Shown piece by piece: positions 1 to 64,000 of a stretch of DNA of 64,000 nucleotides (positions within the stretch are counted from its first letter, which is position 1; every line of letters starts with the position of its first letter). The notes beneath the pieces were generated by a model. It did no database searches. It had not been told where the DNA came from and saw nothing but the letters and a program-made list of their open reading frames with translations. A program made the position numbers and the translations under genes. Source of the stretch: Chrysochromulina parva (lineage: Eukaryota; Haptophyta; Prymnesiales; Chrysochromulinaceae); contig PJAB01000016.1 in assembly GCA_002887195.1 (NCBI GenBank), positions 1 to 64,000 of the forward strand, read 5' to 3'.

Positions 1-327
1 CAGCCCATGGCCTTGTGAAATGGCCGGGACCCCCAGGCGAGAGACGGTCTCCTGTGAAAAATGAGGATTACAAAACGGTTAGCGTCTGTATGTACGCACT
101 CGCACGGCACACCCAGCGCGCGGCTACTGTGGACGTCTGTGCACAGACGCATTCATATGTGCTCCATACGCCGGGCGCGTGCGGCGGGCGGCGGCGGCGG
201 CGAGGGCGTAACGAGGGCGGTGGCGACGGGCGAGGCCGGCGGCGGCTGCGAGGGCCCTTGTGCCTTGAAATCGCCGAGTCCCGTCCGGTTCTGGTGTCAA
301 CTGGCAATTTGCGGAGCCGCACACTCT
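1..327. other. Flank downstream of the GH3 gene, no supported gene
   Basis: Reading frames here are short, GC-driven and resemble no family I know. The stretch holds a CGG-rich patch near 180-250. It lies 3' of the minus-strand GH3 gene and probably includes its 3' UTR. Confidence 0.5.
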
Positions 328-3300
328 TCACCACAGCGCTGCCCTATCTCCCCGCTCCGAGACCAAGGGCGAGACGAGCTCCGCCTCCGGTGGCCACGTC
401 GTACGGCTGGGCTCGCGAGATTGAGCCCGAGATTGGTCCCGAGATTGGTCGCGAGATTGAGCCCATGAGGGATCTCGCGGGCTGCAGCAGAGGCGGCTGA
501 GGGCGGAGCACCAGCGGCCGTTGAGGAAGAGGACGAGCGCGTCGACCTGGCGTGGCTGCACCGTGCCCCCGCTCATCAACTGGACTCCACGCAGGTTCAT
601 CGAGTCGGTGCCCACCTGCCATCAGAGGCCATCACAGTGGCCATCAGTGGCCATCACAGTGGCCATCACAGTGGCCATCAGTGGCCATCAGCGGCCATCA
701 GTGGCCATCAGTGGCCATCAGTGGCCATCAGCGGCCATCATCAAATCGGCCATCAGCAGCCATCATCAGCCATCATCAGCCATCATCAGCCATGATCAAG
801 TCGGTGCCAACCTCGATCAGTCGTACGAGCGTCTCCACGTCGCCCATGCCGCCCGCCGCTTGCTCCGCGAGGCTCGTGTGCCGCGCCACCTGCCCAACAC
901 GGCGTCTCATCAATGACAATCAGCGTGAATAGGTCGCCATCAGTGGCAATCCGTCGCCATCAAGTGGAAATCATCACCTGCCCCACAAGGCGCAGGATGG
1001 CGCGGTACAGCCCCTTGATGCAGCCGCTCATCGAGACGATCTCGAGGACCGTGCTGTTCGCGCTGTAAGGCGTGCGCTCGTCCGCCGGCGGCACGATCAA
1101 CCCCAGCGCTGCCAACCCTTCGTCATCCAGCCTCAGGTAGTTACGAGGCACGCTCAACTCGTCGTGCCGCGCCGTGCCGGGCGGCCGTTCCTCGCCGTCG
1201 GCGTCGACGACGAGCACCGTGCCAGCGAGACGGATTTGGTCGGCGGAGGCTCCGATCAAGATCTCGAACTCGCCGGGCTCAACGTACCTGATGAGGGACG
1301 CAATCAGCGACCGGCGGAGGGAGGCAATCAGGGACCTGATGAGGGAGGCAATCAGTGCTCGGAAAGGGAGGCCATCTCAAAGCCCGCCGAGCTCGACGTA
1401 CCAGTCGGAGCGCCGTATATCGTAGAAGGCGAAGGCGCGCGGTGTGAGCGTGAACTGGAGCGTCGTCGTGGCGCCCGGCTCCAGCAGCTTCGTCTTCCCA
1501 AATGCGCGCAGCTCGCGATCTGGCCGATGGACGGAGCAATCTCGATCTCGCACGAAGAGCTGCACAATCTCGCGCGCGGAGATGCGCCCGCTGTTCGTCA
1601 GCTGCACGCTCACCTGGAGCGACTCTGTGGAAGGCATGCGATGCGCCGAGAGGCTCAGCTGTGAATACTCGAAGCAGCTGTAAGTGAGCCCGTGGCCGAA
1701 GCAGAAGCGGGTCGGCGTGTGATGCGTGCAAAACTGGCGGTACCCCACCTGCGACGATCCGACGCAGTCAGATGCAATCGGAGGCCATCAGAAGCATGTT
1801 CAGATGCAATCAGGCCCAATCAGACCCAATCAGGCCCAATCAGGCGCAATCAGGCGCGACCAGAGGCCATCAGCTCACGTTGAGGGCCTCGCGGTACACG
1901 ACAAGGCGAGGGTGGGTCGCAAAGTTGGCGTGCGACGCGCAATCCTCCACACGTAACGGCCACGTCTCGGCAAGCTTGCCGCAAGGCGAGGCGTCGCCAA
2001 AAAGCAGCGCCGCGAGCGCCGTGCCGAGCGCTTGCCCGCCCAGCCCCATGTGCAGGATAGCTGGCACGTCGTCTGCCAAAGCGTCGTAACGATCGCGTCG
2101 TAACGGGCGCGTCGCATTCAAAGGCACTCAGAGGCACTCAGAGGCAAGCATAGGCAATCAGTGGCATTCAGTGGTCATCAGTGGCACTCAGAGGCAGTCA
2201 GGGGCAGTCAATGGTCATCAGTGGCACTCACTCACCTGCCCAGGGCAGTTCCACAGCGGCTCCGCCAAGGATCACAACGACCAGTCGGCGTGGCGCGAGC
2301 ACTTGCCGAGCCAGGGCGTGGCATAGGTTGTTCATCTGGCTTGGCAGCCTCATGTGTTCACGATCACAGCCCTCCGTCTCATAAGAGCCGGGCAGCCCAA
2401 GGATCAAGATCACAATCTCCGCCGCCGAGGCGAGCTCGAGCGCCGTCACGAGCGCCCGAGGGTCGTCGACGCAGCGAGACCAATCATAGCCGGGCGCATA
2501 GCTCACTTCATACCCTCCGCCCTCCGCCCCGTCCTCCGCCCCGTCCACACCGCCGACGAGCCCGCCGAAATCGGCCGGGAGAAGCCCCGTCCACGACGCT
2601 GACGAAGCTGACGAAGCTGACGAAGCTGACGAGGGGGACGACGCGGCGGCCGCGCGCTTGCGGATCGCGTCGAGGGGCGCCTCGAGCATGTGGGGATTGA
2701 TGCGTGACGAGCCGGCGCCTTGGTACCTGATGAGGCAGGCAATGAGTGCCCTGATGAGTGAGGCAATCAGTGGGTGCGTGGCGAACCGGCGCCTTAGTAC
2801 CGGGGATTGGTCGCGAAGCTGCCGATGACTGCGAGCCGATTCTGTCTGCCGAACCGCGCCGTCCCGGGCGCCAGCGCCGTCCCGGGCGGTGGCAGCGGCA
2901 ACGTGTCACGCTCGTTTTTGAGCAGCACGGCGCTCTCGAGCGCAATCTGGCGCGCGAGCTCGTGATTATGCGCCAGGATCGCCGCATGCGAACGCGCCCA
3001 CGACGGCGCCCCTGCGAGCTGCTCATCACGGCGCTCCATCGCCCGCCGCGACGCGAGCAGCAGCGTAGTGACGCGCGTCGCGGCAACGTCCACCGCCGCC
3101 ATGTCCAGATGCCCAGCCTCGGCCGCCGCCCCAACGGCTCGATCATTGAATCCGCCTGATGACGGAGGCAATCAAGGAGGCGATGAGGCGCAATCAGACA
3201 CGCCAACGACTCGATCATTGAATCCGCCTGATGACTGAGGCAATCAAGGTCGCGAACAGATGCAATCAGGCGCAATCAACGGCAAGTACCTGAGGCTGGC

Positions 3301-4224
3301 ATCTCGAGGTCGCAGCCCGCGCGCACGCCCTCGACACGATCATTCACAGCCATCCAGTCCGAAACGACCAGCCCTCGGAAGCCCCACTCCTCGCGGAGCA
3401 CCTGATGAAGGATGCAATCAGTGCCACTCAACGACCATCAAGGGTCATCGCACCTTGATGAAGGAGGCAATCAAAGCCACTTAACGACCATCTGTGGCCA
3501 TGGCACTGAGGCACTCAACAGATGCCACCAGATGCACTCAAAGTGGTGCGACGCTCACCTTTTGCAACAGCCACGGGTGTTCCGTGCAGTACAGCCCGTT
3601 GAGCCGATTGTACGCGGCCATGATGGTCCACGGCTGCGCGCGCGTCACGGCGCACTCGAAGGCTGGCAGGTAGATCTCCCGCAGCGTGCGCTCGTCCACC
3701 CGTGTATCGACGCGCATCCGCTGGAACTCCTGGTTGTTGGCCGCAAAGTGCTTGACGCTCGTGCCGACGCCGCGAGCCTGCACGCCCTCGATGAAGGCGG
3801 CGGCGAGCTCGCCCGCGAGCAGCGGGTCCTCGGAGTAGTACTCAAAGTTGCGCCCGCACAGTGGGTGCCGTTTCATGTTGATCGCCGGGCCGAGCACGAC
3901 AGCGACGCCCTCGGCGGCGCACTCGCGGCCGAGCGCACTTCCCATGGCGTGCGCGAGCGCTGGGTCCCAGGACGCCGCGATCGTGCCGCCGGCGGGGAAG
4001 CACGTCGATGGTCGCGAGCCTCCCGTGCCCATGTGGTCGGCCTCCGCCTCCTGCTTGCGCAGGCCGTGCGGACCGTCGCACAGCATCGCCCTCTCCAAGC
4101 CAAGCCGCGCGACAGCCTTGGTGAACCAGAATGCGCTGCCCGATAGCAGGCCCGTCTTCTCCTCCAGCGTCATCTGCGCGACCAGCGCGGCCGCCTCGCG
4201 CTCGACCTCCTTGTCGTTCATCAT
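328..4224 (-). CDS. Glycoside hydrolase family 3 beta-glucosidase, 9 exons
   Basis: Hydrolyses terminal beta-glucosides. Exons on the minus strand: 4224-3559, 3401-3290, 3155-2801, 2726-2236, 2072-1879, 1748-1402, 1287-978, 889-812, 615-328; all introns are GT-AG and the phases join to 946 residues. Order: GH3 N-domain (1-330) with motif KHFAANNQE and the nucleophile in VVSDW (Asp237); the C-domain starts near PRYQGAGSS (377) and carries YETEG (Glu494/496), the usual acid/base region; a fibronectin-III-like domain follows FGHGLTYSCFEYS. A Ser/Ala and acidic insert sits near 405-450. The start is the first ATG; I see no signal peptide, so a cytosolic enzyme of bacterial GH3 type is likely. The last exon ends in an unusual SRDQSRDQSR repeat tail and is the least certain part. 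It lies 189 bp downstream of the P2X gene on the same strand. Confidence 0.9.
619..800 (-). repeat. Minisatellite filling GH3 intron 8
   Basis: About 17 imperfect 10-bp units, sense direction TGATGGCCAC/TGATGGCCGC. The intron (811-616) opens with GTTGGCACCGACTTGAT, a near copy of the downstream exon start GTGGGCACCGACTCGAT. Confidence 0.9.
1777..1876 (-). repeat. Tandem repeat in GH3 intron 5
   Basis: Units of about 10 bp reading CTGATTGGGC / CTGATTGCGC in the sense direction fill most of the intron 1878-1749. Confidence 0.8.
2105..2232 (-). repeat. Tandem repeat in GH3 intron 4
   Basis: Imperfect units CTGAGTGCCT, CTGATGACCA and CTGATTGCCT (sense direction) occupy the intron 2235-2073. The acceptor lies beyond the array, at TTTGGCAG. 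Confidence 0.8.
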
Positions 4225-4413
4225 GCTATACCTTTCAGGCTCTTTCGTACCCGGGAAAAGCAGACCAAACTTGGCTGTCGTGGGCTGTCACCCGGTGTTC
4301 ATTCACACATAGAGGTCCGTCGACGTCAAAAGGGGCTATGAGCAACGCAAGTGCAGAAACACGACTTGACTTGCTAGGGGTACGAGGTAGAGTGACGCAA
4401 CTATTGCCAAGCA
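4225..4413. promoter_or_regulatory. Intergenic region with a TTGACTTG-type element
   Basis: Spacer between the P2X stop and the GH3 start. GACTTGACTTG (4363-4373) lies about 140 bp upstream of the GH3 ATG. The same element, in either orientation, recurs upstream of four other genes in the window. A role in transcription is inferred. Confidence 0.4.
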
Positions 4414-6128
4414 TTATGAAATCGGCGCTTCCGCGGCGGCCCTCATGCCTGCACCCATGCCGGCGCCCTGTATCGAACCACTGGTGCTCGTCTTCTGGGT
4501 CAAGAGCCAGGCATGCTCGTCCATGCGCTCCATGCGCGCCCGCGAGGCTCGCTTCTTTTGCAGCAGCGTCTCGAGGATCTCTTTCTCGCGCTCAGTCTCG
4601 GGCGCGAAGTCGGGAGTGAGCTGCGCGGACGACGAGGGGGTCCATGGCGTGCCCATCAATGGCACTCGGCGCCAATCAGTGGCACTCAGTGGCACTCAGT
4701 GGAAATGATCTGCCCTAAATAGAGGCGGTACTCAGTGGCAATCAGTGGTACTCAGTTGCAATCAGTACCCTTCAGTGGCAATCACCTGCTCTGCATAGAG
4801 GCGGTAGTCGTTGCGCATGGGTGCCAGGTAGAATAGGAAGCCATCGGCGGCGAGCCTGGCCACGTACAGCAGCCCAGCCCCCGATAGGATCGAGAGGAAC
4901 AGTTGACTCGAATCGAAGACGTTCAAGACGGCCTCCTGTGAATACAGCAGCTGAAGACCGTGAAGATCATAAGTGATGCGAGTTGCGTTCGCGCCTAAGC
5001 CCATCACGTCATCCCCATCAGTCCACGTCACCTTCGCCTCCATGTCGTTCACACTCACAAAGTATTCATAGTGCGCACGCTGGTCCCATTTCGTGTGGTC
5101 GCCTCTGAACACCACGTGGATCCGGACTGTCTGCCCTTCGTAACGCACCGATGCGTTCTTACCTCCCGCCGTGGGGTCGCTATAGATCTCATCGAGATCG
5201 ATACCCGCCGCCCAGACCAGCTGCGAGACTGTGAACTGGTCGCCATAGGACATCGGCTCCACCTAGGCACGACGGCAATCGGAGGTCAATCAGACGCAAT
5301 CAGACGCCATCAGACGCCATCGGAGGGCAATCAGAGGCAATCAGAGGCAATCAGAGGCAATCAGAGGCAGTCGGAAGTAGTCGAAGGCAATCATAGGAAA
5401 TCAGAGGCCATTCGCCGCGCCTCAAAACCCATCGCAGTCACGGGCAATCATAGGTAACAGAGGCATCCTCTTCTAAATGGCGAGGTCATCAGCGGTACCT
5501 GGAAGCGATTGCCCGTGTTGGTACCGGTCATCCACGCTGCCGGCCGCCTGGTATCGAAAGAGTCGATGATGAGGGTCTTGTTGCCGCCGTACAGCTGCTG
5601 CGTCGCCTTGCTCACGGCGTTCTGGATCAGAATCGTCGAGTTCTCGATCCCGCCCACATAGAAGGATTGCTTCGCCGTCTTCTGCTGGAAGTTGTAGCAG
5701 GAATAGTCGAGGTTGGCGCACGTTGGGTCCCGCTCCTCGCTCGTAAAGCTGAAGCGCGTGCCGACCATGAGTGCGCCTTGCTCGCCCGACGTGACCTTGG
5801 AGTACAGGCCCGACGCAAGGTCAGGGTAAAGGCATGGCAGCACGCTGGCAAACGAGCCCGTCGGAGGCGCGTCAGCGGTCGCGCAGTAATTTAATGACGT
5901 GGTGATGGTTTTGGGCTGGTAGACCGTCGAGCGCACGGCACCGATAAACGGGATCTGCGTCACATAGCCTTCCTTCAACCAGATCGTGTACAGGCCCGTG
6001 TACAGAAAGATCGCTAACGCCGAGAAGTAATAGACGTAGCCGAGCGAGCGGTGCCTCACGACGACTTTTTTGAACGTCGTGTACGCAAACAGCTCATCGA
6101 CGTCGATGTTGTTGCAGCAGCTCGACAT
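4414..6128 (-). CDS. P2X-type ATP-gated cation channel, 3 exons
   Basis: Exons 6128-5499, 5262-4786 and 4620-4414 join in phase 0 to give 437 residues. P2X subunits form trimeric channels opened by extracellular or vacuolar ATP. Residues 16-20 read YTTFK, the conserved N-terminal Y-x-T-x-K motif; TM1 is about 27-49; the ectodomain runs to about 325; SYGDQFTVSQLVWAAGIDL matches the pre-TM2 ectodomain of protist P2X; TM2 is about 331-358 with Asp350, followed by YRLYAEQ, where other P2X proteins carry a Y-based stabilising motif. The C-terminal exon is a charged cytoplasmic tail. Fewer ectodomain cysteines than in animal P2X is normal for protist members. In algae such channels may sit on contractile vacuoles or the plasma membrane; the location here is not visible from sequence. 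Confidence 0.85.
4672..4784 (-). repeat. Tandem repeat and exon-edge copy in P2X intron 2
   Basis: Units CTGATTGCCA and CTGAGTGCCA in the sense direction. Within the intron (4785-4621) lies TACCGCCTCTATTTAGGGC, a degenerate copy of the end of exon 2, TACCGCCTCTATGCAGAGC. Confidence 0.85.
5271..5470 (-). repeat. Minisatellite filling P2X intron 1
   Basis: About 17 units, sense CTGATTGCCT with variants, fill the intron 5498-5263. Donor GTACCG, acceptor TGCCTAG. Confidence 0.85.
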
Positions 6129-6262
6129 GACGCGGTGGGGCTCACTCTAGGGAATCTATGAAGTCCTTGTCCCGTTCGATACTAAGCTGTATTCGATGCG
6201 CCATGACTGTGTGCAGACAACTTTTTCCTATTTTGGAACCAGGTGACAGGTCGGCGTGCTTC

Positions 6263-6946
6263 TCAAGCCCCTCTATCCAATTGGGTTCCCAACGCATGAA
6301 CCAGTGCTGCGGCGAGCTGCTTGCACGCCTTTGGATTGCCCGCGGCGCGCTCCTGGTCTTTTGCGGGACCACCCGCAAGGAACCGCAAGACACACGGCTG
6401 CAATGCCCAAATGGGCCACGCCGCCAGCTCGGCCTCGGTGTTCGCCACGACCCGGCTCGAAACTTGATCCGGAGCGGGCACGCCTCCCGCAGCTCGAGCT
6501 GCGACCAGGCAGCGCTCGCTCCACTCGTGCAGCTCGTCCACGTGTGCACATCGCACGGGCGAGAGGTCGACGCATGCCGCGTCGTCGTCAACGCCGGCGC
6601 GCGCGTCGTGGCGCTCAACCCAAACCATGGGTAATCCTAGCGCATCTGCGCGCTGCCGCAGCGTATTGAGCAGCGGCGAGCCCTTTCGCTCGCGTCGCAT
6701 ACCTCGGCCGGTCACAACGGCGAAGCCACGCTTGACGGCCAGCGCATACGCCGTGCGCTCGTCGTCATTGAGCCGGTGCGGAACCTGGCGGCTGCCAATG
6801 CCACGACGTGTGGCCGCCTCGCCGCGCGCAAGCCGCTCGACGTCGGCGAGGGTCGGTCGAGCGGAGGCAAAGGCGAGGCCGAGCCGTCGAGGCACCGTGA
6901 CCATGATTTTCACGTCCCTATACCTGTGAAATCGAAAAGCGAGCAT
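6263..6946 (-). CDS. Hypothetical protein, 227 residues
   Basis: Single exon starting at the first ATG (an alternative in-frame Met lies at residue 15). I do not recognise the family. The middle (NDDERTAYALAVKRGFAVVTG, about residues 62-82, then RRERKGSPLLNTLRQRA) has the alternating hydrophobic and basic character of a folded alpha/beta domain and looks conserved; the remainder is Ala/Arg-rich. It sits 30 bp downstream of the FHA-gene stop and 134 bp upstream of the P2X start, all on the minus strand. No signal peptide or membrane segment is evident. The real C-terminus could differ if an intron is present. Confidence 0.6.
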   Translation of the reverse strand: MLAFRFHRYRDVKIMVTVPRRLGLAFASARPTLADVERLARGEAATRRGIGSRQVPHRLNDDERTAYALAVKRGFAVVTGRGMRRERKGSPLLNTLRQRADALGLPMVWVERHDARAGVDDDAACVDLSPVRCAHVDELHEWSERCLVAARAAGGVPAPDQVSSRVVANTEAELAAWPIWALQPCVLRFLAGGPAKDQERAAGNPKACKQLAAALVHALGTQLDRGA

Positions 6947-6976
6947 GCGATGCGAAATTTGATCACTCGACTACGT

Positions 6977-8203
6977 TCATGACTGGGAGTCTGAGGACGA
7001 GCCACCAGCATCATCCGGCGTGGGTGGCTCATCGCCTGGGACACGCATCCGCTTTGATCCGGATCCTTCGCGCTCGCCGTGGCACTCATCCTCGGTCCGC
7101 GTTCGCTTCCTCTTGTCCTCGTCGTGATGGCCATGCTTGGCTTTCTTTTCCTTCTTTTCCTTCTCCTTCTTCTGCTTCTTCTGCTTCTTCTCCTTTTTCT
7201 CCTTGTGCTTATCCTCCTTGTGCCTATCCTCCTTGTGCTCCCTGTGCTCCCTGTGCGCTTTGTGCTCGGGCCCCCTGTGCTCCTCTTTCGCCTTGAGGGA
7301 ACGACCCTCCACGGCACGACCCTCCTCGCCGCCCTCACCACCGCCGCCCTCACCACCGCCGCCACCGCCGCCCTCTATGCTGTCGGCACCCTCGGCTGCG
7401 GGCGCCTGCTGCTTGAGCAGTCGTTGGCGCTCCTTCTCCTCGGCCTTCATCTCAGCCTTGAGCTCCTTACGCCGCACCTTCTCGGCGGCCTTCCGAGCGC
7501 GGCGCTCTGTCTTCGCCGTCGCTTTGGCAGCCTTCTCGGCGGCGCGCCTCTCCTGAGCCGCCTCGCTCGTGTCCTCCGCCGCATCAGCCTCCTCTTTCTC
7601 CTCGTCCTCGTCCTCGTCCTCCTCGTCCTCCTCGTCCTCGTCAACATAATTGGCCATAGGGTCCTCGTCCTCCTCCATAGGTGGTGGCGGCTTGGGCGGA
7701 GGCTTGGGGGGCGGCCTGGGCGGATCAGCGCCTGCAGCTAGTGCTGGCGCACGTGCAGATGAAGATGCGGCGGCAGCGGGTTCGGACAGTGGAGCTCGCA
7801 CCTCCTTCCCGGTGCGCGGTGGCGGCGGCGGATGGCGATAGAAGATGTAACGACGGGTGGATTCGCCAAACTGCAACTCATCGCCCTCTTTGATAGCCGT
7901 GTAGACTTTGGCCTTGAGCGGCTCGCCGTTGTGCTTGGTTCCATAGCGACTCCCGAGCTCACACACGAACGTCTCTCCAGAGAAGGCGTGGACGATGACA
8001 GCATGCTCTCTCGAGATGGAATCGTGGTCGAGCCGCAGCGTGCCTCGCTCTGGCTCGTTGGGCACCTTGCGGCCGAAGAGCAGCGCTTTATTGTTGAGCA
8101 GGGTGCGCGACACCTCCGCGCCGTCCTTGCTTACTATCAATGTGGGCGGTGCGCTCGGGGCCGTGGCCCAGCCCGGCAGTCTGAATGGAGTCGCGGCGGC
8201 CAT
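6977..8203 (-). CDS. FHA-domain protein, NIPP1-like
   Basis: 408 residues from the ATG at 8203; the open frame extends 10 codons further, but only to a GTG. The FHA domain (about residues 20-115) is clear: LFGRK supplies the conserved Gly-Arg, SISREHAVI the Ser-x-x-His phosphothreonine-binding strand, and GSRYGTKHNG the Gly-Thr-x-x-Asn-Gly loop. The arrangement, with FRLPGWA just ahead of the FHA and a tail rich in Lys, Glu and Asp, resembles nuclear PP1 inhibitor (NIPP1/PPP1R8) or kanadaptin-type splicing and transcription factors. The C-terminal half is acidic, then a long Lys/Glu coil (roughly 210-370) ending in KRKRTRTE-type nuclear targeting sequence. It probably binds phosphothreonine partners in the nucleus; choosing between NIPP1 and other FHA proteins would need a family tree. 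Confidence 0.8.
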   Translation of the reverse strand: MAAATPFRLPGWATAPSAPPTLIVSKDGAEVSRTLLNNKALLFGRKVPNEPERGTLRLDHDSISREHAVIVHAFSGETFVCELGSRYGTKHNGEPLKAKVYTAIKEGDELQFGESTRRYIFYRHPPPPPRTGKEVRAPLSEPAAAASSSARAPALAAGADPPRPPPKPPPKPPPPMEEDEDPMANYVDEDEEDEEDEDEDEEKEEADAAEDTSEAAQERRAAEKAAKATAKTERRARKAAEKVRRKELKAEMKAEEKERQRLLKQQAPAAEGADSIEGGGGGGGEGGGGEGGEEGRAVEGRSLKAKEEHRGPEHKAHREHREHKEDRHKEDKHKEKKEKKQKKQKKEKEKKEKKAKHGHHDEDKRKRTRTEDECHGEREGSGSKRMRVPGDEPPTPDDAGGSSSDSQS

Positions 8204-8288
8204 TTCACCCTCACTTTCACACCTCCATGACACGCGCTGTAATGAGCGTTCCGAACCATTTGTAAAAAGGGGAGAGTTTCAGGTCTCG

Positions 8289-11200
8289 TTATTTGAGGAA
8301 GGGCTTTGGGGGCGGTCGGTCGGCCCAGAAACCGGGCGAGAAAGGGCCGGCGCCCAGCCTGTCGAGCCGGCGTGAAGCCATTCCCAGTCCTGACTCAGAC
8401 CGCGCCACCGCGCGTGCGCGATGGAGCTCGTGGAGCTCCTCGTCACCTAGGAGCACCGAGAGTCGGCGTGGCTCGCTCGGCCACTGCGCGCGCGCGACGA
8501 CCTCTAGTTGGAGGCGGCGCCTCGCCGCACGTGCTGCCGTGATTTCACGAAACTCTGCCGCTGTGACCATCGCCGTCGTCTGCGGCCGGCGCGGCCGGCG
8601 TGGGCGCGCGGGTGAGGGCGAGGGCGAGGCGGCGACGCTGCCGCCGTCCGTGCCCGCACCATCCGCAGCGCTGCCGCCGCCGTCGTAAGCGCCGTCGTAA
8701 GCGCGCGGCACGTTACCGCTACCAAGGCCGTCGAAGGCGCCAAAAGAGGTGACGCTCAAGCTGAGGGAAAATCGGCCAGTTTCGTCCATGGGACTGCCGG
8801 GGCTCTCCCACTGACGAAACCGGCCAGTTTCGTCCATGGGACCGCCGGGGCTCTCCCACTGAGTGTCCCTGATGGCTCGCTGATGCTTTCTCATGGCCTG
8901 CCTGAGTGCCTCTGATTGCTGCCACAGCGCCGCCTCATCCATAGAGGGCCACTCGAGCCCCGGGCTGCTGGCGGCAGCCCCCCCTCGTGCAGTACTGGCA
9001 GCAGCCCCCCCTCGTGCAGGGCTGGCAACAGTCCCCCCTCGTGCAGGGCTGGCAACATCCCATCCCCGTGCGAGCCGGGCCACACCAGCCTGCCAGGGCT
9101 CAGCGCCGTGTTGGGCGCCGCTAGAGGTCGAGCTGAACGGCGGTGGTGCAATTGCCGAGTTGGCCATGATATTCGCCGCGAGCTGCCTCCCATATTTGCC
9201 GTACTCGCCCGCCTTGAGCGCTGCCTCGAGCCTCTGCACCTCCCCGAGCGAGGTCGCGCTCGCAATCTGGCGCGTGATCTCGGCCAGCTGCTCCTCCGTC
9301 AGCTCCGCCGTTCTTAGCGCCGTGCTGAGCATCGGCGTGGTTGTCGGGATGGGCGCCGTCGTGGGCGCCGTCGTCATGGCTGAGAGGGTTGCAGGTTTCG
9401 AGATCGCGATCACGGCGCATTGGACGCCGGTGACGCTCGCGAGCATGGCGGTCGCGCTGCTCGGGCTGCTCGTCGCGCTGGCCATCTTCGACTGCACCGA
9501 GGTCGCCGTCGCCGTCGGCGTCTGGATGCTCACGTCGACGATGACGCTGCCCGAAGTCACAGCCACCTCCACCGCCGACGGCTGGACGCCCGCCTCGGCG
9601 GCGATTGCAGAAGTGATCTCGGCTTGCACGCTCGGGGTGAACGAGGAGATATCGCCGGCGAGCTTGAGGGTGAATGCGACCACGCTCATCGCCGGTGGGG
9701 GTGGGGCACAAGCGCCGTCGCGGGCACCCGGGGGTGGGGCAATGGCCGGCTGCCGAGCGCCGTCGCGGGCACTGGCCGGCGGCGGCGGCGGCGGCGGCAG
9801 CGTCAGCGGTGGCGCCAGCGACGGCGCCGATGCCTCAGTGGAAGCGGCAACATCTGTGAAAGCGGCAGCATCTGTGAACGCGGCAGCAGCAGCGGCACAC
9901 GACGATGAGTGCACGTCGGAGGGCCTCGCGTTGGCGCCCGCCGGCATCCACACCACGCCAATGCAGCCCTTGAGGTAGCCGCCAAACTCCATGCCGGGCG
10001 GTGGCTGCTGTGCACTGTAACGGCCGCCTGGGCGGCCGGCAGCGTCGTAGCCTCGCAGCGCGCGCTCGGCAGCTGCCTCTTGCGCGGCCGTCAGCTGCTC
10101 CATGCTCAGCATGCCCGGGCAGACGTTGCTCAACGGCGTCGTGAGAGCACCGTCCCAAGGCTGGCCTAACGGCTCATTTAAATGCTCCTTTAGCGGTTCG
10201 CCGAACGGCTCCTGTGACGGCCGTGCGAGAGACGGACGCCACGGCGGCGACGTGGACGATTGTAACGGCTCCTGTAACGGCTCCTGTGACGGCTCCTGTA
10301 ACGGCTCCTGTAACGGCTCGTGTAACGGCTCCTGTAACGGCGGATACGTGGACGATGTCGAATCGAGCGGCGGCGGCGACAAGCGAGGGTGGTGCCTTGG
10401 CGGGAGAGGCGGCGCGGGCAGCGGTTCAAGCGGCGCCAGCGGGGCACTGCGCACCAGCATCTCAGTCGGCGACGGCGGCATCTTTACACTGCGCAGCATC
10501 TCCGCCTCGAGATCGTATCTCTGCGCCTCGAGCTCACGTCTTTCCGCCTCGAGATCGTATCTCTGCGCCTCGAGATCATATCTCTCCGCCTCGAGATCGT
10601 ATCTCGACGTGGGCACCGGCGCGCTGCGCAGCATCGCCGCCTCCAGCTCGCTCACGAGCTGATCGAACTCGTCACGGCTCATCAGGGTTTCGTCACGGCT
10701 CATCAGGGTTTCGTCACGGCCCATCAGGGTTTCGTCACGGTCCATCAGGGTTTCGTCACGGCCCATCAGGGTTTCGTCGCGGCTCCTCTGGGCGCTCGAA
10801 GTGCCTTCGTCCGGCATGACGTACCGCGCCAGCACCCCGAGCAACCCAGAAGCCGACAGGTCGATGCCGCATTGATGAAGCGCCGCGCCGAGCTCCCGTC
10901 GGTCGATGAAGCCACGCTGCCCGACATCGAACTTGTCGAAGGCTTGGAACACACGAGGAGGCATGCGCGCTGCCGGCCGCTCCGGCGGTGCAGCATGCGG
11001 CGGTGCAGCAGGCGGCGGCGGCGGTGCAGCAGGCGGCGGCGGCGGTGCAGCAGGCGGCGGCGGCGGCGGTACAGGCGGCGGCGGTACAGGCGGCGGCGGT
11101 ACAGGCGGCGGCGGTACAGGCGGCGGTGCAGGCGGTGGTGGCGGTCGTTGCGCCGGTGGATCTAGCCGTGGTGTTGGATAGGTGGACGGGCTAATTGGGC

Positions 11201-12278
11201 CGCTCATTAGGCCAGCGATCGAACCCGGACGAGAGTGGATCACCTGCCGGAGCTTGCTATTCTCCTCCTCGAGCTCCATAACCCGCCGTGCCATGTAGTC
11301 CCCCGCGGCCACGGCGGCGTTCGCGGCGGCGGCGTTGGCGGCGGAGGCGGCGACGGCAGCGGCGGTCACGGCGGCGCCGCGCGCTGTCGCGGGCGAGCTC
11401 CGAAGCGGTGTACACAGCGGAGGGTGTGAATGTGTACACAGCGGCGGCCACGGAGGCGCCGTCCCGTCGCCGGCGGTCAGAGCAGGCACCGGCGTTGGTA
11501 CTTCCATGCATGGTACCTGCGAGACGGCGGCGGCATCGGACGGCCACGGCGTGCTTGGACGCGAAGCGCCGACTTGAGCGGTCTGAGGGGTGGGTAGCGC
11601 AGCCATCGGGCGCGCCCCTCGCTCCTTGCGCACCAATGGCGACGGCTGACTAACCTCCGCCATGGTCGGCGGCGGGTGCGCTGCGACACTCCCACCTACG
11701 GGTAGCTCCCATACAAAACCAGGCTGCGCCATGGCATGCACCGTTGACGCGCTGTCGCCGGTCTTGCTGGCCATCGGGTGGCCGCACGGCTCCTGCAGCG
11801 GTGGACGATGTGGCGGAGCACTCGCGATGGGCATCGCGCTCACCATCGTAGGCACCGGTTGTACGGGCGGTGGCGGCGGTGGGGCTAGCGGCAGCTGCAG
11901 CGCTGCCGCTGGTCGGGATGGAGGCTGCAATGGCGTCGCCGCCGTGCTGTCAAGACCGTTGCCGTGTCGCGACGGCGGTGTGCTGCTGATTCGGGTGTGG
12001 GCAGCGGTGGCGGCAGCCACGCCGAGCACGCCAATGGCGGCTTGCAGCGCCTCGTCATCGTGGTTGAGCGCAATGTCGAACTTGGCTGTAGCCTCCCAGG
12101 TGCGGAGGCGCTCCTCCATGTCGCGCAGCCGACACTGCCATCGGACCAGTGAATACTCGAGCTCGGAAGCGCGCAGCTCCTCGGCAGCTTCTTTCTTGCG
12201 TTGCGTTGCTGCTCTCGCGAACTCCGCGCCGTCGATCGAGCCGACGGAGAAGGGGCCCATGTGAAGAGCTTCGTGCAT
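8289..12278 (-). CDS. 1329-residue low-complexity protein with EF-hand-like region
   Basis: One uninterrupted frame from ATG to stop. N-terminus: a coiled coil near residues 20-70, then Pro/Ala-rich sequence and a polyproline block (about 375-435). An EF-hand-like segment at about 443-500 (FQAFDKFDVGQRGFIDRREL) has an imperfect calcium loop. It is followed by heptad repeats of the RDETLMG type, YDLEAER repeats and QEPLQEPL repeats. Residues about 860-965 form a compact domain (MSVVAFTLKLAGDISSFTPS...) that recurs in the membrane protein at 20557-21291. Near the C-terminus, a QWESPGGPMDETGRF segment is duplicated. Function unknown; a calcium-responsive scaffold is only a guess. The long open plus-strand frames across it are antisense shadows of repetitive GC-rich codons. 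Confidence 0.75.
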   Translation of the reverse strand: MHEALHMGPFSVGSIDGAEFARAATQRKKEAAEELRASELEYSLVRWQCRLRDMEERLRTWEATAKFDIALNHDDEALQAAIGVLGVAAATAAHTRISSTPPSRHGNGLDSTAATPLQPPSRPAAALQLPLAPPPPPPVQPVPTMVSAMPIASAPPHRPPLQEPCGHPMASKTGDSASTVHAMAQPGFVWELPVGGSVAAHPPPTMAEVSQPSPLVRKERGARPMAALPTPQTAQVGASRPSTPWPSDAAAVSQVPCMEVPTPVPALTAGDGTAPPWPPLCTHSHPPLCTPLRSSPATARGAAVTAAAVAASAANAAAANAAVAAGDYMARRVMELEEENSKLRQVIHSRPGSIAGLMSGPISPSTYPTPRLDPPAQRPPPPPAPPPVPPPPVPPPPVPPPPVPPPPPPAAPPPPPAAPPPPPAAPPHAAPPERPAARMPPRVFQAFDKFDVGQRGFIDRRELGAALHQCGIDLSASGLLGVLARYVMPDEGTSSAQRSRDETLMGRDETLMDRDETLMGRDETLMSRDETLMSRDEFDQLVSELEAAMLRSAPVPTSRYDLEAERYDLEAQRYDLEAERRELEAQRYDLEAEMLRSVKMPPSPTEMLVRSAPLAPLEPLPAPPLPPRHHPRLSPPPLDSTSSTYPPLQEPLHEPLQEPLQEPSQEPLQEPLQSSTSPPWRPSLARPSQEPFGEPLKEHLNEPLGQPWDGALTTPLSNVCPGMLSMEQLTAAQEAAAERALRGYDAAGRPGGRYSAQQPPPGMEFGGYLKGCIGVVWMPAGANARPSDVHSSSCAAAAAAFTDAAAFTDVAASTEASAPSLAPPLTLPPPPPPPASARDGARQPAIAPPPGARDGACAPPPPAMSVVAFTLKLAGDISSFTPSVQAEITSAIAAEAGVQPSAVEVAVTSGSVIVDVSIQTPTATATSVQSKMASATSSPSSATAMLASVTGVQCAVIAISKPATLSAMTTAPTTAPIPTTTPMLSTALRTAELTEEQLAEITRQIASATSLGEVQRLEAALKAGEYGKYGRQLAANIMANSAIAPPPFSSTSSGAQHGAEPWQAGVARLARGWDVASPARGGTVASPARGGAAASTARGGAAASSPGLEWPSMDEAALWQQSEALRQAMRKHQRAIRDTQWESPGGPMDETGRFRQWESPGSPMDETGRFSLSLSVTSFGAFDGLGSGNVPRAYDGAYDGGGSAADGAGTDGGSVAASPSPSPARPRRPRRPQTTAMVTAAEFREITAARAARRRLQLEVVARAQWPSEPRRLSVLLGDEELHELHRARAVARSESGLGMASRRLDRLGAGPFSPGFWADRPPPKPFLK
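10262..10790 (-). repeat. Three coding minisatellites in the 1329-residue protein
   Basis: 12-bp units (10262-10345) encode QEPL repeats; 21-bp units (10498-10605) encode YDLEA(E/Q)R; a separate 21-bp array (10676-10790, about 5.5 copies) encodes RDETLM(G/S/D). All preserve the frame. The two 21-bp arrays give exact seven-residue periods, compatible with helix or coiled coil. Confidence 0.85.
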
Positions 12279-12818
12279 TCATGAAGAATTCACAGCCAAT
12301 GTTTATAAGTCGACACCCAAGACACCGGACCGGCGTACATACGGATGCGGTTAACACACCAATACGTAAAAAACAGCAATAAACACTTCATGACTCCACG
12401 ACGTTCACAGAAGGGTCCGTCCACGACGCACTCCACACACTATGCAACACAGTAACTCTCCACTCTGCAACACACAGGACCCCACAGCCACACATCGTGG
12501 CCCACTCTCATTGGTGCCCTCAGGGTATGCCACACATCTAGTCCGGGTCTCGCTGGATGCCGGAATGCGCGGGATGTGCTCCTCATGTAGAGGCCCGGGG
12601 GCACGTCATCATAGTTACTGTATCGAGAGAGCGAGAGAGAGAGCGAGAGAGAGAGCGAGAGAGAGAGAGCGAGAGAGAGAGAGATGAGAGAGAGCGAGAG
12701 AGAGCGAGAGAGAGCGAGAAAAGCGAAAAAGAGCGAAAAAGAGCAAGAGAGCGAAAGCGAGAGCGAGAGAGGGCGAGAAAGAGCGAGTCGCAGTAGCTGC
12801 GAGAGCCGAGAGCGCGCC
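12279..12818. other. Intergenic region with a GA-rich microsatellite
   Basis: No gene is supported. From 12624 to 12788 the plus strand is an imperfect (GA)n/(GAGC) array, CT-rich in the sense of the actin-Sfi1 gene, whose stop codon lies 30 bp away. The long low-complexity frames here (Arg-Glu or Leu-Ser repeats) come from the array. Confidence 0.7.
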
Positions 12819-15800
12819 TCACCTTGAGAGCGCATCCTCAAGATAGCTGTCGAACCCAGGCGAGAGGACACGCATGCGTGAGACCGGTGACTTGGCAGGA
12901 GGCGAGCTCCGTTGGAGCGCCTTCTCGAGCGTCTTCTGGCAACGGGGATGGAAAGGGCCCAGGTGCGCCACGTCCTGCGGCTCGAGCCCAAGGCTGAGGA
13001 GCCGCTTCGCCCATTTTTGGCCATCGCCCAAGTTGTCGAGCACGTGCTGCAACTCGTCCATGTAGCGCACCTGCCGCCGGAGCCATTTGTGCCGCTGGAT
13101 GCGCCAGCGCGCCTCGGCACACCAGTATGAGAGCGCCACCTTGAGCACGCGATGGCGGCGGCGCGGGAGCAGCTTCGAGCGACGTCGCCAGCTCGCCAGC
13201 GTGTACCAGTGCCACAAGGTGTCGACCTTGAGCCGCCACGATCGGCGCGGGATGACGCGCAGCTTGAGGGTGCTCATGGCCTCGTGAAAGTTCGCCTCCT
13301 TCACACACCATTGACGAAACCGGCGCATGCCGCGCCGGCACGCGGCGCCATCGCCTCGCGGCTGAAGCCATCGAGCCTCGACATCGCGCCGTTTCATTCG
13401 CCACTGATATGCAACCCAGCGCTGCACCGCGGTGAAGAACATGTGGCGGTGCACCTGTGGGGGCGAGGCGCCGTGGTGAGCACCCGCATGCAAGGCAGGT
13501 CATCAGGTGGCTATCAATGTGCTGCATGCGGCGCCGTGGTGAGCACCCGCATGCAAGGCAGGTCATCAGGTGGCTATCAACGTGATGGCAGCGGACGGCG
13601 GGTGCACCTCGGCCTTGATCGAATCGAAGCGCAGCTTGAGCATCGCCATTTGGCGGCGCACCTGTGGGGAAGGGAACAGGGCGCCATGGTGAGCACATGC
13701 ATGCTGAGTTGCCCAGGCACCAACTGGCGGCGCACCTCCGCCAGGTGCGTCTTGAGCGCCTTGCGCGCGAGGTGCGCTCGGACGAAATGACGAAACTCGA
13801 ACCGCCTTCGGATCTTGAGCATGCGTGAGCGACTCGTGATAGCCTCGAGCCGCCGCCGCTTGCGCCCATCCACCGCCGCGCGAGTTGCGGCGACCCAGAA
13901 CTGGATCGCTATGCCCGTACGGGCGAAGCCGGCCGCCTCGGCGAGGTCGGCCTTCGCCTTCGCCTTCGCCTGGGTGGCACGAGCCCAGCGCAACAAGCCG
14001 TCCTCGCGCTCGCGCTTCTTCTGCTTCGCGCGCACGTGTGCGGCTTGATGGATCATGGACGCCATATAGGACCACTGGCGGAGCGCCCGCTCGAGCGTCG
14101 TCTTGAGCGCCTTCCACTCCGACCTGGCTTTGAAGAGCCGGGCGAGCTTGCGACGACGCGCCTGGCGGAAGAAGGCGCCGAGGGCTCGCCGGCAGCCGAA
14201 GCGGGCGCACACCTTGTGCATGGTGCCCACCGCGGCGCGTCGCGCGTCGGCGTACCGGTACCACACTGCGCAGGCGTCGCCGAGCTGCCCGGTGCTGTGC
14301 CAGTCAGAGGCCTTGTCCATCCTCCTCTGTTGGAGGATGGTGCGGGCTCGATGGCCGAGCCATCGACGAGAGCCCCACTTGGAGCCGTTACGTGCCCAGG
14401 CTGTGAGCACGGCTGGTTGGCGCGCGCGCGCCGCCTGCCGCTCGGCCTCGCGCGCCGCGCCAAAGGCGCACCAGTGCAGCCACCCCGAGCGTGTCTGGCG
14501 GCGCAGGTGATGGCGCAGCACCGTTTCGGCTGGCACGCTCGGGGTGTTCAGATCGCACACTGCCCATGTGGCGGCTAGCCGCTGATGGAGCTGCCGCTTG
14601 ATGAGCTCGTCATCATCACTCTCGCAGAGCAGACGCAGCGCGCGAGCCGCAATTGCGAGAGCCGCCGCCGCCGCCGCGCTCCCACTGGCTGCCGAAGCGG
14701 CGGCCGCTGCTTGCATGAGCTCCTTGGGCGTCGTGCCGTGCGCTGCCTTGAGGCCCGTGCCGGCTGCGCCAGCGCCGTCGTCGTCGTCAGCGTCGCGCTC
14801 GTCCGGATCGCCCTCGACCAGCGCGCCGCTCTTCGGGCGCCGCCTCTTCTTGGCGATCTTGGTCTGTGAACAGCCCGCCGCGAGCACCTGCTGCGTCAGC
14901 GAGCGCTCATAGATGGGTCTCACCTGCCAAATTTGGGTGTGACGCATGCGCCTGCGCTCCTCAGAGCTCCCAACGGGAGATTGTTCGAGCCAGAACTTGC
15001 GCGCTGCCTCGAGCTGCTTGTGCACGTGCTCGCGCGTCGCCTTTGCCTCCGCTGCGTGCGCCGCCGCCTCGGTGGCTCTGGTCTGCGCTGTGTGCTCTTC
15101 CATCGCCTGTAGCGAGCGACAGACGACCGTTCGTGGAGGTGCGTGGACCGCTCGTGGATCGGCTTTGAATGCGTCGCGGCTCACAAAGAGGCCGTGGGCT
15201 GAGGTCATCTGGCTGAGCAGCGCGCCGCCCAGCCACTGCGCCAGGCGCCGGTCCGGGTTGGCAAACACGCGAGGCATCAGTGCCGTGGCACCCTTGTCCA
15301 CGAGAGTGGTTTTGAGACCTTCCTCAAGGCGCTCTGGACACTTTGCGAGCTTGCTCGTACCGCCGACGAGGACGACATGCCCGAGCAGCTGCTGCCGGAG
15401 GCTCACGTCCGCGAGCATCACGGTGCGCACGATCGCCTCGGGCAGCCCGCACAGCTCCTTGGCCGCTGCGTGCTCGTCGTCCAACAGTGAGGGATCAAAG
15501 AGTCCGTCGCAGCTCGCGTCGGCCGTGCGGCCGCAGTGCTTACCGCCGAGCCCATGGAGCACTGCGCCGTCGAGCACGCTCTTGCCATCGTACATGATGT
15601 AGATGAACGTCGCGGGGAACCCCACGTCCACTAACACGCCCGTGTCGAACTGGGCGTTGTACACGGCAAGCAGAGGTCCAGGGTAGCAGCACACGGCCTG
15701 CACGGCCTGCACGGTAAACGCGGCGGCTGCAGCGCGCTCGCGATGCGCCTCGGACTCGTCAGGAGGCTCGGCGAGCACGAGCGCACACTCTTCCAGCTCC

Positions 15801-15967
15801 TCGAAGCTCTCGAGCGCTTGGAGCGCGTCCGGTAGCTTCGCCTCGTCCATGCGCCCATCGGCAGTCACATGTGCAGGTAGAATCACGCTCGGCCCACCAT
15901 CTTCGACGTACCCAAACCGCCACTCGCACGCACCCGCGTCCGCCACGACGACAACGTCGGGAAGCAT
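12819..15967 (-). CDS. Actin-like protein fused to Sfi1-like tryptophan repeats, 3 exons
   Basis: Exons 15967-13736, 13661-13608 and 13454-12819 join in phase 0 to 973 residues. Residues 1 to about 275 follow the actin/Arp fold: FDTGVLVDVG (phosphate-loop-like), SCDGLFDPSLL, GLPEAIVRTVMLADVSLRQQ, HVVLVGGTSKLAKCPERLEE and the late QWLGGALLS. From about 280 it is helical, and from about 430 onward Trp/Leu/Arg-rich repeats recur every 25-40 residues (examples ALRQWSYMAS, DTLWHWYTLASWRRR, ALSYWCAEARWR, RRFRQWCVKEA), as in Sfi1 centrin-binding repeats. Centrin binding and a basal-body or contractile-fibre role are inferred. The actin part is too divergent for conventional actin and lacks the canonical N-terminal loop, so ATP binding is uncertain. 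Both intron donors copy the next exon's start. Confidence 0.75.
13462..13590 (-). repeat. Two-copy 61-bp tandem repeat in actin-Sfi1 intron 2
   Basis: A block containing GCCGTGGTGAGCACCCGCAT (plus strand) and TCATCAGGTGGCTATCAA occurs twice, starting near 13470 and near 13531, inside intron 13607-13455. The GGTGAGCA...GCATGC core also occurs in intron 1 and in three pyruvate carboxylase introns. Confidence 0.8.
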
Positions 15968-16020
15968 CGCGAGGTCACCAGCAAGTCGCCCTCGGCAAAA
16001 CGCTGCCCTGGACCGACCGT

Positions 16021-16065
16021 CGTGTGGCCGCTAAAATTCGTTTCGAAAATTTTAGCGGCCACACG
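16021..16065. promoter_or_regulatory. 18-bp perfect inverted repeat upstream of actin-Sfi1
   Basis: Arms 16021-16038 (CGTGTGGCCGCTAAAATT) and 16048-16065 are exact reverse complements around a 9-nt loop, 54 bp upstream of the actin-Sfi1 ATG. It could be a protein-binding palindrome or a 5' UTR hairpin. The rest of 15968-16202 shows nothing else. Confidence 0.75.
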
Positions 16066-16202
16066 CTGCTTCGAAATGGCGACGTCGTGAAGAAGCAAAT
16101 CAGGGTGCACCAGTACTCGTCTTGTCACGTTGACTCTTCTAGGTGAAAAACCATATAATGCTGTTTATGCTCCATGGCGCTTGGCGCATGGGACTTAGCT
16201 CA

Positions 16203-16889
16203 TCAACCCGTCGGCAAGGAGGGCAAGGAGGTCAAGGAGGTCATCAGCTCCTCAGCATCCTCTGAGAGCGACCTCAACGAGGAGGAAGTCCGCGCGCGCG
16301 AGTGGCGCCGCCCAACGGAGCGTCCGCTGATGCGGCTGATCGGCGGCGACCGCGGTGGCGGTCGTCCGTAGTGCGGCAGGGGCGTGCAGGTCGTACTTTG
16401 TGGCGTGGGCTGATCGCAAGCGCCGCCGAGCAAGGGCGGGCTCTCAGTTGCAGCGCGCAAGATGATCTTGCTCCGCCGCTCGCTCGCACCAGGTGACGCG
16501 AGCACTGCTTTGATTTGCTCCGAGTATAGGTTTTCCGGGATAGAGAGTGATTTTCGTCGAGCGGGAGCCTGCAGCAACGGAGGCAACTTGCTCGTCGTGA
16601 GCTGGCCCTGGGCGTCACCGCCCGGCTTGAGGAGAGCGCCCACGTCGGGCCGGTGCGCGGGCAGCACCTTGGGAGCCATCGTGGTCGGACGGAGGGTGGG
16701 AATGTCGCTGATGACGGATAGACTGTGCATGGCCACTACGCTGAGGTGGTGAACACCTTGTGCGAGGGAGCCTCTCTGCTGAGTGTGCTCGGCAGGCACG
16801 TGCGGCTCCTGCTTGGTGCACGACTTGGATCCATTTGGAGCCGCGCTACCGGCCGCGGGCGATTCCATCGCGCTCGCTCCGCAACCCAT
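16203..16889 (-). CDS. Hypothetical protein with N-terminal acylation motif (MGCGAS)
   Basis: 228 residues. I choose the ATG at 16889 because it gives MGCGASAMES, with Gly2 suited to N-myristoylation and Cys3 to palmitoylation; the open frame extends 51 codons upstream, but that stretch overlaps the neighbouring gene and lacks family features. The body is Ser/Pro/Arg-rich and probably disordered; the best-ordered segment is RRKSLSIPENLYSEQIKAVL, which looks like a short amphipathic helix and contains a basophilic kinase site (RRKSLS). Likely a peripheral membrane protein on the cytoplasmic face; function unknown. It lies downstream of the ATP-grasp gene on the same strand (142 bp). Confidence 0.55.
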   Translation of the reverse strand: MGCGASAMESPAAGSAAPNGSKSCTKQEPHVPAEHTQQRGSLAQGVHHLSVVAMHSLSVISDIPTLRPTTMAPKVLPAHRPDVGALLKPGGDAQGQLTTSKLPPLLQAPARRKSLSIPENLYSEQIKAVLASPGASERRSKIILRAATESPPLLGGACDQPTPQSTTCTPLPHYGRPPPRSPPISRISGRSVGRRHSRARTSSSLRSLSEDAEELMTSLTSLPSLPTG

Positions 16890-17031
16890 GGTCGATAAAG
16901 CGGAGTGCTCGAAGACGGAAGTGGCCAGTCGGGAAGTATCGCCGGATTTCGTCAGAGAGTCAGAAATTGCGTTTTGCGTGCCTACCAACACTACACTAGA
17001 CTCACTAAGCGTCGTCCACGTGCTTCCGGTC

Positions 17032-17904
17032 TCACCCGGCACCGTCGCGTCCTCTCCACATCGTACGAATGGCAGCGTCCGCGCGATCGTTCCAGTCGAC
17101 CAGGTCGAACAAGAGCTGGAACTCGCCGAAGACGGCGCCTCTTGGTGTCGCGTAAATGTCGATGCGCGCGAACGCGCCGACGGCGGCGCCCAACCGGCGC
17201 GCTGTCGCTACCATGTGGTCCCAGCACAGGGGCTTCAGTGGAAGTGGCACGAGCTCCACAAGGCCGCTCTCCGCACTCGTTGGGAGCGCGCACCACGTGG
17301 GTTGGGGTGTAAACGACTCGTCACAGTCGGCGACTGCAACCGTGTACCCTTCGCCGCGCCGTTCTCGGGACACCATGATCGTCACGTGCGCAATGGTCGG
17401 GCCGAAGCACCAGAACTTGAAATCCACCGGCAAGCGCGAGGGCGCAGCGTCGCCCCGTTCATCCGCCAGGAGCTCCTCCACCATGTAAGAGCTGAACTCA
17501 TCGTCGGCGGCGATCACATCCGCGGCAGCATTCACGTCAAATGGTTTGTTGCGAAGCAGGTCGTGTGCCCCTCCACGCACGGCAAACGCTTGTTTGTTCT
17601 GGTAGCCGTGCACAGGTTTCAGCACAAAATCCGAAGAGCATCGCGCGAGATGTGAGCGCAGCGCCGATTTGTCGGCGGCGATCTCGGCAGCGTCAAAGAC
17701 GGCCAGGGTGGCGGGCACATCAGCTCCGTGCTCTTTTGCAAACGCCTTCTGACCGAGTTTGTCTAGAATCTTGAACGGAAATGGCGTCGGCCGACCAAGG
17801 AACTCCCAACGCAACTTTCGATCAGCCATGCGCGCGGTGAATACCGGCGCTGAAGTGCCCTCAAGGAGCGCCTTGGCGATGACGCCTCTTTTCAGTACTG
17901 TCAT
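17032..17904 (-). CDS. ATP-grasp family protein, TupA-like
   Basis: 290 residues, single exon. Order: N-terminal arm (RKLRWEFLGRPTPFPFKILDKLGQK..., residues 29-55), a central ATP-grasp core with DFVLKPVHGYQNKQAFAV (Lys and Gly loop, about 92-110), an EELLADERGD segment, the VDFKFWCFG strand, and the C-terminal IDIYATPRGAVFGEFQLLFD acidic metal-binding strand (about 248-268). This order fits the TupA-like ATP-grasp family, seen near teichuronopeptide and polysaccharide biosynthesis genes in bacteria; it would ligate an amine to a carboxylate using ATP, substrate unknown. No transit peptide is obvious. The start is the first ATG; a GTCAAGTC element lies 70-95 bp upstream. Confidence 0.75.
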   Translation of the reverse strand: MTVLKRGVIAKALLEGTSAPVFTARMADRKLRWEFLGRPTPFPFKILDKLGQKAFAKEHGADVPATLAVFDAAEIAADKSALRSHLARCSSDFVLKPVHGYQNKQAFAVRGGAHDLLRNKPFDVNAAADVIAADDEFSSYMVEELLADERGDAAPSRLPVDFKFWCFGPTIAHVTIMVSRERRGEGYTVAVADCDESFTPQPTWCALPTSAESGLVELVPLPLKPLCWDHMVATARRLGAAVGAFARIDIYATPRGAVFGEFQLLFDLVDWNDRADAAIRTMWRGRDGAG

Positions 17905-18317
17905 TCGGCGTGATGAAAGAGGTGCGTGCCACGATCAGGTCTGGTCAGGGTCGGTCATAAAATGTGTTTGCAGTCAAGTCTTGGCAAGCAAGTCAAGTCC
18001 GTCTTCTCCACCCCCTCCCTTCCACCCTTCCGGTGCTCTCTCGATAGGCTTCCGTATGGGTGTCTGTAGTTTATGTATAGACTTGTCTTGGGAGGGACGA
18101 AACCGCAGCCCCTGGGACCGCAGCGCAGCTTGCAGCGCAGCCGGCCGGACTGCCCTTGCCGGACTGCCGGAGCCCGGAGGACCCGCCAAGGGACCCGCGC
18201 TGAGGCTAACACGTAACAGGAGCTGTCGTGGGGAGAGATGAGTCCTTGTCTCCTGGTGCGGTGATGCGATTTTCGCTCATTACTCCCTAATTTGGAACGT
18301 GCGCTTCGTCCACGCAG
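17905..18317. promoter_or_regulatory. Divergent promoter region with a module shared with 57.9 kb
   Basis: Lies between the divergent ATP-grasp and orphan genes. GTCAAGTC elements span 17972-17999, and a 49-bp block (18042-18090) is about 85% identical to 57894-57939, which also lies in a divergent gene spacer. No gene is visible in the spacer. Confidence 0.55.
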
Positions 18318-19346
18318 ATGAGTGGTCCTCGCGGCGCGGCCACTGAAAAGCGTAGCAGGGACAGCTGTGCTCGTTTACGCCTTCTCACCGAGTCCCTACA
18401 GCTCATGCCGTCACGCAAGCGCAGCGCTGATCCATCGCTGCAGCCCTCGATGCCTCATACCTCCGCCATCGGCCAAAGTACGCACCTCTTTGCTGAGCCT
18501 GCGTCCATTACCGTGCCCGAGTTCATTACCTTCCCAGTTCAGAGGCAGAGCAAGCGAGTCACGGCTCACGGGCACAAGTGCTGCCAGATGCATGAGCGCG
18601 ACGGCGGTGTGTTCGGATGTGAGTTACCCTCGGGGCACGCGTGGCCACATGCACTCGAGGCGCTGGACTCGCTCCGTCCCAATCGGTGTGGACGAGAGCA
18701 GTCGCAGAAGGAGATGAAGGCTATCATGCTCTGCGCTCCCCAAATGAAGCAGCCAGAGCTTATGTACGACGGTGAGGACACTTCCGATGAAGCAACGATT
18801 ATTTCCCTCGGGGACGCTACCAAGTTGTCATCAAGACGGACCTCACCGGTCACAGCGCCCTCGACACCGACAATCACGAGCAGCTTCTCGAGCGACGCGG
18901 CGGAGGACAAAACTGACGAAGTCGAGCTCTTCGACTTTTTCGAGCTCGATGCAGCGCCGCTGGTGATGGAGGCGAAACGCTCTAGTGCCAACGCGGTCGA
19001 GGGCCGTATTCTGCGCACGCCGTCCTCGTGCCCGTTCCTTGAACGGGCTTTCGAAGGTGTGTATGAGACCGCGGAGGAGGCGGTGATGCTGGACATCATC
19101 ATCAGCTTCGAGGACGAGATACTGGACGAGATCGGGCCCGACCTGCGCACGGTATGGGACGCGGCAAGTCAGCCCGCCACGATCGAGTCGTCGCTGCTCT
19201 GGGACGTAGTCGCCACCCCTGCCATGATGCGTCGGCACGCCGTGCACACGCGTAAGGTGAAGGTCAAGGAGGCAGCCGAGGCTGCCTGCGCAGCGGGGGG
19301 CGTATTCTGTGCCGCCGACGACGATGCGGACCATTTCAGTGAGTAA
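18318..19346 (+). CDS. Hypothetical protein with a Cys/His GCELPSGHAWPH motif
   Basis: 342 residues in one exon from the first ATG; an alternative Met lies at residue 30. Around residues 85-112, HKCCQMHERDGGVFGCELPS then GHAWPH combines Cys and His in a C-x-LP-x-GH-x-x-PH pattern that I have seen in unnamed algal proteins and that may bind metal. The rest is acidic and disordered (Ser/Thr-rich 160-195, then Asp/Glu-rich helices), ending with a basic patch RRHAVHTRKVKVKEA. No membrane segment or signal peptide. A nuclear or cytosolic regulatory role is possible but not shown. It diverges from the ATP-grasp gene. Confidence 0.6.
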   Translation: MSGPRGAATEKRSRDSCARLRLLTESLQLMPSRKRSADPSLQPSMPHTSAIGQSTHLFAEPASITVPEFITFPVQRQSKRVTAHGHKCCQMHERDGGVFGCELPSGHAWPHALEALDSLRPNRCGREQSQKEMKAIMLCAPQMKQPELMYDGEDTSDEATIISLGDATKLSSRRTSPVTAPSTPTITSSFSSDAAEDKTDEVELFDFFELDAAPLVMEAKRSSANAVEGRILRTPSSCPFLERAFEGVYETAEEAVMLDIIISFEDEILDEIGPDLRTVWDAASQPATIESSLLWDVVATPAMMRRHAVHTRKVKVKEAAEAACAAGGVFCAADDDADHFSE

Positions 19347-20556
19347 GCCGCCAATGTCATGCATGAGGGCCTCTGCTGAGGGTATGCTGAGGGGTGCACT
19401 CAGCGTTCGTCAGCGTTCAGCAGCGTTCAGCGGCACTCAGTTCGATGGCCATGAGTGAGGACGAATCTCGCGCGACTGCCTGCAGCCGCCTACGCTACAG
19501 TCACCCCGGCCGCTCTCCTCGGCGGACCTCTCCGTACTGGCTCAGTGCCGCGCGCCGTGCCGGGCGTGTCGACCGGGCGTAGACTAGGCGTGGGCGCGCG
19601 CCAGTCAATCCAAAGGGGGGGGGGGGGGGGGCGGGTGCGCGCTAGGTGCGCGCGCCAGTCCATCCAAATGAATGCCATGCGGAAGGGCCTCTGAGCGCTC
19701 CAGCCACAGCGCGCGATGCACTGTGCAACTCGGGGGGCTAGGAACAGCTGAGAGGATCAGCAGAAGGATCAGCTTGTGTGTGGTTTTATCGTGCGCGTCT
19801 GATGCACTCAGAGGCAAGCAGACGCAATCAGCTCTTGTGGGGTAGTTTAGTGTGCGCGCAGACAGGAGAGGGGCATCGCTCCTGGTAGAGGCTGCTATGC
19901 CCCGGCAATGACGTCGGGAATGGTGAGATGCCGTCAGGGATGAGCTGTGAGTGACAGACCGAGCCGGCGAGGACCTCCGAGGACTCGGTCAGGGAGACAG
20001 GGACGCTCGGGTCGGTACGGTACGTAGCTGTCCCACATTCGGCTGAATGCGGCCGGCGCCGTATGCGGGTCGAAACTGCGCGGGACGTCGAAACGAGTGC
20101 GAGAATGCCAACGTGATACGTGCACATGTACAGGCGAGAGGCGTACCGAACTTAGTATGTGCCGTGATGCCTTATTTGATGCGAGCATCCAGCATGGATG
20201 TGTGCCGGACAGCCGGAGAGGTTGGCGTGGCGGAGCGCCGGAGCCTCCAGCCTCGCCTGGAACTCGCCTACTAAAACTGACTGTGAGCCGTGTGTGACCG
20301 GATCCGCGATATCTCTCCGTGAGGTCGACACGCAGCTCACTGGCGGATCGCGATTTCTTCGCTTTTGGGGCAAAATAATGATGCATACTTGTCTCGTGAT
20401 ATTAAACATGTCTCTGAATCAAACTCGCCAAGCGGCCCGCCGGCGCGGGGTCCCCCTGACGCATATCGGGCTACGGCATGAAGGGGCGTTCGGGTGGTCT
20501 ACGGGTGGCCCCCAGATTTTTCCCACGCTGCACACGCATCGCATGGACCGACATTA
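19347..20556. other. 1.2-kb region without a supported gene
   Basis: Contains a run of about 15 G (19616-19631), a 20-bp direct repeat GCGCGCGCCAGTC(A/C)ATCCAAA flanking that run, and short CACTCAG-type repeat patches at 19395-19440 and 19800-19832 like those in introns. Weak frames occur on both strands at 19828-20386, but none shows a family or consistent codon use. Confidence 0.5.
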
Positions 20557-21291
20557 TTAGACGTATTGCCGAGGACGGAAGACTGGTGGTTTCGCGGCGT
20601 GTCTGTGGTACATGTAGTAGAAGATGCAGAGGACGACGAGTGTAGCCACGCTAGCCCCGATGGCGATCGCGATAATGATGCCCACGCCAAGGCCATCCTT
20701 TTGGTAGTCCTCCGATGGCGGTGTGTAGGCCATGATGGTGGGAGACGTGCGGATCGTGATCACTGTGACGTTGCTGACGTTCGCGAACATAGCATTCGCA
20801 CTGTTTAGGGTGCTCGTCGCGCTGACCATCGCCGAATGCACTGAATTCGCCGTCGCCGTGGGAGTCCAGATTCTCACGTCGGCGATGACGCTTCCCGACG
20901 TAACAGTCACCGTCACCGCCGACGGGTCGACGCCCGCCCGGCCCGCAATCGCCCTCTTCATCTGCTCTCGCACATCGAGGCTGAAAGAGGAAACGTCACC
21001 GGCGAGCTCTAGAACGAATGCGACGACGCTCATCAATGGCTGCCAGGGAGACGGAGGCGGCAGCGAGGGCGAGAGCGAGGGCAGCGGCGAGGGCGAAGGC
21101 GGGGGCGGCGAGGGTGATGGCGGCGGCGGCGAGGGCGAAGGCGGCGGGGGCTGCCCTGAGCCGTAATCGCCACTGCCAGAGCCGAACTCGCCGTCGCCTA
21201 GATCATCTTCCGGCGACACCGGAGCGTAAGTCGGTCCTATCAGGGCGATTGCGAGAAGCGTAAACAGAAGCGCTTTCATCGTCGCCTGCAT
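20557..21291 (-). CDS. Type I membrane protein with a domain shared with the 8.3-12.3 kb gene
   Basis: 244 residues. An N-terminal signal peptide (MKALLFTLLAIALIGPTYA, starting at Met5) is followed by an acidic stretch, a Pro/Ser linker of PPPSPSP repeats (about 50-85), a compact domain at about 88-190 (MSVVAFVLELAGDVSSF...TVTVTSGSVIADVRIWTPTA), then one membrane helix (about 203-227, GVGIIIAIAIGASVATLVVLCIFYYMY) and a short basic cytoplasmic tail. The domain is about 55% identical by eye to residues 860-965 of the large minus-strand protein at 8289-12278. Probably a cell-surface protein whose Pro-rich stalk may be glycosylated. Function unknown. Confidence 0.75.
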   Translation of the reverse strand: MQATMKALLFTLLAIALIGPTYAPVSPEDDLGDGEFGSGSGDYGSGQPPPPSPSPPPPSPSPPPPSPSPLPSLSPSLPPPSPWQPLMSVVAFVLELAGDVSSFSLDVREQMKRAIAGRAGVDPSAVTVTVTSGSVIADVRIWTPTATANSVHSAMVSATSTLNSANAMFANVSNVTVITIRTSPTIMAYTPPSEDYQKDGLGVGIIIAIAIGASVATLVVLCIFYYMYHRHAAKPPVFRPRQYV

Positions 21292-22226
21292 TTCAGAACA
21301 CGTCGAAGGAGTCTCAGGCCAATCCAGAGTACGGATACATGTGCGCGTTGGACTGCTGAAAAATTACGAAAATGTTCCCCGCAGAGAGGAGAAGTTCCGG
21401 CACGAAATGGATTTTGGGAGACGTAAAGACTGTTCGTTGAATTCCGCGGACACATTTAGCGCCTCGCGCCTTCAAAGCGCCGCACCTGCCGCTATTCTGA
21501 CGACCGAACAGCGCTGCCACACGCCTGAACGCACGTGCGACGTCCAGGGCGCCCACTGGGACTGGCCCCTGCTTCTGTGCTTCATCTGGTGCGGGCTGCG
21601 CCTGTGCGGCCTGCGCGGCTTAGGGCGTGGAAACGTACGGCTTAGGACGCCCACATGCCTGTCATGGGGCCGGCGTCCGGAGTCGTGTAATATTGTCGGG
21701 ATTCGGCGGTAATGAGGATGAGCAATGATGTGCGGGACATCCGAGACGCTGGCACGCTGCGCTGGTGACGCTCGGCTCCCCCGCAAGGACCGACTCCCCG
21801 TAATGCTTAAAGGTTAAACACTCCCGCGTCCCGGTCCCGCCGGCCGCCGAATCAAAGCGAATCCACGCATACACGCACGAACGAAGTCCAAGACGAAAGA
21901 GTAATACGACATTGTAATACACCGCCGACACCGCGGAGACGGGGGAGAGGCGTGAAGCGCGACGGATCAGCCCCTGCAGCGTCGACTGCAGCGCGTGTGC
22001 GCCCGCGCGCCCTCCTCCCCCGCCCACTTCCCTTCCCCCACCTGCCTCTTCCCCATGTCCATGTCCACATGAGGCCAGTCTACCCGTACAACTCTCGCCA
22101 TTTGGACACCTCTCTCTATGGCGCAAGACGAGCATGCCAGTCTGGACGTCATCAGCCGCAATCCGAGGCCATGCGAAGCAATGCAGCGTGACCAGGTCTT
22201 CGCCTGCCTGCACGCCATCTCCCCAA
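21292..22226. other. Intergenic region, 0.9 kb
   Basis: Spans the 3' flank of pyruvate carboxylase and the upstream region of the membrane-protein gene, both on the minus strand. Overlapping frames on both strands (21341-21712, 21662-22321) are not supported by composition or homology that I can see. Confidence 0.5.
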
Positions 22227-25200
22227 TTACTGGAGCGAGACAAGCAGATCGCCTGCCTGAACGTCATCACCTGCGGCAACGCACACCTCGCCAACCTTGC
22301 CCGCAATCGGCGCCGTGACAATCGTCTCCATCTTCATGGCCGACAGCACGACCATCGGGGTGCCGGCGGGCACATCGTCGCCCGGCTTGACGCGCGTCTC
22401 GACGACCACGCCCGGCATCGGAGCGCCTACCGAGCCGGCGTCGCCGGCTGTGGCCTTCTGGCGCGTGATGCGGGTTTTGGCGGCGTTGCGGTCGAGGACG
22501 TACACGGAGCGAGGCATGCCGTTGAACTCGAAGTAGACTTCGCGGAGCCCGGTCTTGGCGTCGAGCTTACCCACGGCCTGGAGCTTGATGCCGAGCGTCT
22601 TGCCCTTCTCGAGCTCAACCGAGATCTCCTCGCCGAGCTCCATGGGCTCGATGAAGGCGCGCGTGGGCAGCTTGGACACGTCGCCATAGAGGTCAATGTC
22701 CTCCTTGTACTGCTCGAAGACCTTCGGGTACATGACCCAGCTCATCAGGTCCGTCTCCTTGACGCGCTCGCCGTACTTGGCCTTGAGTGTCGCCAACGCC
22801 TTCTCGAGATCGAGCGGAGGCAGCGTGGCGCCCGGACGGCCGACGAAGGTGGGCAGGTCCTTGACGACCTGCTTCTGCATCGGCTGTGGGAAGCCGCCAA
22901 AGGGGATGCCGATCGCGCCCTGGAAGTACTCGACGACCGACGAGGGGAAGGAGAGGGATTCGGCCTGGTCGCGCACCATCTGCTCGGTGAGCTTGTTGGT
23001 GGTCATGAACTGCGCGAGGTCGCCGACCACCTTGGACGAGGGCGTCACCTGTGGGGGAAGGGGGAGGGGGAGAGGAAGGTGAAGGGAGGGGGACGGGGGA
23101 GGGGACTACCTTGGATGAGGGCGTCACCTTGACGATGTCGCCCAGCAGCTTGTTGGCCGCCGCGTAGTTCTTCTTCACCTGGCTCCACTCAGCAGCCAGC
23201 CCTAGCGAGGTAGATTGGAACTGGAGGTTGGTGTACTGGCCCCCGGGCATCTCGTGCTCGTACACCTCTGCTGAACCGCTCTTTTGGCCCGACTCGAACG
23301 CAGCGTACGAGAAGCGCACCTGTGGGGAAGAGAGAGAGAGAGGGAGGTGGGGGGGGGCAGATAGTGAGCAGAGGCATGCTGGGCGGGGGCAGGTGGCCCA
23401 GAGCGTCGTGGTGAGCATATGCATGCTGGGCGGGAGACGTGCGAGAAGCGTACCGACTCCCAGTACTCGATGAGCTGGCAATCAGATGGCAATCCGATGG
23501 CAATCCGATCGCAATCAGAAGCGTACCGACTCCCAGTACTCGATGAGCTGCGTCAGGTCCTTCATCTCAATGCCTGTCTTGAGGTCGTCATTCTGGAGGG
23601 CCGCCACAAGCGCCCCCATCGAGGGCTGCGAGGTCATGCCGGACATCGAGTCGATCGCCGCGTCGACCGCGTCGGCGCCCGCGGCGGCGCACGCGAGCAT
23701 CGAGGCGACGCCCGTACCAGCGGTGTCGTGCGTGTGCACGTGGATCGGGAGTGACGGGAACTCACGCCGAAGCGCCGAGATGAGCATGGTGGCCGCCTTG
23801 GGCTTCAGCAGGCCGGCCATGTCCTTGATGCAGAGCACGTGTGTGCCCGAGTTGACGAGCTCGCGCGCGAGCTCTAGGTAGTAGTCGAGCGTGTACTTGC
23901 CTTTTTGGGGATCCGAGATGTCGCCCGTGTACGAGATGGCCGCCTCGACCACGCCGCCCGCCGCGCCGACGGCGTCGATGCCCAGCTTCAGGTTGTCCAC
24001 GTAGTTGAGCGAGTCGAAGACGCGGAAGACGTCCATGCCATGGCGCACCGAGACGTCGCAGAACTTGAAGATCGCATTGTCGGGGTAGTTGGTGTAGCCG
24101 ACTCCGTTCGCGCCACGCAGGAGCATCTGGAAGGGCACGTTGGGCACGGCCTCCCGCATGGCGGCAAGGCGTTCCCACGGGCACTCACGTAGGAATCGAA
24201 GGGCGACATCGAAGGTGGCACCTGTGGAGGGAGCGAGGGGGGGCATCGTAGTGAGCGTGCATGCTGGGCGGGAGATGCTTTCACCTCTCTGAGCGAGTAG
24301 CAATCAGCGGGCCATCAGAGGCCATCAGAGGCCATCAGAGGCCATCAGAGGTCATCAGAGGCCATCAGAGGCCATCAGAGGCCATCAGAGGCCATCAGAG
24401 GCCATCAGAGGCCATCAGAGGCCATCAGAGGCCATCAGAGGTCATCACCTCCCCAGTTCTCGAGCGAGTAGCACCCGGCGAGAGCGTGCGCCGTCACGGG
24501 CGCGATGGCGAGGATATCTTTGGTGCGCATGCGCGTGGCCAGCAGCGACTGGTGCGCGTCACGCCACGTCGTGTCGGTGATGAGCAGCCCGCGGTGCTGG
24601 CGCACAGCCTTCGCGAAAGCCTCGGGACCGCCAGCCTCAAGAATCTGCTTCAGACCCGGGCGTGGTTTCATCGGGTTGGGTGGCGGCACGAGTGGGGTGA
24701 TGCGCGGCGTCACGCCGCCGCTCGCGCCAACCATCTGGCGACCGTTGACGACGAGATCGCCGAGATAATTGAGGAGCTTCTGGCCGCGGTCCTTGGAGAA
24801 CTTGAAGTCGAAGAGCTCGGGGTGGTCCGCGATGAAGGAAGTGGTGGCAGCTCCCGACAGGAATTCCGGATGGCGGAGCACGTTGAGGATGAACGGAGTG
24901 TTCGTCTTGACGCCGCGGATGCGCGTCTCCTGAAGGGCACGCGTGAGTTTGTCCGCCGCCCCTTGCCAGGTGAGCGCCGAGGCGGTCACCTTGGTCAACA
25001 TGGAGTCATAGTGGGGAGAGATGGTGGCGCCAGGATACGCGTTGCCGCCGTCGAGACGGATGCCGAAGCCCTCGGCCGGCCGCCAGACCTGCAGTCGGCA
25101 TGCACTCAGACACAATCAGACGCAATCAGACGCACTCAGACGCAATCAGACACAATCAGACGCAATCAGACGCAATCAGAAGCCCTCGGCCGGCCGCCAG

Positions 25201-27004
25201 ACCTGCAGTCGGCCTGATGAGGGAGGCAATCAGCAGCGGCCCGTGCCCGACAAGGGAGGCCATCAGCAGCGGCCAGACCTGCAGACGGCCCGTGTCCGGT
25301 CGGAAGTTGTCTGCCGGATCCTCTGTCGTCATGCGCGCCTGGATGGCGTACCTGATGAGGGATGCAATCAGGCAGGCCATCAGTGGCAATCAATAGCAAT
25401 CAGTGAGACATGGCGAGCCTGATGAGGGAGGCAATCAGGCAGGCCATCAGTGGCAATCATTAGCAATCAGTGAGACATGGCGAGCCTGATGAGGGAGGCG
25501 ATCGGGGCTCAAGAATGAGATCTCAATCTCCGTTCCTCCGTACGACGGAGATCGCGATCTCCGTTCCTCCATACGACGGAGATAGCGATCTCCGTTCCTC
25601 CATACAACGGAGATAGCGATCTCCGCCCCCCCATTCGACGCACTCGGGGCGCAATCAGCAGCGTACCCGCGCTTCTGGATCGTGTCTTGCTTCGTCATCG
25701 GAGGGAGCAATCAAGAGCAATCAATAGCAATCAGCAGCGTACCCGCGCTTCTGGATCGTGTCCTGCGAGAGCCCAATCTCCTTGAGCCTTTGGCCGGCGG
25801 CGACCCGAATCTGGGTCTGGACGAGATCGACGCCGGTGATGACCTCAGTGACCGTGTGCTCGACCTGGATGCGCGGGTTCACCTCCATGAAGTAGTATTG
25901 CCACGTCTTCGGATCCACAAGGAACTCGACAGTGCCCGCGCAGAAATAGCCGGCGCCCGCCGTGATGCGCACCTTCACGATATTACGGAATATATCGGGA
26001 GGCAATCGGAGAGTTCAGCCGCATGCAATCAGAGGTCATTATCATATATCGGGAGGCAATCGGAGAGCTCAGTCGCATGCAAACAGAGGTCATCACACTC
26101 AGTTCCGAAGGCGCACCGCGTCGTCATAGAGCTTCTGGGTCAGATCGGCAGGCAGACCGATCGCGGGAGCAACCTCGACGATCTTCTGGTGGCGGCGCTG
26201 CACGGAGCAGTCGCGCTCGAAGAGGTGCAGCGTGTCGTGCCCATCTGCCATGATCTGGATCTCGACGTGCCGAGGTGAGTCGACGTACCGCTCGATGAAC
26301 ATCGCACCGTTTCCGAAAGCAGTCAGGGCTTCGTTCGATGCGGAGTTGAAGTTGGTCTCGAGTTCATCGGCGGAGCGCACGACGCGCATGCCGCGCCCGC
26401 CGCCGCCAAACGCCGCCTTGCAGATCACCGGGTACCCAACCTTGTCGCAGAATTCGCGAGCTTCCTTGATGCTGGTCACCCATTCTGACGTCCCGGGCAC
26501 GACCGGCACGTTGTGCGCGATCGCGAGCGCGCGCGCCTCGGTCTTGTCGCTAAACTTGTGAATCACCTTGGAGGGCGGTCCGATGAACGTGACGCCCGCC
26601 TGCTCGCACAGCTCCACGAAGCGCGTGTTCTCCGACAGGAAGCCATACCCCGGGTGGATGGCGTCGACGTCGTTCTTGACGGCGATGTCGACAATCTCCT
26701 CGGCGGAGAGGTAGGCGCCCACTGGCGACTTGCCCTGGCCGACGAGGAAGGACTCATCCGCCTTGTACCGGTGCAGCGACCCGAAGTCCTCCTTGGAGTA
26801 GATGGCGACCGTCTTGATGTTCAGCTCGGTGGCAGCACGGAAGATGCGGATGGCAATCTCGCCACGGTTGGCGGCCATGAGCTTACGGATTGGCCGCCAG
26901 CCCGGCTTGGCAGGGGGCGGCGTCACCAGCGCCGTTCCGCCTGATGAAGCCGACGAGAACGAGCGCCGCAGCAGGCCGAAGCCGCCTACAGAGCTGCGTC
27001 GCAT
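22227..27004 (-). CDS. PC: Pyruvate carboxylase, mitochondrial, 7 exons
   Basis: Carboxylates pyruvate to oxaloacetate with ATP, bicarbonate and biotin. Exons 27004-26117, 25972-25743, 25351-25279, 25088-24449, 24221-23527, 23319-23128 and 23048-22227 join in frame to 1179 residues, the usual length for the family. The N-terminus [20 protein letters not shown] is a mitochondrial presequence; upstream in-frame sequence has no ATG. Biotin carboxylase: [14 protein letters not shown], the Gly-rich [28 protein letters not shown]. Carboxyltransferase: [30 protein letters not shown] and [12 protein letters not shown] (Lys of the active site), HVHTHDT. Biotin carrier: SAMKM with biotinyl Lys near 1145. 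All key residues visible are intact. Introns 1-5 carry exon-edge copies or CTGATNGCC arrays. It is divergent from the coiled-coil gene at 27217. Confidence 0.95.
23354..23434 (-). repeat. Two copies of a GCATGCTGGGCGGG element in pyruvate carboxylase intron 5
   Basis: AGAGGCATGCTGGGCGGG near 23361 and ATATGCATGCTGGGCGGG near 23417 (plus strand). A third copy lies at 24254-24274 in intron 4, and related GGTGAGCAxxTGCATGCTG sequence is in actin-Sfi1 intron 1 (13688-13707). Confidence 0.8.
23444..23550 (-). repeat. 34-bp perfect direct repeat spanning the end of exon 5
   Basis: Copies at 23444-23477 (intron) and 23517-23550 (exon 5 end plus donor) are identical. Between them sit CTGATTGCC/CGGATTGCC units. 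The intronic copy keeps AG in front and GTACGC behind, so it could act as a 21-nt in-frame exon (LIEYWES). Confidence 0.9.
24303..24446 (-). repeat. Minisatellite in pyruvate carboxylase intron 4
   Basis: About 14 nearly identical 10-bp units (sense CTGATGGCCT), one of the most homogeneous arrays in the window. The donor GTGATGACCT is itself a one-base variant of a unit (CTGATGACCT). Confidence 0.95.
25104..25186 (-). repeat. Repeat and exon-edge copies in pyruvate carboxylase intron 3
   Basis: Units CTGATTGCGT/CTGAGTGCGT/CTGATTGTGT. The junction CTGCAGGTCTGG occurs three times: at the donor, inside the intron (about 25198-25210) and at the acceptor (about 25085-25096), with flanking GGCCGGCCGAGGGCTTC in the last two. 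Confidence 0.9.
25353..25742 (-). repeat. Composite repeats in pyruvate carboxylase intron 2
   Basis: Two copies of a roughly 68-bp unit (25353-25492), then three 31-bp units (25530-25622) containing the palindrome CGGAGATCGCGATCTCCG (25546-25563), then a copy of the exon 2 end (about 25656-25684 versus 25734-25762). Confidence 0.85.
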
Positions 27005-27216
27005 GGTTCCTAGGTCAGCCTGATGAAGCCGCTCATTTCCCAAGAGACCTAATAGTAGGCTCGGTTGAATTCCTCAATCTCCGAAGTGAAAATTTCACAA
27101 TGTTTTCGATGAGGTGCCGTCAGACTCGCATTCGACTTCTCTGGATGGTCGATGGTGGAGGACTATGTTAAGATTTCGATACATTGTATGACAAGATTTC
27201 GCTCGTGTACCATGGT

Positions 27217-29646
27217 ATGCACGCAACGCGGCGGCACGGAAGATCAAAGCGCACAACACGAGCTTCCGCGATCGCACGGTTCGCCTCTCGGTCCGAGCGC
27301 TCGGACTTGATGGACGCGTCGGCGGCGGCGTACCTCACGCTGCTGCCGCCGCCCTTTGCGGTCCAGCCAGGCGGCCGAGTGCATTACCTGTACGACCGAC
27401 GCGCCGCACAGTCGTTCAGTCAACCATACCTGCTTCAGGCGCATCAACACATGAGAGTGGCTGAATCGGGCGGCAGCCGTGGCAGCAGCGCTCGCCAGCT
27501 GCCAGCTTTGCAAGCGGCACGCGAGCTGCCAGCTTTGAAAGCGCGCTCGCGTGCCGAGAGCCCGATGATGTGGGGTGAGAACCACATTCTCGGCACGTGG
27601 GCAGAGACGTTGGCTGAGCTGCCCGCCTCGTCCTCCATGGGAGCGCTGCCTCCAGCCGGCAAGGCCAATCGTCCCGTTTCCAGCACCCAGCTAGAGGTGA
27701 GGTCCGAATCGTGCTGGAAGACCAGCTGGGTGCGGGCGAGAGCGGCAGCGGCACGGGCGGCTGCACGCGAGCAAGCGGCCAGGGAGGCGGCCAAGGCCGC
27801 CATGGAAGCCAAGGAGGCCGAACGGGTGGCTGCCATCAAATCGGCGCAGGAGGAGGCAGCGGAGCGCGCGGCCAAGCTCGCAGCCAGGGCCAAGGCGGCC
27901 AGAGAACTGGCGGCGAAGCGAGCCGCCGAGGCAGCTGAAAAGGCCGCAGACGAACGGAGGGCCGCGGCCGCGGCGGCCGTGCTCGCTGCTGCAGCCAAAG
28001 CGGAACTGCGGGCCGCTGGCGCGGACGGGGACCGCGACTCGCGTGAAGCAGACTACTGCGATTTGGACCAGCGCAAGCGATCGTCGATGATGCAACAAGT
28101 GGGCTCGGTCTCGAGACGGTCTCGAGAATGTGGCGGTCTGCCGCACGCTCCGCCGCCTCACTTGGAGTCCGAGTGGACGGCTGCAAAGGAACGCGCCATC
28201 GCTGGGACCCTCAAGAGCGTGCTCACACGATGGAACGCGGCGCGCCAGGCGGTGGAGGTCAGTGCTGGTGCAGCGGGAGAGAATGAGAGTATCTTAGCTG
28301 CTGCGGCAGCACTCGCTGAGGCCGAATCTGCCGCTGATCGGGCTGCTAGCCAGGCCGACGCGGCGGCTAGGGCACGGGAGGCTGCCGTAGCGGCCATGCA
28401 GGCGCACGAGGAGGCAGAAGCGCGCGCAGCTCAAGCCGAAGCGGCCGAGCGTGACGCAAACGCCGCCTATGCTGAAGCGGCAGCGCGTGGCGTCACACTG
28501 AATGCACACGCCGCGAGCCTACACGCGCGTCCTTCATCCGCAGCAGTGCCGCCGCCGCTGCCGCCCGTCGCGCCGTCCACGGCTCAGTCCACAACCACGT
28601 CAGCGTTCGACGGCGACCACGCATCCGCATCCGAGTCTCTTGTGGAGCCCGCGGGAGAGCCGACCGGATCTGCCGCCGCCGCCGCCGCCTCCATCAAAGA
28701 TGCCGCTGCGCCGAGGACAGATGATAGAGGGATGATGAAACGGCCTGCCAGCCTTTGGGCCAAGATCCGAGGCTTTCGGTCGGTGCCTATGATTCCGCCG
28801 AGCGTTGCAGCGGAGAAGTCGGTGATGGCGCTGGTCATGGTCTCAGAGCCTGCGGATGCTGGCGACACGTCGAAGGCCAAGGGAGCACTCAATCGAAGGC
28901 CATCGAAGGCTCCGCCTTCCTTTTTAATGGAGACGGTGCAGTGCACCACGCCGGCGCAGGCCGTGGCTCGGGAGGTGGCCACTGCAGCCATTGCAGCAGC
29001 AGCGGCGGCAGCCACTTGCACGACGGCTGAGGCAGACCACATGCAGCACTGTGCCCTGGAGGCGGAGGCCCTGGAGGCGGCCAATGAGGCAGCTCGCGTG
29101 GCCGCCGCTGCGCGCAAGGCGCTCGCGGCCGCCACGGCAGCGCGCGACCAGGCGCTCGCGAGAGTGGCCGAGGAGGACCGTTTGGCTGCCAAGGCGACGG
29201 CGCAAGCAGCCGCCCAACGTGCGGCTGCGGCAGAGGCCAGGGCAATCCTGGACGCTCGCGCGGCGGCTGAGCGGTTTGCACGGAAGCTCAAGAAGCCTCC
29301 CAAAAAAGGCAAGGCTGCTGTGACCGAAAGCACCGTCCCAACGTCGTGGGAGGCCGTGGCCGACCTGGGCCTGTACGGCCTGCTCACGCGAGCAGAGATG
29401 CGAGCGCCCGAGCTCAAACCGGACATGGCCGAAGTGGTGAACAGTGCTCACCTGTGCGTGCCCGATAAGAAGCGGCGCGTGGCGTCTATGCTGCAGGAGG
29501 CTATCCGGCTCGAGGCGCAGCAGCTCGAGGCCGAGAAGCTTGCCGACGCGGAGACGGTCCGTCCGTGGCAAGAGTGGGAGGCAGAGGCGGAATTTGTAGT
29601 TCCGTCCGGAGATCATCATATAGGTGTAGTACTAACATGGTACTAG
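27217..29646 (+). CDS. Alanine-rich coiled-coil protein, 809 residues
   Basis: One exon. The open frame starts upstream without an ATG; the first ATG is 27217, and a second at 27310 (MDASAAAYLTLLPPPF) gives the more protein-like start. Most of the chain is a long Ala/Glu/Arg coiled coil (about residues 170-250, 330-430, 580-690), separated by Ser/Pro/Thr-rich linkers. The C-terminal 120 residues (SWEAVADLGLYGLLTRAEMRAPE...) are less repetitive and may be the only folded part. I recognise no family; a cytoskeletal or flagellar structural protein is plausible. It diverges from pyruvate carboxylase with about 210 bp between ATGs. I see no introns. Confidence 0.65.
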   Translation: MHATRRHGRSKRTTRASAIARFASRSERSDLMDASAAAYLTLLPPPFAVQPGGRVHYLYDRRAAQSFSQPYLLQAHQHMRVAESGGSRGSSARQLPALQAARELPALKARSRAESPMMWGENHILGTWAETLAELPASSSMGALPPAGKANRPVSSTQLEVRSESCWKTSWVRARAAAARAAAREQAAREAAKAAMEAKEAERVAAIKSAQEEAAERAAKLAARAKAARELAAKRAAEAAEKAADERRAAAAAAVLAAAAKAELRAAGADGDRDSREADYCDLDQRKRSSMMQQVGSVSRRSRECGGLPHAPPPHLESEWTAAKERAIAGTLKSVLTRWNAARQAVEVSAGAAGENESILAAAAALAEAESAADRAASQADAAARAREAAVAAMQAHEEAEARAAQAEAAERDANAAYAEAAARGVTLNAHAASLHARPSSAAVPPPLPPVAPSTAQSTTTSAFDGDHASASESLVEPAGEPTGSAAAAAASIKDAAAPRTDDRGMMKRPASLWAKIRGFRSVPMIPPSVAAEKSVMALVMVSEPADAGDTSKAKGALNRRPSKAPPSFLMETVQCTTPAQAVAREVATAAIAAAAAAATCTTAEADHMQHCALEAEALEAANEAARVAAAARKALAAATAARDQALARVAEEDRLAAKATAQAAAQRAAAAEARAILDARAAAERFARKLKKPPKKGKAAVTESTVPTSWEAVADLGLYGLLTRAEMRAPELKPDMAEVVNSAHLCVPDKKRRVASMLQEAIRLEAQQLEAEKLADAETVRPWQEWEAEAEFVVPSGDHHIGVVLTWY

Positions 29647-30375
29647 GTACTTTAACAGACGCGCGCGACCGGTCCCGTCTCGCGTAAATAAAATGAAAAA
29701 TCTAAAAACATGAAAAAGATCAAATGTTTAGCCACAGTTGAAACGGGCGGCCAGTCCGCGTAGGCCGATGCACGAAGCGAATACCGCACCGAATAGCAAC
29801 AGGTGGACCGGATGCATGTAACGAAAACGACGGGCGGCTGCCAGCCGGGTGCGCTCGCCCCGCGCCGCCTCGGAGCTCGGTCCGCGGTTAAGGGGGCAGC
29901 GACGAGCGTGTCGGCCTCGGCACTCCTGAAGACGTCACGCATAGATGCACCGAGACGGCATGCGGCGGTGCCGTGTGCCATGCGGATCTCGTCCAGCGTG
30001 TCCTGTCATTGTGGCTACTTTGAGTACGACATGATCGAACCACCTTCAATGCTCTGGCCTCTGCGCGCGTGTGCTCAAACAAAGCTCCAGGCTCACACGA
30101 CTGCCGATCGCCTGCCCAGCGCAACGCAGCGATGGCAGGAAGCACGCACTGCAGTCGCGTGAGTCGGTCACAGCATCAGCAGCGCGTGACGATGGTCTGG
30201 CGCCGATCGCCCAGTGCAATGCCAGCTTTGCGCGTTCACCGGCCATGGCAATGCCAGCGCCGCACTCTGAGACAACTGTGTCCGCTTTACGGTCACCGAC
30301 GCGTTTCGGACTGACTGAGAGACTGACTGGAACAGCCCCGCAAGCCGCGACGGGATTGCGTCGGAACCCTCAACG
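29647..30375. other. Convergent intergenic region, 0.7 kb
   Basis: Lies between the 3' ends of the coiled-coil gene (+) and the TPR-methyltransferase gene (-). AT-richer just after 29646 (29680-29740, likely 3' UTR and polyadenylation region). No supported gene. Confidence 0.5.
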
Positions 30376-33300
30376 TCAAGTGCGCGCGACCTGATTCTCC
30401 TCGAGCATGCATTCGTCCTCGCCCTCGTCGTCGTCGTTCACCTCAGCCGACTTGTTGGCGGGCGCGCAATCTGTCGGGTTGTCCTCGAGCATGCATCCGT
30501 CGTCGTCGTCGTTGTCGTCGTCGTCGTCGTCCACCTCCATCGTCTTCTTGGCTTTGGGGTTGGGCGCACCGGCAAGCACCGTCACGGCCACCTCGACGAC
30601 CGGGTTCTCCTCGAGCAGGCACCCCTCTTCCTCCTCGTCCTCGTCCACCTCCTCCATGTCCTCCACGACGTCATCACCCTTGCCTGCCACCGGCCCGGCC
30701 CGCGCCGCCACTGCCGCCGCCGCCTCTGCTGATGCCTTGCCGCTACCGCTGCCGCCGCTTGGGTTCATCTGGGCCCCCGCGGCGCTCACCACGGCGCTCT
30801 GGGGCGTGCTTCGAGGCATGCCGCGGGACGCGTTCGCGGTCACGACATCGTAGCCCGTCGCATTCGCACGCCGATTAAACTCCTCATCCGGCGTCAGCGT
30901 GACTTCGTCAGCTTTGGGCGTCGGCGTCGGCGTCGGCGGCGGTGGCGGCAGTGCCGGCTTGGGTGGAGGCTCGGTGTCCTCCGGAAGCGCGGCCGGCGGC
31001 GCACTGAGCGGCGGAGGAGGAGCGGCGGTTGGGTCTGGTTGGAACGCCATCAGCCGACGAGCGACCACAATCTGTGCGATGCGCCGCTGCACAAAGCCCG
31101 CGTCCTGAAGGTCGCACAGATGCAACCAGAGGAAATTAGAAGCAGCCCGAGGCCATCAGAGGCCATCAGAGGCCATCAGAGGCCATCAGAGGCCATCAGA
31201 GGAGGCCATCAGAGGCCATCAGAGGCCATCAGAGGCCATCAGAGGCCATCAGAGGCCATCAGAGGTGCTCACCTGCAGGTCGACCAGATGCGTCTCCCAC
31301 GTCTCACGCGACTCGATCACGACGAGCCTGATGAGGGAGGCAATCAGAGGTCATCAGGGTTTCATCCAGAGAGAACGGTCGAGCTGGTGCAGCGAGTACC
31401 TGCCCTGCGGCCCGAGCAGCGCGCGCAACGAGAGCAGGAAGCTCTCCTTGGCCGCTGGCGCGACAAAGTCGAGAACGTCGCACATGAAGATCAGGTCGGC
31501 CTTGGTGCCGCCAGGCAGCGCGGGGACAGCCGTCTCGCTCATGCGCATCGGTATGAGCCGGCCTGTGAGTGCCTCGTTGCGGACCTTCTCATGCAGGAGC
31601 TGCAGCGCGTCGGTTCGCACCTCGAGGCCAAAGATCGTGCTCCGGGGCATCGCATGTGCAAAACAAGAGCTGAAGAGGCCGCTACCGGCACCCACGTCGA
31701 CGATGATCGCGTCCGGCTCGAGCTCTGCCCCGACGAGCTCAACCACCTGATGAGGGAGGCCATCAAGCTCAGTGGCAATCCGCGCCTGAGGCAGGGCACG
31801 CTCACACGCCCCAGCAGAGCGAGATCGCGATCTGGCTATCGAGCTCGATCAGCAGAGCGAGATCGCATCTGGCTATCGAGCTTGATCTCACCTTTGGTAT
31901 GTTCACCTCCCATCATCAGTCGTCATCAGGGGAGATCTCACCTTTGGTATGTTGAGGTTTTCGCGCCGCGCCTCCGCTTCGAGCGCTGCCTCGAGCGTCT
32001 GGCCGCCCGGACGCAGCTTGTCGGCCTTCTTGCCGGAGATGCGCATCTCCTTGAGCTCCTCAAACGAGATCATCTCCTGCACAACCTGCTCCATCCAGGG
32101 GGAATTTTCTCAGAAGTCGGCAGTCGGCCATCTAAGGCACTCAGCATGCACTCAGCATGCACTCAGCATGCACTCGGCATGCAATCATCATGCAATCATC
32201 ATGCACTCGGCAGGCACTCGGCAGGCACTCGGCAGGCACTCGGCAGGCACTCGGCAGGCACTCGGCATCCCACGCAGCCCAGCATCGAGCACGCACCTGC
32301 TGCAGCTTCCCCACAGAGCCACGCTCAGTGAAATAGTGGTTGGCACGATCGAGCCATGCCGTGTCCGAGAGCGCCACGCGCAGCGCCTTGCCTGATGAGG
32401 GAGACAATCCACGGTCATCATCAGAGGCCATCAGAGGCGGTTATCGGAGGCCAATTAGTGGCCATCAGAGGCCAATTAGTGGCCAGTTAGTGGCCAATGA
32501 GAGGCCAATTAGTGGCCAATAAGTGGCGGCCGGTCGTGGCGCAATCGGAGTCACTCAGAGGCCCTCCGCAGCGCCCTACCTGCCGCGTCCTTGGCGGCAT
32601 CCTCCTTGTGCAGCCAAAGCGGGATGAGGACGTCATGCACATCCTCGGCTCGCAAGTTGGGTAGGCGCTTCCGCTTTTGGAACGAGAGCAGAAATTGCAT
32701 GCATTTGCACCCACCGCACGCCGCGTCGTCGCTTGGCTGCCCACTGAGCACCTGGCAATCAGAAGCAAACAGAAGCAATCAGTGGGCAATCAGAAGCGTC
32801 GTCGCTTGGCTGCCCACTGAGCACCTGGCTCATGCGACGGAGCACCGCAATCAGAGGCCATCAGAGGCCATCAGAGGCCATCAGAGGCCATCAGAGGCCA
32901 TCAGAAACACCTGGCTCATGCGACGGAGCACCGAACCCTCATCGAAGGCGTCGATGGCTGCATGGAAGGCCCCGTGGTTCGCGACCAAGCCGAGCAGCTG
33001 GCACGCGTCGTCTCGGGCGTCCTGGGAGTAGAGCGTCGTCTTGACGTTCGCGTTCAGATCATCGGAAGCGTCCGATGTTTCGCGGCACTGCAGCAGCCAC
33101 GCAGGCAGCCCGTATTCGACGGCCCGCTCGAGAGCTTGCCGCGAGTGCTGCATCATCGCGCGCAGCAGCTTTAGTGCGGCGCAGCTGAGGGGAGGGCGCG
33201 CCACGAGCGCCGACGAGAGATGCTTCCACACGCCCAGCCGGTGGAGCGCCTCGGCGATCTCGGCGTCCGAGATCGTCTCGAGCGCCGTCCCGAGCACGAG

Positions 33301-34861
33301 CGCCGTGAGCACGCGGCTGCTCTCGGGCGCGAGGTTCGTCAGGTCTCGCACCACCAGATGCTCGGGCTCGCTCGTACTCGGGTCGCCCACGTCCCAGGTC
33401 TCGAGCTCCTTCTCGTTCTCGGTCATCTGCTCCAGCAGCCCGACGAGGCGTCTGGTGCGCTCGACGAGACGCAGCCGTTTGCGGCAGATCGGGTGGCCGA
33501 ACGCGCGCGCCAAAATCGAGCGCGCCGGCGTCCGAATATCCTCGCGGCGCGAGTGCGACTCGCGCCAAAACGTGTCGCATGCACCAGGCACGCTCAGCAG
33601 CGTCGCGAGTGTGGACATGTCCTTCAGGTCATCGATCGCCTGGATTGTGTACGTCGCGGGGCGCGATCAGAGGCACTCAGAGGCACTCAGAGGCACTCAG
33701 AGGCACCCAGAGGCACTCAGAGGCACTCAGAGGCACTCAGAGGCACTCAGAGGCACCCAGAGGCACTCAGAGGCACTCAGAGGCACTCAGAGGCACTCAG
33801 AGGCACCCAGAGGCACCCAGAGGCACTCAGGCACCCATAGGCCATCAGAGGCACGCACCTGGATGATGTACGTCGCGGGACGCGCCTGCGACGAGTCCGG
33901 ATGTGAAAGCACGTGCATCACGCCCTCTGCCGAGTCAGGATCGTACATAATCTTGCGTGCCGCGACGCGATGGGCCATCGTCCCGAGCACCTTGACCGCT
34001 GCCTTGAGCAGCTCAAACGGCAACGTCGCCTTGGCGCGAAGCAACGGCACGAGCTGCCTGACGTACTTGTCAAACGCAAGCTGATTGGAGATGCAATCAC
34101 GCAGCGAGGCGGCGATCGTCTCGAGGCATTCTCGTAGGAGCTCGGCTTGTTTGGGCATCGGTCGGATCAGGGGAGCGAGCAGCGCGTAATTATCCGTCAT
34201 CAGCCGAAAGTAGACCTGCGCCGCGTCTCATCCGAGGGCACTTAGAGGCACTCGAGGCACTCAGAGGCACCCAGAGGCAATCAGAGGCACTCAGTGGCAT
34301 TCCGTGGCGTTTCGTGGCAATCCGAACTCGCCTGGGCGTCGTAATTGGGCCCAGAGGCAATCCGAGGCAATCCGAGGCGTTCCGAACTCGCCTGGGCGTC
34401 GTAATTGGGCGCGGACTCATAGCTTCGGTCCCCAATATTCCCCACATCATGCACAAGCTTCAGCGCCATGAGAAGCGTCGGCATCTGCTTGAAGATGGCA
34501 ATCACCTGATGCAATCAGATGCAAGGAGACGACACTCAGACGGTACTCAAGAAGGCACTCAGACGACACTCAGACGACACTCACTCAGACAGCAGTCAGA
34601 CGACACTCACTCAGACAGCAGTCAGACGGCAGCAGTCAGACGGCAGCACTCAGACGGCAGCAGTCAGACGGCAGCCAGACGGCAGGCAGACGCTCAGAGG
34701 GCACTTGGATGACACTCGCGGAGATCGCAATCACCTCCGCCGCCGTGCCCTTTCGCTTCAGGAGCGAGCTCAATCGTGAGCTCAACTCGCGCAGCTCGAT
34801 CAGCACGCTGTCCTTGCCGCTGCGTGCGAGCCCAACCACGCGGTACTCGTCCTGCACACAC

Positions 34862-34900
<39 letters not shown>

Positions 34901-36168
34901 AGGCCTCGTTAGTACCGGTCGAAATCAGAGGCATTCAGATGCCATCAAAGGCAAGTAGAGACCATCAGAGGCAATCAGAGGTACTCACCTGCAGAGAGAG
35001 TACCTCCTTATTACCCGGCGTCATGTCGAGCGCATCGCGCAGGCACTGCTCGGCTACCTCGTGCTGGCCGAGCGCCTGCGCCGCCTTGGCCCTCCTCACG
35101 AAAGCCTTGATGGAGCATGGATCGTACTCGATCGCGAGGCTCGCGTCGGCGAGACACTGCTCAAAGAGAAGGATTTAGAGGCCATCAGAGGCAATCAGAG
35201 GCGATCAGAGGCGATCAGAGGCTACTAGAGGTCATCGGAGGCTGCTGGAGGCCACCCGAGGCTACCATAGGCCGTCAGAGGCGATTCGAGGCGATTCGAG
35301 GCCCTAACCTGCTCAAAGTGGCCGAGCTGCAGGTGGCATTCGGCACGATTCCCGTACAACTTGCCATACACGTCGTCGTCCAGTCCATGGGCGCCCTCGC
35401 ATTCACTGCATAGGGCGAGCGCCTCGTCGTACCTGATCAGGGGGTCCATCAGGGGTCGTTCGACGCACTCAGAGGCAATCGCGCCAGCGCCTCATCATAC
35501 TTGACAATCGCTTCTTCCAGCTTCCCCTCCTTGAACGCTGCGTTGCCCTCTGCCTTCTTGGCCTCGACTGCCATCAGGGGCTCGATGATGGTGAAGGTGG
35601 GCAAGGGCGCCTTGCCGTGCTCCTGAATCATCCAGTCCTCCTCTGGCGGCACCTTGTCCGCCGTCTGGTTCGCGTAGAACGCGCGCGGCGCCTTGCCAAT
35701 GATCCAGCCCGCGCCACCCGAGACGCACTCGTACGACAGACCGAAGCCGTTCGGACCGTTGAAGACCCGACCGCCGTTGCGCACCGCCTCGCCGTCGCGC
35801 GCATACACACCGTTGAGCATCTCGACGCCCGCGCCGCTCACGATGACCTGGTACGGGTCACTCGTCTTGAGTTTCTCGGCGCGCGCCGCCGCCTTGAGCC
35901 GCTTCTTCTCCGCCTCCTCGCGTTGCTTGTTCCGGTTCTCCTCGGCCATGACCTGCTGCAAGTACTCCTGAGGGTTCACGCCCTCGGGCACGTTGATGTT
36001 CCTGATCTTGTGCGCGCCTTGGTTGGACTCGAGCTCGATGTTCTGCACGCCGCACTGCAGCTGGAATTGGAGGTTGCGCAGCATCGGGTCGCTTGCAAGC
36101 AACTCGAGCTGCTCGGGAGTGGCGTTTTTCGGATCAATGGCGGCAATCTCGGGCCGAAGGAATGACAT
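30376..36168 (-). CDS. TPR / armadillo-like / SAM-methyltransferase fusion, 13 exons
   Basis: Exons 36168-35501, 35432-35309, 35156-34989, 34851-34735, 34505-34388, 34214-33859, 33639-32911, 32751-32580, 32391-32297, 32085-31942, 31746-31400, 31327-31273, 31104-30376. Every GT-AG junction keeps phase, giving 1273 residues, so I treat it as one gene. Residues 1-95: charged helices; about 100-180: a Gly/Asn-rich module (SGAGVEMLNGVYARDG); about 200-320: TPRs (AEGNAAFKEGKLEEAIVKYD, NRAECHLQLGHFEQCLADAS); about 350-890: all-helical armadillo-like repeats, UNC-45-like in order; 898-1030: Rossmann methyltransferase with IIVDVGAGSGLFSSCFAHA (motif I), GLEVRTDAL and LIFMCDVLDFV; 1031-1273: Pro-rich then Asp/Glu-rich tail. 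It may be a chaperone-like scaffold carrying a methyltransferase; the substrate is unknown. Two adjacent genes remain possible if phases agree by chance. Confidence 0.7.
31147..31268 (-). repeat. Minisatellite in TPR-methyltransferase intron 12
   Basis: About 12 units of sense CTGATGGCCT with one 13-bp variant. The acceptor is GACCTTCAG, a copy of the upstream exon end GACCTGCAG. Confidence 0.95.
32136..32272 (-). repeat. Two tandem families in TPR-methyltransferase intron 9
   Basis: GCATGCACTCA units (32144-32180, drifting to 32208) followed by six GGCAGGCACTC units (about 32209-32269) on the plus strand. The units differ from the 10-bp type but share the CTGAGTGC core in sense direction. 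Confidence 0.85.
32409..32560 (-). repeat. Repeat in TPR-methyltransferase intron 8
   Basis: Units sense CTGATGGCCT and TAATTGGCCT/TAACTGGCCA. The donor GTAGGGCGCTGCG copies the downstream exon start GCAAGGCGCTGCG. Confidence 0.85.
32723..32933 (-). repeat. Nested exon-edge duplications in TPR-methyltransferase intron 7
   Basis: A 34-bp perfect repeat (32723-32756 and 32796-32829) copies the exon 8 start; a 25-bp perfect repeat (32823-32847 and 32909-32933) copies the exon 7 end. A five-unit GAGGCCATCA array lies between the latter pair. Confidence 0.95.
33668..33852 (-). repeat. Minisatellite in TPR-methyltransferase intron 6
   Basis: About 17 units of sense CTGAGTGCCT with CTGGGTGCCT variants. 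The acceptor side CGTACACAATCCAG copies the upstream exon end CGTACATCATCCAG. Confidence 0.95.
34238..34420 (-). repeat. Repeat and 29-bp duplication in TPR-methyltransferase intron 5
   Basis: CTGAGTGCCT-type units, plus two perfect copies of a 29-bp segment (about 34321-34349 and 34381-34409) that spans the exon 5 end and its donor. Using the inner copy as donor would add about 20 in-frame codons. Confidence 0.85.
34520..34700 (-). repeat. Repeat in TPR-methyltransferase intron 4
   Basis: CAGACGGCAG and CAGACGACACTCA units on the plus strand. The donor GTGATTGCGATCTC copies the exon 5 start GTGATTGCCATCTT. Confidence 0.85.
34862..34986 (-). repeat. GA microsatellite and repeats in TPR-methyltransferase intron 3
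   Basis: (GA)n at 34862-34902, CT-rich in sense and next to the acceptor TGTGCAG, then CTGATTGCCT/CTGATGGTCT units to the donor. Confidence 0.85.
35176..35305 (-). repeat. Repeat in TPR-methyltransferase intron 2
   Basis: CTGATCGCCT/CCGATGACCT/CGAATCGCCT units. Acceptor TTTGAGCAG repeats the end of the upstream exon, ACTTTGAGCAG. Confidence 0.85.
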
Positions 36169-36421
36169 GGGTCTCGGCCGGAAATCAGGCGCAGCTCGTG
36201 CACAACGTCGAGCCGCAGCCTCGGTCGACGGACGGCGTCGAGCAGCTGTGAGCGTGGGGGCGAAACTTGTGCGGGGCTTCACGCGTCCGCAAAGGAAGTT
36301 TCGTCACACGTTGATGAAATTTCATGCTGGCTCGCAGAAACGCTCAAGCCCACCTCCCATTTTGGCGGCTTTTGAAATGGCTTTCGGTTGGCGATGGGCA
36401 ACGTGATGCCAAAAACAATCG

Positions 36422-38206
36422 ATGTCGCGGTTTGTGCGTCGACAGCTCCTCGAGAAGTACGGCATGAACCGTGTCCTGGCATCAAAGGCGCGAAAGGCGC
36501 AGCGTACGGCAGAGGCGGCGCGACAAGCCAGGCGGCGCGACAAGCCGCGGAGGCGGCGCGACAAGCCGCGGAGACAAGCCGCGGAGGCGGCGCAGCATAC
36601 GGCAGAGCCAGAGGCGACGGGAGGCGACGCTGCAAGCCGTTTCAGCGGAATTGGTCGCACAGAAGCTGCTCCAGACCGTGAGCAAACGAACTTAGGATGC
36701 AACCGCCATATGATGCGCGGGAGGATGAGGTGCTGCTAAAGCAGCTGCCTATTCCGCGGCATGCGGGCGGCTGTGGCGCGGGAGCTCGCGGGGAAGGGCG
36801 AGCTCATGCGCCGCAATGCCACCTCGATTGCCCAACGCCTAGCGTACCATGAGGTGGTGGCGGAGAGCAGTGGCGGCGTCATCGCTAAGACCTTGGGTGA
36901 GGCGCTGCAGCGGCTTGAAACGCAGCGAGCTGCTCTCGAGGGCCTGGCCAACGGTATCGAGCGCTCCGCACTCCACTTTCGACTTTGAGGAGAGGGCGCC
37001 AACCGGTGCCTTTATGGTGCCGCTTGGCGTCATCGACGAGATCTACGAGGCACAGGGCTTCGGTATCGAGCGCTCCGCACTCCACTTTGAGGAGAGGGCG
37101 CCAACCGGTGCCTTTATGGTGCCGCTTGGCGTCATCAACGAGATCTACGAGGCACAGGGCTTCATCGACTCAAGGTGGACAGAAGATGACGATGACGATC
37201 GATATATATGGCTGGGGCCGCGAGCATCATGGGCAAGGACTCGTCAAGCATTTCGGGCGCTAAAGGCAAATATCTCACCAAGATCATCCTGGAGAACATC
37301 TTTTCAATGGATGTTGAGCTGGTGCCGCTGTGAACTGGGAGGAACATCGTCTACAAACGCATCGCCAAGCAGGAGGCGGAGCGCATCGCCAAGCAGGCCC
37401 CGGAGCGCAAGCGCCCCGTCGACCAGGCCACCGTCGACAGCCGCGAGCGCCGCCAAGGCCAAGAAGGCGCGCAAGAGCCCAGCGCCCGCCGCCGTTCCGA
37501 TGACCGAGGCCGAGCAGAACCGCAAGCGCCCAGCACCCAACGCCACCACCCTCGATGAAGACGCGCTGCTCGACGCCGCCATCGCCGACGTGGGGAGAGA
37601 GAGGGCCATGCTGGACGAGGCGGCACATGCTGAGGCGTCCAACAAGGAGCGCTTTCTCCAGCGCGCACTCGAGGCCGCTGGCACCACGTGGATGAATGGT
37701 GGCTCCATTTTGACAGACCACGGCGCCATCCATACCCTTTGGGGCCGCATCAAGAAGGACCACCAGAAGCTTCTGCGGATGTACATAACCAACGAGGGCC
37801 AGATGCTGCGCAGGCGCTTCGTGGAGGACCCTGTCGGCTTTGGCGACGATGTCAAGGCGCGGCTGGCGAGGCACCGACTAGCCGCCATGGGCTGCAGTGA
37901 GCGCGGGGTGGCGCGCAAGCTCCACACCCCCGAGCACCAGGCAGGGATGGAGGAGCTTCTCCGAGCGCCAAGGAGCAGTACGACTGGAGCTACACCGACC
38001 TGTCCATCTACGAGCTCGAGCGCGCGCTGCTCTGGAGCTGCCTTCGGTTCCGCGTCTGGGACCCCCGCGCTTCTCCCGTGCGCGGCGGCGGCGGCGTTCG
38101 AATCTGCTGTTTGCAGGGACTGACCATGGCCAACACATTCATCAGAACCTGGGCCCTAATGACCGAGCTGCAGAAGAAGGCACGCGCGGGCTGGAGTGGA
38201 TCGTGA
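36422..38206 (+). pseudogene. Decayed or frame-broken gene with an internal tandem duplication
   Basis: Protein-like segments in several frames run head to tail: 36422-36540 (MSRFVRRQLLEKYGMNRVLA...), 36600-36695 (REATLQAVSAELVAQKLLQT), 36761-36986 (MRAAVARELAGKGELMRR...ALEGLANGIERSALHF), 36990-37200 (EERAPTGAFMVPLGV..., twice), about 37499-37965 (MTEAEQNRKR...GMEELL) and about 37966-38206 (EQYDWSYTDLSIYELERALL...). Breaks sit in a GCGGCGCGACAAGCC repeat, at a 7-bp insertion near 36977, near 37200 and near 37965. Copies 36953-37061 and 37062-37163 are a direct duplication differing by that 7 bp. I recognise no family. Introns or an assembly indel could explain some breaks; the number of breaks favours decay. 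Confidence 0.45.
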
Positions 38207-38450
38207 CAGTCGACAGAAGCCAGTACTTGACCGTCGTCTATCGCTTCACACATGCTCCTCAGCAGCCCTGCTTGCTATCCCACACCTTCCCACAAAAATC
38301 CCCACTTCCCCCCTTTCCCCCCTCCACTATGCATTGCATGCTGGATTCTCACAATTTCACTTTTCACACGCTCGCCTGCAACGCCCAGCACCTCCCTCCC
38401 CGCGCGTCTCGGACACCGGAGAGCGCCGAGTCCGAGGGCTCCTACTCTTC

Positions 38451-39686
38451 ATGCGACCGATCGTGCTGCTCGCGCTGCCGACGCCACCCCCAGCGCTCTC
38501 GCTCGCGGCTTCGACATTGTCTGCCTACGCGCTCAAGGACTCCGCCGTCGGCCGTGCCATCTCGCCTCCGATGCTCGCCTTCAGCGCTGCCATGGCCTTG
38601 TCAAACGGAGGCGCGATGCCCATGTCGCACCCGCTCTTCGACCGTTGCTCAACCGTGGGGCTGCCACTCGCGGTGGCCTTGGGCTTGCTGTCCGCGGGCG
38701 GCGACGCGGCCGCCGAAACGGGCGAACCATCGGCCACCGTGCTACGACCGGTGCTTATCGCCTTCGCCCTCGGCGCCCTCGGAACCATCCTCGGATCCAT
38801 GGTTGCCTTCGCTGTATCCCGCCTTGGGCGTGACACTGCGGCGACAGCTGCCGGCCTCATGTGCGCCACCTACATTGGCGGCTCGGCCAACTTTTTCGGC
38901 GTGGCGGCCGCGACGCGTGCCGCGGAGCTTCATCCGGGACTGATCCCAGCGCTGCTCGCAGCCGACCTAGCTCTGATGGGCGTGTACCTGCTGGTTCTCA
39001 CGGCCGCGGCGCGTGCCCCGTGGCTGCAGCGGCTCTTCCCGGCGAGGCACAACATAGTCGAAGGCGGCGTCGACGCCAAGCCGCTGAGCTCCTCGGAGAT
39101 CGCATCTCGGCACGAGATTGCGTCGCTCCCGCCCTTGCGCGTGGCCGGCTTTGTGGCGGCGATTGGGGCCTTGGCGATGGCAAGCTGCCGAGTGGCCGTT
39201 GCCTTCGAGGCCGCGGTGCACACGCCCGGCAGCGGGTTCATCGCTCTAAGTGCTGCCTGCACAGTCGCCGGGGGCACGTTGAGAAGGCGAGCACCTGCTC
39301 TTGCCAGTGCAATCGCTGCGCCGCTCGCCGATGCATCGCTCGTGCTCTTCTGTGCTTTCTTGGCGACGGTCGGCGCGAGCGCGCGGCTCGCCGAGCTGCT
39401 GGTCGCCGGTCCAGCCGCCGCCGCCTTTGCAGCCACCGTACTGACGGTGCACTCTGCATGCATGCTTCTTGGCGTGTGGCTGTGCAACCGTGTAGCTGGC
39501 ACACGCATCTCGTTGGCGCAGCTGATCATCGCATCGAACGCCAACGTAGGCGGCGTGGGGACCGCCATCGCGATGGCGAGTGCTATGGGCTGGCGCGCGC
39601 TCGTCGGACCGGGCGCCGTCGTGGGCGCGATCGGTTACGCGATCGCCACCGCGTTGGGCGTGACGCTGCGCTCAGCGCTCTTGTGA
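38451..39686 (+). CDS. DUF819-family multispanning membrane protein
   Basis: 411 residues from the ATG at 38451; the open frame extends 85 codons upstream, but that part is Pro/Ser-rich and starts inside a CT-rich leader. About ten hydrophobic helices alternate with short loops. The signature GLMCATYIGGSANFFGVAAA (about residues 140-160) and the later ISLAQLIIASNANVGGVGTA half-repeat match the DUF819/YjcL family, predicted transporters found in bacteria and plant plastid envelopes. The two halves look like an inverted repeat, as in many secondary carriers. Substrate unknown. The N-terminal MRPIVLLALPTPPPALSLAAS could be a signal or transit peptide. No introns. Confidence 0.8.
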   Translation: MRPIVLLALPTPPPALSLAASTLSAYALKDSAVGRAISPPMLAFSAAMALSNGGAMPMSHPLFDRCSTVGLPLAVALGLLSAGGDAAAETGEPSATVLRPVLIAFALGALGTILGSMVAFAVSRLGRDTAATAAGLMCATYIGGSANFFGVAAATRAAELHPGLIPALLAADLALMGVYLLVLTAAARAPWLQRLFPARHNIVEGGVDAKPLSSSEIASRHEIASLPPLRVAGFVAAIGALAMASCRVAVAFEAAVHTPGSGFIALSAACTVAGGTLRRRAPALASAIAAPLADASLVLFCAFLATVGASARLAELLVAGPAAAAFAATVLTVHSACMLLGVWLCNRVAGTRISLAQLIIASNANVGGVGTAIAMASAMGWRALVGPGAVVGAIGYAIATALGVTLRSALL

Positions 39687-39891
39687 TTCGGACGGGCGGC
39701 TCGGCCGTGTTGCCTGCACATCAGAGATTAGTCAGTTGGGGTGGAAAAGATGTTTGTCCGTGCGCATTATTGGTACACGGCGCCCCCGGGGCTTGGCCAA
39801 ATTGTGCTCACGTCCGGAAGTTTAGGGACAAAAGTACAAGGGTTTTCGGAGTTTTGGGTGTGATTTCACGGGAGCGTTTGGCGCACACCCT

Positions 39892-40389
39892 ATGAACGCA
39901 ATCTTTTGCGCGGCCGCCGCGGGCTTGATTGCCGGCGGGCGGCCGCCGATAAGCGAAATGCTTGGTCGGCTTGCACCCGTGACAATCGCCTACCTAGGAG
40001 ATGCCGTGTGGGAGCTCGAGGCGCGCGAGCGTGCGCTCTGGCCACCGAACAAGCTCGACACGCTCTCGACGCAAGTGCAGGATATCTGCTGTGCGGAGGG
40101 GCAGTATGCCGTGCTGGAGCGCATCGTAGCCGACTTTGGGCTTACTGAGGGCGAGCTCGACTGGCTGCGCCGTGGCCGCAATGCGAGCGCCAGAGGGCCT
40201 AGACGCCTCGAGCCAAAGGTCTACCGCGCATCAACGTCGCTGGAGACCCTCGTCGGCGTACTTCATCTCACGGACCGTGCGCGCCTTGCGGAGCTGTTTG
40301 ACTTTGTCTGGGCTGACAAGGCCAGGCCAGGTTCCAACCTTGCGGACCCGCAAGCGGAGTCACCACAGGTGGACACGGCACACGGGTAG
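39892..40389 (+). CDS. Mini-ribonuclease III-like protein
   Basis: 165 residues, no introns. Contains a single RNase III catalytic domain without a dsRNA-binding domain: YLGDAVWELEAR (about 35-46, with the metal-binding Asp), LSTQVQDICCAEGQYAVLERI, LRRGRNAS (the conserved RGRN), then YRASTSLETLVGVLHL with the second acidic site (Glu). Bacterial and chloroplast mini-RNase III matures 23S rRNA and trims group II intron debris; a plastid or mitochondrial role is likely here. The N-terminal 20 residues (MNAIFCAAAAGLIAGGRPP) are short for a transit peptide, so the true start could lie upstream, although no in-frame ATG is seen. Lies between the DUF819 and PIG-V genes on the same strand. Confidence 0.85.
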   Translation: MNAIFCAAAAGLIAGGRPPISEMLGRLAPVTIAYLGDAVWELEARERALWPPNKLDTLSTQVQDICCAEGQYAVLERIVADFGLTEGELDWLRRGRNASARGPRRLEPKVYRASTSLETLVGVLHLTDRARLAELFDFVWADKARPGSNLADPQAESPQVDTAHG

Positions 40390-40533
40390 CAGTATTTAGC
40401 CTTTTAGGAGAGTGAAGATGATTTTGAACAGCAACATAGAAATGACTCGTTTATCGGGACCTCCTTTCGCTGTTGTGCGTTTTTTGTGCGCCGGTGCTTG
40501 TTCCGCACGTTCGCGGCGTGTTGGGCGGCCGAA

Positions 40534-42165
40534 ATGCGCATGGGCGTGGGCGTGAATGCCCTATTCAGTCGCGCTGCCACGCTGTTGCTCGCGCTCACGG
40601 CGGACTACGTGTTCCCCGACCACTCTCCGGATGGCGCACTGCGCGTGGACTTGCCGCCGGAGTGTCTGCTGTCGCCGGCGCTCACGAGCGCGTTCACACG
40701 CTGGGACAGTGCCCACTTCCTCTCGGTGACGGCGAGTGGATGGGCCGAGCACGAGTATAGCCACGCCTTCTTCCCCATGTTCCCGCTGCTCATTCGTTGG
40801 CTAGCTGCCCTATTGGCCCATATGCTGCCGCCGCTTTGCGAGACCGAGTTGCACATCCTTGCGGGCGTGCTGCTCTCCAACAGCACCTTCGTGGTGGCCG
40901 CATGCTGCCTCCACCGGCTGGGAGAGTGCGTGCTGCAGGACGCGCGACTCGCGCGCACGTCCGCGCTCCTGTTTTGTTTCTCGCCGGCCTCCATCTTCTT
41001 CTCGACCGTGTACGCCGAGTCGACGTTTGCGGCGGCCACGTTCGGGGGCATGCTGCTCCTGGAACGTAGCTACGCATGGGCCGGCTCAGTCGCTCTCGCC
41101 CTCGCCACCGCCACGCGAGCCAACGGCCTGCTACACGTGCTCTTGGTGGCGCACGCCGGCCTGCGCCGCTGCGTGCAGATCCTGGACGCACCAAGCCCCG
41201 GACGCCGCCAACACGCGGCGACAGCTGTCGCCCTAGCGGGCGCCTCGCTTAGCATGTTGCTGCAGGTTCTGCTCGTCGTCGGCCCGTACGTCGCCTGGCA
41301 GGTGGCAGGCTATCGGCGCGTGTGCGGCGCGAGCGACTCTGCGGCGGCCGCGGCACCTCTCGGCCGGCCCTCAAAGTTAGTCTGGGGGCGAGCGGCGGCG
41401 GCGGCGGCGGGGGGCCCGTCGGCATTGACGACGGCAGCGGGGCTCACAGCGGGGCTCACAGCGGGGCTCACGCCAACGCGCATCATGCATGCGGCGAGAG
41501 ACGCAACGGTGCCTGCGGACTGGTGCGAGCGACAGCTGCCCGATTTGTACGCTTACGTGCAGCGCCACTACTGGGGCGTGCGCCTCTTGGGCTACTATGA
41601 ATTGCGCCAACTGCCCAACTTTGCATTGGCGGCGCCCGCACTCGGACTTTGTGCTGCTGCGAGCCTCTCCTGCCTGGCCGCCGCGCGCGTACAGAGCGCG
41701 CGGACTCGTCCTCGCGAAGCCGTGCGATGCATGCTCGGGCTACGGGCGGACAGAGCAGCCGAGGCGAGCGAGGGCAGCCAGTCGAGTGCTCAGAACGGCG
41801 CTCGGCGCTCCTCGGCGGACAGAGCTGCCGAGGCGAGCGAGGGCAGCGGGGACAGGCCGTCGACAGCGGAGGGCGCGCTTACGCCTCGTGTGTGGATCTA
41901 CGCGCTGCACTGGGCACTCCTGAGCGGCCTCATCCTCCTCTTCGGCAACGTGCAAGTCAGCACACGGCTCGCGGCGGCAGCATGTCCGCCCTTTTACTGG
42001 TTCATGGCACATATTCTCCTTCTCCGAGGTGGCGGCGACGCACTGCCAAGAGCGGCAGGTGCGTGGCTGGGCAGCCGGAGACTCCGCGGCTGGCTGTGTG
42101 GCTACCTCGCCATCTTCGCGAGCGTGGGGACGGTGCTGCATGCCAATTTCTTCCCTTGGACCTGA
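40534..42165 (+). CDS. PIGV: GPI mannosyltransferase 2 (PIG-V/GPI18)
   Basis: 543 residues from the ATG at 40534 (the open frame starts earlier with GTG). PIG-V adds the second mannose to the GPI anchor precursor on the lumenal side of the ER, using dolichol-phosphate mannose. Diagnostic motifs: FTRWDSAHFLSVTASGW with the lumenal Trp-Asp, then HEYSHAFFPMFPLLIRW, and FCFSPASIFFSTVYAESTFA; these match the family in order. About nine membrane helices are visible. A Ser/Arg-rich insertion at about 400-455 contains a near-duplicate DRAAEASEGS segment and has no counterpart in typical family members. It ends with HANFFPWT, a typical PIG-V C-terminus. No introns. Confidence 0.9.
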   Translation: MRMGVGVNALFSRAATLLLALTADYVFPDHSPDGALRVDLPPECLLSPALTSAFTRWDSAHFLSVTASGWAEHEYSHAFFPMFPLLIRWLAALLAHMLPPLCETELHILAGVLLSNSTFVVAACCLHRLGECVLQDARLARTSALLFCFSPASIFFSTVYAESTFAAATFGGMLLLERSYAWAGSVALALATATRANGLLHVLLVAHAGLRRCVQILDAPSPGRRQHAATAVALAGASLSMLLQVLLVVGPYVAWQVAGYRRVCGASDSAAAAAPLGRPSKLVWGRAAAAAAGGPSALTTAAGLTAGLTAGLTPTRIMHAARDATVPADWCERQLPDLYAYVQRHYWGVRLLGYYELRQLPNFALAAPALGLCAAASLSCLAAARVQSARTRPREAVRCMLGLRADRAAEASEGSQSSAQNGARRSSADRAAEASEGSGDRPSTAEGALTPRVWIYALHWALLSGLILLFGNVQVSTRLAAAACPPFYWFMAHILLLRGGGDALPRAAGAWLGSRRLRGWLCGYLAIFASVGTVLHANFFPWT

Positions 42166-42473
42166 AAGCTTTAGTAGGAGAGAGCGAGAACTTTGTAACT
42201 TACCAAGCTACCTACACATTGGCAGGACCCCCTGAATTGCGGTGGGGAATCTCCCTCAGGGAAGATCAGCGCCGACCGTCGACAGCGGGGGTCAACCGTC
42301 ATGCGTCAACGTGACATACGATATGATATATTGAATCGAATTTATTAGACAGTACTACGTATTTCGGCGAGCGGGCGCCGGAGGGCCGCGCGATCGCGCG
42401 CGATAATGACCGTCCTCAAAAATTAACGCCCTGCCGGACGCATCGTCCGGCACTCCGTTGCTTCTGTCCTACC
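42166..42473. other. Convergent intergenic region
   Basis: 3' flanks of PIG-V (+) and the low-complexity gene (-). AT-richer around 42305-42360. No gene seen. Confidence 0.5.
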
Positions 42474-45400
42474 TTATTTCTTGTTCGCCTTTGGCGCCAC
42501 GGCGGGTGCCCACGCGGTGGGCGGCCGCTTCTTGCCCCCCCGCTCCGATTCCGGCACTTGCGCGGGGGCTCCGATTCCTAATTTGGGAGACGCCGCGCTC
42601 GGCGCGTCCGCCGGCCAAATGATGCGCTCCGCCGGCCGCGCGGACTGCGCGGCCGGAGGGACGGCCTCTGCGGCCGGAGGAGCGCCCACACGCATCGCGA
42701 GCACAGTGGTCGGCCTCTTCCCGCCACCGGCCTCCCTCTTCGCGTCCTTGGTCCCTTTTTTGGGACGGTCACGCGGCGACGCGTCACGCCGAGGCGACTC
42801 TTCACGCTTAGGCGTCGCAGAGCCCGAGTGTGAAGAGCCCGAGCCGCCCCCGCCACCGACCGCCGCCGCCGCCGCCGGCGCGCCGGCCATGCTGCCCCGC
42901 ATGGAGTTCCCAGCCGAGGCGCCACTCGGCTCGCCCAGCACGGCGCTCGACTGCGCTCCGCGGCGCGCATTGTCGAAGCTCGCATAGTCGATGTGCATGC
43001 GCCGAGGCCCTGCCTGCTCGAGCCGCTTCACGTCCCGCTCACTCAGCAGGCTCGCGTCGAGCGCCGTGCTGAGCGGCCGTTTCGTCGGGGTGGGCTCGCG
43101 CCCCCGCTGACTTTGCGGCGGCGGTGCGCCGGCCTTCTTCTTGTCCTCCTCAAGCTTGGCCTCTTTGCCCTTCTCCTTCGCGTCAGCCTTACCTTTGACT
43201 CGCTTCGGATCGTCAGCTTCACCCGCCTTTTTCGCCTTCTCTTTGCCCTTGGCCGCTGCGTCAGCGCCGCCCGTCGCCCGAGACTCCGCCGCAGAGGGCG
43301 CCGTGCCGGGCGCCGAGGCGGACCCAGAGTCGTAGACGGGCGCATCTGCCCACGACGACGCCTCCGCCTCGGGCTCACCGACGCCTCTCTCGGACGGCTC
43401 CGACATCTCGAGATCGAGATCGAGATCGAGCCCAAGCGCCGTCGCGAGCTCGAGCGAGCTCACGCGCACCGGCTGGTCCCACGCGTCCCTAATTACACGC
43501 GACGAGGGCGGCGAGCCCTTGCCGTTGACCATCGGGCCGGTGGACGCGCACGAGTGCAAGAGGGAGACGCAGCTGCCGCTCGCCATCAGCCGTTCCGAAG
43601 CCGCCGCGATCCCTTCCTTCGAAAACCTTCGAGGCTCCTCCGGCGCGAGCACGCGATCTCCCGCGGGAGATCCGTTCACGAGGAGGCTCTCCTCCTCGCG
43701 CGGTGTGAAGACGCTTGCTTGATTCGGGTCCCTCCTCAGCTTCCGCTGGCCAGGGCTGCCGCCGCTGCTGCGTACATGACGCGACGACATCTCTGACGAA
43801 CCTCGCCCCACTTCTGACGAACCTCGCCCCACTTCTGACGAACCTCGCCCCACTTCTGACGAACCTCGCCCCACTTCTGACGAACCTCGCCCCACTTCTG
43901 ACGAACCTCGCCCCGAGAGGCACGCGCCGCCCGCCGCCGCTACGGACGGATCGCCGAGCAAGGAGCTGCGCACGCTCAAGACGGCGCCACCGCCGGCGCT
44001 GCGGGCCGCTCCACTGTGGGGAAGAGGCGAGGCCTCGTCTGCGGGCGAGGGCTTCGTACGGCGCGGCGGGTTGGCGGCGCGGCTCTTGTTCACTTGCTCG
44101 ACCCGCAGCCCTGGGGGCGAGTACGGCTGCTGCTGCTCCGACTGCACCGGCGCCATCGGTGCTCGCGCGTGCTGGTGCTGGTGCTGGTGCTGGTGCTGCG
44201 GTGAGCCTTGCGAGCCTTGCGAACCGTAAGGAAGGCGAGCGGGTGGGGAGAGCGTCGTGATGGGCGTTCCTTCGGGTCCGGGGGCAGGCGAGGAGAAGAG
44301 CCACCCAAACGGGTTCCACGGACGCTCCGCTGCAGGCGGCGACTTGCTCGATACGGCGCTCCCAACGCCAACCCCTCCGCTGCTGCTGCTGCTGCTGCTG
44401 CTGCCGCTGCTGCTCCTCCTGTTCAGGTAGTTTTGGCTATTCTCCCGGGCGCCGTCATGGGCGCCGTCATGGGCGCCGTCGTGGGCGCCATCGCCAACCC
44501 CGCCGTGCAGCTCGGCGGCGTTGCGCCCGTACAGGCGCCGTATCGAGCGCACCGTACCGTCGCCCACCTCGGAGCCCGTCTCAATCTCCGCCTCGGTGAT
44601 CATCTCCGTCTGAATCTCCGCTTCGGCGATAATCTCCGTCTCAATCTCCGCCTCGGCGATAATCTCTAAGGTGCCATGGCGGCCTCGGTGCTCGTGCCGT
44701 GCTGACGAGCGTGCTGTTGAGCGTGCCGACGCCGACGCGGAGGCGGCGGAGGAGGCGGCGGCGGCGGCCGGAGCGTACATGGCCCCGGGAAGGCGCATCG
44801 CGACGCTCGGCGGTACAGCAGCGCCGCCGAGTTGAGCGCCGAACCCTTGGGCGCCGAGTTGAGCGCCGAGCCCTTGGGCGCCGAGTTGAGCACCGAACCC
44901 TGGGGCGCCACGCGCGACGAGTGCGCCGTCGTGGGCACCGTCGGCGGTGACGGCGCCCCCTTTTTTGGTCAGCCGCGCCATTTCGAGCGCCATCAAGGCT
45001 CCCTGGGCGCCGCGAGTGCCCTCGGCGAGGTGGATGACGCCCGAGACGACGCCCGAGGCATTGGGCGAGAAGCTGCTGCTGCTGCTGCTGCTGCTGAGCG
45101 CGCCCGCAGCCAGCGGCGCCACCGACGGCGCGAACGCGAGGGCTGCCAACGCTTCCTCCAACTTCCTGTACTCCTGCTGCTGCTGCTGATACGAGCTGTC
45201 GCCGCCGGCCACGCCATAGGCGGGGGCGCCTGAGCGGTCCGTCGTCGGAGCGGAGGTCATGCGTGACGAAGGCGGTCGCGAGTCTTCCCCAAGCAGCGTT
45301 GTCCGCGACGAGGAGGCAGCGGAGTCGACAAAGTCACCATCACGCCACGACAACCCGAGGCTGCGTAGTGGGTCGCAGGCGTCGCGGCGCAGCGTGCCAG

Positions 45401-45788
45401 CCGACGTGGCCGTGCGTAGCGTGGACGCGGGCGACGACTCGAGCGAGTCCAGCCGACCACAGTCACGCCCGCCGCCGGCGGCGCTGCTACTGCCGAGAAA
45501 GCTGCCGATGCCACTGAGTAATGGCGTGCGCATGGTCCACTCGCTGCGCTCTGACGACTGAGGAGGCGGGCGGGTGGCAATCGTCGCTGAGATGAGCCGC
45601 ATCTCGAGCCGCGCGATCTCTGCCTCCGCCGCCTGCTGATCACGGAGGAGCTGCTGCGCTAGCATCTCTTCATACCGAAACGTGCCCAGCGGCGGCTCAG
45701 CGGACGGAGTCCTAGCATCCGGCAGTGGCGGTGGCGGCGGCGGAGGTGGCGGGGGCAATTTGATCTTGTTTATGCCGGCGGGCGGCAT
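42474..45788 (-). CDS. 1104-residue low-complexity protein
   Basis: One long open frame from ATG. The N-terminus MPPAGINKIKLPPPPPPPPP is a polyproline lead, followed by a short coiled coil (EEMLAQQLLRDQQAAEAEIARLE, about 43-65). The rest is Ser/Gly/Ala/Arg-rich with GAQLGAQG repeats, AEIETEIIAEAEIQTE repeats, GAHDGAHD repeats, poly-Ser and six SSEVGRG heptads. The C-terminal third is Lys/Glu-rich (AAKGKEKAKKAGEADD...) and ends VAPKANKK. No enzyme or membrane feature is visible. Third-position GC bias and unbroken length support it as a real gene; function unknown, probably disordered. It diverges from the TadA gene with about 190 bp between starts. Confidence 0.65.
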   Translation of the reverse strand: MPPAGINKIKLPPPPPPPPPPLPDARTPSAEPPLGTFRYEEMLAQQLLRDQQAAEAEIARLEMRLISATIATRPPPQSSERSEWTMRTPLLSGIGSFLGSSSAAGGGRDCGRLDSLESSPASTLRTATSAGTLRRDACDPLRSLGLSWRDGDFVDSAASSSRTTLLGEDSRPPSSRMTSAPTTDRSGAPAYGVAGGDSSYQQQQQEYRKLEEALAALAFAPSVAPLAAGALSSSSSSSSFSPNASGVVSGVIHLAEGTRGAQGALMALEMARLTKKGGAVTADGAHDGALVARGAPGFGAQLGAQGLGAQLGAQGFGAQLGGAAVPPSVAMRLPGAMYAPAAAAASSAASASASARSTARSSARHEHRGRHGTLEIIAEAEIETEIIAEAEIQTEMITEAEIETGSEVGDGTVRSIRRLYGRNAAELHGGVGDGAHDGAHDGAHDGARENSQNYLNRRSSSGSSSSSSSSGGVGVGSAVSSKSPPAAERPWNPFGWLFSSPAPGPEGTPITTLSPPARLPYGSQGSQGSPQHQHQHQHQHARAPMAPVQSEQQQPYSPPGLRVEQVNKSRAANPPRRTKPSPADEASPLPHSGAARSAGGGAVLSVRSSLLGDPSVAAAGGACLSGRGSSEVGRGSSEVGRGSSEVGRGSSEVGRGSSEVGRGSSEMSSRHVRSSGGSPGQRKLRRDPNQASVFTPREEESLLVNGSPAGDRVLAPEEPRRFSKEGIAAASERLMASGSCVSLLHSCASTGPMVNGKGSPPSSRVIRDAWDQPVRVSSLELATALGLDLDLDLEMSEPSERGVGEPEAEASSWADAPVYDSGSASAPGTAPSAAESRATGGADAAAKGKEKAKKAGEADDPKRVKGKADAKEKGKEAKLEEDKKKAGAPPPQSQRGREPTPTKRPLSTALDASLLSERDVKRLEQAGPRRMHIDYASFDNARRGAQSSAVLGEPSGASAGNSMRGSMAGAPAAAAAVGGGGGSGSSHSGSATPKREESPRRDASPRDRPKKGTKDAKREAGGGKRPTTVLAMRVGAPPAAEAVPPAAQSARPAERIIWPADAPSAASPKLGIGAPAQVPESERGGKKRPPTAWAPAVAPKANKK
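43797..43912 (-). repeat. 21-bp coding minisatellite
   Basis: Six nearly identical 21-bp units encode SSEVGRG. Same period as the two 21-bp arrays in the gene at 8289-12278, but unrelated sequence. Confidence 0.9.
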
Positions 45789-45974
45789 GTGCGTGCCGAG
45801 GCGCGTGGAAGCGGACGGCTCGGCCTTCGTGTGGACGATTTTGGTTGCGAAATTTCGAGAGTCATCAGAGAAAATGAGGAGACCTTAACCCCCTCAGGAA
45901 AGGGCTTGCTGGCCGGAGGCGAGCACGGTGGGGTAGATGACCTTTCTCTGGTTCACGGGATTAGACAGGTTTTC

Positions 45975-46754
45975 ATGCGTCCATTGCCTTTGCTCGGCGG
46001 CATGCTGGTCGCGCAGCACTCGCGGCTCATGACCGGCGCGCATACTCGCTCGGGCCGTGATACGTTCCTGTGCAGTGCCAACGTCGCTTCATCCAGCGAC
46101 GATGAGCTCTTCATGTCCGCGGCACTGCGTCAGGCAGAGGCTGCTTTTGCGAGCGGCGAGGTTCCCATCGGTGCCGTGATCGTGCATGACGGCCTCATCG
46201 TGGCGCAGGCGCATAATCGAGTTGAGGAGCTTCGCGATGCATCTGCGCATGCGGAGATGCTGTGTGCTCGTACCGCTGCTGCCGACCCACGCTGGCCGAG
46301 CTGGCGGTTATCCTCAACGACGCTGTACTGCACCGTTGAGCCGTGCCCCATGTGTCTCGCCGCGCTGCATGCGTTTCGCGTCGAGCGGCTCGTCTACGGC
46401 GCACCAAACCCGCGCCTGGGCGCCATCGAGGGCGCGCTGCGCCCGCAGAGTGACTTTGCGCATCCGTACCACACGCTGAGCGTCACCGGCGGAGTGCTCG
46501 CCGATCAGGCAGGCGACCTGATGCGCAGATTCTTCAAGCAGCAGCGCCAGCGGCCCGGCTTCAGCGCCGAGACCGCATCAGCCTCGGGTCCGTCGACAAG
46601 CGCAGCGTCAGAGGCAGCAGCAGGGGCCGAGCCCCCACAGACAGCTGGACCTGCAGCTGAGCCGCGGCGTGGGCTCGTACTTGGCCTGGGCCAGAGCCGA
46701 ACCGTCAAGGCGCTCCGGCGCGTTCTGGGCAGTCCTCTACTTCGGAGAGTGTGA
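45975..46754 (+). CDS. tadA: tRNA-specific adenosine deaminase (TadA type), probably organellar
   Basis: 259 residues from the ATG at 45975; the open frame upstream reaches into the neighbouring gene's promoter. Catalyses A34-to-I34 in tRNA-Arg(ACG). The CDA/APOBEC-fold zinc site is complete: SAHAEMLC (His plus catalytic Glu) and TVEPCPMCLAALHAFRVERLVYGAPNPRLGAI (PC-x-x-C). ALRQAEAAFASGEVPIGAVIV gives the first strand and helix. The first 45 residues (MRPLPLLGGMLVAQHSRLMTG...) are basic and hydroxylated, suggesting a plastid or mitochondrial transit peptide. The C-terminal 75 residues are a low-complexity Ala/Ser/Glu extension absent from bacterial TadA. No introns. Confidence 0.9.
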   Translation: MRPLPLLGGMLVAQHSRLMTGAHTRSGRDTFLCSANVASSSDDELFMSAALRQAEAAFASGEVPIGAVIVHDGLIVAQAHNRVEELRDASAHAEMLCARTAAADPRWPSWRLSSTTLYCTVEPCPMCLAALHAFRVERLVYGAPNPRLGAIEGALRPQSDFAHPYHTLSVTGGVLADQAGDLMRRFFKQQRQRPGFSAETASASGPSTSAASEAAAGAEPPQTAGPAAEPRRGLVLGLGQSRTVKALRRVLGSPLLRRV

Positions 46755-47196
46755 ATGTGTGAGGTGAGTGGAAATCGAGGCATTCTTATCCTAATCCGAC
46801 AACTGACAACAGGCCCCTCGAACAGGCCCCGGGACCGGGCGCCGGGGCGGATGAACCGGCGCGCGCCGGCGCCGGCGCCGGGGGCCGGGCGGTGGGTGAC
46901 AACTGGCGCAGACCCGCCGGGCGGCCCGGGGCGTCGAAAATCTTACGAAAATCTCGGTAAGCGCGGAACGTAATGCCCTCGCCTCAGGCAGCTCACTCTC
47001 AGCTCTGAGGGTGAATCTCTGATCAGTCACGGCGGGGCTACGGGCTAGTCCGCCACTTCGGTCTCGGGTCTGCACAGTGTCGGGGGGTGCACCGACGCCT
47101 CCCGTCCAGCCGCGCCTCTGCCGCGTACGCGCGGATGTCTCGGTGCTGATATGAAACACTCCCCGGGCGACTCCCTCTGGAGCGAGGTGCTCTGTG
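46755..47196. other. Convergent intergenic region
   Basis: 3' flanks of TadA (+) and SWEET (-). Contains a CCGGCGCCGGCGCC-type palindromic run (about 46863-46890), similar to one at 59158-59180. No gene seen. Confidence 0.5.
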
Positions 47197-48319
47197 TTAG
47201 AAATCGGTGATTGGTTTGATGGTACGGACAGGCGGCCGATTGTTCTCCAGAGGCGGTTGGTCCAGTGTGGGCGAGACGAGCGAGTCCTGCGCGAAGGGCT
47301 TGCGCAGCACGGACTCGCCGTGCAACGAGTTGTGATGTGTCGGGTTGTAGTCGTCCGCCGGGGCACAGAACGGTGAGGCCCAGCGATAGACGCTCAGCTG
47401 TGCGACGGTGAGGAGACACCCAAGGGCGTTGGGCACCTGTGTCCGAGAGGCGATGGGCAGATGGAGTGGCACAAGTCAAGTCGCGCGCGCACAGATTCGA
47501 GCAGAGAGCGCATCAAGGGAGGCGCTCGGGACGGCGCTCGAGCAGAGAGCACGTCGATGGATGCGCTCGGTACGGCGCTCGCGCAGCAGCATCACAGCCG
47601 GCGTGTTCACAGCCGGCGTGTTCACTCACCATGATGAAAAAGTCCATCACCAGGAGCGCGTAGACCGTCCAGATGACGGAGCACAGGCCGCAGCCTATCG
47701 TGAGGGGAAGCGGCATGTAGCGGACAGAGCGAGTCCGTATAACAGTCCGCACCACGCCGAGAGGTGAACCATACATGGCCACATTGAGTACAGAGCATGC
47801 AAAGCCCAGCACCGTCGTCGATCGCGAGGCATTGACGTCGGGAAAGGACTTGAACTCGATGTGCGGCGCAACGAGCACCGCGGCAGCGACGATGACGGCG
47901 GCGATGAGGCAGACCAAGGCGGACTTGGAGACAATCCCGCGGCGGCGTGAATGTGCGAAGCGGACGAAGATGAGAATGTACCCGAGCTCCAGCAGGAAGC
48001 CCACGATATTAGTGATGAGAGGCTGCGTCTTACAAGGGGTGATGAACGGCAGCGCGTAGACCGCCCACAGGAAGCACTGCAGCATGGAGACGAGATACGG
48101 CAGCGGCGAGAAGTCGCCGATGTGCCCAACCTTCATGATCTCGCGCATCGTGGGCATGGGCGCAAGGAAGAGCCCCCACGCCGCCAAGCAGCCGAGCCAG
48201 CCGAACGCCTGGACGAGCGCACCGTCCGCGCTAGCGCAATCGTTCTGGATCGGCTCGCCGCTGCCGTACCCGTCAGCCAGGACGTCAGCGATGCTCGCCG
48301 GTTCTATCGCTGGCAACAT
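47197..48319 (-). CDS. SWEET/MtN3-family sugar transporter, 2 exons
   Basis: Exons 48319-47630 and 47436-47197 (donor GTGAGT, acceptor ACACAG, phase 0) give 309 residues. SWEETs are seven-helix uniporters for mono- or disaccharides. The first triple-helix bundle runs from ALVQAFGWLGCLAAWGLFLAP through MREIMKVGHIGDFSPLPYLVSMLQCFLWAVYALPF, with the MtN3 Pro-containing SPLPY signature; the second has MYGSPLGVVRTVIRTRSVRYMPLPLTIGCGLCSVIWTVYALLVMDFFIM, and the splice restores VPNALGCLLTVAQLSVY, the conserved Pro-Asn...Gln-Leu end of helix 7. The tail is polar. The start at 48319 is chosen over a more upstream one because the sequence ahead of it is charged and unlike the family. Plasma membrane or vacuolar location cannot be decided. 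Confidence 0.9.
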
Positions 48320-48432
48320 AAAAAAGTGATTTCGCAAGTTTGAGTGTTTGACGATTCGGAGAATTGCAGAGTCCGTGTGTGAGCCGGAGCGTGGGCGCTC
48401 TTCGCTCTTCCTCGTCACAGTCTTTTGGTCTT

Positions 48433-49527
48433 TTAGCTGTTTCGCCCCTCCTTGCCGCCGCCGGCCGACTGGTCGGCGCCGGCGTCGTTGCGCCCCATCA
48501 CCCCTTGCGGCCCCTTGCGTGCGCCCCGCCCCCAGCGCAGCGGCTGGTTCTTGCCGCCCCGGCTGCCCGCGGTCGTCTTCATGCCGAGCGCATCGCGCAG
48601 CGCCGCGTAGCGCACGTAACCGTTGCGCAACTCCTCGCGGCTGATGAGCCCGTCGCCGTTCACGTCGAGCGTTGCGAAGATGGTCGCGGCGGCCTCGGCG
48701 GCGTACCCCTTGCGCGAGAGGTACAGCGCAAGCTCAGCCTGCTCGACGTTGCCGTCACCGTTGGCGTCGATGGCCACAAAGATGGTATCGGCTTCACTCG
48801 TCCCGAGTCCCAGGGCAAGGCGCAGCGCCGGGTCTTCGTAGCGCAGGAAGGCCTCGCGAACCTCGTTGCGCGAGACCTCGCCGCTCTTGTCCGCGTCCAG
48901 CAGCGCAAAGAAGCGCTCCGCCGCGGCCGGCTCGTAGCCGATCGACGACACGTGCTTACGCATCTCCTGCGGCGAGACCGCCCCGTCTCCATTAGTATCG
49001 ACCGCGTCAAAGAAGGCGTCGGCATCCGCGTGAATGCGCGAGAGGTCGACCCGGGTGCTCAAGAGCGCCTGCAGCGACGGGTCTTGGCTGTACTCCACGA
49101 ATGCATTGCGCAGCTCTTCGCGCGAGCACTCGCCATTTTCATCAGCATCGATGAGCTCGAATAACTTGTCCGCCGCCTCCTCCGCGTAGCCGATGGAGGA
49201 AAGATGCGTGCGCAGCTCGACGACTGAGATCACGCCGTCGGCGTTCGTGTCGATCGCATCGAACATCGCGTCCGCCTCCACGTGGATCTGAGCAACGTCG
49301 GACGCAGACAGCTCGATCGCAGCCGCTGATTCGGCCATGAACAGGGTCGGAAAGCGCGGTGGCCACTGCAGCTCGGCCGCAGCGACGCATGCACTGGCCG
49401 GTGTGCGCATCTGACGGCAGTCCAGCCCGCGCATCTGCAGAACGAAGCTCGAGGCCAAGCAGCTGGCAAGAGCTTGCATCTTTCCTGGCACTCGCGAGGA
49501 GTTTGTGTGAGCTCGCCTCAATCTCAT
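48433..49527 (-). CDS. Six-EF-hand calcium-binding protein
   Basis: 364 residues from 49527, or 348 from the second ATG at 49479, which I prefer because a promoter-type element abuts 49527. Six canonical 12-residue loops are visible in order: DTNADGVISVVE, DADENGECSREE, DTNGDGAVSPQE, DADKSGEVSRNE, DANGDGNVEQAE, DVNGDGLISREE; all have Asp at position 1 and Glu at 12. They pair as three EF lobes separated by about 30-residue linkers. The N-terminal 45 residues (MQALASCLASSFVLQMRGLDCRQMR) look like an organelle-targeting or signal sequence. No kinase or other catalytic domain, so probably a calcium buffer or sensor. The C-terminus is basic and Gly-rich. Confidence 0.85.
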   Translation of the reverse strand: MRLRRAHTNSSRVPGKMQALASCLASSFVLQMRGLDCRQMRTPASACVAAAELQWPPRFPTLFMAESAAAIELSASDVAQIHVEADAMFDAIDTNADGVISVVELRTHLSSIGYAEEAADKLFELIDADENGECSREELRNAFVEYSQDPSLQALLSTRVDLSRIHADADAFFDAVDTNGDGAVSPQEMRKHVSSIGYEPAAAERFFALLDADKSGEVSRNEVREAFLRYEDPALRLALGLGTSEADTIFVAIDANGDGNVEQAELALYLSRKGYAAEAAATIFATLDVNGDGLISREELRNGYVRYAALRDALGMKTTAGSRGGKNQPLRWGRGARKGPQGVMGRNDAGADQSAGGGKEGRNS

Positions 49528-49528
49528 A

Positions 49529-49566
49529 CTTGACTCGACTTGAACTTGACATGACTTGAACTTGAC
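49529..49566. promoter_or_regulatory. Clustered TTGACT-type elements upstream of the EF-hand gene
   Basis: ACTTGACTCGACTTGAACTT and ATGACTTGAACTTGAC lie just upstream of the EF-hand start. The remainder of 49567-50002 shows no gene. Confidence 0.45.
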
Positions 49567-50002
49567 GATCTCATCTGTTCATGTGGTCTACCCTACCATT
49601 TTTCAACACATCCGACCAGGTAGCGCCAAAGGCGCGCCGTAACGCCCTCCCTGCCTCCACGACCCGATCCGCCGGGCTGACCAAGAGGGTGACGGTACAC
49701 CTCCTCGCGCTCACATGCATACACGCACACACCACGCAAGCTCCCACACGAACGGACGATGTGCAGCTTCCGTCTATTTTAGTATCGGGCTTGTTGCCGT
49801 CGTGAGGCGCATGCTTCGGCTCCAGAGTGCTCATCGGCGCTTGGGCCGGTGCGGTCGGCGTTACGGTCGGCATGCATTCGTCGAGAGCGTCGCCAAAGAG
49901 GCAACGATCACAGCATGCCAAGCATACGTGCACGGAGCACGCTGCTAGGACTAATTTTGAACCACGCCTCCACCTCCTCAGAGCCCCCACCGAACAGCCG
50001 CC

Positions 50003-51628
50003 TCAGAGGACCCACAGCCGCCGGGGCTTTGAGTCGGAGGCCGGCTGCGCCTCGTTCAGGTTGAGCCAGCCTGACTGCTCAGACTCCAAGATGGAGGGCA
50101 CACCGAACAGGCTTGGGCCGCGCAGCAGGCTCGTCTTCATCGGGCCGCCCCACTGGGCGCCCGTCACGACGCTCGCGCTTGCGACGGCGCCCGGACGAGA
50201 AGCTGGCTTGTCGGACGAGTCAGTCGTAGTCCGAATGGGCGCCGGCTCGCCGCCGTCGTTCATATTCGACCCCCACGGGTCACCGCCAGGTTGGAGCGAG
50301 ATCGCGCTCGCAACCGGCATCGCGTTCATCGCCGCGGGCAGCGGCATGGAAGCGCTCGGCTCGGCGCTCTTCGTGGCCGCCTGCTCGGCGGTCGGAGCGC
50401 CGCATTTGGAGCAAACGTCCGAGCCCTCCTTGATCTCTGCGACCGACATGTCCCAGGTGGTGCGGTTGAAGTACACGGAGTAGTGACGCAGGAAGGGCAT
50501 CCCCAAGATCACCATCGGCCCGTATGTCGTCTGCTCGTCGATGGTAGAGAGCAGCGGGATGCACCGGACGCCTGGCGTGTACCAGGGCACGCTCACCTCG
50601 GTGTTCCCGACCTTGATCTCCTTCGTGGTGGGCACGTCGACCTCCATCTCGCCCATGTACACGCGCGGCGGCAGCGTGAGCATCTGGCCGCCCACGCGCA
50701 GCTCCAGTTGGGGCAGCCCATCGAAGTGGGGCCCCGAGCACGTCGTCTGGTTCTGAAGCGTGAGAAGGCAATCGGACTCGGCGCAGCCGTCCTCGATGGT
50801 GTAGTACAGGCTGTCGACGACCGGCTCCGGGAAGAGGAGCAGCGTGGTGCCCGAGTCGATGATCGACGCGCACTCGCTCAGCGCCGAGCAGTGCGCAAGA
50901 GGGGGCTGGCCGGGGACGCTCACGTGATCTAGCATCGCGCCCCAAACATACTTGCCAATGGTCGACAGGGTCACGTACGGGTTGCCCACATCGAGCATAC
51001 TCTGCATCTCGAGACGACCGCCGATGCCGTCACCATGGAGCTCCGGATCGCCCAGGCACAGCGTGAAGCCCTCGATCTCCATGTCCTCGAGGAAAGCCTG
51101 GTGGTTGAGCTCTGTCGTCTTGCGCTTGCCCAGGCCCATGATGCCGTCGTACGGCGCGTCGCTGAAGCCGCGGAGGGTCTGATCGCTCATGAGCCCGATG
51201 TCGACCAGCTTGCTCTCGTGAATGGGTGTTGTCGCCCGCTCCAGGCCCAGGAAGGCGACCTGGTCTGACGCGTCGTGGACGGTGATGTTGCCCTGTCCAT
51301 AGCGCAGCAGAAACGCGTTGTTCGGGGCTTCCTCCACAAAAGTGGACGACATGTTTGAATCGAAGCGGCGGTGGTTCAGGCAGGCCCTTTGGGTGCAGTA
51401 TGTAGAGGCCGCCACCAGCACGTACGAGCCAGTGTCGACCACGAGGGCGAGCGGTTGTGGCACGGAAGATGTGCCGATCGCAGCGAAGGTGGTGTACACG
51501 ATGCCGTTATTATTGTTGGTGAGCGGGACGCAGAAGCCGTTCGATCCATCGGTAGCTACCATGGATCTAATATTGTTCATATTAAAAGGAATGGCAATCG
51601 CCAGCATGGCAAGGCTCAGCAGTGGCAT
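50003..51628 (-). CDS. Pepsin-family (A1) aspartic protease
   Basis: 541 residues from the ATG at 51628; further upstream the frame begins with TTG only. Signal-anchor or signal peptide MPLLSLAMLAIAIPF at the N-terminus. Two catalytic motifs are intact: VVDTGS (Asp65) and IIDSGTT (Asp258), spaced as in pepsin-like enzymes; the conserved DGIMGLG follows the flap, and MVILGMPFLRHYSVYFNR matches the C-terminal lobe. It lacks a clear propeptide. After the protease fold (to about residue 385) there is a 150-residue Ser/Pro/Gly tail of unknown role. Probably secreted or vacuolar. Several N-x-S/T sites. The neighbouring ankyrin gene is on the same strand. Confidence 0.9.
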   Translation of the reverse strand: MPLLSLAMLAIAIPFNMNNIRSMVATDGSNGFCVPLTNNNNGIVYTTFAAIGTSSVPQPLALVVDTGSYVLVAASTYCTQRACLNHRRFDSNMSSTFVEEAPNNAFLLRYGQGNITVHDASDQVAFLGLERATTPIHESKLVDIGLMSDQTLRGFSDAPYDGIMGLGKRKTTELNHQAFLEDMEIEGFTLCLGDPELHGDGIGGRLEMQSMLDVGNPYVTLSTIGKYVWGAMLDHVSVPGQPPLAHCSALSECASIIDSGTTLLLFPEPVVDSLYYTIEDGCAESDCLLTLQNQTTCSGPHFDGLPQLELRVGGQMLTLPPRVYMGEMEVDVPTTKEIKVGNTEVSVPWYTPGVRCIPLLSTIDEQTTYGPMVILGMPFLRHYSVYFNRTTWDMSVAEIKEGSDVCSKCGAPTAEQAATKSAEPSASMPLPAAMNAMPVASAISLQPGGDPWGSNMNDGGEPAPIRTTTDSSDKPASRPGAVASASVVTGAQWGGPMKTSLLRGPSLFGVPSILESEQSGWLNLNEAQPASDSKPRRLWVL

Positions 51629-52049
51629 TTTTCTCCTCAGGACCCAAATGTGGAAATACCCAAATATGGATAAGAGTGAGACATTCCTGTGACCATAAGC
51701 AAACGCATTCAAGTAAAGAAGCTTGCCATGGCTTGCTCGCTTAAAACCGACAATAAAGTAGGGACGTTCGATACGTTTCGCGTGAAAGTCGATGTCTCGT
51801 GTCTCATGAATGCATGGTCAAATCACGTGACCCATCGGCTCGCGCTTTCGTGCTCATGCCATGGCTCATGCTCCGGGACGGGCTTTTATTCAGCTCCTCC
51901 GCTCCCTCCCTCATTGTGTTCCATCGGCTTGCGCTTTCGTGCTCATGCTCCGGGACGAGCATTTGGCCTCTCCGCTTCCTGTTTGTTGTGCTTCCTCAAC
52001 ATACTCCTCCTTGTTCTCGGTGTGGGCTCGGCTGTAATCGATCCTCTCC
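51629..52049. other. Intergenic region, 0.4 kb
   Basis: Upstream of the protease. Contains a direct repeat of CATCGGCT(C/T)GCGCTTTCGTGCTCATG (near 51833-51858 and 51921-51946), followed in both by CTCCGGGACG. No gene seen. Confidence 0.5.
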
Positions 52050-52817
52050 CTACTCTGATATGGACGTGTGGATGTCCCCTAATCGGATGGCCTCTGAGCT
52101 GCCGTCTCGAGCATAGCGCGCGCTCAGCTCCTGCTCGTTCACCTGCATCGCATCACAGAGCAACCTGTACGTTGCGCGCTGGTTGCAGAGCAGGGCAAGG
52201 TCGGCGCCGGTACGACCGTCCTTATCCTCGCTCATTGCGTTGGCACCCGCGTCGAGGAGCAGCCGGCAGCACTCGATCGCGCCGCGTGCGGCCGCCCAGT
52301 GGAGGGGCCGCCGATCTTTGTCTGTGTCGAGCCTGTTCGGGTCTGCATGGGTCCCGAGCGCACTGTCGAGGATCGCTTTGAGCTCTCGGGGCTGGTTGAG
52401 AGCGCAGTGTAGGGAGAGCGCGTCGTGCGTCATCGCGGCGCTCATGGGCTTTGGATCCTCCTCAGTCGGACCATACACGAGAAAGTAGTGCACGTCCATC
52501 GCGCCATACGCCTCTGCGAGCTCTGCCGCAGTCTGGCCGTTGGCATCAAGGGCGGCATCATCTGCGCCCGCGCGCATGAGCGACTGCACACAGAGCATGT
52601 GGCCGCGTGCGGCTGCCCAGTGCAGAGGGTAGCGGTCGCCGTCCCGATCGCGCGTCCTCACCGCCTGCTTGTCTGCAGCGAGCACATTCTTCAGCTGCGA
52701 GTGCTGGTCCAGTGCGGCGTGCAGCGAGAGGGCGGCGATGCCCTCTGTTACCTTCTTCGGGTCGCGATGCTCGGGTCCGCAGAAAGAAGAGAATGGGCTG
52801 CAGATGAACATGTTCAT
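52050..52817 (-). CDS. Ankyrin-repeat protein
   Basis: 255 residues from the ATG at 52817 (a second Met is two codons on). Two well-formed ankyrin units share the unusual core RDGDRYPLHWAAARGHMLCVQSLMRAGAD (about 60-88) and DKDRRPLHWAAARGAIECCRLLLDAGAN (about 165-192), each preceded by an ALSLHxAL(D/N)QxxxLK helix, so the protein is an internal duplication of about 105 residues. Degenerate units lie between them (DANGQTAAELAEAYGA) and at the end (DKDGRTGADLALLCNQ). No catalytic domain; a protein-interaction module. The N-terminal MNMFICSPFSSFCG is Cys/Phe-rich and could be acylated or membrane-associated. GTCAAGTCAAGTCAA lies about 125 bp upstream. Confidence 0.8.
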   Translation of the reverse strand: MNMFICSPFSSFCGPEHRDPKKVTEGIAALSLHAALDQHSQLKNVLAADKQAVRTRDRDGDRYPLHWAAARGHMLCVQSLMRAGADDAALDANGQTAAELAEAYGAMDVHYFLVYGPTEEDPKPMSAAMTHDALSLHCALNQPRELKAILDSALGTHADPNRLDTDKDRRPLHWAAARGAIECCRLLLDAGANAMSEDKDGRTGADLALLCNQRATYRLLCDAMQVNEQELSARYARDGSSEAIRLGDIHTSISE

Positions 52818-52941
52818 GTACCCTGGCACACAGCGCGGCGAAGACGACGGCCTTTGGGTAAGGGGGTAGTAGTGCGCATTTGAGATCTTCTCGGTTGCGT
52901 TTCGTCAGACTTCGTCTCAGGTGTACGAGAGCTCTTGTATG

Positions 52942-52956
52942 GTCAAGTCAAGTCAA
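52942..52956. promoter_or_regulatory. GTCAAGTCAAGTCAA element
   Basis: 15-bp element upstream of the ankyrin gene, matching those at 17972-17999 and 57857-57883. Confidence 0.45.
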
Positions 52957-53228
52957 ACACAACGGGGTAGTCGGGACTCACAGGACAGACTCCCGGATCG
53001 CACAAACTCCATCAGAGCCGAACCGACTCACTGACGCACGCGCGCGCACGACCAAGTCGCACACCACACACGGCGGCCGGCTCTCAAGAGAGGCGACCGG
53101 CACAGCAACCGCGACCGGAGCCCGTCGCGGCGCCTCTCTTGCCCTTCCCGCGGGCCTTGCCGCCGCCGCCCTTGCCGCCGCCACCCGCCACCCTTACGCC
53201 ACCCTTGTGGCAGAGGTGCAGGTCGAGC

Positions 53229-53535
53229 ACTATGTTGAAACACCATGTAGGGTAATAGTGTTGAAACCCTCCCCCAAGGTCAAAATCTCGCGCCCCTGCA
53301 CTATGTTGAAACACCATAGGTTAATTACCCGAGTGTTGAAACCCTCCCCCAAGGTCAAAATCTCGCGCCCCACTATATGTTGAATAGTTGAAACACCATT
53401 TAGAGGGTAATTACCCGAGTGTTGAAACCCTCCCCCAAGGTCAAAATCTCGCGCCCCACTATGTTGAAACACCATAGGGTAATTACCCAAGCAGTGTTGA
53501 AACCCTCCCCCAAGGCAAGGTCAAAATCTCGCGCC
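53229..53535. repeat. Four-copy tandem repeat with GTTGAAAC and GGTAATTACC
   Basis: Units begin near 53229, 53300, 53372 and 53457 (71-85 bp). Each has ATGTTGAAACACCAT, then a TAATTACC-type palindrome (GGTAATTACC is complete in units 3 and 4), then GTGTTGAAACCCTCCCCCAA and GGTCAAAATCTCGCGCC. Intergenic, between the ankyrin and RING genes (52818-53932); no gene is supported around it. Confidence 0.9.
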
Positions 53536-53932
53536 GAGGATGTAAACGATCCCACAAAAGCCGGGTGGAAAGAGACCGAGGGTGTCATATCTGATTTTTG
53601 AAACCCAGCCTCCCCGCACCCCGGAGCCGGACCCCGCCGCCCCGCTAACAAGACTTCAGCCTTGCGGTCAAAACGTCTTACGCACGAATAACGATCTTGC
53701 GCCCCCGCAACATACCTCACATACGACGTATACACACGGAGCACCATTAACGCTCGATACATTACTTCTGACAATGTGGCAAGACAGTGACTCCACACTT
53801 GCGCAGACGCGCACACACCTCGCGTGTGGCTCTGAACGCCGTCATCCGGGGCTCGGGCACGCCGAGAGACGCTCTAGATGATGCCAAAACCACGGATGGC
53901 ACATTGTAGCCCGGTGCGTATCGGATGGCTAT

Positions 53933-55198
53933 CTATCTGCTTTCAGGCGCATGCGGCAGCCCCGACGGCTGCTCTGGCGGCGGTGACGGCAGCACCTCTA
54001 CCATCGAGAGTGCGAGGGCCGCTTGGAGCTCCGCCTCGTCCTCGCCCTCCGCTTCGTCCTCACGATGCGCTGGCGACCTGCCATGGTGCTCGTGGCCCAT
54101 GTTGAGCACGATGGCGATGGCAGCGTCGACGTTGCCATCAGTGGCTCGAAGCGCCGCCAGGCACCCTCTCCGCCCAAAGCCCATGCTCGCCATCTGCGCC
54201 ATCTGCTCCGTGTAGTGCGGCAACGGCGGCGGCGGCGGCATGGCCGTTGGACCGAGGGCCGCCAGGGCGTCACCTCCGTAGAAGACGGGCTGCGGTGTGA
54301 ACACGGGCTGCGGGGTGCTCTGGTCGAGCATGGCCTTACCTCTCTCCGCCTCGATTAGCGGCGCGAGCTGCTCCTCGATGAGGGTGCGGAGCGGCTCCGA
54401 CTTGAGCAGCAGCTCCTTCTTAAGCAGCTGGAAGAAGAAGCCTTTGTTCGCGAGGCCCTTTTGCAGCAGGCTGTGTGCAAGCGTCTCGAGGGTGCCCGAG
54501 GGTGAATGACCTGCCTTCTGCAGCTCGGCGCGCATCAGCAGCCCCAGCTTCCGAGCATTATCCTCCCGAAGGCCAGCGCCCGAGAGCGCGAACATCTGGT
54601 CGCCCATGTCGAGCTGCATCGGCTGGAGCCGCGGATCGGCGAGCGTATCGTCCTCGCTCGGAAGCTGCGCCAGCCAGCTACCTTCCGCTGCGAGTCCGGC
54701 ACCGCGAACTAGCCTCAAGATCCTTTGCAGCGCCGGGTCGCTGCGGGCCCGCGACTCTCGGTACTCTTTACGCACCTGGCGGATGAGTGCGCGACGGTCC
54801 TTGAGCGCACCCGCGAGCTCCTCCGAGAACTCGGTGCGGCAGAAGCCGCACTTGCGCCCGAGCCGATCCTCCACGTACCGCGCCTGCGCGGAGTCCTCCC
54901 CCAGGGTGGGCAACACGCACGGCACCCAGCACGCCGCGTGCACGCTGTGGCCGCAGGATAGGGTGATGACCTCCTTCGCGGCCTTCCCTTCGGTGGTGCC
55001 GACGCAGACGAAGCACTGCCACGTGTCGGAGCTGTCGTTGCGCAGGGGCTTCACCGCAGCATCATCCATCACATCGGGCGATGCCACAGTGCACACCTCC
55101 TCCAGCATGTTTGCGTCACGATCGTCGCTCATGAAATCGTGCCGAATCGTGCTGCTTCTGCTCAAGGCCCTTGTTCTGCTCCGCTCGGAATGCACCAT
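53933..55198 (-). CDS. RING-type E3 ubiquitin ligase with UBA and UIM
   Basis: 421 residues. A RING-like zinc domain at about 60-123 has WQCFVCVG, then LSCGHSVHAACW and CGFCRTEF, with an unusually long insert between the third and last Cys pairs. The middle (130-330) is helical. A UBA domain follows a short Pro-rich linker: MAQMASMGFGRRGCLAALRATDGNVDAAIAIVLNMG (about 345-385, with the Met-Gly-Phe loop). A ubiquitin-interacting motif, EAELQAALALSMVE, lies near the C-terminus. The combination of RING, UBA and UIM indicates an E3 that binds ubiquitin chains. Start: first ATG (another Met at residue 23). No introns. Confidence 0.8.
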   Translation of the reverse strand: MVHSERSRTRALSRSSTIRHDFMSDDRDANMLEEVCTVASPDVMDDAAVKPLRNDSSDTWQCFVCVGTTEGKAAKEVITLSCGHSVHAACWVPCVLPTLGEDSAQARYVEDRLGRKCGFCRTEFSEELAGALKDRRALIRQVRKEYRESRARSDPALQRILRLVRGAGLAAEGSWLAQLPSEDDTLADPRLQPMQLDMGDQMFALSGAGLREDNARKLGLLMRAELQKAGHSPSGTLETLAHSLLQKGLANKGFFFQLLKKELLLKSEPLRTLIEEQLAPLIEAERGKAMLDQSTPQPVFTPQPVFYGGDALAALGPTAMPPPPPLPHYTEQMAQMASMGFGRRGCLAALRATDGNVDAAIAIVLNMGHEHHGRSPAHREDEAEGEDEAELQAALALSMVEVLPSPPPEQPSGLPHAPESR

Positions 55199-55364
55199 CT
55201 CGGAAAGTGCTCGCCTTTATTTTCGTAGGAATTCAAAACGCCTTCATAAGTATTTCCTACGAGCGTGAAGAGCCCCTCTCACCAGGTTATCAGTCAAAGT
55301 GACAGGAGGGACGGTGAAAAGGGTGTGTGTGAGATATTGTAGGTCTGATCGTTGCTCGTGCATA

Positions 55365-56114
55365 TCAGAAGCCAGCTCTATCGCAATCGGACCGACGGCT
55401 GCACACGCGCTTTCGGTCTCGATCTCGCACCCCGGGCGGCCTAGCAAGAGAATGCCAGCTTCCGCTCGTGCTTCCGCTTCGTTTGTGCGGCGCCAAGGCA
55501 TCGACCGGCAAGCATCGTGGGTAATCGATGGTGGCCCGCCGGCCAATGGACTTCACCCATGCTAGCACGTACGCCTTGTTCGCCTCCGCATCGTGGCGCG
55601 TGCTTTCATTTGTGATCTGGTACCCAGCCATGTAATCACCGCCGCGGTCGTAGAAGGTGACGCCTGTGATATGCATGCTTGAAAACGGAGCGCAGCCGCT
55701 GTAACCATTGATGTCGCACACCGCCTTCAGGACATACGCCAAACTGTTTGCCGAGCCCGTCCTCACGGCTGGATGTGCCATCAATAGTGTGCGGTTGTGC
55801 ACGCCACGAGATACCATGGCCTGGCACGTTGGGCCGTAGGTGCAGAGCACGGCCGAAGCATTCGCCGCCAATGCTGAGTTAGCCAGAACCCGGTGCCCAA
55901 AGAAACGGTTCGTCACGAGCACCATGCTCAAGCATGGTAAAGCCTCGATGAGCGTCACCATGTTGTTGGTGATAAAGAGGACCTCGCAGGCGGAGCACAA
56001 TTCGCGCTGGACGGCGCACGAGGTGTTAGCTGGCCCGAGGAAGCAGAGCGAGCGATTCGCGAGGGAATTCAGGAATGTTGGCCTATCGAGGGCAGACGTC
56101 GAGAGGACGCGCAT
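55365..56114 (-). CDS. Unknown protein, possibly glycosyltransferase-like
   Basis: 249 residues; less GC-rich than its neighbours. Features: FLGPANTSCAVQRELCSACEVLFITNNM near the N-terminus, ALAANASAVLCTYGPT, RTGSANSLAYVLKAVCDING and SMHITGVTFYDRGGDYMAGYQI. The order of a GPAN motif, a TGSxA helix and a TGxxFYD strand recalls sialyltransferase-like (GT29-type) enzymes, but I cannot align enough residues to be sure. Seven-plus cysteines and several N-x-S/T sites suggest a secretory-pathway protein, although no signal peptide is visible at this start; an upstream exon may be missing. The C-terminal 40 residues are basic and may be read-through beyond a true splice site. Confidence 0.45.
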   Translation of the reverse strand: MRVLSTSALDRPTFLNSLANRSLCFLGPANTSCAVQRELCSACEVLFITNNMVTLIEALPCLSMVLVTNRFFGHRVLANSALAANASAVLCTYGPTCQAMVSRGVHNRTLLMAHPAVRTGSANSLAYVLKAVCDINGYSGCAPFSSMHITGVTFYDRGGDYMAGYQITNESTRHDAEANKAYVLAWVKSIGRRATIDYPRCLPVDALAPHKRSGSTSGSWHSLARPPGVRDRDRKRVCSRRSDCDRAGF

Positions 56115-56972
56115 TCCTTGCCTCTCGCGACGGCGCTCTTCTCTCGTGGTGAGCGGGAAAACGGCGAACCTACATGCACAAGGCTCTTTACGCGGCAGGG
56201 GAAGTGCTCGACGCAGGCGAGTTTCGAAAAACTAAGCTACCAGTATTCTACAGAATGGTGATACATGTATCTTCCGAAGTCTGACTTACTTGTATGGAGA
56301 ATGGAGTGTGCGTGGACATGTGCATTTGTGCATGGGCATGTGGGTACGGGCATCCGCCTTTCCAGATGCAACATCATTATTCAGCGATGTGTGATTTTCA
56401 CCCCTCCGCCTCCGTCTTCAACTCTTTCATTATGGTTCCACGAATGGCCTTCATGAAAGGCCTCGTCCCACATGGTCGCGCCATCTGAAGCTGTGTCGCG
56501 CCGATGCACAAACTTAGAACGGAGAGGGAGACCGCGCGCGCGTTAACGCGCGCGCCGTCGACAGTCAGAGTCACAGTGCCGCGCGGCGGTACACGGCTTT
56601 AAAACGGCGCTCGGCTATCGTTCCGGGTTTTCGGTTAAACGGCGTTAAAACGGCCCGTACGTCTATTTAAGGCTTTTACCTTTTAAACGGCGTTAAATCT
56701 TAAAACCCTTGTCTTAAAATATAAAAAACGGCGTACGGCTAGAGTACGGCCGGCCCGGGGCCGGGCGCGATCTGTAATCGCAAATCGGATAAACGCGTAT
56801 TAAAACGCGTAATGGGTGTTTTGTGCAAAATGGATGAATGTAGAGATCATTACTATGTTTTCCCCTGACTCGCTCAGGATTGTTTGCCCTCTGCCATACA
56901 TTGCCATCTTGCACGTAGTGCAAAGAAGGTTCAAGCCACTCGCACGGAAAGAAGTAATCCACCGCGTACGCT
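56115..56972. other. Intergenic region with TTAAAACGGCG-type repeats
   Basis: From 56597 to 56745, TTAAAACGGCG, TTAAACGGCGTTAAAACGGC and TTTTAAACGGCGTTAAA recur with their inverted forms, in a locally AT-rich block preceded by a CGCGCGCGTTAACGCGCGCG palindrome (56535-56554). No gene is supported. Confidence 0.65.
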
Positions 56973-57815
56973 TCATGCAATCTCGCCTAGGCTGTAATCG
57001 CAATTCCGCCCACCGAGGCTGTCAAGCAGCGCCTTGAAGTCGGTCGTCACTGCGCCCTCTCCCTCGAGCTTCGAGCGAATGTCGAAGGAGCGCCCTCGGT
57101 ATGCGGGGATCAGGAGCGCCTGCACAAGCACCTCAGCGACGTCTTCTCGCGGGATGGACCGTTCGCCGACGGTGCGCTCGTCGTCGACGCCGATGACGAT
57201 CTCACGCTTGCCCCCGGGCTCATTCAGCAGGCCCCCGGGATGAACGATCGTGTACGGCAGCCCAGAGTCGATCAGATATTTCTCCGCCTTGCGCTTCCAT
57301 AACAGGATGTTGCCGCCCTTTGTGGTCCCGTCGGGAAGCTTCTCGCGGCCAAGCGCGTTGAGCATATTCGACGGGTCGGTGCCGCCCATGGATGAGCAAA
57401 TGATGACGTGTGTGTTCGGTCCACACGCCTTGGCCGCGTCTATCTGCGCCTTCTGCCCAAGCCAGTCGACTATTTCAGGTGTGCCTTTCGGGTAGGTGAA
57501 GATGGGCCGTCCCGTTGTCGGGTCAGTGGCGCCGCTTGGTGCCGGTTTGGCTGATGTGCCGATGATAAGCGCTTCGCAGCCTACTATCGCGGCCGCAAAT
57601 TGAGCGGCGTCGGTCACATCTGCAACTACCACAGCCTCGCTGGGCACGCCACTCTCGATAAGGGCGGCACGGCTCTGCTCAGAGCGCACGATGCCGATAG
57701 GTGCAAAGTCCTTGTTAGCCAAGAGTTTGCGGAACGCATGCTGGCCGGTTTGCCCACCTGCACCCGTGACGGCCACCCGGCGGGCGCTGAGGCTCACCAA
57801 AAGCATGGCGATCAT
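56973..57815 (-). CDS. Atypical short-chain dehydrogenase (NAD(P)-binding, SDR_a5-like)
   Basis: 280 residues. Rossmann start RRVAVTGAGGQTGQHAFRKLL with GxGGxTG at 18-24; VVADVTD (acidic after strand 3), GCEALIIGTSA, THVIICSSMGGTDPSNMLN, LWKRKAEKYLIDSGLPYTIVHPGGL (the YLxxSG-x-x-YTI-x-RPGGL-type signature of atypical SDRs such as plant At5g02240) and IPREDVAEVLVQAL. The classical Tyr-x-x-x-Lys is absent; Lys in KRKAEKYL takes that position, typical for this subgroup. Residues 1-12 are hydrophobic and could be a short targeting sequence. A cytosolic or plastid stress-related reductase is likely; substrate unknown. Diverges from the gene at 58156. Confidence 0.85.
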   Translation of the reverse strand: MIAMLLVSLSARRVAVTGAGGQTGQHAFRKLLANKDFAPIGIVRSEQSRAALIESGVPSEAVVVADVTDAAQFAAAIVGCEALIIGTSAKPAPSGATDPTTGRPIFTYPKGTPEIVDWLGQKAQIDAAKACGPNTHVIICSSMGGTDPSNMLNALGREKLPDGTTKGGNILLWKRKAEKYLIDSGLPYTIVHPGGLLNEPGGKREIVIGVDDERTVGERSIPREDVAEVLVQALLIPAYRGRSFDIRSKLEGEGAVTTDFKALLDSLGGRNCDYSLGEIA

Positions 57816-57856
57816 CTGTGTCGATTGCCGACGTCACGCGGCGAGATAGCTGTGAG

Positions 57857-57939
57857 GTCAAGTCAAGTCAAGCCAAGTCAAGTGAAAAACATTCGATGGG
57901 CTTCCGAATGGTTGTCTGTTTATGTGTATTCTTGACTTG
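57857..57939. promoter_or_regulatory. Divergent promoter module (GTCAAGTC elements plus conserved block)
   Basis: GTCAAGTCAAGTCAAGCCAA (57857-57876, continuing to 57883) is 42 bp upstream of the SDR start, followed by a block (57894-57939) closely matching 18042-18090 in the other divergent spacer, in the same relative order. Confidence 0.55.
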
Positions 57940-58155
57940 CGAGGTCACGAACGATCCCGCGGTCACGGCCTATCCTCACTCTCCTTCAGACACTGTGTTC
58001 AGACTGGAAGGTCTTGTGACGAAGGCAAGAGACTTTCTCTCTCGCAAATTGCTCGACCTGACGAGTCGGAACGCCGAAACTTCGGAAACTTGATCGCAAA
58101 AACATGCTCGTGGCCCTGAAGAACTGGCGAAGCCGATCGGCAGTCCAGCTGTCCA

Positions 58156-58851
58156 ATGGCCTCGGGCTCGAGCTCGGGCGTCAACGAGACGCTGCGGCTG
58201 CGGGGCGCTGGCAAGCCGCCGCGCATCCGCCAGCCTACCAAGGCGCAGATGGAGGAGAGGTGGAAGTCCACCAACCCTCGCGATCTCGCGTATGAGATTG
58301 CCACCTTCATGGGCGGCGAGTGGCCCACACGGCCCGTGCGCAAGGTGCAGCTCTCGCTTGAGGGCGCGCCCAGGGAGTGCGAGGACCTCATGGAGCTCAC
58401 GCAGCTCAATCCCACGCTCTTGTCCGAGATGACCGTGCCCACGCGCGAGCTCTTCCTCGAGGTGTACTACGATGACCTTCTGGACGTCTACTCGCAAGTC
58501 ATGGAGACGCTCGCGCCGGAGGACCCGCACGGCGTCAGGGGCACCCGCGTGACCTTCGACTCGGTGCGCAAGTTCAAGCACCTCACCATTTCGCTCGGCT
58601 TCAAGGCCGTCTCCGACGTGTGCCAGGCCGCCTTCGACCACCCCGACACCGACTTCGACGAGTGGCCTGAGGTGACGCCCGACCATCGGCCGGGCTGCTG
58701 GTGCACGCTCGACGTGGCCAAGTTTACGCAGCTCACGGCTGCGACAGTTGCCCTCGTCAAGATGATCCTCGATGAGAAGGGCGTGCTGCCGCCCGCGGCG
58801 GAGGCGCGCATCATTAATGTCGCGAAGAGGTTCTACTACGACGACGTCTGA
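58156..58851 (+). CDS. Hypothetical protein, 231 residues
   Basis: Clean single-exon frame with strong GC3 bias. N-terminus MASGSSSGVNETLRLRGAGK is disordered and basic; from about residue 30 a mostly helical folded domain follows (QMEERWKSTNPRDLAYEIAT, RELFLEVYYDDLLDVYSQVM, TFDSVRKFKHLTISLGFKAV, FTQLTAATVALVKMILDEKG). No membrane segment, signal or catalytic motif recognised. The conserved aromatic and acidic positions suggest a real folded domain of a lineage-specific family. It diverges from the SDR gene with a shared promoter module between them. Confidence 0.65.
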   Translation: MASGSSSGVNETLRLRGAGKPPRIRQPTKAQMEERWKSTNPRDLAYEIATFMGGEWPTRPVRKVQLSLEGAPRECEDLMELTQLNPTLLSEMTVPTRELFLEVYYDDLLDVYSQVMETLAPEDPHGVRGTRVTFDSVRKFKHLTISLGFKAVSDVCQAAFDHPDTDFDEWPEVTPDHRPGCWCTLDVAKFTQLTAATVALVKMILDEKGVLPPAAEARIINVAKRFYYDDV

Positions 58852-59596
58852 GAAAGAACTGCTCTTGCGCCTCGAGGCCTCACGTGACACCCATGCCGTC
58901 CGTCCATGTTCATACTCCCTGCCATGCCTGCCATCTTGTGGCATGCCTGCCCATGTGCATGCCGTGTCTTCAACCCGTGCGGCGCACGCCGGCCTCGTCC
59001 ACGCGGTGGCCGGTGCGCCCGGCACGCGGCGCAAGCGGCGCGCAACACATAGGGTACTGAGTAGGCGCTAGGCGGTAGCCGGCCGGCCCCGCGACGCCCC
59101 CGACCGCCCCGTGTTAACTCGGTACCCTGCGAGCGCACTATCAGCGCGCGGCCGGGCCCGCCGGCGCCGGCGCCGGCGCCGGGCGTCGGCGGGACTGGAG
59201 GGAGGTGGGACAGATGTGACACTGCCGCAGCACACAGTGTTCGCTGTTCGGTCCTCCTAAAAACCCGTGACTGTACCCGGGACAAAGTAGACTCGGTACG
59301 CCTACCAGCTGTACGTACACGCCGACGTCGGCCGTGCGCGCATGATCATCATTGTGCAAACTCTCGGCCGATACAGGTCTGGCCTGAGCGAATATGACTC
59401 AGCCAAACTCAATGGGCTCAGTCCTCCTCGGCGGTCACCAGCTCATCGGCGGCCACCAAACGGTATCTCTGTCCTCTTCGTGAAGTCGTCCATGCCTCCT
59501 GCTCTCACACGCACTCTGACTCATCGTCGCATCGAATCAAGAGTCAACACACGCGGTGCGACACGCACTCGCGTGCGCAACATAGGCTGCCCTGAG
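58852..59596. other. Intergenic region, 0.75 kb
   Basis: Contains GCCGGCGCCGGCGCCGGCGC (about 59160-59179), matching the run near 46870. Scattered frames on both strands have no recognisable content. Confidence 0.5.
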
Positions 59597-60469
59597 CTAG
59601 GAGTACGACATCGTCGCGCGCGAGGAAGTTGTCAGCGGGCTATTGCTGAGGTTACCGAGCAGCGCGCCGGGCGAGAGCCCGTGTGGAAAGCGGAGCGGGC
59701 CGGGCGTGATGGCGGGGGCAGGTGTGCCCATCATCGTGATGAACTGGCTCGGCGAGAATAAGGTCGGGGCGGAGGCGAAGGAGGCGGGCGGCGCGCTCAT
59801 CGAGGAGAGCGCTAGCGCGGCCTCCACGTCCGGCGCCTCCACATCCTCTGGCGTGATGAGCGAAGGCGGCCGCAGCGGGTTGTTGAACTCAAGCAACTCC
59901 GCCAGCCTCACTGCATCCTCATGGCCGACTAGTCCCGCGACGGGGGCCCTGATGGACGTGCGTGGCTCCTCGATGGCGTCAGGGACGGTCCGCGCCTGCG
60001 GCGTTTCCTTCGCGGCCTCCTTCTTTGGCCGCTTCTCGCTCGATGTCTTTTCGGTCTTGCTCGCACCCTCATCGGCAGGCTTGCTCGGGTCCTTGGCTGG
60101 GCGCTTCTTCTCGACGATGGGCTTCTCCTCAGAGGGGTCTGCGACGCCATCGCCGGAGGGTGCGATCAGCGTGCACTTGTGGCCTTTCTTCGGCTGACCG
60201 CAGTGCTTGCACGCGTAGCTCAGCCCGACACGGTAAACACGCCGCTCCTTCTCCTTCTTCGATCCCCCAAGAGGGGATTCTGGTGCGGATGTGCCGTTGG
60301 AGATCATGCCGTCGGGCGCCGACAGGATGCTCGGCACGTCGTCCATCGCCACCATGGTCGTCTCCGAGGCCACCTCTGCATTCATGATGTCTCCGTCCTC
60401 CGGCATGTCGGCACGCGCGTTTTCCTTGTTTTTCGTCGGAGTTGGTCCCTCGATTTTGGGCCCAGCCAT
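59597..60469 (-). CDS. Protein with a CxxC...HxC zinc-knuckle-like motif
   Basis: 290 residues. The only ordered part visible is YACKHCGQPKKGHKCTL (about 85-101), C-x2-C-x6-H-x-C, a small zinc-binding motif also found in plant and algal nuclear proteins where CGQPKKGH is typical. The flanks are disordered: an acidic, Met-rich N-terminus, a Lys/Glu/Pro-rich middle (EKKRPAKDPSKPADEG...), and a Ser/Pro-rich C-terminus containing LAELLEFNNPLRPPS. A nuclear regulatory protein is the reasonable inference. Starts at the first ATG; a divergent gene begins at 60706. Confidence 0.65.
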   Translation of the reverse strand: MAGPKIEGPTPTKNKENARADMPEDGDIMNAEVASETTMVAMDDVPSILSAPDGMISNGTSAPESPLGGSKKEKERRVYRVGLSYACKHCGQPKKGHKCTLIAPSGDGVADPSEEKPIVEKKRPAKDPSKPADEGASKTEKTSSEKRPKKEAAKETPQARTVPDAIEEPRTSIRAPVAGLVGHEDAVRLAELLEFNNPLRPPSLITPEDVEAPDVEAALALSSMSAPPASFASAPTLFSPSQFITMMGTPAPAITPGPLRFPHGLSPGALLGNLSNSPLTTSSRATMSYS

Positions 60470-60705
60470 TCAGAGCGTTGCTCCAAAAAGGGATGATGAA
60501 TGTTGTGATCTCAGCAACCGGATTCCGTGTTAACTGCAGTTGGGTGACGCACGCACCGCGCGAGCACCCGTTCTCCCAGGTTCCGAGTACGTTCGAGTAT
60601 TAACAGCCTTTTCACACATATGTCCTCCTCCGCTCGCGTCGTTCGACGCTCGGCTTCTTTTGTAGGCCTCCGACGCAACCTCCTCCTCTCGCTGAGCGTT
60701 CGAAA

Positions 60706-61197
60706 ATGGGAGACGAAACCTGGGAATCCATACGCGCAAATATACTGGGAGGCAGTACTAGGCGCGAGGGGGGCAATACTAGGCGCGAGGCAAAGCGAGG
60801 TGGACTAATGCGACTCTGGGTCACGACGAAGCCAGAAATTACGGCGCTGGTGAATGCCAACATTGCAACGAACTTTGGAACGGCATGTACAGGCATAGAT
60901 ATTATGGACGAACAGCCTACCGTTTATATGGACTCGGTGGTCTTATTCTTCGCGGAGACCATTCCATTAGATGTCTGCCGTTCAATCTCGCAGATCTTCA
61001 CACAAGAGCCCAACGGAGCCCGGAGAGAACGAGTGCATAATGTCATCGCGGCGGCTGGACCTACCTGCGACCAGAGCTTCTTCTATTCCAGCGCCGGTCA
61101 GCAAGATCTGGATGCTCATCCACATCTGAAGCAATTGATGCTGAGCGAGATGACCTCCATGATCAGAGAAGGAGTCCATCTATTATCACTGCAATGA
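60706..61197 (+). CDS. Orphan protein, 163 residues, lower GC than neighbours
   Basis: Frame from ATG to TGA. Codon use is near 50% GC at third positions, clearly lower than most genes here. The N-terminal 30 residues include a GGSTRREGGNTRREAKRGG repeat; the remainder (LWVTTKPEITALVNANIATNF, VVLFFAETIPLDVCRSISQIF, DAHPHLKQLMLSEMTSMIRE) reads like a small folded alpha/beta domain. No family recognised. Lower GC could reflect relaxed or recent origin or transfer. Weak evidence that the downstream 61304-61537 region belongs to it by splicing. Confidence 0.45.
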   Translation: MGDETWESIRANILGGSTRREGGNTRREAKRGGLMRLWVTTKPEITALVNANIATNFGTACTGIDIMDEQPTVYMDSVVLFFAETIPLDVCRSISQIFTQEPNGARRERVHNVIAAAGPTCDQSFFYSSAGQQDLDAHPHLKQLMLSEMTSMIREGVHLLSLQ

Positions 61198-62148
61198 TCC
61201 TTGTGCGAGACGCTCGTGGAGTCGAGGTGATCGACTGCAGTCATGGATTATCTAAGGCTGGACGGGGAGGTGGATCGCGTTTCCAAGATCATTCTACGAC
61301 GCCATGAGGCTTTCGGGAATGACGAACCCTTCATCCATTCCGCGCTCGCTCGCTTTAAACGCCTTCTATGGTGCACACTCCCGATTTGCGGCACAATCGC
61401 AAGGTGACATCCGTCACCTAAGCAGGGCTGCCCGTGCGGTGCAACCACTCAGGGTGCCGCTGCCTACAAGCAATGTGGCTGCCGCCCGCAGCCAGAGCAT
61501 GAGCCTCGAGATGGGAGGAGTGACGACGGTTTTATGAAGGAGCGCGAAGGACCGAGGGCGAGGTGGGTGTTTGTCGTTGATTGTATGGACCTAGAACTCA
61601 CGTCACCCACCTCCGTCGGTGTTCATACTCACCCAACCTCAGACCGGCGCGACAGCCGACAGGCGACACCCACGCCATTATAAATTCACGACCACACCTT
61701 ACCCACTATTTTATTAAATTAATTATTACCCACAGCCATACCACAGCCACGACACCCCGCCCGCCGCGCCCGCGCCCGCACAGGCCACAGCGCACACCCA
61801 GGGGGTCCCATCATTAATGTCTGGAGCTTGTTCTGAACTCACTCACAGTTTGCGAAAGTACAACGTCACCACGACCGTGCGAGCACCGGGGAAGAGGAGG
61901 CGGCGTCAAGGCCCGCGTCAAGCTCAAGGCGATATTTACCCACGCGGCACCGGGGACCGGGCTGACGAGGGGCCCGGCCCCTCTGCCGGTGAAGCGTCGC
62001 GACAGCCCTACCCGTTGCGCAGTGGCCTGCTCTCAATACATTCGCGCGGGCAGGATATACGGATATACACGATACATGTAGGGTACGTACCAAGGTAGAA
62101 CGGAAGCGGCCGTGTTCGGGAGTGTTGTGTTTGTCTGCGCCCTCCACA
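61198..62148. other. Intergenic region, about 1 kb
   Basis: AT-rich around 61670-61745 (possible 3' UTR or promoter), then GC-rich. No gene supported. Confidence 0.5.
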
Positions 62149-62230
62149 TACAATTGTACAGTTCAGTTCAGTTCAGTTCAGTTCAGTTCAGTTCAGTTCA
62201 GTTTTAACTGAACTGAACTACAATTGTAGC
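62149..62230. repeat. (CAGTT)n array inside an inverted repeat
   Basis: TACAATTGTA, then about ten CAGTT/GTTCA units (62158-62205), then AACTGAACTGAACTACAATT. The ends TACAATTGTA and TACAATTGTAG and the pentamers are complementary, so the whole block can fold into a long hairpin about 160 bp upstream of the uL1 gene. Confidence 0.85.
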
Positions 62231-62391
62231 GTCTCCACGGGACCGGTGGTCGTGCGTCTTGCCGAATGGCAACTTAACGTGAACGTAACTTGAGAGTGGT
62301 CCCCAACTTTTTCTCACAGTACATGTAACAGTGCCGTAGCCGGTTGTCGCGTCTGTCGTGTTAACGTTCACACAGGGATACATACTCAGCG

Positions 62392-63289
62392 ATGCTCCGC
62401 GTCTCCAGAGCGGCAGCCACGCGGCTGGCTGCTTCGCCCGGCTCAGCGCTGCTGCCGCCGCATGGCAGCCAGTCGCTGCTGCGCACGACTCGGCGCTTCG
62501 CGGTCAAGGACGTGCGGGCCGAGCGCCTGCGGGCAGCGCACCTCGACGAGGCGCTGCAGATCGTGCGAGCCTATGCCTGCGCTCGCTACCCGGAGAGCGT
62601 GGACATCGCGTTGCGGCTCAACACCGATGTCAAGCGCTCGGACGAGCGCGTGCGCGGCACGGTGCTTCTGCCGCACGGTACGGGCAAGTCGATACGCGTG
62701 GCCGTGTTTGCGCGCGGCGAGCTTGCTGAGGAGGCACGAGCAGCTGGCGCTGACGTGGTCGGCGCCGAGGACCTGGTCGAGGAGGTGCTCAAAGGTCGCC
62801 TCGACTTCGAGCGCGTGATTGCCGCGCCGGACGTGCTGCCCTTGATGGCCAAGGCCGCGCGCACGCTCGGGCCCAAGGGCCTCATGCCCAACCCCAAGCG
62901 CGGCACCGTCACAAAGGAGATTACCGAGGCCGTGAAGCGCGCTAAGGGCGGCGAAGTCGAGTTTCGCGCGGACACGAAGGCGGGGCTCGTGCACGCAACA
63001 ATCGGCCGCGCCGAGTTCTCCAACGAGCACCTGCGCAACAACGCGCTGACGCTCATGTGAGTCAATGCGCCCCGGCCTGCACCCTGCTCCTTGAATGCTG
63101 CTGCGTGCCTATCCATCCCCGACGGACCCTTTGACTGATCACTTGTTTACGCTGGACGCTTGCTTGCGCAGGGATGCCGTGCTCGCGCTGCGGCCGGCGA
63201 GATTCAAAGGCAAGGCGCCCAGGTCCATCACGATCAGCTCGACAACCGGCCCTGGGGTGAAGCTTGATCACCGGCTATGGACCGTCTGA
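62392..63289 (+). CDS. Organellar ribosomal protein uL1, 2 exons
   Basis: Exons 62392-63056 and 63172-63289 (donor GTGAGT after CTCAT, acceptor TTGCGCAG) restore Met-Asp and give 260 residues. N-terminal MLRVSRAAATRLAASPGSAL with RTTRRFAVKD is a presequence, favouring the mitochondrion. Diagnostic uL1 features: SVDIALRLNTDVKRSDERVRGTVLLPHGTGKS (domain I), GADVVGAEDLVEEV and DVLPLMAKAARTLGPKGLMPNPKRGTVT (rRNA-binding signature), KGGEVEFRADTKAGLVHATIGR, and on exon 2 the final ITISSTTGPGVKLD strand. uL1 forms the L1 stalk for E-site tRNA release. It is the only plus-strand gene here with a clear intron, and that intron lacks the CTGATNGCC repeats of the minus-strand genes. Confidence 0.9.
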
Positions 63290-63527
63290 AAGATGAGCAG
63301 CGCCGGTGGAGCTAGGTGCGAGTGTCGTCGCGCTTTTTGCGACTCCTACAGTGCGCGGCCTGTGTGCGTGAGACCCAGCGATGTTGAACTGTTAGCCATC
63401 CTTCACGCATCGCATCCATCATCTTGTACCACATCTTATCATGATGAACAACAACGACACGCATCTTACATGCTAACACACCACCATGATGTGGGGACGC
63501 AACGTAATGTCGTCGTCCGCGCCGCAG

Positions 63528-63785
63528 TTACTTGGGCGGCAGCGTCATGGCGCCCTCCATTCCCATCGACTCCTCGCGCTCGATCTCAAACGCTAGCGGC
63601 ATCACCATCACGAGAAGCGTCGTGCCGACGATCCACGCAGCGTTGCCGGTCCCGAGGAGGAACTTTTTGGCGCCGCGAACGACGTGGAATGCGACGCGGC
63701 GCGCCTTCTTGGAATTCGGGTGCTCCCAAATGTCGTTCAGCTGCGAGCGCCAGCCCGGCAATGTCAGCGCTGTGCTCCCGGACAT
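63528..63785 (-). CDS. TOM22/TOM9-like mitochondrial import receptor
   Basis: 85 residues from the ATG at 63785; the frame extends upstream only from a TTG. The single membrane helix and its flanks are diagnostic: FLLGTGNAAWIVGTTLLVMVMPLAFEIERE (about 45-74) matches the plant TOM9/TOM22 consensus of Gly-x-Ala-Ala-Trp-Ile-x-Gly-Thr, then hydrophobic residues, Pro-Leu and acidic-Arg-Glu. The N-terminal cytosolic part is short and basic rather than acidic, as in plants and other groups that lost the acidic receptor domain. The C-terminus MGMEGAMTLPPK faces the intermembrane space. TOM22 anchors the TOM complex in the outer membrane. Confidence 0.8.
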   Translation of the reverse strand: MSGSTALTLPGWRSQLNDIWEHPNSKKARRVAFHVVRGAKKFLLGTGNAAWIVGTTLLVMVMPLAFEIEREESMGMEGAMTLPPK

Positions 63786-64000
63786 GGGACGCGAAGCGCA
63801 CGTGTCAGCCCGCCTTGATGTTTGTCGGGTCTGATTGTTTTCTTCATCATTAAGGGTACCCTTAAGGTTGCCCAAAGACTCTCTTCATCGCAGGACCCCG
63901 CGCAGGAAACGCACAGGAAATCAACACGGACAGACCTTTCCCAGACGCTCCACTCTCACTTGTTCGATGAGACGTGACTCCAAGTGCGTTTTCGTACTCT
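63786..64000. other. Right edge, upstream of the TOM22 gene
   Basis: Contains the palindrome-like AAGGGTACCCTTAAGG near 63853-63868. No gene seen before the window ends. Confidence 0.5.

Follow-up and report, generated by a model that had tools for sequence, protein, structure and literature searches.

The origin of new introns is an old open question, and genomes with many fresh events are few. Among the haptophytes, variation raises questions of intron gain and loss, as stated in a haptophyte genome paper (PMC8379373). "Introners" of a Chrysochromulina sp. metagenome-assembled genome have already been reported by Gozashti et al. (2022; PMC9860276). In that report, the target duplications of introners are described as 3-9 bp long, with those of the Chrysochromulina genome given as 4 bp; its introners carry the 5' splice site, and the introners of Symbiodinium are described as carrying the 3' site and taking the 5' site from the target duplication.

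We examined a stretch of 64,000 nucleotides of the Chrysochromulina parva genome (contig PJAB01000016.1, positions 1 to 64,000; "the window"), together with sites elsewhere in the same genome. Repeated pieces of introns seem to have been inserted into the genes of this organism and made removable by the simultaneous copying of an adjoining gene segment. Many introns that carry the families described below would record the empty site (in the duplicated exon), a relative age (in how closely the copies agree) and where each splice site came from, and such a built-in record would make it testable how a broken insert turns into a working intron.

Exon-edge copies in the introns of the window

Three genes of the window were reconstructed from spliced alignments with homologous proteins, with GT or GC as donors, AG as acceptor and no use of repeat information. 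The alignments placed 8 introns in the GH3 gene, 6 in the pyruvate carboxylase gene (PC) and 12 in the TPR-methyltransferase gene (TPR), or 26 in all; the gene named actin-Sfi1 by an earlier, sequence-only reading and the gene at ~4430-6130 lie outside these homology models. Two further gaps, GH3 2502-2621 and the last one in TPR (30726-30758 or 30724-30774, varying with the homologs used), were judged to be artefacts of the aligner in coding DNA of low complexity and were left out of all counts.

The start of the intron is an in-register copy of the start of the downstream exon in 11 of the 26 introns, and the end of the intron is an in-register copy of the end of the upstream exon in 5. A trait of staggered-break introns, an exon-edge direct repeat at the opposite end of the intron and in register, is present in 15/26. 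At least one of four exon-edge tests, with the threshold drawn from mismatched pairs at the 1% level, was passed by 20 of the introns where ~1 was expected, and six (GH3-1, -4 and -5; TPR-3, -9 and -11) have no copy under any of the four. The summed score of the downstream edges was 143.5, compared with a mean of 57.9 (sd 7.0, maximum 93) when the partners were permuted 2000 times; for the upstream edges the score was 111 and the permuted mean 65.8 (sd 5.0, maximum 93.5). The sequence-only reading had counted such duplications in at least 17 of 30 introns, which is about right, and edge scoring bears out the cases that it named (GH3-3, -6 and -8; PC-2, -3, -5 and -6; TPR-1, -4, -5, -6, -7 and -8). 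For the intron that it placed in actin-Sfi1, the identity between the start of the intron and that of the downstream exon scored 11, and the largest mismatched pair 7.5. The introns and their copies are listed in Table 1.

Table 1. Introns of the window with exon-edge copies or family sequence (families F1 and F2 and type B are described in the text)
Feature	Position	Strand	Observation
GH3 intron 2	3156..3289	-	downstream exon start copied internally, 25 nt
GH3 intron 3	2727..2800	-	downstream exon start (2701-2726) copied in first 26 nt (2775-2800); 3' end CTCATCAG
GH3 intron 6	1288..1401	-	downstream exon start copied in at least the first 17 nt; F1 3' ends (exact) 1288-1307, 1336-1355
GH3 intron 7	890..977	-	type B: upstream exon end copied in last 15 nt
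GH3 intron 8	616..811	-	downstream exon start copied in first 17 nt; F1 array 616-757
PC intron 1	25973..26116	-	weak: 6 nt at start match downstream exon start
PC intron 2	25352..25742	-	40-nt duplication across the donor, identical at 39 nt; filler 36 nt; exact F1 3' ends 25352-25371, 25419-25438
PC intron 3	25089..25278	-	exon-edge copies at both ends; AG|GT within duplication; exact F1 3' end 25214-25233
PC intron 4	24222..24448	-	F1 arrays 24309-24439; internal upstream-exon copy, 12 nt
PC intron 5	23320..23526	-	10 nt at start equal downstream exon; upstream exon end copied internally, 24 nt; F2 core 23407-23426
PC intron 6	23049..23127	-	downstream exon start copied in first 24 nt; insert C/T-rich, without family motif
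TPR intron 1	35433..35500	-	downstream exon start copied in first 18 nt
TPR intron 2	35157..35308	-	type B: upstream exon end copied in last 10 nt
TPR intron 4	34506..34734	-	downstream exon start copied in first 13 nt
TPR intron 5 (GC-AG)	34216..34391	-	upstream exon end copied internally, 19 nt
TPR intron 6	33640..33858	-	type B: upstream exon end copied in last 26 nt; F1 arrays in between
TPR intron 7	32752..32910	-	nested pair of identical duplications, 26/26 and 34/34 nt, AG|GT in each; fillers 60 and 39 nt
TPR intron 8	32392..32579	-	downstream exon start copied at intron start (GT against GC)
TPR intron 10	31747..31941	-	upstream exon end copied internally, 12 nt; 3' end CTCATCAG
TPR intron 11	31328..31399	-	exact F1 3' end 31328-31347; duplication not found
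TPR intron 12	31105..31272	-	type B: upstream exon end copied in last 19 nt; F1 array 31150-31263
actin-Sfi1 gene (name from the sequence-only reading), intron	13662..13735	-	F2 insert, core 13685-13704; 11 nt at start equal downstream exon start; placed by eye
actin-Sfi1 gene, apparent next intron (by eye)	13472..13554	-	two F2 cores, 63 bp apart

The same reading had explained these copies by the tandem duplication of an exon segment containing AG|GT, which would supply donor and acceptor together and make the duplicate itself the intron. A subset of events, each with filler, fits the first part of this idea, the AG|GT lying inside the duplication and both sites being derivable from it (TPR intron 7; L026 1129; L041 6322 and 9543). 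As a general account we regard it as highly improbable, since the copied edges found in the edge scoring are at most 29 nt long in introns of 68-391 nt, the bulk of each being other sequence, and the intron bodies consist mostly of the dispersed families F1 and F2. The genome scans described below carry no weight in this judgement, as they demanded a gap between the copies, whereby filler-free tandem copies were excluded by design and would have gone undetected. What is supported is intron birth alongside a local exon duplication, by duplications that are long, often identical and in register with the splice sites and by the PAS-gene intron described below.

Dispersed families and duplications across the genome

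Family F1 is built of ~10-bp units with the end CTGATTGCNTCCCTCATCAG, of which the genome contains 693 exact copies, and family F2 has the core GCATGCNNNTGCTCACYAYG, with 832 exact copies; the reversed pattern of either was counted 0 times. The recurrence of such similar copies, counted by motif alone, across unrelated loci is a trait of introners. Part of the introner families also have terminal inverted repeats. A CTGAT...ATCAG arrangement can be seen by eye inside the last 20 bases of F1, and the 5' ends of F2 are ragged. In the window, the minus strand carries 12 F1 arrays, 11 of them inside homology-placed introns of minus-strand genes, and the plus strand 0. Five arbitrary 10-kb stretches contained one F1 array in all, which indicates that the phenomenon is patchy. 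A local origin of the filler was considered and rejected, as F1 arrays from the same locus are no more alike than those from different loci (0.179 against 0.170, p 0.16, 22 arrays). A search of the window against Rfam gave no match at the gathering score. No F1 was found in viral contigs. F2 occurs at the end of one contig of the viral collection (L159), possibly a chimera, and an F2 match in one bacterial bin, without the remainder of the element, is likely due to chance.

A search for exact direct repeats, made without gene models in the window and the five arbitrary stretches, gave AG|GT edges no more often than other dinucleotides (1/40 strand readings at 14 or more bases and 4/96 at 12 or more; other patterns 0-4). 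This result weighs against the idea, except where divergent copies are admitted or the sites are selected by family, and in-register scoring and motif-chosen sites were adopted following it. Among sites selected by motif alone as F1 with GT (F1+GT), a local duplication was found at 39/63 with a score of at least 10 (null 11/3906) and at 33/63 with at least 12 (null 0/3906). Eight of the 39 copies derive from another unit inside the same intron, and without them the counts are 31/63 and 25/63. Duplications were likewise found at 13 of 25 F1+GC sites (score at least 12; null 4/600) and at 29 of 40 motif-selected F2 sites at a score of at least 12 (null 5/480), or 24/40 at 16 or more (null 0/480); none was found at 24/63 F1+GT, 12/25 F1+GC and 11/40 F2 sites. 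Their length is ~10-69 bp overall (10-47 bp for F1, 15-69 bp for F2). The copies are identical in 20/39 F1+GT and 11/29 F2 cases (31/68 together), figures that come from a score defined by the best stretch, a choice biased toward identity. At the motif-chosen F1 sites the acceptor would come from the insert and the donor from the duplication.

By sequence, a splice that restores the exon exactly is possible in 51 of 77 duplication-filler-duplication events; the antisense reading gave 23/77, not a small number for a control, and eight other dinucleotide rules gave 5-24/77, and the loci fetched by F1 carry AG at the filler end by selection. Such a solution exists for 17/29 F2 events and is lacking for 12/29; of the latter, L145, L147 and L150, which carry the 3' tract, cannot be solved even when slack is allowed. 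The length of the F2 event is divisible by three in 6/7 cases without the 3' tract (L125, L130, L133, L138, L139 and L153 are among the events that lack it) versus 8/22 with it (one-sided Fisher p 0.03), a test conceived post hoc from the same rows in which the pattern was noticed; among these six, L133 is also spliceable and L153 is without an open frame. Open frames cross 21/22 of the tract-bearing F2 events as well and hence prove nothing. In a PAS gene, one PAS domain contains an intron at a position that is uninterrupted in all 19 other matches in the genome, matches that are at 26-43% identity and of which 7/19 lie in one reading frame. Two protein homologs of TPR, 83% and 69% identical to it, are full length on contigs of up to 11.7 and 24.4 kb, a hint of few introns in those genes that hinges on how they were called.

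These observations bear on the view that the introns are old and that exon edges were copied into them later by slippage or unequal exchange. Existing introns do contain donor-spanning duplications (PC-2, PC-5 and L042 6136), and there are tandem units of whole introns as well as the same-intron F1+GT copies noted above. If the start of the downstream exon had been copied late, however, the copy should lie next to that exon, and it is found exactly at the far donor in the 11 window introns and 31 F1+GT sites. The reading frame is mostly kept in F2 events without the 3' tract, and the PAS position is empty in the 19 other matches, so that we consider this view very unlikely. The occurrence of one intron's tag within another intron of the L042 gene was left unused as evidence, gene conversion being equally explanatory.

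A proposed route of intron gain

The best explanation is probably that introner-like fragments of F1 and F2 were inserted into exons, each with a target duplication of unusual length. Dispersed families, often fragmentary, would enter an exon alongside a direct duplication of ~10-69 bp, and the insert would supply CTGAT motifs resembling branch points; an insert with a complete 3' end would also bring an acceptor (CATCAG or CCCCACAG). Where the duplication starts at GT or GC, the donor would come from the duplicated exon (type A); where it ends in AG, the acceptor would do so (type B); and where AG|GT lies within it, both might (type AB). Splicing, which we infer along with exon insertion as the birth event and a staggered cut, would give back the exon exactly as it was before. 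Unspliceable copies may survive where the added length is a multiple of three bases, and existing introns might be lengthened by subsequent events of this sort and by tandem duplication of whole units. No responsible enzyme was found.

Insertion of this kind might be driven by target-primed reverse transcription, in which a LINE-type element, working on the RNA of introns, would leave a fixed 3' end, a ragged 5' end and a variable duplication. Type A sites do show constant 3' and ragged 5' ends, and reverse-transcriptase (RVT_1) matches occur in long frames, five in the genome. Inserts truncated at the 3' end also exist (L123, L130, L153), and a fixed 3' end is explicable by selection alone. 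The full F1 and F2 motifs are absent from ten retroelement stretches (three have the 8-base CTCATCAG only), although where the elements themselves end was not established there. Pfam did not detect an endonuclease domain, noticed by eye, in the single frame searched, in which RVT_1 also scored below the cut-off. We judge a LINE-type origin unlikely.

The repair of double-strand breaks, as proposed for Daphnia, would duplicate the target by filling in staggered breaks and capture pieces of intron DNA or cDNA, with no mobile element as such. The variable length of the duplications, fillers cut short at either or both ends, donor-spanning insertions with an end other than the family 3' end and repeated events at a single site (L042, TPR intron 7) all speak for it. 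Filler should then come from any sequence, yet two families recur hundreds of times (at sites chosen mainly by family), and the Daphnia repeats are given as 4-12 bp (PMC4202315). In this form, break repair appears possible but somewhat doubtful.

As a further reading, we tentatively suggest that a repair- or retroposition-like process patches intron fragments into exons at widely staggered breaks (~10-70 bp), that the duplicated exon edge replaces whichever splice site was lost and that failed rescues persist solely as in-frame peptide insertions; the balance of the evidence leans slightly the other way. If true, introns could be gained without an intact element at either end.

Comparison with described systems

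In the portion of the literature covered, we found no description of introners with such long target duplications or of families F1 and F2. The model of tandem genomic duplication (Rogers 1989, as recounted in a paper on potato RdRp, PMC4974935) resembles the events reported here in that the splice sites would come from a duplicated exon segment, with no change to the peptide. In that model the intron consists of the duplicated DNA, whereas here other sequence lies between the copies and the body of the intron is not duplicated exon. The staggered-break introns of Daphnia also have a neighbouring exon edge directly repeated at the far end of the intron, and repeated bouts in one intron, but the source of most of those new introns is not known (PMC4202315), and the C. 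parva repeats are longer and enclose family filler. The introner elements of Amoebophrya are likewise repeated introns with direct repeats at their boundaries; in these, however, the direct repeats are 3-5 nt, inverted repeats of 8-20 nt are present and many splice sites are non-canonical (PMC7789003). Introners in general, like F1 and F2, comprise many similar copies at many loci; they carry one splice site and co-opt the other from a target duplication (PMC9860276), as the sequences of F1 and F2 events would allow. They differ in that the duplications of C. parva are variable and fall above the 3-9 bp range described where introners have one, the inserts are frequently fragmentary, one of the families is a minisatellite, and either splice site, or both, may be missing. 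Such events would join two models of intron gain that are usually opposed, the mobile introner and local duplication.

Exon-edge copies in the window introns

Spliced alignment of the DNA with homologous proteins, in which GT or GC donors and AG acceptors were allowed and repeat information was not used, placed 26 introns in three minus-strand genes of the window: six in the pyruvate carboxylase (PC) gene, eight in GH3 and 12 in the TPR-methyltransferase (TPR) gene. Two artefacts in low-complexity coding DNA were left out of this set. The assembly that contains the window amounts to 45 Mb in 2199 contigs. The top named matches of its pyruvate carboxylase are all algal: Haptolina ericina at 78% (under taxid 156174), the pelagophyte Chrysophaeum at 68%, Emiliania and Diacronema at 67% each and Phaeocystis at 65%. 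A prymnesiophyte haptophyte is accordingly the probable source.

The start of the downstream exon is copied in register at the intron start in 11 of the 26 introns, the end of the upstream exon is copied in register at the intron end in five, and 15 carry a copy of either kind. The sequence-only reading had listed such copies and ascribed them to intron birth by local duplication. Its list proved accurate. Twenty of the 26 introns carry one or more exon-edge copies that pass the 1% level set by mismatched pairs, against about one intron expected, and the summed in-register scores exceed every one of 2000 permutations. Mismatched-pair controls matter here because one survey found direct repeats near all 213 introns examined, 4-30 bp long and 11.4 bp on average (PMC11782384). 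Downstream exons start with GT in 18 cases and upstream exons end in G in 24.

Dispersed families in the intron bodies

Many of the 26 introns are built up of ~10-bp units (sense TCTGATKRCC), and ten end in ATCAG. Two dispersed families of intron-body sequence were recognized. F1, CTGATTGCNTCCCTCATCAG, has 693 copies in the genome, after which comes GT in 461 cases, GC in 84 and something other than these in 148; F2, a core GCATGCNNNTGCTCACYAYG mostly accompanied by a pyrimidine tract ending in CCCCACAG, has 832 copies, and its window occurrences are in the actin-Sfi1 gene and PC intron 5. The backwards-read control pattern of either family has 0 occurrences. The window has 12 F1-type unit arrays, every one of them on the minus strand; 11 sit inside homology-placed introns of minus-strand genes. 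The exon-edge copies are real, but the bodies of these introns belong mostly to dispersed families and are not local. An exact-repeat scan of the window and five arbitrary 10-kb stretches found AG|GT not in excess, and older duplications may have diverged too far for exact matching. Since those five stretches also held just one unit array, the phenomenon is patchy.

Features located in the window and in other stretches (L numbers)
Sequence	Positions	Strand	Feature
Window	near 5325	-	Remaining F1-type unit array, in a gene without homology model
Window	near 17970, 49540, 52940, 57860		Short runs of pentamer CAAGT/ACTTG, apparently close to gene ends (by eye)
L042	4250-4410	-	Short runs of the same pentamer (by eye)
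Window	53220-53530		About four copies of a ~70-bp repeat, ttgaaaccctcccccaaggtcaaaatctcgcgcc (by eye)
L041	4386-4465	+	F1-filler duplication starting GA (AA in other copy), not GT/GC; possible non-canonical donor
L042	3154-3329, 4077-4152	-	Second unit of a GC-AG intron starts with exon-derived tag of a same-gene intron; whole-intron copying or gene conversion
L042	6363-6518	-	Whole-intron units in tandem
L097	117-191	+	Identical 29-nt duplications flank F1 filler; exact AG|GT or AG|GC solution absent
L102	98-177	+	As for L097
L159 (IMG/VR contig)	4495-4554		Phage-like by eye; contig end is F2 element plus AG|GTGAG; possibly a chimeric assembly with haptophyte DNA from the same sample

Duplications and the predicted source of splice sites

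Sites were picked from listings of the family patterns and then tested for duplicated local DNA, which avoids selection by repeat; the sample is non-random, the F2 sites and first 30 F1 loci coming from the largest contigs and the remaining 40 from two motif variants, with many clustered sites skipped. Seventy loci with F1 followed by GT gave 63 sites after clusters were reduced to their last member and identical sites removed. In-register scores of at least 10 were obtained at 39 of the 63 (null 11/3906) and of at least 12 at 33 (null 0/3906); in eight of the 39 an F1 end precedes the upstream copy, which comes from another unit of a longer intron, leaving 31/63. Where F1 is followed by GC, 13/25 sites reach 12 (null 4/600), with duplications that start with GC and one unit-to-unit copy among them. 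For F2 the figures are 29/40 at 12 or more (null 5/480) and 24/40 at 16 or more (null 0/480), with duplications of 15-69 bp and inserts of 21-137 bp. Of the F1+GT duplications, 20/39 are identical over the scored stretch, as are 11/29 of those at F2 sites (e.g. 48/48, 45/45, 35/35, 32/32). This suggests recent events, under a scoring biased towards identity in which the shortest stretch is 10 bp.

A duplication-filler-duplication scan of the sequence gathered by then, which excluded filler-free tandem copies by design, yielded 77 events whose filler contains F1 units. In 51 of them, splicing from a donor in the first copy to an AG at the matching position of the second would recover the exon without change, compared with 23/77 for the antisense reading and 5-24/77 for eight other dinucleotide rules, an excess partly built in because some loci were fetched by the F1 motif, with AG at the filler end. 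Such a solution exists for 17/29 F2 events. At the sequence level, the duplication can supply the donor and the insert the acceptor; both sites can lie within the duplication (TPR intron 7, nested, 26/26 + 34/34; L026; L041); or the insert supplies the donor and the duplication the acceptor (L004, L043, L048, L123, TPR intron 6). The proposal that a duplicated AG|GT gives both sites would fit the second group, whose members also contain filler; in the other two arrangements one site would come from the insert. Cases whose AG|GT sits just two or three bases from the edge of the duplication may belong to the first arrangement, with chance matches at that edge. Given these three arrangements, lack of either end would not necessarily keep an inserted fragment from becoming an intron.

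Probable birth of introns by insertion and its possible mechanism

Were such a process to strike exons and leave the outcomes to selection, unspliceable copies would be expected to preserve the frame. Duplication plus insert is a multiple of three in 6/7 F2 events without a 3' splice tract and in 8/22 with one (one-sided Fisher p 0.03, optimistic because the pattern was first spotted by eye and tested on the same rows). The seventh tract-less event, L123, has an acceptor available from the duplication; L133 might also be spliced, and L153 lacks an open frame across the tested stretch. Open frames cross 21/22 tract-bearing events, so that openness proves nothing. In the two-domain gene C19 (PAS domain by Pfam) an intron is present in the second domain only, and all 19 other matches covering its position, including the first domain of C19, are uninterrupted (26-43% identical; seven in one reading frame).

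The exact register at a distant donor speaks for copies made at intron birth and not added afterwards, since a later copy would be expected beside the downstream exon. Later events are also present, as donor-spanning duplications in PC introns 2 and 5 and the L042 gene and as tandem whole-intron units. These units, 65-77 bp long and with AG|GT at their boundaries, stand in L021, L024, L035, L042 and L079; recursive splicing might use any of the boundaries both as an acceptor and as a donor.

We rank first, as judged from sequence, an insertion of introner-like fragments with long target duplication, for which the responsible machinery may be either break repair or reverse transcription. A cut-and-paste transposase would leave a short fixed duplication, whereas those found are long and variable, pointing to a widely staggered cut or repair patch. 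Ragged 5' ends and a constant 3' end would suit reverse transcription, but selection for an acceptor yields the same constant end and 3'-truncated inserts favour fragment capture. The genome has five RVT_1 matches, and reverse-transcriptase elements are low-copy (L049-L058); full F1 and F2 motifs were absent from the ten retroelement stretches examined, in which the ends of the elements were not located.

Known introners, among them those of a Chrysochromulina sp. genome, can draw one of their splice sites from a target duplication, which measures 3-9 bp (PMC9860276); the exon-edge repeats of new Daphnia introns measure 4-12 bp (PMC4202315), and in the tandem duplication model the duplicate is the intron itself (PMC4974935). 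Compared with these systems, the present genome differs in the length of its duplications, in the fragmentary state of its inserts and in splice sites that would come interchangeably from insert or duplication.
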